DNA of 64,000 nucleotides from Branchiostoma floridae (lineage: Eukaryota > Chordata > Leptocardii > Amphioxiformes > Branchiostomatidae), in NCBI RefSeq assembly GCF_000003815.2, contig NC_049997.1, positions 15,426,753 through 15,490,752 on the forward strand. Reading direction: 5' to 3'. Every line of letters begins with the position of its first letter. Within the stretch, counting starts at the first letter, position 1. Shown here one piece after another: positions 1-64,000 of the stretch. A program made the position numbers and the translations under genes. The notes under the pieces are model-generated. The model did no database searches. It saw only the letters and a program-made list of their open reading frames with translations, and was not told the origin of the DNA.

Positions 1-628
1 ATCAGTGAAGAAATTGACAATAACCAATACTCCACCCGACAATGTTTAACATTTGAAGACGAACACTTGGTAACACCCAACGTTCAGTGATAGTACAATA
101 GTCCCATAGTTGTTTTGAGACTCTTGGGACAGAGGGTTGCTATCCACTGTGTCTAGGGCATGTAATCAAAGGCAGAGCCTAATACTTTTTTTAACCTCCT
201 AACCGAAGTCAGGTACCATTTTTACCCCTGGGTGGAGTGAGGAAAGTCGTGTAAAGTGCCTTTCCTAGTGGGAAAATGTCTGGCCAGAAATGTCAGGAAT
301 CAGAAGTATGACCAAAGTTGGATTCGCTACCCTAGTCACTCTGGTATTTGACGCCAGGAAAATTTTTGGTCAAAACAATGTTATAAGTGTACAAATCTAC
401 ATAGTTAAACCTAGTGATCACTGGCATTGCAACTTGTCTTCTTTTGTGTAGAGATTAACAAAAACAGTGCAAACAACTCAACTTACAGTTACCTCCAACG
501 TTTCTGAACATCACAACATGTTGTCGAGAACAACAAAAAACGGTTGAAACAAAAGCACACAGATAAGAATCAGGAGAGAGAAGAGAGTTGACAGGTTGAT
601 CAGCTGACCGACAGTGGTTTTTCCTTAC

Positions 629-691
629 CCCCGACAACCCCGGCTCTCTCCTGTTCCCAATCTGGATAGCAACATAACCAACTTCTGCAGG
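629..691 (-). CDS. CSDE1: candidate CSDE1 exon 4 (21 codons)
   Basis: Minus-strand acceptor TTTGTGTTGCAG and donor GTAAGG frame 63 nt, in phase 0 at both ends. The preceding exon also ends in phase 0 after ...RNKS. The joined reading ...NKS then PAEVGY resembles the KSPAAPG linker I recall after the first domain of the vertebrate protein. It is short and could be an alternative exon. Confidence 0.45.
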
Positions 692-3407
692 CTGCAACAC
701 AAATTAGGTAGGCTGGTTATCCGTCATGCACAACAAAATATAGTACAGCAGTCGGAGCAAAAGGCTTGCTACTAGGGGTAGGTACCGGCACAGAAAATTC
801 AGATACAGGTACGGTCCAGCTCCAGAGGATCAGGTCCAGGACTGGACCTGAACATGGACCTAATCATCTGTGAAAACTTGCGAATGGGCAATACTCAAAA
901 CAATGGTCTATTTTGCTAGGATTCTGTTTGGTGGGGTATCTGACGTCCATTGACGTTTTAAAATCCTATCTGAGTCATGTAAACAATACCAACTGCCCTT
1001 GTTTACGACCAAGTTTGACTGTAGAAGCCTGGTAAAAATGACTATCAACTCTCCTCTACTAAGCTCTTGTTTTCTTGGATCTGTGATCTGTTAATTTTTG
1101 AATCTGTCCAACATCCAGTTGACTGATTTTTTTTAGGTCCATTTTTTCTGGACTGGTCCAACACAAAAAAGGTTTTGTACAGGTACACTGTCCGGTACCC
1201 AACCCTACTTGAGGCAGTTAGTTAATAACAACATAAACAAGGTTAACATCACTGTGAAGAAGGCTTGGCAAGATGCTATGCCCATGAAGCCATTCAAATA
1301 TCATGCAGAAACAGCTAATTTCTGTCAGACAATTAAGTAAAAAAAAACTGGGTCAAATAAAAGCATGCATAAAATAATCAGACAAGCTTGGAAAATACCA
1401 AAAACGTATGTCTCATATAGTTTCATTCACATTCATTCATTCCTTTTTTTTCATGGTGTCTCCACAAGAATTTAGTTTCACTTCAATTCCCCAAAATGCC
1501 AAATGTGTTTGTTTCAAACATGGTCTTCTGTATATCAAATTAAGCACTGGATGATTTCTTTGTGTTCAATAAGTGCACCTTGGAATCGGCTTGGACATTT
1601 GAAACGTTATCATTTAACAGGCAATATGTTAGTCATCAAGAACTTGAATTTAAAATTGGTAAAATTTAAACTTGGTAATTAGTAGTGGAGGACACATTTA
1701 AATTTGTAACCAAATAACAACCTATTACTACAAGTTCTGAGCTGTTTGTAAGATTTTAGATACTCACTGATTTGTTTCTAGCTGGCTTGGCCTCGGTGGT
1801 CACTAGTCCCATCACACGCTCTTCGCTCATGACCTCAAAGGTCACCGACCCAGATTGCAACTTGAGGACGCGGCAGGCGATCGGTTTCCCTGTCCGCTGG
1901 TCCAGACTCATCTCGAACTCTACTTCATCTGATGACGAATCACAATACGTCAATCAATCAATCAATCAATCGAGTAGTTTCGTTGATTTTTGCTACTTGC
2001 TCATCACAATATCAATTCAGTTATGAAGCAATTTTCCCAATTCCAATTCAACAACAAGTCCTGACACTCATCTTAATGACACTCCATTTGTGGTGGCAAT
2101 TTACTGACAGCTAATTTTGGCTTTTCACTTCTTTTCCTTCACATACATGTATTTACAATTAGGATGTTTTGCACTTGTGCAAAGAGTTGAATACATTAAA
2201 CCATGGAGATCTTTCATGTTCAGTTTTCTAAATCAAGATCTGATTCTGATATGTGTAGCCTCATTACACAGAACAACTTATATAATAGCTTTTATGTAGT
2301 GGGGAAAAAAGTACAATACAATGCCAGTGAATAGCTACTAGCCTCAGTATAAGTTACAGAACATAAACTGATTGGACTGTGAGTCTGCAAGTTCTAGAAA
2401 TTACATTTTCATTGGTAGATAAGCTGATGGCTGCAGGTCCCAGAGCCTCGTTTAATGTGATGGGCTACATTTTCAGATGTGGAAGTGGAGAGTCTGAGAG
2501 TAGAAGAAAGACTGATTGCAGCTGCAGAGTGTCCAGACCACTGCAGCAGCAGAACACAATGGACTTACTGTCACTACTACTACTCTTCTTTTTAGATGAA
2601 CAATATGCTCAAGTCTCAAGCTATCTTCTGACAAAAGGCCAAAGCTAGTAGACTGTGTGACAGGGGCTTGACTACAAGTCCAGCTTACCTCCTGGTTTCA
2701 TATTGTCCACATTTCCCTTATACTGGCTGTAGTGGAAGAACAGGCGAGCGTCGCGGTCACAGCACTGGATGAACCCGTAGGAGTGAAGAAGTTTCTCGAT
2801 GATGCCCGTCTCCCGTACGCCGTTCACGCGCTGGTACACGGTGTCGAAGTTGGGTTGCGGAGAGTACATGGGTGACTGTGGGCTCTCCGGGCTGCTGTAG
2901 ATTGCCACGGGTGACTGTGGAGTCTGAGAAAATGAAATATATGTTGTTGTACATGTCGCTGTATATGTTTGTGAAAATTGAAACTGTTCTCAAACCTGTT
3001 TAGCTAACTGAAAGCCTACTCTTCCTATGGTCTTGACAGAGAAGACAGACTCTACAGTATATACTATACAGCATATACAGTATATACTGATTTTGCATTG
3101 GGCTTTTAATCTCATAGCATTTTTGTCAAGTACAATAAACAGTGGACTTAATAAGGAAAATAACCATTTGAAGAGGAATACAAGTTGGAAGAGTGACAAT
3201 AGCTGTCTTAATTTAAAATACAAAATGTAAACAACTGATTATAATTTTGAAAATTAACTGTGTTATTAAGTGTATATCAAATGGTCTTACCTTAATCAAA
3301 CAGAATGCATAAATCAAGTAGCAGAGCTGTATATGTACAATGCATATGTTGGAAAGTTTGTGTAATAATTTTCAATCTCTTCTTACCTTCCACTGAGGAT
3401 TGGCCAT
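629..3407 (-). CDS. CSDE1: CSDE1 (UNR), cold shock domain RNA-binding protein, 5' part, continues beyond the left edge
   Basis: CSDE1 binds single-stranded purine-rich RNA through repeated cold shock domains and controls mRNA translation and stability in the cytoplasm. Coding exons read on the minus strand are 3407-3387 (start, MANPQWK), 2923-2689, 1928-1768 and a likely 691-629. All have AG/GT borders and the frame is kept across them. Residues about 44-120 form the first cold shock domain: GIIEKLLHSYGFIQC, then RNP motifs YGFIQC (56-61) and LFFHYS (68-73), then DEVEFEMSLDQRTGKPIAC. The order and residues match the N-terminal domain of animal CSDE1. The fourth exon (63 nt, PAEVGYVAIQIGNRREPG) is supported mainly by its splice sites and by an open frame in the right phase. 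The Ser/Pro/Tyr-rich stretch before the first domain (residues 8-32) is longer than in the vertebrate protein as I recall it. The gene is head-to-head with PRMT3. Confidence 0.87.
773..1207. repeat. inverted-repeat element, family R1 (TAGGGGTRGGTACCGG ends), copy 1
   Basis: Starts TAGGGGTAGGTACCGGCAC and ends in the near-complement ...TCCGGTACCCAACCCTA. Internal GGTCCAG and GGACCTG blocks recur. Two further copies lie at 29501-29940 and 40333-40740. About 430 bp with no coding capacity; probably a nonautonomous DNA transposon. Confidence 0.7.
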
Positions 3408-3615
3408 CTTTCAATCTCTTATGTGAACACAAAGGGCAGTGAGCGAGTCTTGTCTACGTTGTACTTGAGGATTCTCTGTCAGAGGAGTCAAAGTAGTCAG
3501 GAGAAGGTCCTGTACCAAACTGTGGGTGGAAAGTAGCACCCGCTCAGGAGAGGATGGTGTGTTTCCAGAGAGGAGGAGAGAGTTGCAGTTTCCGTTCTGA
3601 GACAGTAGTGTCTCC
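3387..3615 (-). other. CSDE1: CSDE1 exon holding the 5' UTR and start codon
   Basis: On the minus strand a strong pyrimidine tract ending TTTTCCAG lies just right of 3615. The exon runs to the donor GTAAGA at 3386-3381. The ATG at 3407-3405 is followed by only seven codons before the donor, so the rest of the exon is 5' UTR and at least one noncoding exon lies upstream. Confidence 0.65.
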
Positions 3616-3844
3616 CTGGAAAACAGAAGAAAGAACAATGGTGTCATTTCTGAACAATTTTCTTCATGCTAATTAAGGTCATGTTGATTTTATTACATGG
3701 ACTACATCCTCTGGGGACCCAAAAACTGATGCGAGCATGTGAATAAAAAAAAGTTTGACCCAAAAAAGTTGCCTTCACTATGAAATCTGAGTGGTCAGGA
3801 AGGTTGAACAAATAACTGAACACATAACTGAATATAGCAGTATA

Positions 3845-3985
3845 CCAACCCAGGGTTCTCCCCAGAAATTTTTAACAGAATGGAGGAGGGTGCGAAGCAC
3901 CCTAAGGCGACGTGCGTAGCGCGGCGCAGGGGGGTGGTCCAGGAGGGGGGGTTCCCCCCCTCCTGGGGTAGAAGCTGTTGTATTT
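3845..3985. repeat. GC-rich interspersed repeat
   Basis: A G-run/C-run segment (GGAGGGGGGGTT then CCCCCCTCCTGG) sits in AT-rich DNA. Similar segments occur at 6700-6850 and about 30780-30905. It lies in the CSDE1 5' UTR intron. Confidence 0.5.
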
Positions 3986-4857
3986 TACCTTTTTCAAATA
4001 CAAATGGAGGCCATTTCCTGGGAGTTAGCTTCACAACTACAGTTTCAACAAGGGAAGAGAAATCCTCAAGTCCAATCTTTCAAATCACACTAAAAAAACT
4101 CTTATGATAAAAGGCATAATATCATTTGTCTATGCCTCTGCATTATTAGTTGCCAGTTTGGTGGAAAGAAGAATGTTTTTCTTTTATTCATCCTCCCTCA
4201 GTACTCTCATCAGTATAGTAACTCTCATAATGTCCTAATTTTTCCGTCCCAAATTTATATTAATGTACTGCATATTTTCCCCCCAAAAAATTAAAGCAAT
4301 AAACATATCCAAAAGTCTCCACTTAAATGATAAATTTTACATGTGGTCCCAGGGTCTAAATCAGATGACAAAAATGTGTTTTGGGCTAGCCACAACAACC
4401 AAATAGTGTAAACTTTAAATAATCAACTTAAGTCTTTGCAACATAGCTGTCATTTATTCCCTAGATTTTGTGCCTTCCCCCTGCAGCAAAATTACACTAC
4501 TATTATTGTTTAATTCATAGAGAATTAAAATATTTGCTTTGAGAAATGCGTTGTAAGAACCCCTCAGAATTGCAACATCACTAGCCAATGGTTACAAGAA
4601 CAAGGATATCATGTTACCTGTGGTGCCAGGCAGACTGGGGAGATGTGGCCTATTTCTTGGAAAAAGCAGCACACTCTATGTTGGGGGGAGGAGACTTTTT
4701 CTTTCAAAATACATTCATGGTACAATTAATAAAATAAGATTATGATTTACTCTAATTCATAGCCTTTGAGATACTTATTGACTTCTTGATGTGCACTATG
4801 AATTTAAACTTTTCTGACAAAGTTTTAATGGTTGTTGAAAAAAGATATTCCCCTTAC

Positions 4858-5040
4858 TTGAAGTGAGCTCTTCCGTGGGAAGTGAGCTTTGGCGGGAATG
4901 CCATGCCAGGAGTAACGTAACTTCTACGTTAATTGTCAAGGAAGAATCGGGACTTTTTGAAGCTCTAAACTTGATTGTGGTAGGATTTAAAATATTCTGA
5001 AATATTTGGAGAGTAATACAGTTTCTATTGATGAAATACA
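4858..5040 (-). other. CSDE1: possible noncoding first exon of CSDE1
   Basis: A clean minus-strand donor (CAA then GTAAGGGG at 4857-4850) has no coding frame resembling CSDE1 before it. It is the nearest good donor upstream of the start-codon exon. The 5' end given here is a guess. Confidence 0.35.
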
Positions 5041-6699
5041 TGTGGTGTTGTTGCTATGTTATCATTGGGAAAAGATCGTTTTCACAATGTAAACATGGGG
5101 GAGGGCAAGGTTGTTTACATGCAAAATTTTGACACATTGATTGCGTTTCTTTGTAGTATCATAGCGGGATAGGTCATTGTGTTTCAATTATCGGCAATTC
5201 ACAAGTTTTTGCAGACAAAGGCCAGGGCAAACAATTGGTAAAATCCACGCCACTTGGCCAAAATGTACCAAGTTTGGGGCAAAATTACCAGGGAAAACTT
5301 GGGGAAACATAAAAAGAAATTGCAACTTTGAAAATCAACAGCCTGGCGGGCGGACAAGGACAGCCTGGCGGGCCGCCACTCAATCATCCTTTACGGAGAT
5401 CCCTGCAACCAATCATTCTTCTTTTTGTCCTTTCACATCTTCTTTGACCTTGGCATATTCTATGACATTAGTAAACGTTTTGCGTTATATGCTTTTGCAA
5501 TACCCTGCATGTATTTGCTTATTTTGACACTGCTTTTTTATTATTTGCTTTATGGCCGAAAACCCTTCTTAAATTTTTCGAAACGGTTGAAAATTGGTCG
5601 GAAATTGATGCCTGCGCGGATGTCATTAATATTATCAAATCAACATGGCCTAACTCAGGCCAATATATCTCCATGTCTAACACTTGCCAGAGGAGGAACA
5701 ACAGATGACAAAGCAGATAGCAAATACCTCCACATACGGCCATGATAAGGCCAAGATGTGAAAGAACAAACTGAAGAATCCAATGTTAGGTTTGCTTACT
5801 TGCTTAAGTCAAGTCCATCTGGTACAGTATAGTACCATGTTCTGTGTGTTCAGTCATTTGTTCAACTTTCCTGACCACTCACATTTCATCATAATGGAGG
5901 CAATTTTGTTTGCCAAGCTTATTTGCGCACACACTTTTGGGGCTCCCAAAGGATGTCATCCTACTAAATCACTGTCATACCAACAAGATTGAAACTTTTC
6001 CATGCCTCCTGAGTGTTGTATTAAACACACATTCTTCCAAAAGACTACTTCACAAGACAGATTCAGAAGGACAAATGTATCTATATAATATATCATTATG
6101 TATATCTTAGAGTCTTGCACTGAGACATGATACATACACATATTCCTAACTGCTTGCACGTGCCAATTTTCCTAACAATCTTTTATATGCGTGTATATTT
6201 CACAGATCTGCAAGATGCTATCACTCATGAGATGGTAGCATTTTCCTACCTGTTCCTGGTTCCTTGCTGGCACCGTGTGGTGTGCGTTTCTGTGTGGGCA
6301 GGTTCTGCTTATTCCTTTAGGAGGGGGGTAGCTTAGAGGTTGCTTGACATGCTGCGGACACAGAGCAAAATCACACAGTCACTGAAGTTAACGTCACATA
6401 ATGTATGAAGGATTCTCTTCTCAATAACAAGATAAACATCAGAAATTTTGTTTTGCCTAACTAGTAACACTTACACTGACAGCAGTTTTGTACTGTAGGT
6501 ACAGGCTGCACAAGACCGGACTGTAGGCATAACTTTAAATTCACTCATGCTGCCTGGGATAGACCCCTACTCTTTACGAAAAGTGTAGTGGGCTGACCTG
6601 GCCGTGAAATCTTTTACCGTATTTTTATGTGCCCAAGGTGTGGCTGCATTTGTTACTCAGCCTTGTCAGAAACTTTTAAAGTAGTACTAGTAGGCTAAT

Positions 6700-6850
6700 A
6701 TCTGAAAGTAGCAGGGAAGCTGCTTTGCGGCTTGCAGCGAGCCACGAAGTGGCGAGCGGGGGGTAGGTACGGGAGGGGGGTTGCCCCCCTCCTGTAGGGG
6801 GGGGGTTTGGGGGGCCTCCCCCAGGAAAAATTTGTAAATTTAGACCCCTA
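6700..6850. repeat. GC-rich interspersed repeat, second copy
   Basis: Contains GAGCCACGAAGTGGCGAGCG followed by alternating runs of G and C. Same style as the copies near 3.9 kb and 30.8 kb. The long G runs could form quadruplexes. Confidence 0.5.
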
Positions 6851-7386
6851 AACATGGTTTTTGGTGTATTCTGGGCAACTTTTCTTGTCAGCTTATATAT
6901 TGGAATTAACCTCTACCATTTTGTGAAAGAATCCATCCACAATCAGGCATGTTGTGTTTCTAGTTATAGTCCAGAAAATAGTCACAGGCACACAGAGCTA
7001 GGCCCATGCACTCAAAGGTCCAGATATTAGAACTCCGCCTCCTTGGAGGTGTGGTGGCAGTGTCTGCTGCAAGCTCAGATAATGTAAACAACAGAGAAAA
7101 CCTAATACACATGTGGGACATTCGTCAAAATGACAGTTTTCAGATCCCCGAAGACCCACGTAAGCTATTAGAAAACTGCCAGAGATTTATTAAGACAAAT
7201 TGCTGGGGGATTTTGTAACAAAAGTAGGCGGCTTAAAAATGTAAAGTAGGCGGGGAAAATAGCCGGCTGCCGGCTGGATTTGACAAGGCTGGTACTGTAT
7301 TGGCCATGGATCACATAGAACTTTAGAACTAGAAGATTAAAAACTTATGCCAAGATATTGATTCTATTTATGCACAATTTGATTCA

Positions 7387-7530
7387 TTAAGCATCCCCTG
7401 TGACTGCTGTGGACTGGTGTGTCTGTCCCGCATAGGACTGACTAGCCATCAACGAGCATGTGGCCGACGTGGACCAAACCCCTAGATGATCTTCGTTCGC
7501 GAAGTCAAGCCAAGAAGAAGAAGACTTATC
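7387..7530 (+). mobile_element. 3' end of a 5'-truncated non-LTR retrotransposon (LINE) ORF
   Basis: The plus strand reads CDCCGLVCLSRIGL, then TSHQRACGRRGPNP and a stop. This is a zinc-knuckle/C2H2-like tail of the kind found at the C terminus of LINE reverse-transcriptase polyproteins in many animal genomes. Upstream sequence shows no reverse transcriptase, so this is a dead fragment. Confidence 0.6.
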
Positions 7531-8916
7531 TTTTAAATACACAATCCTTGATGACCTTTTTCTTACATTGGTATGAATTTGTTAAATGGACTACAGTATT
7601 TTACAGTATATGTCTTTATCATTGTGATGCAAATGAAACATCCTAATGTTTATTTATTGTAGGCAACTTTAGATACAATGACAAATGCAAACACTTCACT
7701 TAAAAACATGTAGGCTGAAATGTTTTTGATAAAGCAGCAAGTTACTTTTGGCTGAAAAATAGTCATGGCTTAGTACCATCATTATCAACCCAGGTTTGTG
7801 GCATTCAAAAAATTTGTTTTTCCTGGAACTATCATGGAGAGGAACTCTTGCCTCAAAATCATGTAAGGTTGAGACATTCTCACTATAGCTTTACACAATG
7901 TTAACACTTAGATGTACAAAGGCAAGGTGTGACATGTCCTTCAGTATGTATCTAGCTGCTGTCATACCGTGTGCCTGCGAAGGATAGCTATACGGACTAT
8001 AAAGATACAGAAATCTGGGCAAAAATCATTCAGCACCTGACGGAGCCTGCCTGACGTGAAATTTGAGTGTGCAATTTACACAGTTACTGGTTTGTCACTG
8101 CAGATGTAAATGTAGACTGTGTTGGTGCCATTCACAACTTGATTGACAGGTGCAAGTGCCGACATCCTGACCCTGATGGTTGGTGTATTACGTCAATCGT
8201 TATCAGTCCCTGTCCCTCAACCTATCAGGACACACCGTCCATTGTGAAACACGCACACTGTTGAAAACAAAGGCTTATTTGTTGTGTATACCATTACATT
8301 TTACCAATACTGGTAGCGACTTTTCCTCAAAGGCCGCAGACAGAATGTATCGATCGAATCTCAGTACATGTCTTCCAGTCAGCTGAAATTTTGCCTCCTT
8401 TCTACACGTTCTTGTCAAATATTTTGGTCAGGCGAGTTTTTACCGGATGTCACTTTAAATTTTCTATACCTCGTGCTAGCTGGCCGTTTCTACGGCCAGT
8501 TTGGCCAACTTTCCAGTTTAGGCTTGGCTTTATTTCTGGGACAACTCTATTAGGATAACCACACTTCATCACGTATTACCCTTCCGGTAGACCGCAGTGC
8601 CCATGACTTTCCTTCCTCATAGTCATAATGCGCAACAACGAAAAATGGTGATGAGAGAGACTGTCGTCTGATGTGAAAAAAGGGCTGTGTCTCGCAATTT
8701 TCACCGGCTGTTTTCTCCCCCGTAACAAAAATTCTGACCGAAATATTTCTCACATAAGATCCTTGGAGTCTTCTCTACGTAAGAAACTAAGTGTTGGTGA
8801 CATTTTCGGCTGATTTTTTGTCAGAATTTGAAGAAAATTGCTCGATTCTTACCCCAACACCGCACAGCACAGCAGCGCCGCCACCGCCGCACAGCACCTT
8901 GGGATAAAATTGCAAC

Positions 8917-8926
8917 TCTCGCGAGA
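8917..8926. promoter_or_regulatory. TCTCGCGAGA palindrome, possible PRMT3 promoter element
   Basis: A perfect TCTCGCGAGA palindrome lies next to a CpG-richer stretch (GCGCCGCCACCGCCGC at about 8875-8890). This motif is a known core-promoter palindrome of housekeeping genes in animals. It lies about 1 kb upstream of the PRMT3 start-codon exon, whose acceptor at 9971-9977 implies an upstream noncoding exon. Confidence 0.35.
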
Positions 8927-9988
8927 ATTTGTCTAGATCATACCAAATCTCTATTGTTTGGGGACAATGGGTGTTTGAAAACTTATTTATCATCAATATT
9001 AATGATAATAATGACAATTAATGATGGAAATCACAGATGATTAGCTATTCAAGTATTAAATTATTGATTTTATTCATCAATCTATCTTTTAAATGGTTAT
9101 TTTTAAAGAAAATTTACCCCTACTGTTGAAATGGGATTTCCAGGAAGTGACTAGAGGTAGAGACCATGTGCTGATCACTGATCACTGATATTGCGACATT
9201 TGTGGATCGATTTAAACCGGTTATACTTTGACTAGCTGGTTATCGATTAGCTGGCTATACTGGTACGTTGCACTGTTCAGTTTTACTTCAGTATTTTGTG
9301 CTGAGCAAAGCTGAATGTACTGCAATTATAAATGATAATTTGCTTGCTTCATACTGAGTGTATGATTCAATATTGCACTTTTTGCAGGTAAGTGACAAAT
9401 ATGTTGTGTTTGTAAAATGTTTAAGACATTGAACCTGGAACTGATCGAAATGAGATGACATTATTATAAAAGGTTGCAATTACAGCCTTACACAATGTTC
9501 AAAACAAAGAATCCAGTCAACACTTTGGTATGAAAGTTTTTTTTTTACTATTACTATTAGGTCATGATAAGTGCAACCTCGAGCTCCTTGATAAGAGAGA
9601 GTTACAAAGTAAACAATTTTGATATTATATCTCCATTTATTGATACCATAATTATTAGGTTGAGTAGTCTACTCTACTTCAAGGATGGTTGGCATTCATG
9701 CATCTACTAGCATAAAGTAGTCAGACAGCTCTAAATTTCTTAGAAATAGCATACTCAAACAGCAAGTGTTACAGTTAATCATAACATGTAATAACGAATA
9801 CATTTGTATTTGCATGCACACATATTTTTGTACAGTTGACAAATACAACAAACAAATTTACAACTGTAAGGCATATTACTTTAGAGAGAGCAGATCAGCA
9901 AAGCCATTGGAGTACACTAAATAAATGTCTTAAGTGATAGAAGTGCAATAATTGATATTCATGTATATTCTTCTCAGTATCGTAAAAC

Positions 9989-17337
<7,349 letters not shown>

Positions 17338-18542
17338 CCCTTTTCATCTTAATTTCTTATGAGATAGTAGCATATAGTTAACTTGCCCTATCAATAAGAT
17401 AATGTTTTCAATTATTTTCACAATTATTCTATTTTATTCAGACATGTTCTGCTATGGTTCCATTTGCATCTGTGCCAAAAGTATGTCCTGGTGCACTGCC
17501 GGATACTGGGGGGTACCTCTTGGTGTTTTCAAGTTCATGTGTACGTTATAACATCTATTTGTCCCAGGTCCCTGGTTGATTTTAACTGCGAGTTAAAAAA
17601 TCCAGGGCCCAGCCATGTCCTAGAATTGCTAGGCAGCTTCAGGGTGTCCCATGGGGTCATGCTAGAAAGTGCAGAAAAACAGCCACATGAGGGGCCACTT
17701 GTTCCCAATGGGACCATACGACATATAACACTACAAAGTGCCAATGAAGAACATTAGTTTTAATGCTAAATGATGTCAAGAAAGTTAAAAGTGGATTCCA
17801 CTGGAGTTTGTGCCGATGTGGTATAGTGTAAAATAAGAAAGCTATTAAAGTAGCAGTAATTCAAATTATTGTGACTTCTATTGATATTATGATAGAAATT
17901 CGTACTAACCAGCATTACTTCTGTAATTTGTCAGGTAATAAAAAAAAAAGAATGAGAAGAAAATCAATTACCGTAGTTGGCGATTTCTCTGTGTGATGGT
18001 TCTTACTTACGCTTCGTCTTAAGCGTTACGTTTCATATATGACATTTGTTTTTTACTTTAACCATGCCTTACTCGACAGGCGTACTACTTTCGACACTAT
18101 AGTGTTATACTAAATCTGTCACCTCTGACCTATGATCGGTCGTTGACCCCAAGTTTGCCAGCTGTCGGCATGTCTTGATATGGTAGTGTTCACAACAAAA
18201 TTCTTGGGCGTTGGAAACGCTGCGTCACGTCTGTGTAGTTCTATGTCGATGTTGGACAACAGTCTGTGTTTGAAGTAACGTTTATGGGTACGTTCTACTG
18301 CTGAATAGGTAGGTATTCATTTTGTTTTCTGTCGGCAAGGGTAATGTGTCGCTGCTGGCGACTTATCATATGCACGTACGTACGTTTGCTGACCTATATT
18401 CTATGAGGGACGGGAACATGCATATGTCTCTTTATCTACTCAACCGTCCTATTTGTATATATATGATGGGGAGTGGAGGTGCCAATCGTTTGTAACATTA
18501 TCTCATTGAACGTGCTATATAGCGCTATGTAGGCCAATCTGG

Positions 18543-19276
18543 AATCTCCAAGCAGATGTAACGTTCGGCGTTGTGTTTTGAAGCTGGATACGTCTTCCTA
18601 CTGGCATGACTTGTTCGCTTTCGAAGTTTGCAAAGAGGAAAAACAAGTGCTTTTAAAAAAGCTGGCATTTTGCCAATGTTTGCGTGTGTGAACGTTTTTT
18701 TCTAGTTATTAGAATGTCATATAAATAGAACAGAGTAACTAAACCTGATATTGGCGCATGGAGAGATTCACATATGTGCCTGAATCTAGATCTAGACGCC
18801 ACCTGTTAAAATTTGCGTGAACTGCAGCAAATTTCACTACACTGCCTGTTTTTGAGTGAGCTCTGTTGCGGGGCACTTTTAATTTTTTTTTTTAATTTTT
18901 ATTTCTATTCGGCAAAAAAACGAAGCGGCGAATCCGTTAACCAAAGAAATAAATTGGTGTGGCCAAATGGATGTAAAAATTAGTATTTTAATGGATGTAA
19001 AAAATAAAAAAAATAAAAATCTACCTCCCCGGATTCGAACCGGGTGCATTGGTTTAGAATGCGTAAACTTTAACCACTGCGCCAGTGCGAACATGTTGGA
19101 AAAATGCCTGTTTTAACAGGTTTAGAAATGTTTGGCATGGATTGAACAGGTCCGTTCATCTCAACATCACAACGGCGACTATTCTGGCCTCAGAGCATTT
19201 TGCCGCTAAGGCGGCAAAATGCAAAAACACACCCATCCCCCAAAAGGGCGAACTTAGTAACGTCTGCTTGGAGATT
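18543..19276. mobile_element. candidate nonautonomous element with AATCTCCAAGCAGA inverted ends
   Basis: The left end AATCTCCAAGCAGAT and right end TCTGCTTGGAGATT are inverted copies about 730 bp apart. The same ends bound a 248-bp element at 20347-20594 in the next gene, and a lone end occurs at 47368-47390. No transposase frame is visible. Confidence 0.45.
19020..19092 (-). pseudogene. tRNA-like sequence (tRNA-derived SINE or tRNA relic)
   Basis: The minus strand reads TGGCGCAGTGGTTAAAG (A-box-like D arm), an anticodon-arm-like segment, then CCCGGTTCGAATCCGGG, a perfect T arm and B box. The 3' acceptor strand GGAGGTA has no 5' partner and an A/T-rich tail follows. This is more likely a SINE head or relic than a working tRNA. 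Confidence 0.5.
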
Positions 19277-19509
19277 AGATCTGCTGTAGGATCCTATAGC
19301 GCTTCTTGAGTTCTGCTTTCAAAGGGGGGCTTTAATATTCCTGTATTCAATAATACAAAATGTATGTAATGCAAATCAACAATGAAAGGATTGAAACAAA
19401 ATAAGAATAAAGCATATCACGTTAAGATCCCAGACGTTTTGCAGTAGAATACTTTTTACAACATTTTTGTTCCATTTTAGATATGTTGACTGTCACTAAA
19501 GGGGCAGAA

Positions 19510-19570
19510 AAACTTTTCCCGCTACCGCAAAATTAAATCCCAGCGAACTTAAATGCATTTCTTACAGTAA
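19510..19570. repeat. truncated CGCGG-type MITE abutting the LRR gene start
   Basis: CGCTACCGCAAAATTAAATC and CGAACTTAAATGCATTT followed by TTACAGTA match one end of the full copies at 25077-25288, 39053-39281, 40969-41173 and 52634-52839. The remnant ends three to four bases before the ATG at 19574. Confidence 0.65.
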
Positions 19571-19573
19571 AAG

Positions 19574-22500
19574 ATGCCTCGCCGGAAACCAGTGCCATCC
19601 CTCAGGTCGATGTGTCTGACGTTCTTCCGGGACTTCGACAGACTTGCAGCCGCCAGTCAACAGCAGGGAGTAACGGTCAACAGGCTGATTCGGAGACTGC
19701 GTGAGTTGTAAAAAAGCTATTGAACAGAATTTACATAATATTTGCAATGATAGTCCATTAAAGATATATTGTACTACCTGAGCGATCAAGACATGGAAAG
19801 AAATCACTGTTTTTGGTCATTTGGTCATTCTACGTTATGAGTTGAATCTACCTAGTAATTACACTGAACAGGCATACAACGACCGCTGTCATGACGTCAG
19901 CAATTGGTTGACGTGCCAGGAATTTTACAACACCCAATATGGCCTCCTTTATACTACTTACAGAGTAGTCCTGTTCATTGTTTAGTACTCTGACATTGTC
20001 CTGGCACGTTTGACAAATAGCTGACGTCACGTATCCGCAAGATCACTATAACTCTTGCGAGTCTACATTCTGAAATGATTGGTCATCAGTATTGGTCCTG
20101 AAGAAGGTGACGTTTGTCGTTGAAAATTTGATATCTGTATAAATCCTTGTCTTTGAATACTTTTACAGCACTATCCATTGTGGAAGACCTTCTCCAAACT
20201 GTCCCTATGTCTCCTGTTGAGGCCCTGCAGTTCTTACACCCCTACCTGAAGAAGTTTAACATCTTCGTCTCCGAGGAGGACCTCAATGAGAGCCTTATAG
20301 ACCAATATACGACATGTCTGAAGACATCAAAGGTAACTAATTGTATTTAATCTCCAAGCAGATGAAGAAAGACAAAATCTTAGTTCCTGATGCCCAAGAG
20401 CCTTGTGTACTGTGTTTTGTAATTACATGTAGTTTGCGGTCGCTACTCTGCCAATACCAGGAAGGGACTGTTGGAAGTGGACTAAAACCCAACAAGACTG
20501 GACCTTATGAGGCTAGGTTTGCATTGGTCCATGGATTCTGTCTTGGCCGACAAAATATTTTTGTTTATGATAGATCTGCTTGGAGATTAAAGGTATATAC
20601 TTAAAACTTAGCATGTATCCGTACATTCTATATAAAACAAAGATGACCGAATAACCTATTTTCTGGTCATGTCCACCTGTTTTCAAGAATTTGACCCACT
20701 TGCATGTCGCGCACAGAGCGTGTGACATCATAAGTAGGTCAAAGGTTGCTGGAAGCCTATATCCCTCCCCGTCCCAGTTAAAAGGTATACATGTACATGT
20801 ATTATATGTCTGCAGATGATTATATGACCAAAAATTTTAACAAACCACTTCCGTTTTTTGTTTCATAATTGACAATTAAAAATATTGCTTTCTCTTGAAT
20901 ATAGATATTGATGACACTCATCATTTTCATTGATACATGTGACAGTTACTTGAATTCTCTATGTTTTCAGTTGGCTTTCTGAGACCTTACATGAAAAGAA
21001 ATTAAAGTTTTGCGTTTATTCGAAGGGTCTTCGACAAGTAGGCATCAAAGTAAGCGGAGATGTCTTGATGGGGCAAAGGTTCATAGGAGCGGTCCTGAGA
21101 TCCACCACCAAACTCGTACAACTCAATGTATCAGACAGCCCGTTTAATGATGACCTCATGGAAGCTCTGGCAATAAGGTAAGTTCCTATCTTTACCTTCG
21201 AGAAGGGGGGGGGGGAACTCCTGACGGAGTATTGTACTTAGTCATGTTCTGCATGGTGTTCTTCCTATCATTACCTTCGAGAAGGAGGGTTTGTTTGTCT
21301 GTTTGAACCTTTATTTATTCATCAAAGCTCTGATCAGCATGCAGGCCACTTTTCATTGAGGTCATGGGGGAAGAGGCAAGGGTCAGACAAAGTACATAAC
21401 AGAGATACAGTTTACATCGTCACTTCCTGATTATATAGGTATTGCAGTTGGTCATGTTCAGGTGTTCGCAGCTATATCTCATTATACCTTTGCTGCATTT
21501 GTACTTAGTTTTGCATGTCTTTTTTCTGTATGTGCGAGATGATGCGCATTGTTTTGCATTGTAGTATTTCAGAAATCACCCATATTTCTGTGAAACTGTA
21601 GAACAAGTTAACAATGTCGTTGGCTTGTTTTCCTTTTTGTTTCTTTTTTCCCCATCACTCTTTTGTTTTCTTTTCACATCTTTGAATTTTCTCTGACCAA
21701 CCTTCACAATTGTAGGTACAATCCAGGTAAATGATTTCTAAAGGCGATTCAATTTCTACAAGTGGATAGAATAGGACGTTTTGAGTGACACCTATCTCTT
21801 CGTTGTCACTGGAATAAACTGGCAGGACAAGTCTGTACTCTGCTTTATCGCCAGGGTAACCTATCAACTGACGATGGTTTCAAATTGCCATATGTTCAAA
21901 ATATGAAAGCACGTCTGTCTACTTTTTTGTATAATCTCCAAATACCAAGTTTTTAGCTGCAGATACCGGTTCAACGGATGGAGATTACCCTGAGGATAAA
22001 AGGTAACCAGCATTAACTGGAAAGCCAGTGACGCCGAAGAAGAGTGAAGGACGTCATTTGAAACGTTAGGAAGTCATTTTCCTATCTTTATCCAGTTCAG
22101 TTGTAGAGATTGTGTGGTTTCCAAATACACTCAGTTCATGTTATTTCGCTCCAGCTGCCCATCGCTACAAGATCTGAACATCAGCAAGTGTAAACACGTA
22201 ACCAACGTTGGGCTCATCACCCTGTACTGCCCTGGGGACGAGATGAACTCTGGCTGCAGAAACCTGACCAATCTCAATGTGTCTTCCACAAGTCTCACGT
22301 GTGACGGCGTCCTCTTCGCGCTACAAGGTTGGCCAAACCTGCTCAAACTGGATGCAGACATGCTGGATTTTCCTCCTGAGGGTGTTGCTATACCTTCAGG
22401 AAAGTACAAACTTAAGACGATAAATTTTCCTGTACGTTACGAGTCGCTCGAGCAAGTTCACCATCTCTTTCCCAACCTGAGGAGCATGGATCTGAGCAAT

Positions 22501-23175
22501 TATGGTGTACATTATGATGAAGCGCCCCCTGTTGGAGCACTGGGTCAACTGCAGTTCTTAGAAGAACTGAGCATAGACGCAGAGAACTTTCCACCTCACG
22601 GGATTGATATATTCAAATCACTTGGGAGTAGAATCAAGATACTTGAACTGTACGGCTACCGCGGCGTGGATTTAGCCGAGGTTGCCATGACGTTCCCTAA
22701 TTTGGTCAGGCTGGTTTTGTTTGGCTGTCACTTTGTGAACAGCGGCCGAAAATACCCGAGCAAAGCCGAACTGCCGAAGCTTCGAGCTTTCATGTTCTTT
22801 CGCCTCGGTCCGTACCAGTCAGTCGAGGAGAGCTTTCCCGCGGAAGATTTCTGCAACCTCCTGGCGACTTGCAAGGAAATTGAGTTCCTTGAGCTGACAA
22901 GTATTCAAGTGTGGACTCCCGAGGTGATTGACACTTTGTCGAACGCACTGCTGATTTGTTTGTTGAACAGGGACGTATTTCAACATTTGCGTGAACTGCA
23001 GCTGTGGTACTGTCATAGGTTTACCACCCGGGGAATCCTACCTTTAGTTAATCGTAGTGATAGTGGTCTGAAGAAACTTGGGCTGCATCATTGCGACGGT
23101 CTGTCAGAGGACGATCTGCAAGAAATCGAAGAGATCATCCACAGAAATAACCTGGACCTTACGCTTAGATACTGA
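19574..23175 (+). CDS. leucine-rich-repeat protein (AMN1/F-box-type LRR), four exons, about 501 aa
   Basis: Exons on my model: 19574-19700, 20169-20332, 20984-21177 and 22155-23175 (1,506 nt, closed frame). The ATG opens MPRRKPVPSLRSMCLTFFRD. The first two exons give an all-helical, non-LRR N-terminal part. The last two give about ten irregular LRRs (LVQLNVSDSPFNDDLMEAL; LQDLNISKCKHVTNVGLITL; LRSMDLSNYG; LKILELYGYRG; LRELQLWYCHRFTTRG; LKKLGLHHCDGLSEDDL). These are of the cysteine-containing, AMN1-like kind often found in ubiquitin-ligase substrate receptors. I see no F-box and give no symbol. The start of exon 3 is uncertain. The first AG (at 20969-20970) would be out of frame with exon 2; the AG 13 bases later fits. 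Otherwise a small exon has been missed. Confidence 0.75.
20347..20594. mobile_element. MITE with AATCTCCAAGCAGAT inverted ends, in LRR gene intron 2
   Basis: TAATCTCCAAGCAGAT at the left and ATCTGCTTGGAGATTA at the right are exact complements bounding about 248 bp. An open frame inside it is fortuitous. Confidence 0.65.
21285..21620. repeat. interspersed repeats in LRR gene intron 3
   Basis: 21290-21420 (GTTTGAACCTTTATTTATTC ... CTTTTCATTGAGGTCATG ... AAGGGTCAGACAAAG) recurs at 26450-26585 and 58310-58440. 21441-21620 (GTTCGCAGCTATATCT ... TCAGAAATCACCC) recurs at about 44600-44800. Confidence 0.55.
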
Positions 23176-23470
23176 GTTCTTTTTCGCCCTATCACATTGA
23201 TTTAAATTCTGGAGACAACAAATGAACAAATGACAACTGCACTTACGCCAGATTATACCAGACGTTCCAAACATGGCCCAAAGCCTGTTTTGAATGAAAT
23301 AGCCTTTACCCTTACATGTAATTTCCAGCTACTAAAATGGCAACATTTCCGGTGACAAAGGCTTTTTACACTCATTTTGAAAAGGGTACTTGTTGGCATG
23401 AAAATGCACCTTCTGCTCATGCCTCTATTTGTGACCTAATACTTTGATAGATATGTCAATTAATTTTATC

Positions 23471-23474
23471 CATG

Positions 23475-23535
<61 letters not shown>

Positions 23536-23564
23536 CTATATATATATATATCTATATCTATATC

Positions 23565-23622
<58 letters not shown>
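23471..23622. repeat. compound (CT)n-(TA)n microsatellite
   Basis: About 50 bp of CT dinucleotides is followed by about 100 bp of TA with a few CTATAT interruptions. Open frames of Ser-Leu and Ile-Tyr across it are artefacts. Confidence 0.95.
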
Positions 23623-23625
<3 letters not shown>

Positions 23626-23989
23626 GAAGGGTCAAGGGTCAGATCCAAGATGGCCGCATCCTTGGATCCTGCTGCACATGGGATGTGTATCCATCTTAAT
23701 CTTCTGTGTGGAGGGTCTCTTGTAGGCCAATTTTAGTGTTATTGGAAGTAGATGACAGGGTTTAATGTGTCCTTATGTTCATTTTTTGTTTTGTTTACAT
23801 AGTTAGACCGCATGACATGCCAATATCCAACAGCCTTTCTGCCCCCCTCCCACTCTTGTTTATATATATTTTTATTGACTTTTTCTTCAATTACTTTGGC
23901 CCATCAACATTTCCATTACCCACTTTAGCAGTTTTCCGTCCCTCTTCGATAAGGGACAGGATCTGGCAGCCCTCGACCCCTCCCCCTAC

Positions 23990-24480
23990 TCAGGGTTAGC
24001 GAGTTGGCCAGACAGGGGTCATCAGCTGAAGTGGAAGCAGCCTGTCTAAGGGATGAGCTCCCCGATACAAAGCTCCTACCTGACCTGGGGTAGCTTCATT
24101 GCGGCAGCTGGCAATAAACTGACAGACTGGTGTGATGGATGATGTGATACTGATAGCCCAGTTAGTGCGGTTACAGGTTGGCGTCAGGAAGGATATCCGG
24201 CCGTAAAAAACCCTATCCAAACCGAAATGGAAAGTTCTTCATACAGATAAAGGCACAGGCAGTGCTGGTAGCAGTCACCGACGAGCAGCCGGTATTGTCG
24301 CGGGCCTCGCTGACTTGCGGGTGCGGAAGGTAGGGTCCGGCCATCGAGGCAAACCATGGAGTTGAAGCCCAGAGCTGGACTCACTGGACGGACCAGCAGC
24401 ATGGAAGCACAGTGTGAAGACTATTCCGACTGCTGCCTACCCCTGTTTTGACAGGGATCCCAGCAGCAGTATAATCAAAA
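23990..24480. repeat. interspersed repeat with a retroposon-like segment
   Basis: GCGTCAGGAAGGATATCCGG near 24180 resembles a motif common in invertebrate retroposons. Its right border (CTACCCCTG ... GGGATCCCAGCAGCAGTATA) is the reverse complement of sequence at about 12625-12672 in PRMT3 intron 5, so it is interspersed. Confidence 0.45.
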
Positions 24481-25076
24481 ATGGATACGACGATATCTAT
24501 ATCTATGGCAGATGTACTGTAAATATGCACTATGAGCTTCCTGTATATAAAGCAGAAGCACTTGTAGAACGTGATAATTTATTGCAAGAACCAAGAAAGT
24601 GATTTTAAAAACAATATCCGTCAAGACACAAGCACCATGAATTGCTTTGGAGAAAAACGATGATGTATGATTTCTTGATACCATAAGTATGTTGTAATTA
24701 GCAACAACAATTTATAACAGCAATTTTTACTTCGTTACCACATATAGAATCAATATGGAGATAATAACAACCCTTATCATAAGCAACAACGTTGTATAGA
24801 AATGTGATTGTAAAAATTTGTGGCACGATTTTGCACTGTCACTGAAACTAAGGAAAATCCTTATGTTCAAGTAAAAACTTTGTCCACCTTCGACCAAGGT
24901 TGATGAAAGCTCCTTGCTGCGACGTAGTTGAGAAGCTAAAAAAAAATGAACAGCTCTTATATCGATCCCAATAACAATAGAAACAACTGGCAACAACACA
25001 ACACATGCGTACACTGTTGCATCATACAGAAACATATCAGGTAAAATGTATACCACTGCTAGAGCACACTTGCACA

Positions 25077-25288
25077 TACTGTAAATGCAGAAATGTTCGC
25101 GGTGGATTATTTTTCGCGGTTTTCGCAGTGACCACTTCACCGCGAACTTAAAACCACCGCGAATATTTTTCTATTATGGTATTAGACTGCAGTCTATGGT
25201 GTTACCGCGAAATTAAATCCACCGCGAAAAGTCCGTTCTCCCGCTACCGCGAAATTAAATCCCCACGAACTTAAATGCATTTACAGTA
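25077..25288. mobile_element. CGCGG-type palindromic MITE, copy 1
   Basis: Begins TACTGTAAATGCAGAAATG and ends TTAAATGCATTTACAGTA. The interior alternates TTCGCGGTGG with CCACCGCGAA, so the whole element can fold on itself. It has no coding capacity. Confidence 0.75.
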
Positions 25289-26636
25289 TTATGCTACTGT
25301 CGACATGTCACACAAGCAGCCCAAAAATCGATCAGCCGACGAGTTTCTGTGATCTACCCGACATTTTTATCTGCCCTGTGTTCTCTTGGTTATTGTGCGA
25401 TTTTTTTTACGGACTGGCCGATGCTTGTAGGTCCCTGGCCATTATTGTATATGTGGGTTAATCCATAGCCGTTGCTTTAAAAACAGGGTATCGAGGAATG
25501 TCATGACCAAAGACTACAATGATATGAAAATATTGTAATTTGAAACCACCGTCACTTGTTCGATATTCCTAAATACCCTACCTATAAAAATGGCCAAAAA
25601 ACGGATATAGATTACCCCACGGAAAAAGGTTAACTAGCGTTAGGTTTTCAGGTAAAATATATACTCTAGTGATTTTTAAATTCGGCGTCAAACAAATAGA
25701 ATGAAGCGACTGAACGACAGGAACTTAAGACAGACGAACGCCTGCTACATCAATATTAAAAACAAACAGTTGTCAAGATAACTCATCTATCTTAGTATGA
25801 TTGATATGTTTTTACCCTCGTCCTGCGCACATCATAGTATACAAAACATATCACAATCAATATATCAATATCTTGCGGCGTAAGCAATGTTTCTGTTGGA
25901 TATAGTAAGCATAACATTTGACCGAGACAAATAAAGTGCCATGTTTACTGAAGACTATGAGAACAAACATATTGAAAGGTCGGTGTGTAATATATAAATA
26001 TAGCAGTATTTTTGTTCCTACAGCTCCAGACGTAGATAGAACATCAAAAAGAACATATTATATACAAAACGTCATGTCTGTCTGGTGCTGAAACGATGAC
26101 TAACCCATACTGCGCAAAAAAATACCAAATTTCAGGACACTCGTGAAACATGTACTTTATACTTTCATGAAATATAATTGATGCACAGGCCAGTGTAAAG
26201 GTCAAATATCGACATTCGTTGGCAAAAAAACATGAAAGAATTATACACCAGACGCACATCATTGTTTACTACCAAACAAGACAGACCTAGCAGGGCACAC
26301 GACACACAGGACATGTAAATAATACTAGGAAAAAAGAAATAATGTGTTTCCAAGTACTTGAATGACCCTAGCAAAAACCTACCGACCCATCCCCCATCCA
26401 TTTTGGGTCGAACACTGGCAAGTTGAAATATTTTCTAAATGATATCTGAGTTTATTTGTTTGAATCTTTATACATCCATTAGAAACTCAAATCGGCCTGC
26501 AGGCCGCTTTTCATTGAGGTCATGAGGGAGGTAAGGGTCAGATAAAATATAACAGAGATATAGATAACATCGAGTCCTAAAAAATCTATCAGCATATATC
26601 AATACACAATACGCGGTACAAAATAAGTAACGTTAG

Positions 26637-26862
26637 TTCACCTTCCATCCGTGGGGTAGCCTTTATCCGTTTTTTTTTTAAATAGGGTATTTAGGAATAT
26701 CAAGTAGACGGACGGTACAATACTAGTATTTTGAAAATAACTGCAATAGGTTGAAAATATTGCAGTTTGAAACCACTGTCTGTTGACTTGACATATTGCA
26801 ATACCCTGTTTTTAAATCAACGAATATATGTTACCCCGCGGATAAAGGCAAACTGGCGTTAG
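26637..26862. repeat. MITE-like element, family R3
   Basis: The left end (GTTCACCTTCCATCCGTGGG) is near-complementary to the right end (TTACCCCGCGGATAAAGG). GGTATTTAGGAATATCAAG and an inverted partner lie inside. A diverged copy lies at 25455-25645. Confidence 0.6.
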
Positions 26863-28690
26863 ATGAGTGATGAAAAAGGTTGTAGAATCATTTTCAAATA
26901 TATTCCCAAAATTTCTGTTGCAACTATAGAAAAGGTGATACAAACATCGAACGTAGGTCCCATTTATGTTGTCACCCTGCGTAATAGTATAATATATAGT
27001 TGAAATATGACGTTGGAAATACCAGTGTCCTGATGCAAGTTTCTGTATTTGCTGCATAATTTTTCCAATTTTTTTTAAAATCATTACTTACAATCATATT
27101 TTTGAGACCATAATCAAAAACACAACATTTTTCCATTAATGCCTCAACAAGACCTGGCCACGTTTTTCTGGTGCGTCATATCCTGATAGTAATACCTGAT
27201 AAAAGGGGGGAACAGTGGTGTGAACCAATGGGAAGAGTCGTTTCATAGCAAGTTGTGTTGGACAGGTTAGCACATTTCGTCAGAGTCAGACCGTTAACGG
27301 CCAGTGGGCTGTATGCAACTACTACTGTTGTGGAGAACTGAATGTGATTTGGCGACAAAAACTCGACAGAACAGTACAGAGTCTGGTTTGCCGGTATTTT
27401 CCGAGATACAGCAGGTGGTAAGAAATGTTATCACGCTCTATAGCTATGTATATACAGTAACATGTTCGCCATTCTGAGCATTTTTTAGATACCGATCTAT
27501 GTTTCTGATACTTAATGATTCCTTTACACGCGGTGTCAGTACGTTAAGCGTTATTGTCTTATTTTCATGTGAATATATATATATATATATATATATACGG
27601 TAAAATTTTATTCTTCATTATTCTAAGATAGCGATCCATGTTTTCCCATAGCTTGACCAATTGTTATATGTGTTATAGTGTTCTCTTGTATATGTTGGGT
27701 TGTCACTTGTCAAGCTTTCCAATATTGTCATTGTATACAATAGCCATGGCTAGCTGTTATCGTTCGATAGATAGAAGATGAACACTATATTTTGTAGTCA
27801 AATGTCAATTGTACATCATTTTAGACAAAAACCTCTGTGACAGAACCTATCAGTTTTCCATTTCCATGTGCTTTACAAAGAAACCGAATGTGCCAATAGT
27901 AGAATGCATGCTACTTTGTATACCTACCTACCAGCGGCTGCCTACAAGCGGTGATCGGTAAGTTCTCGGCCTCATACACACGGAAATATTATGCACCACT
28001 CAAACTTTAGGGCATAATCATATAGTATAAAGCCCTTTAGCAATATTGTTGTTGTCATTACTCTCCAGTCGACGTCCTTTAGAAAAAGTAAGTGACGAGA
28101 AAAAGTATTAAAGGTTGAACAGTGATCAGTACTGTGGGTCGTGTTTCCCATGCCATGCAATCTACGGAAACATTGTCAAAATGCTTGGTAAGGATTCCCT
28201 TCGTATTTCAACTGAAAGAAGTGGATGTCTGGCTTTCAGCATCGCAAGTTGACTCACACACCTCAAGTCACAGCTCATCTGTGCATGTTTTTTTCCTCCA
28301 CAACCATCGTTACTCGGCGTCGCCTGTATTGATCACGATGATTTGAATTTTAGTACACACAAAGGCTTCATTCTTCATTACTATGTCCCGACATTTGAGT
28401 TGTACACCTTATTTCTGTGTGAGGCCAAGCCCAAGAACTCATTGATCACCCCTCGTACCAAGGAGCTTTTATAGCTTGTCCCTTGACCTCCCTGTTGTTG
28501 GGGAGACAAGGTAGACATGAAGATAGAGAGTTAGGCATGTATCTAGCTTCCACCAGGCCTACTTTTACGGGGGTAGGGAGATCGAAGAATTCGGCAAAAA
28601 ATCAGGAAACTGGCCAGGAGAGTCAGTCCACAATAAGTTTAGTACATGTATTACCCCTTGCCCGGCCGGCCAATCATTCTCATTCTGATC

Positions 28691-28720
28691 AAGGACGTTA
28701 TATCCTGATATAACGTCCTT
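28691..28720. repeat. perfect 14-bp inverted repeat with 2-bp centre
   Basis: AAGGACGTTATATC, then CT, then GATATAACGTCCTT. The sequence is exactly self-complementary and lies in intergenic DNA about 1.3 kb before the modular gene. Confidence 0.8.
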
Positions 28721-29500
28721 GTTCTGATAGAAAAACTTCCCTGCCCTGGCAAATTATTCTCCCTATTTTATAGCCAGCGGACGGTCAGTCTGGTAGAGAC
28801 TAGCTTCTCTATCTCTCGCTGTATACATGTGGTTAGTGTTTCGAGTAGGTTAAGGAACGTCCAGTATTCTGTGATGTTGTCCTTGTCCCGTTATTTGTGT
28901 TAGATTTCGTACAACATTAGCAGCTGGACTGTCGATCGATAGTAGACATAGCGTTAACGCTGTCAGTGTTCTCTGAGGAAAGAATTTAAACTTCACATTT
29001 GAACTGTTTATCTCTAATGGTAACTAATATTTCTCTAGAAGTTTGCAACATAGCCCTGCTAGCTGTTGTTGGAAGGAAAGTTCCTCTTGATCCTATGCCT
29101 AACAGTGTAAGGCTTGAATAGAGTCAGGGATCACCAGGCCTGGTAACCTTACCACCGGGAGCTCGTCGCGATCTCTACGGTGCTGGGAGTGTAACCTGCC
29201 CGCCCAGTTCATCACCACACACCGATGATTTTGACGTGGTTGGGTTAGTTTGAATTGAGGTATGGAAATAGCTTGGTACATTTTGTAAATCATCAACGCG
29301 GAGGCAGAGAGATACCGGGTTCAACAGATTGCCCCGGCGGGAGAGATCTTCTTTTGTCCCGAAGAGAGCATGGCCGAGCCACGATAGACTGAACACGAGG
29401 TTATATCATTGTTCTTGTGCTGGGATTATCACTCGCTGCACCGTGCTTATGTTTAGGAACGAGGCCATACTCAGCGCTAGTGCCTCTCTCTAGAACATAC

Positions 29501-29940
29501 TAGAGGTGGGTACTGGAAGAATGTACTAGTGCAAAACCGTTTTCTTGTTGGACCGATCCAGGAAAAAACGGACCTGAAAAAATCAGTAGACCGGATCTTA
29601 GACCGATTCGTAAATGAACGGATTATACCGACATGCGTTCACGTGTTGTGGGGCTTACAGGTCAAATAGAATAACAATAGCGAAGTAGTGGAGAGTTGAT
29701 TTTCTCTACTGAGTCATCTTTACTGAGTTTCTACCGAAAAACCTGGTCTAAAAGTTGTTTACATGAAAATAGGATTCTGAAACGCCAATGGACGTTGGAT
29801 ACTCCTAAACAGATTCGTTTGTTGTGAAATGGACCATTGTTTTGAGTATTGCCCATTCACAGATAGGTAGGTCCAGGTTCAGGGCCGGACTTTTGGACCG
29901 TACATGTACCTGAATTTTCTGTACCGGTACCCACCCCTGA
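29501..29940. repeat. family R1 inverted-repeat element, copy 2
   Basis: Starts TAGAGGTGGGTAC and ends GTACCGGTACCCACCCCTGA. Interior GGACCG and GGTCCAGG blocks match copies 1 and 3. It ends about 50 bp before the start codon of the modular gene, inside its presumed 5' intron or promoter. Confidence 0.7.
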
Positions 29941-29991
29941 TACATACGGTGAATATGTATGCCTTTTTACACAGGCTGGGAAACAAGCAAC

Positions 29992-30046
29992 ATGTTGGGG
30001 AAAAGGATGTTGCTGTCAGCTTTTGTGATGTTTGTCGCAATACGCG
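29992..30046 (+). CDS. modular gene, exon 1: signal peptide
   Basis: ATG opens [18 protein letters not shown], with a basic start and a hydrophobic core, and a phase-1 donor (G then GTATGT) follows. It joins in frame to the phase-1 acceptor of A1. A possible acceptor ACACAG at about 29969-29974 suggests an upstream noncoding exon. It lies about 3 kb from A1, so the link rests on phase and fit rather than proximity. Confidence 0.7.
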
Positions 30047-33000
30047 GTATGTACAACTTTTTCATATAGTGAGGGGTATAGGGTATAGTCAAGGGTCATA
30101 TTCAATATGATATTATCATGTCCTTTTCATATATCTACCTATGTAGGTCAACTTATATACAACTCCATGCAAAACCGAGACAATACCTTACTTTCCTATA
30201 TTGTATCAGTTCTTAGGGGCATATCTATGATAATCGCAGCAGTCACTTAACTTCTCTTCAGGAGTTTAGCGTAACACTGTTTCAGGTCAAACCGTCAAAG
30301 GCAACTAAAAACAAACTTTAACGTTACTGAGTTCAACAGTACTTATAACTTGTTATCCGAAGTTGAAACGCTAGCGATGGTATTTTCGCTGCGCTGTTAG
30401 CTCCGTGCGACTGTTGTTGACGGTCTTATAACGGTATATTTTGCACCCCTGTACCCTGGTATGAGTAACATTTGGTATAGATAGGCATAATATAGTTGGT
30501 AAAATGATCCAAGTAAAATTTTTGGCATAAAGTACTGTAAAAGGCTTAATTACAGCACTTTTTTTAGGGGAAATTGGTTTTCTTTCGTTCTCCATGCCGT
30601 GACCTTTCGGACGTTCACCCCACAGAGCCGACATCTGCACCTGCGTCTAGCCGGCAGGAAGAGTTAATTCAATTAATGGTTCAGCCAATCAGCGAAGAGG
30701 AAAGCGAAGGCTAATTAATATTCATAAGCGGGACCACACAATACGTTAACTTGAAGACTCAGGCCGTACAGACTTCTCGCCAGGATTTTTTCAAAGCGTC
30801 GGACAGGGGTCCGGGGGCCGCCGAATGTCCCTGGCGGGGTCCAGGGGCAGGGCCACTGTGGGGGGGACCCAGGTGGGCGAAGCCCCCCCGGAAGCTCTTG
30901 CATTTTAGGCTATTGAGAAGGCTTCTTTTATCAGTTTTTTTAGGGCCATATCTACGATAATCATAGCAGTCACTTATTTCTCTTCAGCAGTTTGACTTTA
31001 AAATATTTCGGGTCAAAGCTTCAAAGACAACTAAAACCTCATAAACAACAAACTTTACTTAGCTCAACAGTATACAAAAATATTGTACGGGTTGCCATCC
31101 TTAGTTGAAGCGCTTATTTATAGCGCTAGTATCTTCGCTGCGCCGTTAGCCGCCGTGCGACTTTTGTTGACGGTCTGATATCCCTACGTCGCCGCCTCGC
31201 TGATATTCCCACGGACATGTTTCAAAAAAAATACCCAGCAAAAAACGCTGTTCTGCGTCAAATTCTATTCTATAAAACTCAGTGTTACAGTCTAAATATT
31301 TTGTAGAAGCACCGCTGTAGGAAAGAAGGTCCAAGCAATGTAAAACATCACGTAGCATGAAGTTCGCTGTCAACTGGCACACAGCACATGACTGTTTGAA
31401 ACTCTAAGTCTAATCAACAGCCGTGTTTGATTGATAGCCGGCGGTCCTATGATGAATTCGGCGAAAGGTGCGTTAGTTAGAAAATCTGCGTTTAGTTTTG
31501 ATACGTAATTATAAGTTAGACAGTGGCGAGAATGATTATTTTCTCATCAATATTTCTCTTCAGAATTATTTGAACTTAATTGTACATCTAAACAATTGGC
31601 TTACCTGTGCAATGTTTATATGATTATATGATCAGTGTACTGAAATCATGTGTAACGTATGGCTCCTAGTCAATAGATCAGCATTTTCTCTATAGTGACC
31701 ACCTGTCTATAGTGGCCACATTTCCTAGTGCTGTTGTTGTTTGGCATAAACTTTGAACATTTAAATTGTTAGTAACTTTAAACTGCCAGAGTTTCAGCCC
31801 AATAAAACACTCTCAGCGCCAGGGTATGAACAGACTGACCAGACAGACGAAAATAAATCCTCGAACAAGGTTCAATCGTATCTTCCGGGTCTGGCAGGAA
31901 GTTGTTAAACTAAAATAAGAATAGGCTCGATGGTTGATTGCATACAAAGTAAAACAGTTTAACAGTTTTACAGCTTGAAGAAAACAAACGCTCCTACAGT
32001 ACCTGCACCTGCTTGATAATTATTAAATCGTATGCCCTACTTGAATAAAAAAAGTTCCTTGCAATAATAAATGTACCCACATCACAATGAGCTTATACTT
32101 TTTTAAACTTACACCTAGTTATCGTACTGAAAATTGTTAATGACATTACATGAAGTCATTCAACAATTTTCAGTCATGATGAAAATTTTCTGAATGGAAG
32201 GTGTGATTATTGTCATTTTCTGAAAAATAGAAGCAAGCTCTGTTTTTACCTGGAGTCAATTCACAATACCAGTCCACTTTGGGGGATAATGTACTGTTAA
32301 GAGGATGTTCCATTTTTGCGCAGGGGTGATTTGGAACAGTCCAATGTTGCGTGGGAAGGGGTATGGCTGAAATATGCTGTATTTGCTCTTAAGCAAATGT
32401 CGGCCTTTCTAGTTAACATATTCATTGTTGCTACTGCTATTCATAATTGCCATTTAATACAAGTTGTCATAGATTGAATTTGTCGTCTTATAAAGATCTA
32501 TATCACATTGTATGACTATCACTGACGAAAGGTAGTGAATGCTATCTAAAACCCCCTGCCATTTTCAATTTTTTTTCACGCAGTTGCTTGAGTATACCGT
32601 TATCTTTTGTATAGTACATAATTATCCAGCATTCTTCGACGTCGTGAGAGTTTGTACACATACTACCTTTAAAGGCCCATTATGTAAGATGTGAAACATT
32701 CGGCCAATATAGAAGTACCTAGTATTTCGTTTCTTAGTACACAATAGAATTGCAATATTTAGTTTTTCCAAAAAATACCAATATTTAGTGAGGGTGCTTA
32801 TAAACAACGATACCATATGCGCGTACAAACATGCTGTGATGTTCAAACCAGTGTGCAGTCTGCTGTTGTCCTTGTTGGGACAGGAGTGTGAGTTTTCAGA
32901 TGGTTTCAGATACTTATGATTAACAGATCTTGTGCAGCTTGCTTTTGCACATTTTACAAACACAAGAAATACGAAATAATGATGCAAATATGCTTGAAAA

Positions 33001-36000
33001 GGGGGGTGGGGGTACATGTCATTCACGTAAACATTTTGTTCTCGTTCTCGCGATTTTTTTCCAATGTCGTGGCCAAAAATGTTACATCATGGGCTTTTTG
33101 CAGAAACGACCCAGCAGTATCCGCCAGAACCCCCACCACCACCGCCCCCACCACCGCCGCCCCCACCCCTACCTACTGGCTGTGAGTACAAGGGCCAGAT
33201 TTATCCATTTGGCACGTGGATAGAGGAGCCGGGATGCTTTAAGCAAGGTGTATATTGTGACCTATCGCCGGGTGAAATCCTTACCTTGAACACCTTTGGA
33301 CTTGGATGTGAGTCGACTCATTTGCTGATAGTTATATATTTTTAAATATATATACCTTAAAAGGTATCCTATCTGGATAAATCGACATTTTGGTCTTCCA
33401 TTAATATTGATTTCGTATCAGTGAAGTATGTCCCCCAACGACCTCGAGGTCAAGGGGCTAGGTAGATAGGTAGGTAGGAATTGTAACGAACATTGATGGT
33501 TGGGCATAAACGTATTCTAAATATGATTTTTTTGGACCATATGGATGACGTTTTGTTACCACTACTGTTATTTTTTTCTATGACAAAATAGAGCACTTTG
33601 GTACATACGACTGCAAGGAAACTATGTTTTTTGTGTGCATGATGATGAAAGCTACAACCTCACTTCTGCACATACATGTATCTACTGATTACCTGTGGGT
33701 ATTAGAAAATGATTTTTTTTAATTAGATGACAACAATTATTTTCTAATAACTAAGTATACAGGTCATGTGGACAGGGGGGACTTTGTGCTTGTACTTGTG
33801 ATCCCTTCTTGTAAGATTATACAAGTTCAATGTAGTGTTGGTTAAAATGTTACCATCTGATGATAAGAATTCCATTGCACTTCAATAAACTCTATTATCG
33901 TGCTTTAGAAGTCTAGCTTTTCGTTAGCTTGGGTGCATACCTTTCAACTCCGATGCTTGTTGTTGTTCATCCATACCTTGAATTCTAATGTCGTAGGTTG
34001 TGAATATAATGGACAGTACTATGAAGACGGGGAGACCCTCACCAGACCTGACGGTGTGACCTGTCACTGTGAGGGGAGCAAAACTGTCCATCAGGCTGCT
34101 CCGATGATATGCCCAGGTAAGAAGCTTGTTTCTTTCTTTGGCTATTGATAAACAGTGGGGTAAGTGGTCATAAGTGGAAACGCTATACACAACATTTTGT
34201 TTAATTCCAGCTTTAGCGCCCAGATACTACGGTAGGTATAGGGGTCTTGGTAGAGTTTAATAGAAAACTTTTTTTGGCAGTTTGGATACTTGATACCACG
34301 GTACTCGACGGTGAGTGAAATCTATGTGCATGAAGGTTCATCTATGTCGGTAAATAACATCATGGAAACTAGAGGTCCACGACCGCATCCTTTGGCTAAA
34401 TGGTTTTAAGCAATACAACCGATTGTTATGTGTGTTTCTCTTTAATCATGCAAATAAGAGTCTAATTTGCATAAATAGAATTATGTGACCATCTCATCCA
34501 TCCAAACAGAAGTCGACAATTTGTCTTGAAGGCCATAAAAGCTTGTTTATCATTTATGAGGTCATCATTTGCGTAATTCATATTCAACGATGTTAACCTT
34601 CACGTCGCTTCCAAATGCCACAAGTATGGAATTCACATTAATTACCATTATGGAATTTTAGCATTTTGTCTTCAGTTATGCAGATTGGGTCTTCATTTGC
34701 ATAATTTCCCATCTACCAATGTTTTTCTCAGTGACATATGTCACCAGAAATACTGACTAATGATGCAAATATGCTGAAAAAATGTTTTACAATCATGTTA
34801 TTCACATAAAGGTTTTGTTTATGAGAATATTTTCAATTTCGAGGCCAAAATGTTATATATAATGGGTCTTTTCATACCTTTTGCAGAGACGACCCCAACG
34901 ACACCACCACCGCCGCCCCCACCACCCCCGCCCCCACCACCACCGCCCCAACCACCGCCGCCCGAACCCGATTACTGTGAGTGGGAAGGGCAAAGGTATC
35001 CATTTGACACGACGATGCAAGAGCCGGGCTGTTTTCGGCCAGGTTTAGTTTGTGTCCAAAATAACGACGGATCGGCTGGATTACTTGTCTTGGACAGCTA
35101 TGGGCATGGATGTAAGTCACGTCATTTAATACTGTTGACTGAATCGCTTATTTGGGAAGCCCATTTTCCAGCACAATTTTCCCGATTACCCGGCTTTGTC
35201 GATTATCAAGCGTTAGCTCAAACGAACTTTTACTGGAGCGCTGGGTTGTTCGGGAAATAACACACAAATGACACAAATTGAAGACAAAATGATAGTAATT
35301 GTAATCATCAACTATAAATCTCAGGGAAATTCATTTATATCAGTACATTTTACTTGTATCTACAAAATAATCAATGTCTTCTTGTTTTTGACTCCACTCG
35401 TCTGGAGAAAGTCTAACAACGAAAATTCTGTATATCTAAAGCTTATGTAGGCAGGGTGTGTTAGTGCTTGTATTTGTGTTCCCTTTCTGCAAGATTATAC
35501 AAGTCCCATGTCGTATTGGATAAAACGTTCCCATCTGATGATGAGACCTAAGACACAACCTATTCTTCTCGCGTTTTACGATTAGAGCTTGTTCAAGTGG
35601 GGCAAAAGCCCTCAAATTGTTGTATATTGTGTTGTGACTTTTAGTGTATCGATCTGGGTTCAAACTCTGAACTCTGGAAATCTGTAACAGTAGACATCGT
35701 TCGCACCAAGGTGTTCACTAGCCTGATTGAAAGTTACACTTCTTTGACCAATCTGTACATCAAAGTTAAGCCATGTAGGTGCATGATAAGGACATTGAGG
35801 TGCTAGACCCAGTAGCTGTTCTTTCATGCTGAGCAACTTTCTAATGTTAATATCGTCTGCCAAAGGACCGGGTCTTGTAGAGTTGACTATAAGTATGGGA
35901 GGAGTAAGAAAGCAGAGAAGAGTGCTCTAACTCAAAGCTTCCGTGCGTTTGTGAATGGCATGTCTGTGTCCTTTGCGTCAAAGTTTCTCATAAGTCTTGT

Positions 36001-39000
36001 AGTAGACGTTTCTCGTGCAGCATCTAAAAGAATGGCCACAACACCGCCCCCACACTTCTTACACTTTTCGTTGGCTTGAACGAGGGCACACACAAAAAAA
36101 CGGTAAACACCTATCCACCTATGTCTGTTTATCCATACTTTGGTTTCAAATGTTATAGGTTGTGAGTACGATGGAGAATACTACAAGGACGGGGAGAACG
36201 TCACCAGGCCTGATGGTGTCACCTGCTACTGTGTAGGGAGCGAAACTTGGCAGGCTGCTCCGATGATCTGCCCAAGTAAGAAGCTTGTTTCTTCCCTTTG
36301 AAAATTGCGCAAGTGATAAACGCTGGGGTAAGTTGCTTAGCACTCAGCACTACTAATGAGGAAGGGAATGGGAGTTAAACGCACATCACTACCACCGGAC
36401 TAGTCTCCTGCTGTAGTGGCTTGCTCAAATGTGTGGCCCAATGGCTTCAATAATGGAAATGGGCACCACCCCAAACATTTGTTACAGATGTACGGGCAAC
36501 TTTAACTTTTAATTTTAAGTTGTCACAAATGGAAATACCAGGGAACATTTCGTTTCTTTGCAGTTTTCAAGTGCCCAGATACCACAACAGTTGGTCATGG
36601 TAGAGTTTGGTAGAAAACGTTTTGGGGAATTTTGTTACTTCTCTTGTTTCTAGTATCATGTTTTGTATGTTAATTGAGATTCTCTCATGTCCGTTATGTG
36701 TATTGGTGTATTTCATGTATAGAACCACAGGATGAATAACTATTAGAAATATCAAGCTACTTGTGGATCCAAATACAGTCAATGTTTCTGTCTGTTTCTG
36801 ATCCACAGATTGCTCCGCTGATGTTGTGTTCGTCGTTGACGACTCTTCAAGCATCACTTCGAGCAGTGTCGCCAAGAATTACATGAAAGCTTTCCTCCAA
36901 TGTTTCAATAACCAAGATGTCGGGGTAAGTCTTTAATTATGTTTCCCGATAGAGAAAACAATGTTTGTGCTAGTGTGATCTTCTTCTTCTTTTTTCTTGT
37001 TCGTTTTCGTCTATTCTGCCATGGTGATTCAATAGATCAGCAACTATGCAACACTTGTCTAAGTTCATACTTGTTAATGTGGTTCTAACTTTCCGTAGCA
37101 ATGGTCATATTACGAGAGGAGATCAATAAGTTCTCGGCCTCACCCAGATTCTGGGTTATTGGGTTTGACTTCTATTCCGAAGACAGTGGAAGACAAATGA
37201 TCCCACCTTTTCTATGATGTGTGTTTTTTGTGATGTTAAAAGGAGAATTGTTTTCTTTAGGTTGGAGTAATTCTTTACCACTGCGTCCCGAGGACGGCCA
37301 TTCCCCTGGGTACCTACACAGTGAGTGACCCTGCACTACCCGGTCACATCAACAATCTAACCAGGGAAGGAGGATTCAGTCGGACCGGTCTAGCTATCAG
37401 CTTCATGACATATACGGTAGGACAGCCATCTCTGTGTCATTATCAACTGTTTGAATGATTGATTTATTTGCAAATCCATGCCCGTAGGCTAATTGCAAGG
37501 GTACAGACAGTAAACAGTAACAAGTGTCTATTCTAGACAGCTATCTATATACATGATTCTACATTGTTTACTGGGAGGTTCGACTTCTTCTTTGGAGGCA
37601 GTGGGTTCTGTGATTTTAACAGGAATATAGTTTTTGGAGGTCTACTAACTGGTGAAAAGATGGAATTATTGTTTCGATTGTGTCAAAAAGGTTGTTTCTT
37701 TCATCCTTATAATGGGGCAGTTACATATAAGGTAAAAGGTAAAGTACATGTATGAAGTTTTACCCATGGCTGGTAATTCGGGCGATGTTGAGAATCAAAG
37801 AGGGGCTGAAATTCCAGGAATAGTTGTTCTGTTTCATCAGATTTTGAAACACATTTTTGCAGTGTATAGTTGTCGACAATGTTATCAAGATATCATAGAT
37901 AGATATATGGATAGAAAGATAAACGTCAATATAAATCTAAATAGCAATAGTAACTAACCCTGTCCTTCCATTTTGGCGCAGATAGGACTGACAATTATCC
38001 AAATGGCACTCTTGTGAATCCAATATAATGACTTGAACTACAAACTCTATCAAACGCATGCTTTTTATTACCTTTGTGCTTTACTTGTGTTAGTTTCATG
38101 TTTTAGCCATCTGGTCATTTCTTTGATGATTTGTTTGTTTGTTTGTTTGTTTGTTTAGTCCAATTTCCGTGAAGGGGCCAATCGTGTAGCAGTAGTCCTG
38201 ACGGATGGAACTACTCAAGGCGACGGACAGGAATATGTATGTATAAAAAAATTATCTATTTCTTTTCATGGTTATGTTTTTGTTCTTTACGACGGGGTGG
38301 GGTTACATGATAAATATCACATTGACATCGTAATAGCAAAAAAGGAAGAAAGAAATGCAGCCACACACAATTACTTTTGACAATGTTGCCAGTTGTTGCA
38401 TGTGCTGCAATGTAAACATTATATGCGCATACTATATAATCTACGTCTATCTCAATAGTGACTTAATGATTTTGAGTCATAAAACTTTTTAGCTTTGTAT
38501 CATCTGATTTACTATGCATTAATGCTAATCTATAACTTGCCTATGAAGTCAATTGTTTTAAGTAATATCTAACAGTTTTAAGTAATATATGTAACAAGAA
38601 AGGTATTCTAAAACCAAAAACCATTTGTTCATTCATTCATTCATTTATTCATTCGTCCATCCATCCATCCATCCATCCATCCATCCATCCATCCATCCAT
38701 CCATCCATCCATCCATCCATCCATCCATCCATCCATTCATCCATTCGTTCATTCACTCATTCCATAGGTAATGGACGACTATGCTGTACAAGCTGACACC
38801 GCTAGAGCCGCAGGAATCACAGTGTACAGCGTTGCCATTGGAAACCCACGTTTTGTGGACCTAGCTGCGCTAGTTTCCATTGGTGGCGGCCCCGAAAACG
38901 TTTTCAGACCCGCCAACCCCTGCGAGGTTGCAAACCGCATAATACAGGACCTGTGTGGTACAGATATAGGTAAGGTACATACATATGTATACCCTGCTAG

Positions 39001-39305
39001 TAGGTAGACCTTTTTTACTCACTTTCAAATAATCGTAAGCTTTGGTCCTGAATACTGTAAATGCAGAAATGTTCGCGGTGGATTAATGTTCGCGGATTTC
39101 GCGTTGGCCATTCCACCGTGAATTTAAAACCACCGCGAAAATTTTTCCATGGCATTAAGATACCACAGTGCATGGTGCTACCGCGAATTGAAAACCTCCG
39201 CGAAAAGTCCCTTTTCTCGCTACCGCGAAATTAAAACCTCCGCGAAATTAAATCCCCGCGAACTTAAATGCATTTACAGTATATCCATATCTAGATAATC
39301 ATCTT

Positions 39306-39338
<33 letters not shown>

Positions 39339-42300
39339 TTGATATATATATATGCCAATTTCTCTCTTTGTCTATAGATACTTATTTACGAGGGTGAGTC
39401 AGAAAGTAATGCAAGTGGTTTCATAAAAGACTCGTTTTTTGATCGAATGAGTTCAAATTTGGCACAAAGGTAGAGGCATATGTCCTCTTGAGATTAAAAT
39501 ATCTAAATTTGTTGCTCATTATTTTATGAGTGACTGACCAGCTTTCAAGATGACCATACCCTAGGAATCCCGTCAGAAGAAAAGTGAAGTCCAATTAACG
39601 TACAATTAAGGATTTCCCTAAACCAATTTTTGCTATTGTAGGAGACCGAGCCTGCACATGTAATAAGCAGCATTTCTCTATAAGCCACATGCTTATTTTC
39701 AACTCTGAAATTCGATCAGTTTTTCTTTTTTCGTTGCTGGAGTAGAGTGAGGTATACGCGGTCGTCTGGGTCATGAGATTTGTGGTGTTATGATTAAAAG
39801 TTTCTATAGCCTTCTTTCACCATTAACAAAGAGGAATAAAACTTAGCACACTTTTTGGCCTTTAAACAGTTAATAACTGTGTAAAGTTTCGTTTCTTTTG
39901 GTTAATGGAAAAGTAGTTTTTTAACCAACAACTCACGAATTCGTGTATCAATCCAACAGCTCTATATCACAAATTACTCCATCCTAGCAACTGTAAATGA
40001 GGAACCATTGAGAGTTCAGAAATGAAATTCGGCATGCATCATATAGAGACATTTGATATCATATATGTGTAATTTTAACCTCCTACAGTGATTTTCAGTG
40101 GGTCAGATTTAGAGGAATTCATAGTCTGACAAGCTACCAAGGGTGTGTTCATCTTGAAATCAACTCAGTTGCTCATAAAATGATAAAGACCAAATTTAAA
40201 AACTTCAATCTCAAGAGGACATATGCCTCTACTTTTGTGCCAAATTTCAACTCAATTGATTTAAAAACGAGTCTGTTATGAAACCACTTGCATCACTTTC
40301 TGACTCACCCTCGTATGTCTCTCTGTCTCTCGTAGGGGTGGAGAGTTTTGTAGTCTCTTACAAAACCGGTTTTTATTACTGGACCGGACATAAAAAAATC
40401 GGTAGACCGGATGTTGAACAGATCCTATGATCAGGCATTCACAGGTCTTACCGGTCGAAGAAAATAACAACTGCGAAGGAGGGTAGAGTCTATAGTCATT
40501 TCTATCAAGTTTTACAGTCAATAGTACAGAGGCAGTTAGCCTTGTAGGATTTTAAAACTCCAGTAGAGTCGAATACAAAAAAAAAATTGTTGTTGCGAAA
40601 TGGACCATTGTTTTGAGTATCATTTATTCACAAGTTCTCACATACTGAATCAGGCATAGGTTCAGGACTGGACCTGGACCGGATCCTCTGGACCTGGACC
40701 GTACCTGCACCTGAATGTTCTGTACCGGTACCCACCCCTAGACTCCATACGTCACCGGAAAATGGTAGAAATTGTCCAAATAGACTGCAATAATACGACA
40801 GAGAAGTTAGTCAGCCGTAATGTACTGTTTGCAAGCCACTCCACACCAGGAAGCGACATATGTATCCGTAAACAAGGTTGTAGACACCAGAAAATACACC
40901 ATATGAGTTCCACGACCCCAAACCTCCGTGAAGTCAACATCTCTCGCTGTTTCAGAATGCAAAACAGAAATGCATTTTAGTTCGCGGTGATTTAATTTCG
41001 CGGTAGGAGGAAAAGGGACTTTTCGCGGTGGTTTTAATTTCGCGGTAGCACCATGCACTGCAGTCTCTTACAGCCATGGAAAAATGTTCGCAGTGGTTTT
41101 AAGTTCGCGGTGAAGCGGCCACCGCGAAAACCTCAAACAGTAAACCACTGCGAAAGTTTCTGTATTTACAGTACCTTATAATAGAAATCCCCATAGGCGA
41201 AAACTGTGTTCTGCTATCTTATCAAAACCTTACAGTTACTCTTTAAAAAACAATACAGTTTTCCTCGTTCGAGGCGAGCTGTTATAAAGTGGAATGTTAC
41301 GTTTTACACTTGTGATATATTTCTACTAGAAACGACCATACCGCCGACCACACCGACGACGACCACACCCAAACCGACCACACCTGAACCGACCACACCC
41401 GAACCGACCACACACCCCGAACCGACTACCCCCTTTTTTGGTTGCGTATACGAAGGGGAACGATATCCTCCGGGAGAAATAATAGACATGGTTCTAGACT
41501 GTGGGGGGCACATTACATGGTGTGATCGCGACGGCAACTTAGTAATTGACGACTACTATGGACCCTCGTGTGATACAACAACGCCACCTATCGAAGGTAA
41601 AAACTATAGCCTCTACCAAATCCATACGTCGCTGGAAAATGGTAGCAAGTGTCCAAATAGACTGCAATGATACGACAGTGAAGTTAGTTGGACGTACAGT
41701 ACAGTTTGCAAGCCACTCCACACCAGGAAGCGACATATGTATCCGTAAACAAGATTCTCGGCACCCATAAATACACCATATGAGTTCCACAACCCCATAC
41801 CTCAGTGAAGTCAACATTTCTCACTGCTTCAGAAGGCAAAACAGAGAATACCAACTTTAATTCTATAGGTTTTTAGTGTCTATCTTAACATGATGATAGA
41901 AGCATGCCATTGTATTGAATGAAAGACATATACATTTGTTCTACACTTATGGCTAGGTACGGGTCGTCTAACTAATAGTAAACTGAACTTATATGTAAAC
42001 TGCACGAAAGTGCGATTTACCAATAATAGTAAATGCCAGGTGCTTTTTGGCAAACACTACCATCCTTACCTGCTATTCTTAAATACCACTTTTCACAGAG
42101 AACAGAGTAAGAGTTACACATAGGGAATATAGATAGTATACAAAAGTGTTGTACTAACCTAACCGAATAGAGTTAATTTCTTCTGATAACTGGAATTTCA
42201 AGTTTGTCATCTATGATATCTTACTAATAGAAACGACAACAACAGAAACGACAACGCCAACAACTTCAACAACAACTCCAACACCCAATCCTATCGGCTG

Positions 42301-45300
42301 CGAGTATGGAGGGAAATTCTACCCTGCGGAGTCTTCAATAGTGTGGATACCGGGGTGTACGGGGGGCGACTTATACTGTGACGAAGAGGGAACGATCCTT
42401 GTCGGGTACGACTTTGGATACGGATGTAAGTCTGGTCGACTTATGACCACTCATACTACTACTACTACTGCAACTACTGTCAGTCAGTCTACACAGACTG
42501 ACTGCGCGAAGGAACTTACGACAAGGGAGACTACAGCACTCATAAATGTACAATGCACGTGCATTATGACTTATGACCAATCATAGTTATCAGAGTATGG
42601 GTTCCGGCCCGGCACACTTGGCATGGTTAGAAAGGTTGCTTAGTAAGGAATCGAAAGATGAAAACCGCATTCCAATCGGATACATCTGTAAATATTCTTG
42701 AGCATACGCGACCTGTTTAGGCGAAACCGCTAGCTACTTTTATCAAACACCGCATGTCACGGCACCTTGTAGGGTGGTGAGTTAATACCGCGATTGTAGC
42801 TTAGGGTTCAAGTTCCAGCCCGGCCCAATTGGTATGGTTAGAAAGGTTGCTTAGTAAGGAATCGAAGGATGAAAACCGCAGTCCAATCGGATACATCCTT
42901 CTGGAGATATTCTTGAGCATACGCGCCCTGTTTGCACGAAACCGCTAGCTACTTTTTGCAAAGACCGCCTGTCACGGCACCTGGTAGGGTGGTGAGTTAA
43001 TAGCGCGATTGTAACTTAGGGTTCAAGTTCCGACCCAGCCCAATTGGTATGGTTAGAAAGGTTGCTTAGTAAAGGATCGAAGGATGAAAACCGCAGTCCA
43101 ATCGGATACATCCTTCTGGAGATATTCTTGAGCATACGCGCCCTGTTTAGGCGCAACCGCTAGCTACTTTTTTCGAAGACCGCCTGTCACGACACCTGGT
43201 AGGGTGGTGAGTTAATAGCGCGATTGTAGCTTAGGCATATATATTTGAAATCGTACGATTGTATAAAAAAACAGGTGGGAAAATGTACAACTCATCTGAC
43301 ATTGTATGTATTACTTTTTTTGTCTTCAATGTCCTCCTTGCATTGCTGAACAAGTATCAATTAGCCAGGCATAGTGGACCGATATGTTATTTGAAGAGCT
43401 ATTTGGCGAACTGTTTGAAAGGACTGCATACAGGAGGATGTATCCTTTTGAACTTCACTGTTCTTGCTGTTTACGTCCTTTGATTTTCAATCGTTGCAGG
43501 TTGTTACCACAATGGTCTGTACTACGGTGCAGGACAGGTCTACACTGAAGGCAGTGTGACTTGTTACTGCGAGGGGAGCAGTAGTAACCAAGCTGATCCT
43601 ATGATCTGCGAAGGTAAAAACTGTTTTGGAAGTAGACCTCTTTGAGATTTTAGGGTAATATATAATTTAGATAAAAAGTTATTGCTAGAAGAAACGACCT
43701 TGTATACTGTCAATATGTCACACTGACACTCACATTTAGCTCCACCTGATTATATGGAGATTTTCTTATTTTATTATTCCATATTTTTATTAGTACAGTT
43801 TTAATATCTATTCTGTATTTTTTCGTTGTAGTTTATAGTTAACCATTGAAGTGTCACTGTACTTTTTTGTTGTGTTAATTAAGATTGCTGTTGTATTTCC
43901 AGACCATGGTACGACCACACCGCCACTACCACCACTGCCGCCGACAACGCTATCTATCTGTGATAGCTTATGGGGAGGCTGGTGTAAGTCTGTTCGACTT
44001 ATCATTACCAATCATAGTAATCTAAGCATGAATATTCCATATTTGCAAGCCCCTGAACCACTAGCTAAAAAAAAGCGACAGTTGCATTTTAAAATTCTTC
44101 GCATTGTAGTTGTGAGGAATTGAAGAAAGAACTAAAACGAAAAGGAAAACGTACAACTTATTCGACAATTTTGGTACAGGTGACAATATTGAGTAAATAT
44201 TTTTTATGATAAAAAAGAAATTAATCTTTCTTGCAGCCTTCGATAAATCAACTAACTCTGACCAACAATACAGCTAACTAAATTTATGCAATTACCAAGA
44301 AGCGAGAGGAAGGCGAATGTACTAGAATAGTCGTATATATGCACATATAAATGTATATGATTGTTACATGTATATGATTGTTACCATGTGACCTGTACTT
44401 AGCCCAGTGGGGTAAAATGTGCAATTAAGGTCGTTACTAGTCTGGCATTGTGATTCGAAAATGTTGTTATTTGATGAGGTATTAGAGGACTGTTTCAACG
44501 GACGTTTAGGAGAGTTATAATGTACACTTTTGACATTCGATGTTCTTGTTGTTACTCTGTGACTGGAGGGTAACCTCCGTCGACAGAGTATTGTGAACGG
44601 TCTATGTCTTGAGTGTTCGCACCTATATCTTTATGTTCCGTTTGCCGCATTCGTATGTGGTTTGGCATGTCTTCTGTACTCAGTTGCGCGATGATGCACG
44701 TTGTTTTTTTCGCGGTAGCTGTTGTTATAATCGATGGAATAATTTCAGAAATCACCCCTATATTTTCTGTATTGTTGAACAGGCAATGTGGTTTCGGTGT
44801 TTGGTAATCAGCTTATTAAGCAGATAGGGTGGGTTATGTGTTGTTACAGATGTAATTGAACAAATGTTCGTCGTATGATGTGTGATGTAACGACAACAGC
44901 TGACGTCGTTGATCAACTGTTAAAGGTGTTTCTGTACTTGTTTACTTTGATATCCATTGTTGCAGGTTGCGAGTACAATGGACAGCTCATCGGACACGGG
45001 GAAGGATTCACCAGGCCTGACGGTGTGAGTTGTTACTGTAAGGCCACTATAGGGAATGGCGATGGTGTACCTGTTCCTCTGACCTGCGAAGGTAAAAAAT
45101 GTATAGTCTCTACCAGACTCCTCTCGTCTCTAGAAAATGGTAGCAAGTGTCCATTGGCAAATAGACTGCATGCAATAATACGACAGTGAAGTCAGTTGGC
45201 CGTACAGTACAGTTTGCAAGTCGCTCCACACCAGGAAGCGACATATGTATCCGTAAACAAGGTTGTCGACACTAGAAAATACAGCGTAAGAGTTCCACGA

Positions 45301-48300
45301 CCCCAAACCTCCGTGAAGTCAACATCTTTCAATATTATTCAAATGCAAAACAGAGAATTCCTACTCTAATTCTACAGGGTTTGAGCGTCTATTGTAACTG
45401 GGTATATCTTATCTGTATCTGCCGATAAAGGAAATTTGAATATGCATTTTTTGAGAAGTACCCCTTCTGTTCTACCATTTTACCGACTGTGGTATATATA
45501 TATATCTTTCCAGAAAACACGACCATACCGCCGACATGGCCGCCAACACCGCCACTACCGCCGACAACGCCACCTATCGGCTGTGAGTATGGAGGACAGT
45601 TCTACCCACCAGGGACGACAATAGAGGAGGTTCCAGGCTGTATGGGACACGGAGTGCTCTGTGACCAAGACGCCCAGATCCTTGTCTGGGACAACTTTGG
45701 ATTCGGATGTAAGTCTGTTCGACTTATTACCATTCATACCTATCTGATCATTGCCACATGAACTAAACACAAACCTATTGCAAACACTGAAACATTCTTA
45801 CAGCAATACATACTTGTATATCTTTAAACTTTAGGACAATAAAGTAGCCATTTGGCTACCAATTCTCTATCGGTTACAATGTTAGGTAGTAGGTGAGAAG
45901 GTTAGTAACAAGGATAGGAGCAAAATGTACCACCCAGCGACAGTGTTGCCGCTTGCTTGAATGTTCCTTCTAAAACAATTACCCAAGTTCCCTTGGCATG
46001 GTGCAACATTCAAAATGCAAAATGTTATCATTTGATGAGCTCCTACAGAGTCTCTGTTCCATAGCTTGCTGCCATAGTCTGTTTGAGCTAATTGTAGCTG
46101 GCTTGGTTAAAAAGCAGTTACTCAAGCAACTGGACATGATTTTGGAAACGGTCAGACGTTTCAGATATTATCCACTATCTTTCGTTACTGTCATTGATGA
46201 AAGATACTGTATGCTATCTGAAACGTCTGTGACCGTTTACAAAATCTTGTCCAGTTGCTTGAGTAACTGCTTTTGGCATATCTTACTACCTGGACGTCCA
46301 ACCTTCATCTACGTGTTGTTTTAGGTAACACATACTTTGGTTTCCAATACCCTAGGCTGTGAGTACAACGGACAGTACTACGAAGACGGACAGGCCCTCA
46401 CCAGACCTGACGGTGTCACCTGTCACTGTGTGGGGAGCGACAATCACGAACCCGCTCCTATGAGCTGCGAGGGTAAAATTCTTTTATCAAGTGAAAGAAC
46501 TTTGGCAAGGTTGTAGAAGCTGGTCCAGAGTTTATTTAGTGCGAATGTGTTGATACGGCAGCTGATCTTTCACTACCCGCGAGTAGCTACATGTATAGGT
46601 CTAGAGGAAGTCCTGAATTATATGCATGTATACATGTATGTTCTTTAACGAATTTGATGACGTGATTTCATAATCTTTGACAGATACAGAATACAGTCAG
46701 AATGTCATTTTACTTTCTTGGGTTTGCGAAGGTTCAATTTTGTTTAATTTTGTCGTCACCATTTTATGACCACCCACTCCCCAAGATGACGCTGCATGTA
46801 TATCCGTAAACAAGCTTAACATAATATACATCATAAGAGTTCCTCAGTGCAATAAGACAGAATGCTATTGAGTACTTAACCGGTTTATCAAAGGTATTAT
46901 AAACAGAAATGCCAAGTCTGTCATACAAACGCGGGGGTAACCTATATCTGTCGTTACATGGTAGTCAGGGATACCAAGTCAACGGACGGTCGCCGTAAAT
47001 GGCAATATTTTCAAACTATTGCAGTTTTGACCCACCATCCAATATTCTTTTTTTTTCACCTTACGGTACATATTTACTGATTTTGCAGCTACTCTGTACA
47101 ATTTATAGTATGGTCGATTTTTGTTAAATAGGCGAGAATTCATGCGCGTGTGGATGTCACGGCTTAAATGAAAATAAAGATATTTTTCGTAGAGCCAACA
47201 TGGCCGCCACTCTGTGAGTACGACGGAGAGTTCTACCCCCCAGGAACAACAATACACGAGACACCAGGCTGTATGGGAGGCGGTGTACGTTGCGAAGATA
47301 ACGGCCAGATCCTTATCTGGGACAACTTTGGATTCGGATGTAAGTCTTTTCGACTTACCACCTTTCTAATCTCCAAGCAGATCTACCGATGACAAGACAA
47401 TATCCATTGGTCCATTAGGCTCAGGTGGCCACTGGATAATATTTTAGCCCATGGATACTTTCTTACTAAAGCTATCTGCTTTGAGATGATAACTATTCAT
47501 CTTATCTGAATAAAATACCAGCCTAGACAATCTTATGGCCAGTTAGACCAATTTCAAAACCCTTAACTGTAAAGGAAAATGGAAGTCGTACGACTATATA
47601 AGTTTCATTTTAGTAGCTAGGCTTGGTGTTTCGAAACGTTATCATCATTTCCTGCACATTTCGACACAGCTTGTTGCCTGTTTAGACGATTCGTTGTTGG
47701 CGTTGCCCCCCCCCCCCCCCAAGTAGTTTTCAACGTTAATGATCCATGCATCCGTTTTGATCTTTGATTTCCATTGTTTTAGGCTGTGAGTACAATGGAC
47801 AGTACTATGAAGATGGGGAGACCTTCACCAGACCTGACGGTGTGACCTGCTACTGTGAGGGGAGCGACAATGCTGAACCCGCTCCTATGGTCTGCCCACC
47901 GCCACCACCGCCACCACCGCCACCACCGCCGCCCCCGACAACATGGCCACCGGAGCCAACTTCAGGCTGTGTTTACGGCGGGCAATTCTACCCTCCAGGA
48001 GCGACAATATACGAAACGCCAGGCTGTATGGGTTACGGTGCATTTTGTGGCGATGACGGCCAGATCATTAACTGGGACAACTTTGGATTTGAATGTAAGC
48101 CTGTTCGACTTATTACCATTCATCCATATCTGACTACGAAGACCTAACCACCCATGTACACCCATTGCAAAACCATTCTTACAGCAAAATACGATCATCT
48201 TTAACCTTTAGGACAATAAAGTAGCCATTTAGATATTTGGCTACCAATTCTCTATCAGTTTCGTGGTTAGGCAATCAATCAAGCAATCAAATGGTTTATT

Positions 48301-51300
48301 TGTCAGAACGGCAGCAGGATATAGGAGAGAAGGTTAGCAACAAGGAGCAAAATGTACCACCCAGCGATAGTGTTGCCGTCTGCTTGAATATTCCTCCCTG
48401 AACAACTATTCAAGTTCCCCTTTAGGCATGGTGTTAGATTCAAATACCAAATGTTCATTGATAAGTTTCTACAGAGTCCCGTTAGGCTTAGGTCACATTT
48501 CACAACCAGGTCCCGACCGGGATGTTTTAAAATGCGAAAAATTGAAATGTATCCCTAGAAATATGTACAAATCATGCCCATGAATGCTATGTTGACATTT
48601 TGTGTATTTGAAAGTCTTTTATATCATTATTTTTGCTTCCGAAATCTGTCCAGCCGGGCCCCTTTTTCGAAATGTGACCTAAGCCTTACATAGCTTGCTG
48701 TCTGTACTGTTTGAACGAATTGTAGCTGGCTTGCATTTTGTCTCAGGACGTACATATCCTAGTGTTGTTGTTGTTTAGCTAACACATACATTGGTTTCCA
48801 TTATTCTAGGTTGTGAGTACAATGGACAGTACTACAAAGACGGGGAAGGATTCATCAGGTCTGACGGTGTGAGCTGTTACTGTGTGGGGAGTGACAATTA
48901 CGAACCCGCTCCTATGGTCTGCGAAGGTAAAAACTTATAGTGTCTAGTACCAGACTCCATAGGTCCCTGGATGATATTGTCCAGGGACCTATGGGAACAT
49001 TGTCCACTTTATAATTTGCCAGATGACGGAACATTGTCCACTTTATAATTTGCCAGATGACGGGGGTGGGGGCATCATTACTACATTAGACTTTAGAGCT
49101 GATGGCGTGACCTGTCTCTGAGAGAGTTTCATCGGATGAAACCACGCTTATCTCTCCCGCATGTTCAACCAAACCATAAAACACCAGAGTTCCGTGACTT
49201 CATACCTCTGTCATAGTTACTAGTGTCTGTTATAGTATGCAGAATACAATATGCTGTACAGAATGCTAAAAAAATCCCTTTACTATCGTTTGGAACCGGT
49301 TTATCGACAAACTTAATTGATCGCAAACTGTTGCAAACTGCAGTTAAGTATCCCATATATGACATATGTATGGGTTCTACAAATGTCAAAACTAATACTG
49401 TTTACGTTGCCACCATAGTTGCCACCATGTTTGTGCCGCCTTGTTTGTTTTCCGTCATGCCTTACTTAGCCCGGCTGATAACTTAGCTAATCATGATTCA
49501 GAAAAGGAAATCACGACATTAGCCATACCATATCCCTTCCTCCTCCATTTGCTATAGAGCCTACAACACCACCACCTCCACCACCACCTCCACCGCCTCC
49601 TCCACCACCGCCGCCGCCACCGCCTCCACCACCACCTCCACCACCTCCTCCACCACCTCCTCCACCACCACCACCGCCTCCACCTCCACCGCCTCCTCCA
49701 CCACCGCCACCTCCACCGCCTCCACCACCTCCTCCACCACCACCTCCGCCGCCACCTCCACCACCGCCACCTCCTCCACCACCACCACCTCCACCACCGC
49801 CACCTCCTCCACCACCACCACCTCCGCCGCCACCACCTCCACCACCTCCTCCACCACCTCCACCACCGCCTCCTCCACCACCTCCTCCTCCCCCGGGAGC
49901 GCCTCCTCCACCACCGCCTGCTCTTCCGCCGGGAGCACCGCCTCCACCTCCCGCCCTCCCATGTTTCCACGAGGGACAGGAATATCCTCCAAATACTATT
50001 ATAGAGGAGGCAAGCTGTACGAGCAGCGGTTTACTCTGTGACCAGTACGGCCAGGTCTTTGAGTTGGACCCCTTTGGCCACGGATGTGAGTTTGGTCGAC
50101 ATTTATATTACCAATCAGATACAATCAAACCTGTGTAAGTAATCATCTCTACATAATGACCAATTTTCCAAATGTGACCACTTTTTGGGGTCCATTGAAC
50201 TGTTTTTTTTTCATTAACAGAAGCATTAAGTATTCTATCTGTTTGTTGCTGGCATTTTTGAACGAAGAAAAGTCACTGTACACGTTTCAATTCTTATGTT
50301 GTTGTTGTTGTTTACAAACATTTATTTCCAATGCTGTAGGCTGCGAACATGATGGACAATGCTACAACGATGGAGACACCCTCGTCAGAGCTGACGGTGT
50401 GATGTGTCGTTGTGAGGGCAGCGCTGATGTGACACCCGCCCCTATGGTCTGCGATGGTAGGAGAAATTTGGGCAATGTTATATGAACTTATATCTACCAA
50501 TGCTACAAATACAGTCAAACCTGTATTACCGGCCACCTCTGCATAGCAGCCACCTGGCCACTGCTGCCACTTTTCGTCGATCCTTTGGATTTTCCCCATT
50601 GACCTAAGTAATAGTCTAAGAAATAGTCTATAGCGGCCACCTGTCCAACGCAGCCACGGCCGCACGATTTCCTCTCCTGTAGGTACAGACACACTGTCTA
50701 TTGAGACCATACATCGGCCGTATGTCACCCTGCACAGAGTTTAAGCGGTAGCAGAAGGTACGCGTGCCTTGAACATTAGAGTTCAAGTCTTTGTCGTCGA
50801 ATTTACCAACATTCCGCGTGGAAATCTCAATCATTTTCGGTATACTTGACTTTGATAGGGTCAGTTGAATTAGACAATATTACTTGGTTAAAAAGATTAG
50901 TGGGTATCATGACGTCATGTAACTTCTTGCTCTTGATCGAGATTTTCTCTATAGTGGCCACTTGGCTATAGTGGCAACCTGTCTACAATCCCTTGAGTGA
51001 CCGCTATAGACAGGTTTGACTACATATTCTGAACATGCTAGCCGATATAAGTTCCCAGTTGAGATAGATTGGTGCTCACTTATTAAGGCCTCCGTCACAT
51101 TTCCCATCTAGGGCCTGACCGTGCTGTTTGTTGAAACGAGAAATTGAACCTTAGGCCAATTAATATGTAAATAGCATGCGTTGAATTATTTTTGGCACGT
51201 TTTGTGTGCTTGCTGTCATTTATATACTAGTAGTACTTTTCGCTCCCCAAAGCTGTCTCTCAAACACCTTCGTCAGAGCTTCTAACTGGAGTTCTGCTTC

Positions 51301-54300
51301 TCGCCGCTATATGTAGCCGATGTAGGTGGCGCTTTTGCGGTGAGAAAACAATCCCAAACGTGGCTAAGATTGTATCCCCCTCGTCTATATTCTACCAACC
51401 TGATGAAACTATTTTCGGACACATTTCTTGCAGAGCCAACCCCGGCGCCGGGCCCACCGCCGGCACCCCCGCGTTACTGTGAGTACCTGGGACAGTTCTT
51501 CCCTCCAAATACAACAATACAGGAGCCAGGCTGCATGAGGAGTGGTGTGTTGTGTGACCATAATGGAGTGCTCTTTCCCGTGGACAGCTTTGGTTACAAC
51601 TGTAAGTCTGTTCAACTTATAAGGCCACACTGATTTTATTTATGGATGATATCCCATGGAAACCATAAAACTAATGCGGGAGGGCGAATAAAAAAGTCCA
51701 GCAAAAATGCTGCTAACTCACAGAACTAAACATCCAATCCATTCTGCCCCACGCTTGGTTTGTCTTATGTAGTAAAACTGTAAGATACAAGCAGCGCCAT
51801 GGTAATAATTTTTTACTACCATTCTTGTTTAAAGAGGGGAATAGGGGCGCTATATGTGGCCCCATGCCCTGACCATGTGCCCCTTACCCTGGTGAGGAGA
51901 AGATGGCAAGCATAAAATTGGGGTTGGCATGGGATGAAATTGGGTCACCTGTGGCCACATCTGTTTTCGAGAACAGGTGGAAACTGCGCGCGCTGATGTT
52001 ATCCATAATATTAAGTCTGATGACTGCGGAAAAAGCTATTTAATCTTATCATTGTGTATACAAACAGCACCCTGAACCATTTTACCTTTAGTTTATCATT
52101 TTATTTCAAAGCTGTCAATCATTCTCTATCTGACTCTCTTTAATTTCCCCTCTCCTCTTCGTCTTTCCCTCTATTACCTCTTGGCCCCCCCTCTCCCTCC
52201 TCTCTCTCCCTCTTTCTATCCCTTCTCCCCCTCCCCAGCAGTATGGGCAAGAGGGTGAAGTCTGCTATCTACCTTGTCCATGTTGACTCCAGTAAGCTAT
52301 TTTTATTGGAGACCCTCACAACAAACACAAAGTTTGTTGCTCTCGACTACTTTCATTCTAACGGATTGTAACCGACAAGCACCTAGGACGTGCACAAGTG
52401 GATGTTATGTACAAATCATTTTTGAACCCAAAGGTGCCTTTTTGTTTACATACTTTGGTTTCCAACGCCACAGGTTGCGAGTTAAATGGAGAATTCTTTG
52501 AAAACGGGGTTTACACCACCAGACCTGACGGTGTGGAGTGCTACTGTGTGGGGAGCAACACTTCCTTACCTGCGCCTATGGTCTGCAACGGTAATATCAA
52601 TAAATCAGCTTATTTGTGTCTTTTGGTAAGTGATACTGTAAATGCATTTAAGTTCGCGGGGATTTAATTTCGCGGTAGTGGGAAAAGGGACTTTTCGCGG
52701 TGGTTTTAAGTTCGCGGCAGCACCATGTAGTCTTTTACTGACATGGAAAAATGTTCGCGGTGGTTTAAAGTTCGCGATGAAGCGGCCGCCGCGAAAACCG
52801 CGAACATTTACCACCGCGAAAGTTTCTGCATCTACAGTAGTAAGATGGGGACAGTTAAGTTGGGGCGTTTTTGCATTTGATATTTTATGCCGGAACCAGG
52901 TATTGAGTGGCGAAAGTTTCTGCATTTACAGTAGTAACGTGGGGACAGTGGGGCGTTTTTGTATTTAATATTTTATGCCGGAACAAGGTATTGAGTCATA
53001 CACTCCCAACGCAAACGGCATAAATATATCCGTAAACAAGTTTGGTGACACCATAAAACAGCTCCTCGACCCCATACCTCTTTTAAGTCATATAATGCAG
53101 AATACAGAATACTGTAACCGTTTCTGTTCATACACGTACGCAATATAACATTTTGTAAATGTTCAGACGCTTCAAGTACAGTATCCACTGAGAAAAGGTT
53201 ATGGATGCCACCTGAAACGTATGACCGTTTAGAGATATATCCATTTGCTTGAGTAACGTTTACCTTGTGTCTCTTATTACCTGGATATATAACCTTTATT
53301 AACGTCCATTTATCGGTGTCTAGTGTCTAACAGGCTTATCGAATAATGTGCTAAAAGAGACAAACCATATTATAGACTGAAATGCTAAGATTGACATCAA
53401 TGGTTACGTTAGTTCCTTTTTATCTTTGGGGTAACCTATATTCGTTGCTTTTGAAAACGGTATTTAGGGCTTTCCATAACCTGTGCCCTGTTTTAAGAAC
53501 AACGGAGATATGTTACCTCGTGGATAAAGGTAACATAGACCTCGGATAGGACGTTAAATGGAGGTCCCGTGTTTGGGGAGAGCCACACCCCGGGCACGTA
53601 AAAGAACCCGCCACTTGTGCGATGGTGCGGTGTGAGCGGATCAAACCATTCCAGCCAAATGGTGTAGGGAATTTTCCCGAGCAGCCCCGTAACCCCTGCT
53701 TCGCCCATTGGATCAGTTAGTCCTCACTCATAGTGAGCAATTGAGCTGGTCTAAATCAGGATGTTTCTGACCTGGGGCGAAGAGATGCCGTAACAGTTAC
53801 AATGTAACCCATAACCTTGAGTGACCTTCAGGTCTTGTTACGTGGTGACCATTTTAACTAAAGAAAAAAGAAAAAAAGGTGAACTTAACCATTATATCTT
53901 TTGTAGGAACGGTAGAGCAACACTCACCCGACTGTGAGCACGGAGGGCGATACTATTCCCCAGGGGAAACCATCTACGATAACCACGTCTGTATGGGCAG
54001 CAAGGCAACATGCGGGTATGACAACGGCCAAGTGATCAAGCATGAATACTTGGGATACGGATGTAAGTGTATTTGATATGTAACATTCCCATGAATTATT
54101 GTTATATCATAATACTATTAGTTATTTTCATTCATGTTACTTTCATTGCTATATTTCATTGCTTTTGAACATTTGTTATTCATCTATGATTTGTTATTGC
54201 ACTGCATTTGGTTTGTTAGTATACTATCAAATAGTTTCATTTATGTTACTTTAGTTATTTGTTTTGCCTGGTTTACATGTTTACGTTTTGCTCTTGTAGG

Positions 54301-54421
54301 TTGCCTGCATAATGGAGAGTACTACAAAACCGGGGATACCGTCACCGTAGGCGATGTGATCTGTCGCTGTGTGGGGAGCGAAAATGCAACGCCGGCTCCT
54401 ATGATCTGCGAAACACCCTAG
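29992..54421 (+). CDS. large modular secreted protein: signal peptide, vWA domain and alternating A/B cysteine modules with proline hinges (1,383 aa, 25 coding exons)
   Basis: I do not recognise this as a named gene. The order is signal peptide (1-19), A1, B1, A2, B2, vWA (about 241-424), A3, A4, B3, gutted A5, B4, A6, B5, A7, B6-A8 (one exon), B7, A9, B8, A10, B9, A11, B10, stop. Module A has four Cys: CEYxGQFYPPG, then PGC, then G-V-x-C-D, then D-x-F-G-x-G-C. Module B has four Cys: [12 protein letters not shown], then RPDGV, then C-x-C, then PAPMxC. B resembles the first half of a VWC domain. Introns are phase 1 except inside vWA. All 25 exons have canonical borders and the joined frame is open and exactly divisible by three, which strongly supports the model. 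The vWA domain and glycosylatable Pro/Thr hinges suggest an extracellular matrix, mucus or adhesive protein that binds ligand through a metal ion. No transmembrane segment was seen, and the role is inferred. Confidence 0.85.
33104..33307 (+). CDS. modular gene, exon A1 (proline hinge plus A module)
   Basis: The acceptor GCTTTTTGCAG is followed by [10 protein letters not shown], a run of about 14 prolines and the A module [19 protein letters not shown]. The donor splits the final Cys codon (T then GTGAGT). Confidence 0.88.
33997..34116 (+). CDS. modular gene, exon B1
   Basis: The acceptor TCGTAG then GT completes the split Cys codon, giving adjacent Cys-Cys. The module reads [20 protein letters not shown], then C-H-C, then PMIC. 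The donor is phase 1 (G then GTAAGA). Confidence 0.88.
34887..35111 (+). CDS. modular gene, exon A2 (proline hinge plus A module)
   Basis: Hinge ETTPTTP, about 14 prolines, then QPPPPEPDY. The A module reads [19 protein letters not shown] and ends at DSYGHGC. Flanking intron sequence is a clear duplicate of that around A1. Confidence 0.88.
36159..36275 (+). CDS. modular gene, exon B2
   Basis: Reads [20 protein letters not shown], then C-Y-C, then PMIC. Its donor leaves a single A (CCA A then GTAAGA), unlike the usual G. That A joins AT of the vWA exon to give Asn. NVT could be N-glycosylated. Confidence 0.88.
36809..38969 (+). CDS. modular gene, vWA domain exons (36809-36924, 37261-37416, 38159-38236, 38768-38969)
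   Basis: Four exons encode a matrilin-like von Willebrand A domain. The first reads [16 protein letters not shown], with DxSxS at D251, S253 and S255. The second carries [10 protein letters not shown] (T321). The third carries VVLTDGTTQ (D347). The last carries [11 protein letters not shown] and ends IIQDLCGTD. All metal-ion-site residues are present, so it should bind ligand through Mg or Mn. Internal introns are phase 0 and outer ones phase 1, so the block can move as one phase-1 cassette. The intron before the last exon ends in a long CCAT/CATT microsatellite. Confidence 0.92.
38630..38765. repeat. (CATT)n/(CCAT)n microsatellite next to a splice acceptor
   Basis: Tetranucleotide repeats run up to the acceptor CCATAG at 38767. 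The pyrimidine-rich repeat forms the tract before the last vWA exon. Confidence 0.9.
39053..39281. mobile_element. CGCGG-type palindromic MITE, copy 2
   Basis: Same ends (TACTGTAAATGCAGAAATG and AAATGCATTTACAGTA) and same interior CCACCGCGAA/TTCGCGG blocks as the other copies. Confidence 0.75.
39389..40313. mobile_element. nonautonomous Tc1/mariner-type element (925 bp, TA target site)
   Basis: The ends CGAGGGTGAGTCAGAAAGT and ACTTTCTGACTCACCCTCG are exact inverted copies flanked by TA on both sides. The inverted repeats continue for over 100 bp with few differences (for example AGAGGCATATGTCCTCTTG on the left and its complement on the right). No transposase frame exists inside. Confidence 0.8.
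40333..40740. repeat. family R1 inverted-repeat element, copy 3
   Basis: Starts TAGGGGTGGAG and ends GTACCGGTACCCACCCCTA. It abuts the duplicated intron segment at 40741-40968 and so cuts that segment off from whatever preceded it. Confidence 0.7.
40741..40968 (+). repeat. duplicated B-exon downstream intron segment, relic copy
   Basis: Closely similar to 41600-41850 and 45105-45355 (shared CCACTCCACACCAGGAAGCG and TATGTATCCGTAAACAAG). In the copies that follow exons the segment starts right after a B-type donor. Here the exon is missing and an R1 element takes its place. Confidence 0.7.
40969..41173. mobile_element. CGCGG-type palindromic MITE, copy 3
   Basis: Contains TTCGCGGTGATTTAATTTCG and ends GTATTTACAGTA. 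The left end is eroded. It lies about 160 bp before exon A3. Confidence 0.7.
41330..41596 (+). CDS. modular gene, exon A3 (Thr/Pro hinge, chimaeric 3' end)
   Basis: Hinge with TPEPT-type repeats, then [23 protein letters not shown] and GPSC. The exon does not stop at the split Cys. It continues DTTTPPIE to a B-type donor (GAAG then GTAAAA). TTPPI is the start of an A hinge as in A6, so the 3' end appears to be stitched from other modules. Confidence 0.85.
42231..42425 (+). CDS. modular gene, exon A4 (Thr-rich mucin-like hinge)
   Basis: Hinge [19 protein letters not shown] is a dense O-glycosylation candidate. The module reads [16 protein letters not shown], then PGC, L-Y-C-D and DFGYGC. It follows A3 directly with no B module between. 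Confidence 0.87.
42590..43238. repeat. three-copy tandem satellite, 215-bp period, with tRNA-like boxes
   Basis: GAGTTAATASCGCGATTG recurs at 42779, 42994 and 43209 (spacing 215). Each unit carries GGTTAGAAAGGTTGCTTAG and CAATCGGATACATC. The boundary GGTGGTGAGTTAATAGCGCG ... GGGTTCAAGTTCC looks like polymerase III A and B boxes, so this may be a tandemly amplified SINE. Confidence 0.8.
43500..43613 (+). CDS. modular gene, exon B3
   Basis: Reads [19 protein letters not shown], then C-Y-C, then PMIC. It lacks the usual RPDG motif, making it one of the more diverged B modules. Donor G then GTAAAA. Confidence 0.85.
43903..43983 (+). CDS. modular gene, gutted A exon (A5)
   Basis: Acceptor TTTCCAG, hinge [17 protein letters not shown], then only [11 protein letters not shown] before the A-type donor (T then GTAAGT). 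Most of the A module between its first and last Cys is gone. The exon stays in frame, so it may still be spliced in or be a relic. Confidence 0.65.
44966..45091 (+). CDS. modular gene, exon B4
   Basis: Reads [20 protein letters not shown], then C-Y-C and [15 protein letters not shown]. It carries a three-residue insertion before the last Cys compared with most B modules. Confidence 0.86.
45514..45708 (+). CDS. modular gene, exon A6
   Basis: Hinge [20 protein letters not shown], then module [24 protein letters not shown] and DNFGFGC. This is close to the A consensus. Donor T then GTAAGT. Confidence 0.9.
46112..46271. repeat. inverted repeat element (about 55-bp arms)
   Basis: AGCAGTTACTCAAGCAACTG at the left is answered by CAGTTGCTTGAGTAACTGCT at the right. 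GGTCAGACGTTTCAGATA and its near-complement lie inside. Related sequence occurs at about 32520-32600 and 53160-53275. Confidence 0.75.
46356..46472 (+). CDS. modular gene, exon B5
   Basis: Reads [20 protein letters not shown], then C-H-C and [10 protein letters not shown]. Acceptor CCTAG then GC; donor G then GTAAAA. Confidence 0.88.
47193..47339 (+). CDS. modular gene, exon A7 (very short hinge)
   Basis: Acceptor TTCGTAG, hinge EPTWPPL, module [24 protein letters not shown] and DNFGFGC. Confidence 0.88.
47783..48094 (+). CDS. modular gene, fused exon B6-A8
   Basis: One uninterrupted exon carries a B module ([20 protein letters not shown] ... PAPMVC), a hinge of about 14 prolines plus [10 protein letters not shown], and an A module ([20 protein letters not shown] ... 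DNFGFEC). The intron seen between B and A elsewhere is absent. Confidence 0.9.
48483..48688. mobile_element. short inverted-repeat element (TAGGCTTAGGTCACATTTC ends)
   Basis: TAGGCTTAGGTCACATTTC at the left pairs with GAAATGTGACCTAAGCCT at the right, about 205 bp in all. A diverged copy lies at 62021-62227. Confidence 0.7.
48810..48926 (+). CDS. modular gene, exon B7
   Basis: Reads [20 protein letters not shown], then C-Y-C and PAPMVC. Donor G then GTAAAA. A 14-bp-stem hairpin (CCATAGGTCCCTGG) and a 35-bp direct repeat follow at 48957-49063. Confidence 0.88.
49558..50085 (+). CDS. modular gene, exon A9 with a 109-proline hinge
   Basis: Acceptor GCTATAG, then EPTT, then 109 consecutive CCN codons (49569-49895; residues 986-1094). 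[20 protein letters not shown], then ALP and the A module [23 protein letters not shown] and DPFGHGC follow. The exon contains no ATG, so start-codon-based ORF finding misses it. Flanking splice sites and the intact A module show it is real. Confidence 0.88.
50340..50456 (+). CDS. modular gene, exon B8
   Basis: Reads [20 protein letters not shown], then C-R-C and PAPMVC. It has an extra Cys (GQCY), the only B module with five. Donor G then GTAGGA. Confidence 0.87.
50511..51022. repeat. inverted-repeat element with AGTCAAACCTGT ends
   Basis: ACAGTCAAACCTGTATTACC at the left and CTATAGACAGGTTTGACTAC at the right are complementary ends about 510 bp apart. Inside, CTATAGTGGCCACCTG-like units recur. 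A fragment occurs near 31690. Confidence 0.6.
51434..51601 (+). CDS. modular gene, exon A10
   Basis: Hinge [15 protein letters not shown], module [23 protein letters not shown] and DSFGYNC. Acceptor TTCTTGCAG; donor T then GTAAGT. Confidence 0.9.
52474..52590 (+). CDS. modular gene, exon B9
   Basis: Reads [20 protein letters not shown], then [17 protein letters not shown] is a possible N-glycan site. Donor G then GTAATA. Confidence 0.88.
52634..52839. mobile_element. CGCGG-type palindromic MITE, copy 4, with duplicated flank
   Basis: Starts TACTGTAAATGCATTTAAG and ends CTGCATCTACAGTA. About 80 bp of the right flank, together with the element's last bases (GCGAAAGTTTCTGCAT), is repeated in tandem at about 52909-52990. 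Confidence 0.72.
53907..54062 (+). CDS. modular gene, exon A11 (no proline hinge)
   Basis: Acceptor TTTTGTAG then GA, giving GTVEQHSPD in place of a hinge. The module reads [23 protein letters not shown] and EYLGYGC. It is a diverged terminal copy. Confidence 0.86.
54300..54421 (+). CDS. modular gene, terminal exon B10 with stop
   Basis: Reads [20 protein letters not shown], then [12 protein letters not shown] and a TAG stop. The stop falls where the usual phase-1 donor would be, so the array ends on a B module. No transmembrane or GPI tail follows. Confidence 0.88.
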
Positions 54422-54448
54422 CCTGTGTGACACCATCTCTGCCTGTCA

Positions 54449-55371
54449 CCAATAGGAGCTTAGGATTCTATATCACTATGGAAATCGGTCCAATAGGAGC
54501 TCAGGATTCTATATCACTATGGAAATCGGTCCAATAGGAGCTCAGGATTCTATATCACTATGGAAATCGGTCCAATAGGAGCTCAGGATTCTTTATCACT
54601 ATAAAATATGTCTAATAGGAGCTCAGGATTCTTTATCACTGTGACAATCAGTCCAATAGGAGCTCAGGATTCTTTATCTCTATTCAAGTTAGTCCAATAG
54701 GAGCTCAGGACTCTTTATCGTTATGAAAATCAGTCCAATAGGAGCTCAGGATTCTTTATCACTATAACAATCAGTCCAATAGGAGCTCAGGATTCTTTAT
54801 CACTATGACAATCAGTCCAATAGGAGCTCAGGATTCTTTATCTCTATTCAAGTTAGTCCAATAGGAGCTCAGGACTCTTTATCGTTATGAAAATCAGTCC
54901 AATAGGAGCTCAGGATTCTTTATCACTATGACAATCAGTCCAATAGGAGCTCAGGATTCTTTATCACTATGACAATCAGTCCAATAGGAGCTCAGGATTC
55001 TTTATCACTATGACAATCAGTCCAATAGGAGCTCAGGATTCTTTATCTCTATTCAAGTTAGTCCAATAGGAGCTCAGGACTCTTTATCGTTATGAAAATC
55101 AGTCCAATAGGAGCTCAGGACTCTTTATCACTATGAAAATCAGTCCAATAGGAGCTCAGGATTCTTTATCACTATGAAAATCAGTCCAATAGGAGCTCAG
55201 GATTCTTTATCACTATGAAAATCAGTCCAATAGGAGCTCAGGATTCTTTATCACTATGAAAATCAGTCCAATAGGAGCTCAGGATTCTTTATCACTATGA
55301 AAATCAGTCCAATAGGAGCTCAGGATTCTTTATCGCTAATTAAATCATTCCAATAGGAGCTGAAGATTCTT
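54449..55371 (+). repeat. 41-bp tandem satellite, 23 units
   Basis: Unit core is CCAATAGGAGCTCAGGATTC plus TTTATCACTATGAAAATCAGT. The array starts about 28 bp after the stop codon of the modular gene, so it is probably in its 3' UTR. Variant units come in ordered pairs (TCTCTATTCAAGTTAG followed by GGACTC...CGTTATG), showing higher-order duplication. Confidence 0.95.
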
Positions 55372-55544
55372 TTTCGCAATGGAAGTCATTCATAAGAAAA
55401 AATCACAGTTTGCAAAATGATAGTGTCTAGTTGCAGCGGATTTGTTGATGTGAGCAAAATACTGCATACAATCGATGAGAAATAATTCTTTCGACATCAA
55501 TTATAATATCCAGTAGTAACGTTGACAATGTTCTTGATTCTAGA

Positions 55545-56215
55545 ACACTGAAAAAGTGTCCCCATGCAGAAATACCCCCATGAAAAACAGTACCCCATGA
55601 AAAAGTGTCCTCCAATGCAGAAATGCCTCCATGAAAAAGTGTCCCCCATGAAAACGTCTCGCCCAATGCAGAAATGTGTCCCCCATGGAAAACGTCCTCC
55701 AATGTAGAAATGCCCCCATGAAAAAGTGTCCCCCCCCCCATGCAAAAATGCCCATCATGAAATGTGTCCCAACAGGCAGAAATGTCCCCATGAAAAAGTG
55801 TCCCCCATGAAAAAGTGTCCCCATGAAAAAGTGTCCCCCATGAAAAAGTGTCCCCCATGAAAAAGTGTCCCCCTACGCAGAAATGCTCACCACGAAATGC
55901 CCCCCCCCCTATGCAGAAATGTCCCCCATGAAAAAGTGTCCCCCATGCAGAAATGTCCGCCATGAAATGTGCCCCCCAATGCAAAAAATTCCCCCGTAAA
56001 AAGGGCCCCAATGCAAAAATGCCCCCTTCAAAAATGGCCTCCATGCAAAAATGTCCCCCGTGAAAAAGTGTCCCCCAATGCAGAAATGTCCTCCGTGAAA
56101 AATGTCCCCATGCAGAAATGTCAACCGTGAAAAAGTGCCCCCTTCCATGCAGAAGTACCCCATGTAGAAATGCACCATTGAAAAACGTCCCCATGCAGAA
56201 ATATCCCCCATAGAG
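55545..56215. repeat. degenerate minisatellite (CATGAAAAAGTGTCCCCC / CATGCAGAAATGTCCCCC)
   Basis: Two alternating short units, one with GAAAAAGTGTCC and one with GCAGAAATGTCC, fill about 670 bp. The minus strand stays open for 294 codons across it because unit lengths tend to keep the frame. Composition is Gly/His/Phe/Trp-rich with no splice context. Confidence 0.9.
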
Positions 56216-59200
56216 TATTATTACAAGATGTTTTCTCAAATGCTTTGCCATCACACGTGTTACTCCACTTATAATCATGCCAGTATATATCATGTTGACC
56301 TCAGAGTGCATATATGGGGCGAGGTTTGAATTGAATTATAGTAGTTTTTAGAAACAATCATATCATAAATATACAGAATAATTAAGATTGATATCAGCCA
56401 AGAAGTAATTGAAACGATGTTATGTACAAGTGTTGTTCCCCGGAGAACACCTGGTAACAATTAAAAGGCGCTTCTCTCCTATATGAATGGTCTGCTCCGT
56501 TTATAAATATTGCATTCATCCATCTACTTAATGTACAAGTTCATGAATACATTCCACGATAGGAGTGACGTCATCAAAATATACTTACATTGAGCAAGTG
56601 AGCACGATTGTTAGAATTACATCCGAATAATTTACGAGATCATATTATAATGACAGCCGCCCAGTCATGTTCGCTTTTTCGGCTATACATGTAACGTTAC
56701 ATATATTGTATTGAACTTCAGATTTGCAATTCTATTTAAACTAGAGTTCGGCGACCTCATACCTCCATGAAAATTTAAAGCTTTCGTAAATTTCATGCAA
56801 TTGACTAAGACATTAACATAATGTATGCATGGTGTTGTTAATCATTGACTAACGTTCACATGTTACAATCATAAAATTCCCATTATTACTCATAAAGAGG
56901 TTTTGCAATTTTACATAAATTATGCGAATAAGTCCCTCATTACCATATTTGGTATCTGCTTATATTCCACCTATCATAATTAACATGTGTTACATGTATT
57001 GAGGTCCAGTTATTGAAAACAATGGAACTGTACAATTTCCTCATTAATTATGTAAATTTAGTCAGCATTTGCATAACATGTATATCATTATGAACATCTT
57101 TGCCGCGCTACCTGCATGCCTAAAATGCAGGCAATCCGTCGTTCCTTTCTGCAGTTATCCTCTTTGGAGTGTCTTGACAAAAACGCCCCTGCAGTTCCAC
57201 AATTGAATGTTAGGGGACTGAAACTTGCCCCACTTTGTCATGACGCTAAAAGCTATCTACCATCCAAATGTCACGACCATATCACGTACGGGACAAGAGA
57301 TACATTGAAAAAACTGCTATGATAGAATATTCTCATTAATCATGCAAATGTACTCCTGTTTTGCATAATTAGTATTTATCTTGTACAACATTGTCTAAGG
57401 TACCTACATACCAAAAATCATGAAAATCCGTTATTCCCTTCTTGAGTTATCCTCGTCAGAAGTTTTTGACAAAAATGCCCCTGCTATCCCAAAACTAGAC
57501 GCTAGGGGGCCCAAACTTACGTCTTTTCTTCCTGAGCACAAGAGCTATCTAATACTTAAAAATCTTGACCATAGCTTGTTCAGAACACCGAGATAGCAAA
57601 ACCGGAAGTTGCACTGCAGTACCAAGGTCACACACCAGGGGGCCCAAAATTGACCTTGACCTTCGTCTTCCCAACCCCTACCCACATAACAAATATCATC
57701 GTAGTCCATCAAGAGATTCTCAAGTTATGCTGACCACAATATGCGGACACACAGACACACACACACACAGACACACAGACACACTCAAAACTATACCTCC
57801 ATTTTTTCATGGAGGTAACTATTAATCTCAGAAAGGTTAGGCGATCGAAGCCAGACTGGCATTGCTGCCCACGTACAAAACTGTAACCATTATCACTATC
57901 TTCTTGAACTAAAATAGTTTAACTGTAATATACTACACAAAAACTGGACTCACCCAAATTTTCGACTAAGCAGCACCAGTCTTTTGTCAAGGAATGAACA
58001 AACCACTGACGTCACGTTATGCAGAAAGAACACGTGACTCAGTGAGCACTGGATCATAAGTTGCAGGAAGTCTATGGCGTCCACCGTCTTTGTCGTTTAT
58101 CAGTAACACTCTAAACTTCATTCGAATACTTATGAACCCACATAGTAATCAATCATTTCATCGATTCAAGATTCTCCAACGCCATTAAAAAAATCGCTGA
58201 TATTTTTCAATAATAAGAGCTGTCATAATACCTCAAGTCGACCAACCAGTATTGTGATTTTCAAGATCAAATTCAAGTTTGTTAAGAAATATCCCATTTC
58301 CCCCGAAACCATTGTTTGTCTGTTTGAACCTATGTTTATTCATGAAAGCTAAAATCGCTTTTCATTGTGGTTAGTTATGAGGGAAGAGGCAGGGAAGGGT
58401 CAGACAAAGTATATACAGTTTACATCATTTGTCAGTTGTAATTGCTACAGTAACTATGTTATTGAAAATCAAATGTGACCTTTGGAAATATGCCAAATAT
58501 AGAAATGATGTCGACCAAAGTCCGGACCTTGGTCGCCGATTGACAACCTCAGAATCGTTTTTATCGATTATTTTGGCAGGGTAGCTTTGATAATCTAATG
58601 GTGGCAGGTCTGTCTACTGGAGATAAATGACCTGCCATAGATCGTTGAGGTTTGCTGTTTTGAAAGGAAAGGATCGGTACATTTCAGCTCCACTGATTAT
58701 GTATACCATTTTTCTACGCAAATTGGAACCTGTATCCTAAAACACCGCTCAGTTCGTAGCCTTTAACCCGGCTTAACAATTCATGAGAAAGCCGGCCGAA
58801 TTTGTAGATCGGACAGAGATCGCCAAATTTCAACATCACCCGAACACCGAGAGGTGGGGAAATGTAATTGGAGAATCATTGTCATAAATGTATTTTTAGT
58901 CGATCGCCCGAGCCTCGCTCAATGTGACAGGGACGTTTTCAGGCAACAAATACGCACGACCCTCCGTCGATCTTAAAATCGGCCGACCTTCCAGTGATCG
59001 CGAAGTCCGCCCGTCAACAATGTGATAGAGGTATAACCAGACTCCATTGGTCATTTAAAAGTCGTAGAAATTAGCCAAATGGACAGATAACGTGCTAGAG
59101 GATTTAGCTGGCCGAGGAGTAAAGTTTACTCTACCAGTTAACTTTCTCTGGCATGTTATCTGGCTATTTGGCTGATTTCTCCAGTAACAATTTTTCCAGC

Positions 59201-59984
59201 GACCTGTGGAGCCTGTTGTACTATTAATATTGGGGGCGCGGGGCGTCACACTAACAAGCTGTACATGTCAGCCAATCATATACAATATGCCTTAGAAAAA
59301 TAAATGACTTGGAAAAAAAGCAGGACTAAGCGGATTACACCACGGAAAGCAAGCAGGCCTACGAGAGTGGTCGTGGGCGAGATCGGCATAGCTGAAATCC
59401 GATGAAAAGGAAATGAGGAGAAGGGTTTGCCGATGCGTGTAGCGTTTTGTTCAATCTAACTGATCACCGCCGCAGGGATATATACCACTCCACTTGTAGA
59501 CTTGGATTGTATATTATCTCTTCTATCTCAAGACGGTCTGCATGGGGGTCCCGACCACGATTTACGCTGAATTAAGAAGAACCCCCTACGTTTTACGCTA
59601 AATCAAGGAAGGCAATTACGCTAAATTTGGCCGCCTCGCTACGCATTACGTTGATAAAATGGTTTTACCTACGAATTACGGGAAATAAGATAGGCTGCCT
59701 ACGCCTTACGTAAAAGAGCATGCTCTCTCAAGTGTACGTCAGCCATTCCTGTTAAGGAGAAATGGTCCATTACCCCCCCACTCTCCCAAGACCGGAAATG
59801 ACGCATGGCTATCATCTTTCATTTGCTCTTGCCAAGCTAGAAACTGTAACGAGAGCTACAAGATACTCCGTAAAACAGCCTCTGACACAGCGACGTTCTG
59901 TCACACTGATTCTCCTGGACAGAAGCCGAAGAGCCAGTCGAGAAGAAGGTGAGTTAACCTATCCGTCCCTTCTAAAACACAGGA
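56216..59984. other. intergenic repeat-rich region
   Basis: About 56940-57830 carries diverged units (AGCTATCTA, CTTGACCATA, GGGGGCCCAAA) ending in a CA-rich (ACACACAGACACACAGACAC) tract. 58310-58440 is a third copy of a repeat seen at 21.3 and 26.5 kb. 59540-59715 repeats the short motif TTTACGCTAAAT/ATTACG. No coding exon recognised. Confidence 0.55.
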
Positions 59985-61480
59985 CAGTAATGGCAGAATA
60001 CGTACGTTCATCAGTCTTGAATTGCAACTGGCAAGTTCAAAGAATTCGTAACAATGTGGTCACTACCCCAATAGTGTGCATTTATCGATATGTGAAATAG
60101 ACGGAAAACATGGTTCTCTTTGGAGCTTACAAAGAACAGAACGTTAACATACCCAACCCTATTTAAACGCAAGACTGTAAAGCAGAATACGTTGAATGGT
60201 CCTGAATCACAACTGGCAAGTTTGAAGAATTCGTGACTATGTGCTCACTATCCCACGTCCCCCAATAGTGTGCAATTTATCTGTGAAATAGACAGAAAAC
60301 ATGGTTCTCTTCAGAGCTTACAAAGAACAGTTTTAACGTAAACCTACCCATCCCTTTTAAATTGCAGGACTGTAATTAATGGCAGAATACGTTGATCAGT
60401 TCTGAGTGGCAACTGACAAGTTCGAAGAATTCGTGACGGTGTGCACATGGCCCCAATAGTGTGAAATTATCTGTGAAATGGACTGAAAACTTGATTCTCT
60501 TAGGTTACGAAGAACAGAATGTAAACCAACCCATCCCTTTTAAAACGCAGGACTGTAATTAATGGCAGAATACGTCGATCAGTTCTGAATCGCAACTGAT
60601 AAGTGCTAAGAATTCGTGACGGTGTGGTCATGACCCCAACAGTGTGCAATTATCTGTGAAATAGATCGAAAGCATGGTTCTCTTCGGAGCTTACGAAGAA
60701 CAGAACGTAAACGTAACCATCCCTTTTAAAATGCACGACTATTATAGCAAAATATGTTGATCAGTTCTGAATCGCAACAGGCTAGTTCGAAGAGGGTGTG
60801 CTCATGACCCCAATAGTGTGCATTCATCTGTGAAATAGACGGAAAACATGGTTCAAATCCTTTTTGGAGCTTACGAAGAACAGAACGAAAAGCTACCCAA
60901 CCCTGTGTAAACACAAGACTATAATGGCAGACAACGTTTATCAGTTCTAAATCGCAACTGACAAGTCCTAAGAATTCGCGACGATGTGCTCATGGCCCAA
61001 ATAGTGTGCAATTATCTGTGAAATAGACAGAAAACATGGTTCTCTTCGGAGCTTACGAAGAACAGTTCTAACGCAAACCTAACCATACGTTGATCAGTTC
61101 TGAACCGCAACTGACAAGTTCTATTAAAGAATTCGTGACGGTGTGTTCATGACCCCAATAGTGTGCAATCATCTGTGAAATAGACAGAAAACATGATTCT
61201 ATTAGGTTACGAAGAACAGAACGTAAACCTACCCATCCCTTTTTAAACGCAGGACTATAATGGCAAAATACGTTGATCAGTTCTGAGTGGCAACTGGCAA
61301 GTTCGAAGAATTCGTGACGGTGTGCCCATTACCTCAATAGTGTGCAATTATCTGTGAAACAGACCGAAAACATGGTTCTCTTCGGAGCTTACATGTACTT
61401 AGACCTTCCAACCCTGTTAAAACGTAAGACTATGATGGCAGAATGCACTGATCAGTTCTGAATCACAATGTCAAGTTCAG
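59985..61480. repeat. tandem satellite, about 185-bp period, about 8 units
   Basis: AATAGTGTGCA recurs near 60070, 60255, 60455, 60635, 60810, 60997, 61157 and 61338. Each unit has CAGTTCTGAATCGCAACTG, GAATTCGTGACGGTGTG and GAAAACATGGTTCTCTTC. Copies differ by about 10 to 15 percent by eye. Confidence 0.88.
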
Positions 61481-62020
61481 CTCAAAGATGTATTCTTTGC
61501 TGGTTGTCTGTATGAGGAATGTTTTGAGAACACGATTTGGAAAGCATTTGCTCGGTATGTAGTTCTATTCCAGGCATTAGCATTTACATTCTCTAGGGTA
61601 CATGGAGTGTAAATGCCATTCTGCATATAACGTTCATTATAAACACACAGCGAGCCCGAAGCTAAGAAATAAGAAGGACGTTTATAGAAGAGGAATCTGT
61701 GAATGTGCTTGAAAAGTATTAATGCTCAATATTTTTTTCACTCAACTATTTTGGACAATGACGTCTTTTAAGAATACATCTGAGGCCTTAATATACATGT
61801 AACATTTTCACCAAAATGTTCCATATTCTTGTCAAAGAAAACAGCAAGCAAATATTGCAAAAAATAAGTACTACAAGAACAATATTGTCCTCAATATCTC
61901 GGTGGATAGTTGTTTCTTTAGATGTCCTATCATTGGGAGTGTAAAGTTTCCCTCGCTTTGTATTATACTATTAAGAAAATGTACAAAGCAATTGAGACAT
62001 AGGCTATGACATCATTCAAG

Positions 62021-62227
62021 GTTTAGGCCTAAATCAAATTTTCAGGGGCCAGGCCGGGCAGCTTCGGGGAACGAAAACATGATATAAATGACACCAAACT
62101 ACACTAGACGTAAAAAGAATAGTCGTGGGCATTATTTGTGTATGTCTTTACGTATATACATTTCTATTTTCAGTTTCCACGAACAGCCCGGCCGGGCCCC
62201 GATTTGGAAGCGTGACCTTAGCCTAAA
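62021..62227. repeat. short inverted-repeat element, second copy (diverged)
   Basis: TTTAGGCCTAAATC at the left pairs with GACCTTAGCCTAAAT at the right. GGCCAGGCCGGGC and CCGGCCGGGCCCC lie inside. Matches the layout of 48483-48688. Confidence 0.55.
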
Positions 62228-62724
62228 TGTTCTTTCTGCATTTCTTACAGGTATGACGCCAACAACGTTTTCGATGTGTACATAGTGACATTGACCGATG
62301 ACTAACATCTATTATCATAATACCGGTACGTTTACGACGATTTCTCTAGCCATACTGATTTGACACATTGTCAACGCATCATTTTCTCCAGTTACATGTT
62401 GCTGTTATAGGTTACCCTTGCCACTTCTTCTGTGTAACTTTTCTGCCACTCTTGTCCTGCTAAAAGCGTAATATTGTGATTGTAACACGCCGCGGAATTA
62501 CACGGCGAACGGGCGCGTGGTTGGGAGGGGGTAAAAAATACCGGTAGGAAGAAACACGGCACAATTAACTGCCGCTATGTACATTTATACATCCTCTGAT
62601 GTTCCTTCCTTTTCTGTCAGTAAATGCATAAAACATAAACCTGCATGAGCATACAAAATGTCATGAGAAAACGGACGTATACTGTCAAGAATTTTCATTT
62701 AACTTCTGTCCGTCACAACCGCTA

Positions 62725-62769
62725 TGACGTAACACTTCACTGCTAGCGTAGATATAAAAATGGCGGGAA
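62725..62769 (+). promoter_or_regulatory. promoter-like cluster: CRE-like, TATA and E2F-like motifs
   Basis: TGACGTAA (62725-62732), TATAAAA (62753-62759) and GGCGGGAA (62762-62769) lie within 45 bp in a GC-richer patch. They could start a gene lying to the right of the window. No coding exon is visible downstream here. Confidence 0.3.
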
Positions 62770-64000
62770 AATGGCTGCGCACGTTCAATTTTGCCCATTC
62801 AGTCATAGATCCGGGCTATTATGCAACGGTTATTCACACTTTTACATGAGTTGTAGGTCACCAACAGAAATTCAAGATTGTTGTTGAATCATGTTCGTCT
62901 TGTGCCGTGAGCATGTGTAATTATGATCTATAAATTTGGCAATGAATGTGACAGTGTGTTCGTCCCACGACGAGCTGCCTACCCCGAAAAAGATACTGAA
63001 AACTTTTGGCCTTGTTGTCTTCGAATGCATTGTTATCGATGCTTTGTAAATTATGTATTGGACACCTAGATGTCTGAAGTGTGCACAGCTCAGAAATAAC
63101 TATTGTCGCATGTGTAGATCTCTTTAAGTTCCAGTATTTTGAATCTACCGGTATAAGTCTTACTACCGGTATTATGCCAATGCATGTTACATTCTGGTCA
63201 GGTTTCAGCCATGTTGCGCATATCCCCCGAGGATACACTAAGCTCCTTGTTCATCAAAACCGGTACCATTACTAATGCCATTAGGCTGGTAGGATGTTGG
63301 AAACCATTGCAGTCTGGTAATGATGTGCCAACTGTACAGTCTTCACGTAAGTAATCCTGCTGACAGTGAATGACAGGAATGTACATATACAGCAGACTTG
63401 TGAAATTACATTTGGTAAGTCCAATGGCGCCTGGTGCATTCCCATATGAGTACTTGTGGACGGATTGCCGTTAGATCATCGGAAATGCTTCCAGGGACGC
63501 ACCAACTGGAACTGGAACTGGAACTGAACGATGAAAACGAATTTATTGGGCTTACCCGGTGTGATAGCATCACACTGAAGGGCTGTTTTCGTCCTAGCTG
63601 AATGCAGTTACGCTAAATCATCGAAGATGTCTCTAGTCATATGCATAGGAATCCAGAGGATTTTTTGACAAAGAGGAACCTACTATCAGACGAAAGGATG
63701 GTTTCCCACTTGTTTCTTTTCATCAACTGCCCATCGAATGCACGTGGTTCATTTGACTGACTGATTGATAGATTTCAAAGAAGACGTCCCAGGGCAATAT
63801 AGCAGCGACATCATCCGTGGAATAAGATAGAAATGACTAAAAATTACTGTCTAACGAAAACTATCTCTCTCTGGAATTCCTATGGTGGTAATGCTGCACT
63901 CGCCAACGTAATACTGTAGTCAATGACAAAAGAATGTGGATTAATTCTTTCTTTCTTGTCGCTAGGATACCTCAAGGCGTAATCATGAAGAACTACCAAG

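Follow-up and report, generated by a model that had tools for sequence, protein, structure and literature searches.

A 25-exon lancelet gene for a predicted secreted vWA protein with polyproline hinges and two alternating cysteine modules, one of them FN1-like

A single gene occupies positions 29,992-54,421 on the + strand of the 64,000-nucleotide stretch of Branchiostoma floridae DNA analysed here (the window). Its 25 exons join into one open frame of 4,152 nt including the stop codon, and the product has 1,383 amino acids and a mass of about 147 kDa. Introns are of the GT-AG type in 24 of 24 cases and acceptors read CAG or TAG in 24 of 24, and the coordinates, exon number, frame length and canonical splice sites claimed in an earlier note on this DNA were reproduced when the exons were joined. 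Scored with a generic donor matrix, the 24 donors rank between the 91st and the 100th percentile of all GT dinucleotides in 29,000-54,500, a ranking to be read with the knowledge that exon edges were set by reading and the splice sites thereby selected to fit. Phase 1 is found at 21 of the 24 junctions and phase 0 at three, all within the vWA domain; phase-1 junctions leave the module exons free to be copied, lost or shuffled with the frame kept. Pieces of PRMT3 were seen among the neighbouring genes.

Exon 1 (29992..30046, +) carries the start codon and a hydrophobic leader of 18 residues and ends in a phase 1 donor; a further in-frame ATG of this exon, at 29959 (+), offers another possible start. 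Residues 7-17 form the most hydrophobic 11-residue window of the whole protein. Candidate leader exons were sought across 29.0-54.4 kb as an ATG followed by 15-40 codons, with an 11-residue hydropathy mean of at least 2.3 and, at phase 1, a donor of the form GTRAG or GTATG, a scan that is blind to weaker leaders and other donor types. By these criteria exon 1 alone qualifies, with two nested ATGs, and no second leader able to split the region was found. The locus is best described as a credible animal gene of 25 exons that encodes a matrix-type, probably secreted protein, in agreement with the earlier proposal of one gene of secreted type with a signal-peptide exon.

Behind the leader the domain order is (A-B)2, vWA, A and (A-B)8, where A and B are two kinds of short cysteine module, all encoded on the + strand. 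The first two pairs consist of a proline hinge with an A module (exon 2, 33104..33307), a B module (exon 3, 33997..34116), a further proline hinge with an A module (exon 4, 34887..35111) and a B module (exon 5, 36159..36275). The four vWA exons follow, and then exon 10 (41330..41596), with a Thr/Pro hinge and an A module that has no B after it. The eight remaining pairs begin with a Thr-rich hinge and A module (exon 11, 42231..42425) and a B module (exon 12, 43500..43613). The A member of the second pair (exon 13, 43903..43983) is a remnant with two cysteines behind a proline hinge, and is followed by a B module (exon 14, 44966..45091). Exon 15 (45514..45708; hinge and A) and exon 16 (46356..46472; B) encode the A module and the B module that were structure-modelled. 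Exon 17 (47193..47339) has a short hinge and an A module, exon 18 (47783..48094) holds a B module, a polyproline hinge and an A module all in one exon, and exon 19 (48810..48926) is a B module. A run of 109 prolines, the longest in the protein, precedes the A module of exon 20 (49558..50085), and the B module of exon 21 (50340..50456) has a fifth cysteine at residue 1165. The chain ends with a hinge and A module (exon 22, 51434..51601), a B module (exon 23, 52474..52590), an A module (exon 24, 53907..54062) and a B module with the stop codon (exon 25, 54300..54421). Twenty modules, ten A and ten B, thus have at least four cysteines; the earlier count of ten intact A modules was correct, and that of 21 four-cysteine modules holds for 20 and fails for the exon 13 remnant.

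The recurrence of A and B does not depend on any one member, since each module left out of its own profile was still recovered from the six-frame translation of the window (A 10/10, E 6.7e-9 to 4.6e-25; B 10/10, E 1.1e-10 to 5.2e-25). In none of the 20 runs did the best module-free segment score better than E 0.13, and strong module matches are confined to the + strand at 33-54.5 kb. The exon 21 B module was used at its whole length both here and in the comparison of the A and B profiles. At all ten A-B joints two cysteines stand side by side (CC), and the intron splits the codon of the first.

Proline accounts for 286 and cysteine for 88 of the 1,383 residues. Six inter-cysteine linkers contain more than 35% proline; the hinges in exons 10 and 11 are Thr-rich, and the last A module lacks a proline hinge. 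The two alternating module kinds, the proline hinges and the matrix-like make-up, all noted earlier, are supported by these data. Over the 327 nt of the 109-proline run, codon bases 1 and 2 are invariant and the third base is A in 56 codons, T in 35, G in 17 and C in 1; this is the pattern that selection on the protein would leave, and in-frame slippage can contribute to it. In the eight closest pairs listed of each module kind, dN/dS ranges from 0.10 to 0.52 (the lowest value has a saturated dS), and pooled pN/pS over all pairs is 0.59 for A and 0.54 for B, so constraint on the modules is visible, not strong. Some introns resemble one another, for example 15 and 18 (68% over 409 columns), which agrees with duplication of A, intron and B as one unit; dispersed repeats may account for other intron matches. 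Intron 13 starts like intron 15.

The vWA domain is built from exon 6 (36809..36924), exon 7 (37261..37416), exon 8 (38159..38236) and exon 9 (38768..38969). It belongs to Pfam PF00092, with 74 bits against a cut-off of 23.8 (E 2.2e-20) over model positions 1-164 of 174. The MIDAS residues (DxSxS, T, D) are found by pattern in DDSSS at residue 251 (exon 6), GGFSRTG at 316 (exon 7) and LTDG at 345 (exon 8), and metal binding is predicted from them; the vWA domain recognized earlier is supported. Five cysteines lie in the vWA region. By sequence, the nearest solved protein is collagen VI alpha 3 (E 4.7e-14), followed by mussel proximal thread matrix protein 1 (PTMP1), integrin alpha-2 and VWF.

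All ten B modules have the cysteine order C - CxC - C, with one more cysteine in exon 21. The B profile is FN1-like: its match to FN1 exceeds those of all 200 cysteine-keeping shuffles. The fn1 family is listed for three of the ten B modules, at 14.2, 14.1 and 21.2 bits (the best being exon 18) against a cut-off of 27, and VWC for four of the ten, all below its cut-off of 27.6. For the exon 18-19 piece, VWC scores 26.1 bits, its best value, its best stretch spanning positions 1-38 of 57, and fn1 scores 17.2, both below cut-off; for residues 1-876, VWC reaches 20.7 bits and is likewise below. The best single B module favours fn1, but VWC appears in more members and scores higher on exons 18-19, so Pfam is undecided, and since B lies under the fn1 cut-off we call it FN1-like rather than FN1. 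The model of the exon 16 module overlays VWC subdomain 1 of collagen 2A at 1.4 A over 32 residues and also matches FN1. The motif CCxxC, which marks the second half of VWC, is absent from all 1,383 residues in a pattern search. The earlier description of B as the N-terminal half of a VWC domain is fair as far as it goes; C, CxC, C is equally the whole FN1 pattern, and FN1 is matched by both profile and model. An assignment of B to the FN1 or VWC-first-half kind of module is supported, its fold being predicted from the model. The exon 25 B module alone gave no match in a sequence search.

Module A had been said to match no nameable family, yet it does have relatives. Its first 16 positions align with those of B (hhalign 25.2, a score reached by none of 200 shuffles), and the model of the exon 15 module ranks a stretch of MUC2 D3, FN1 and VWC as its top fold matches, with low Z. 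The same model overlays VWC subdomain 1 of collagen 2A at 2.2 A over 39 residues, and the A and B models are both fairly confident. The second and third cysteines are separated by six residues (C-x6-C) in all ten intact A modules, and the FN1 order C-CxC-C is absent. A would be an FN1-like variant with shifted cysteines, its fold being predicted from the model. With the C-terminal 291 residues, DUF7210 (Pfam PF23843, a family of unknown function) sums to 28.9 bits from two short stretches (E 8.2e-7; cut-off 27). It is below cut-off for the N-terminal piece and for single modules, and other pieces give 20.1 and 21.5 bits. Its best stretch is 15 residues long (positions 10-24 of 38) and corresponds to the common CxxxGxxY start; with the cut-off barely passed, the family is kept as a possible lead.

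Several other candidates were put aside. DUF7738 was not adopted as a name for A, its rows being below cut-off, and two versions of one glycosyl hydrolase matched by the A profile (E 2.4 and 2.5) were rejected. SVWC and peritrophin likeness was dropped because Pfam listed neither. When the PDB was searched by sequence with a single A-B pair as query, lysosomal protective protein was hit (best E 0.0067); this was taken for a chance match, and the cysteines are not kept in the alignment. In viral contigs, 17 pattern matches were found and none was confirmed.

Taken as a whole, the gene probably encodes a secreted scaffold made of FN1/VWC-type beads, polyproline rods and a vWA anchor. On the evidence of the models, A and B would be small beta modules of the FN1 or VWC-subdomain-1 kind, B keeping the FN1 cysteine order and A shifting it. 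Their exons are joined directly and were probably copied in pairs via phase-1 introns. The A-B pairs could act as disulfide-locked, protease-resistant beads offering multivalent binding to other matrix proteins, and the polyproline segments as stiff spacers. At the 0.31 nm rise per residue of a polyproline II helix, the run of 109 prolines would be about 34 nm long. By binding a metal ion at its MIDAS site, the vWA domain may hold on to a ligand, collagen-like or other, and anchor the chain there; spare cysteines may link chains.

In the main rival reading, the product would be a wall or glue protein that cross-links covalently: disulfides would be exchanged among the cysteine modules of different chains and polyproline rods would stiffen the material, much as in the wall proteins of cnidarian nematocysts. 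The 88 cysteines and 286 prolines agree with such a role, as do the five cysteines of the vWA region, the extra one in the exon 21 B module and the presence of a mussel proximal thread protein among the vWA relatives. From what is available of the two papers, Hydra CPP-1 combines a rigid polyproline motif with disulfide-crosslinking cysteine-rich domains (PMC6910907), and minicollagen domains crosslink by disulfide reshuffling (PMC4863159). However, cysteine spacing within the modules is nearly fixed, as in small folds with intrachain bonds, the models are fairly confident, and no run of at least four Gly-X-Y triplets occurs in the chain; we consider this rival unlikely.

The reading that the protein works in solution, in body fluid or mucus, as an opsonin or a pattern-recognition molecule whose variable recognition units are the A-B modules, appears more doubtful still. 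vWA domains do occur in immune factors, and the pairs have been duplicated together with their introns (introns 15 and 18), but the modules are constrained (dN/dS up to 0.52 in the 16 pairs listed) and, over all of the chain but the 109-proline run, the Pfam rows contain neither a lectin nor a complement-type family. Least probable, by a little, is the wrongful fusion of at least two adjacent genes, or of a decaying locus, into one. Introns 1 and 9 are long (3,057 and 2,360 nt), exon 13 encodes a degenerate A module, and unusual combinations of domains in lancelet proteins are frequently errors of gene prediction, according to the accessible part of one study (PMC6071037); against these stand the single leader exon by the scan criteria, the single stop-bearing last exon, 1,383 open codons and reading phases that agree at 24 of 24 junctions.

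The probable secreted scaffold, with its FN1-like beads, bears on the history of FN1 modules. In the accessible parts of the literature, a survey of the extracellular matrix counts FN1 domains as specific to vertebrates (PMC4224354), and another paper places them in deuterostomes only and states that the Branchiostoma genome has no fibronectin or fibronectin-like gene and that cephalochordates lack a fibronectin-like one (PMC5006582). About 20 FN1-like modules in one lancelet gene other than fibronectin would provide a concrete case of FN1-module spread before or beside fibronectin. We tentatively propose, as a possibility well short of an even chance, that A represents a sister class of FN1 with rearranged cysteines and that FN1-type modules multiplied outside fibronectin in an invertebrate chordate, as A-B pairs and polyproline rods around a vWA domain, to form an independent matrix protein. 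The 'FN1' of a NELL2-Robo3 paper appears to be the first FN3 domain of Robo3 and was set aside, and a plasminogen paper, in its accessible parts, offered nothing on FN1 in lancelets. The earlier word 'undescribed' applies to open full-text papers, where, among the matches listed, none was found to describe a vWA protein that also has FN1-like pairs and polyproline; a predicted-protein record of this gene may well exist. To speak of a new class of protein, as was first suggested, exceeds the evidence: the parts are of known kinds, and it is their combination (vWA, some 20 modules and very long proline rods) that appears unusual. Because nature here joins stiff rods to disulfide beads, the design is also of interest for biomaterials.

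Each known system resembles the lancelet protein in part. FN1 modules occur in fibronectin and factor XII, and also in tPA; B has in common with them the four cysteines C, CxC, C, an aligned module start and a match by profile and model, whereas it lies below the fn1 cut-off and alternates with A. Moreover, Pfam rows with E<=10 for residues 1-876 and two C-terminal pieces, which together cover all of the protein but the 109-proline run, list none of the FN2 or FN3 families of the fibronectin array. VWC domains (collagen IIA, CCN3) have a subdomain 1 that the A and B models overlay, here without CCxxC. The matching stretch of MUC2 D3 (1189-1237) corresponds to its E module, and the TILa family gives 17.7 bits against a cut-off of 27; unlike MUC2 D3, this protein has no vWD family in its Pfam rows, and A stands alone or beside B. 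Matrilin-type proteins are further vWA matrix proteins. With collagen VI alpha 3 and mussel PTMP1 the lancelet product shares a vWA domain with MIDAS residues, and it differs from them in its partner modules, its proline rods and its lack of Gly-X-Y runs. Finally, the available parts of the papers on Hydra CPP-1 and minicollagens make no mention of vWA, but these proteins too set polyproline beside short cysteine-rich domains (PMC6910907, PMC4863159), a likeness of design only.

The C-terminal 291 residues of the predicted secreted vWA protein, encoded at 49962-54421 on the + strand, score above the Pfam cut-off for DUF7210, a family of unknown function, by way of two short stretches. Since a fifth cysteine is present in the exon-21 copy of module B (50342-50455, + strand), one of the two small cysteine modules that alternate along the protein, and the vWA region contains five cysteines, some of these residues may be unpaired or engaged in interchain bridges.

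Tandem repeats occur within and around the gene. Intron 11 harbours three 215-bp tandem copies (42601-43235), and a minisatellite with 22.6 copies of a 41-bp unit (54449-55372) begins 28 bases past the stop codon. The first AATAAA/ATTAAA downstream of this codon is found at 55339, and a further array, with periods of 183 and 336 bp, occupies 60003-61392.

Other coding features were detected in the window. A cold-shock domain exon lies on the - strand at 2672-2989 (PF00313, E 1.1e-7). On the + strand, two segments (9986-10306 and 15331-15615) belong to a gene for a protein arginine methyltransferase, probably PRMT3; they include a C2H2 region that matches solved PRMT3 (E 5e-7) and a match to PRMT_C (3.1e-11). 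Also on the + strand, a leucine-rich-repeat open frame of 375 aa (22048-23172) matches Pfam LRR_R13L1-DRL21 (E 6.8e-8) and the solved F-box/LRR protein 2 (E 4.5e-4), and may resemble ZER1/ZYG11.
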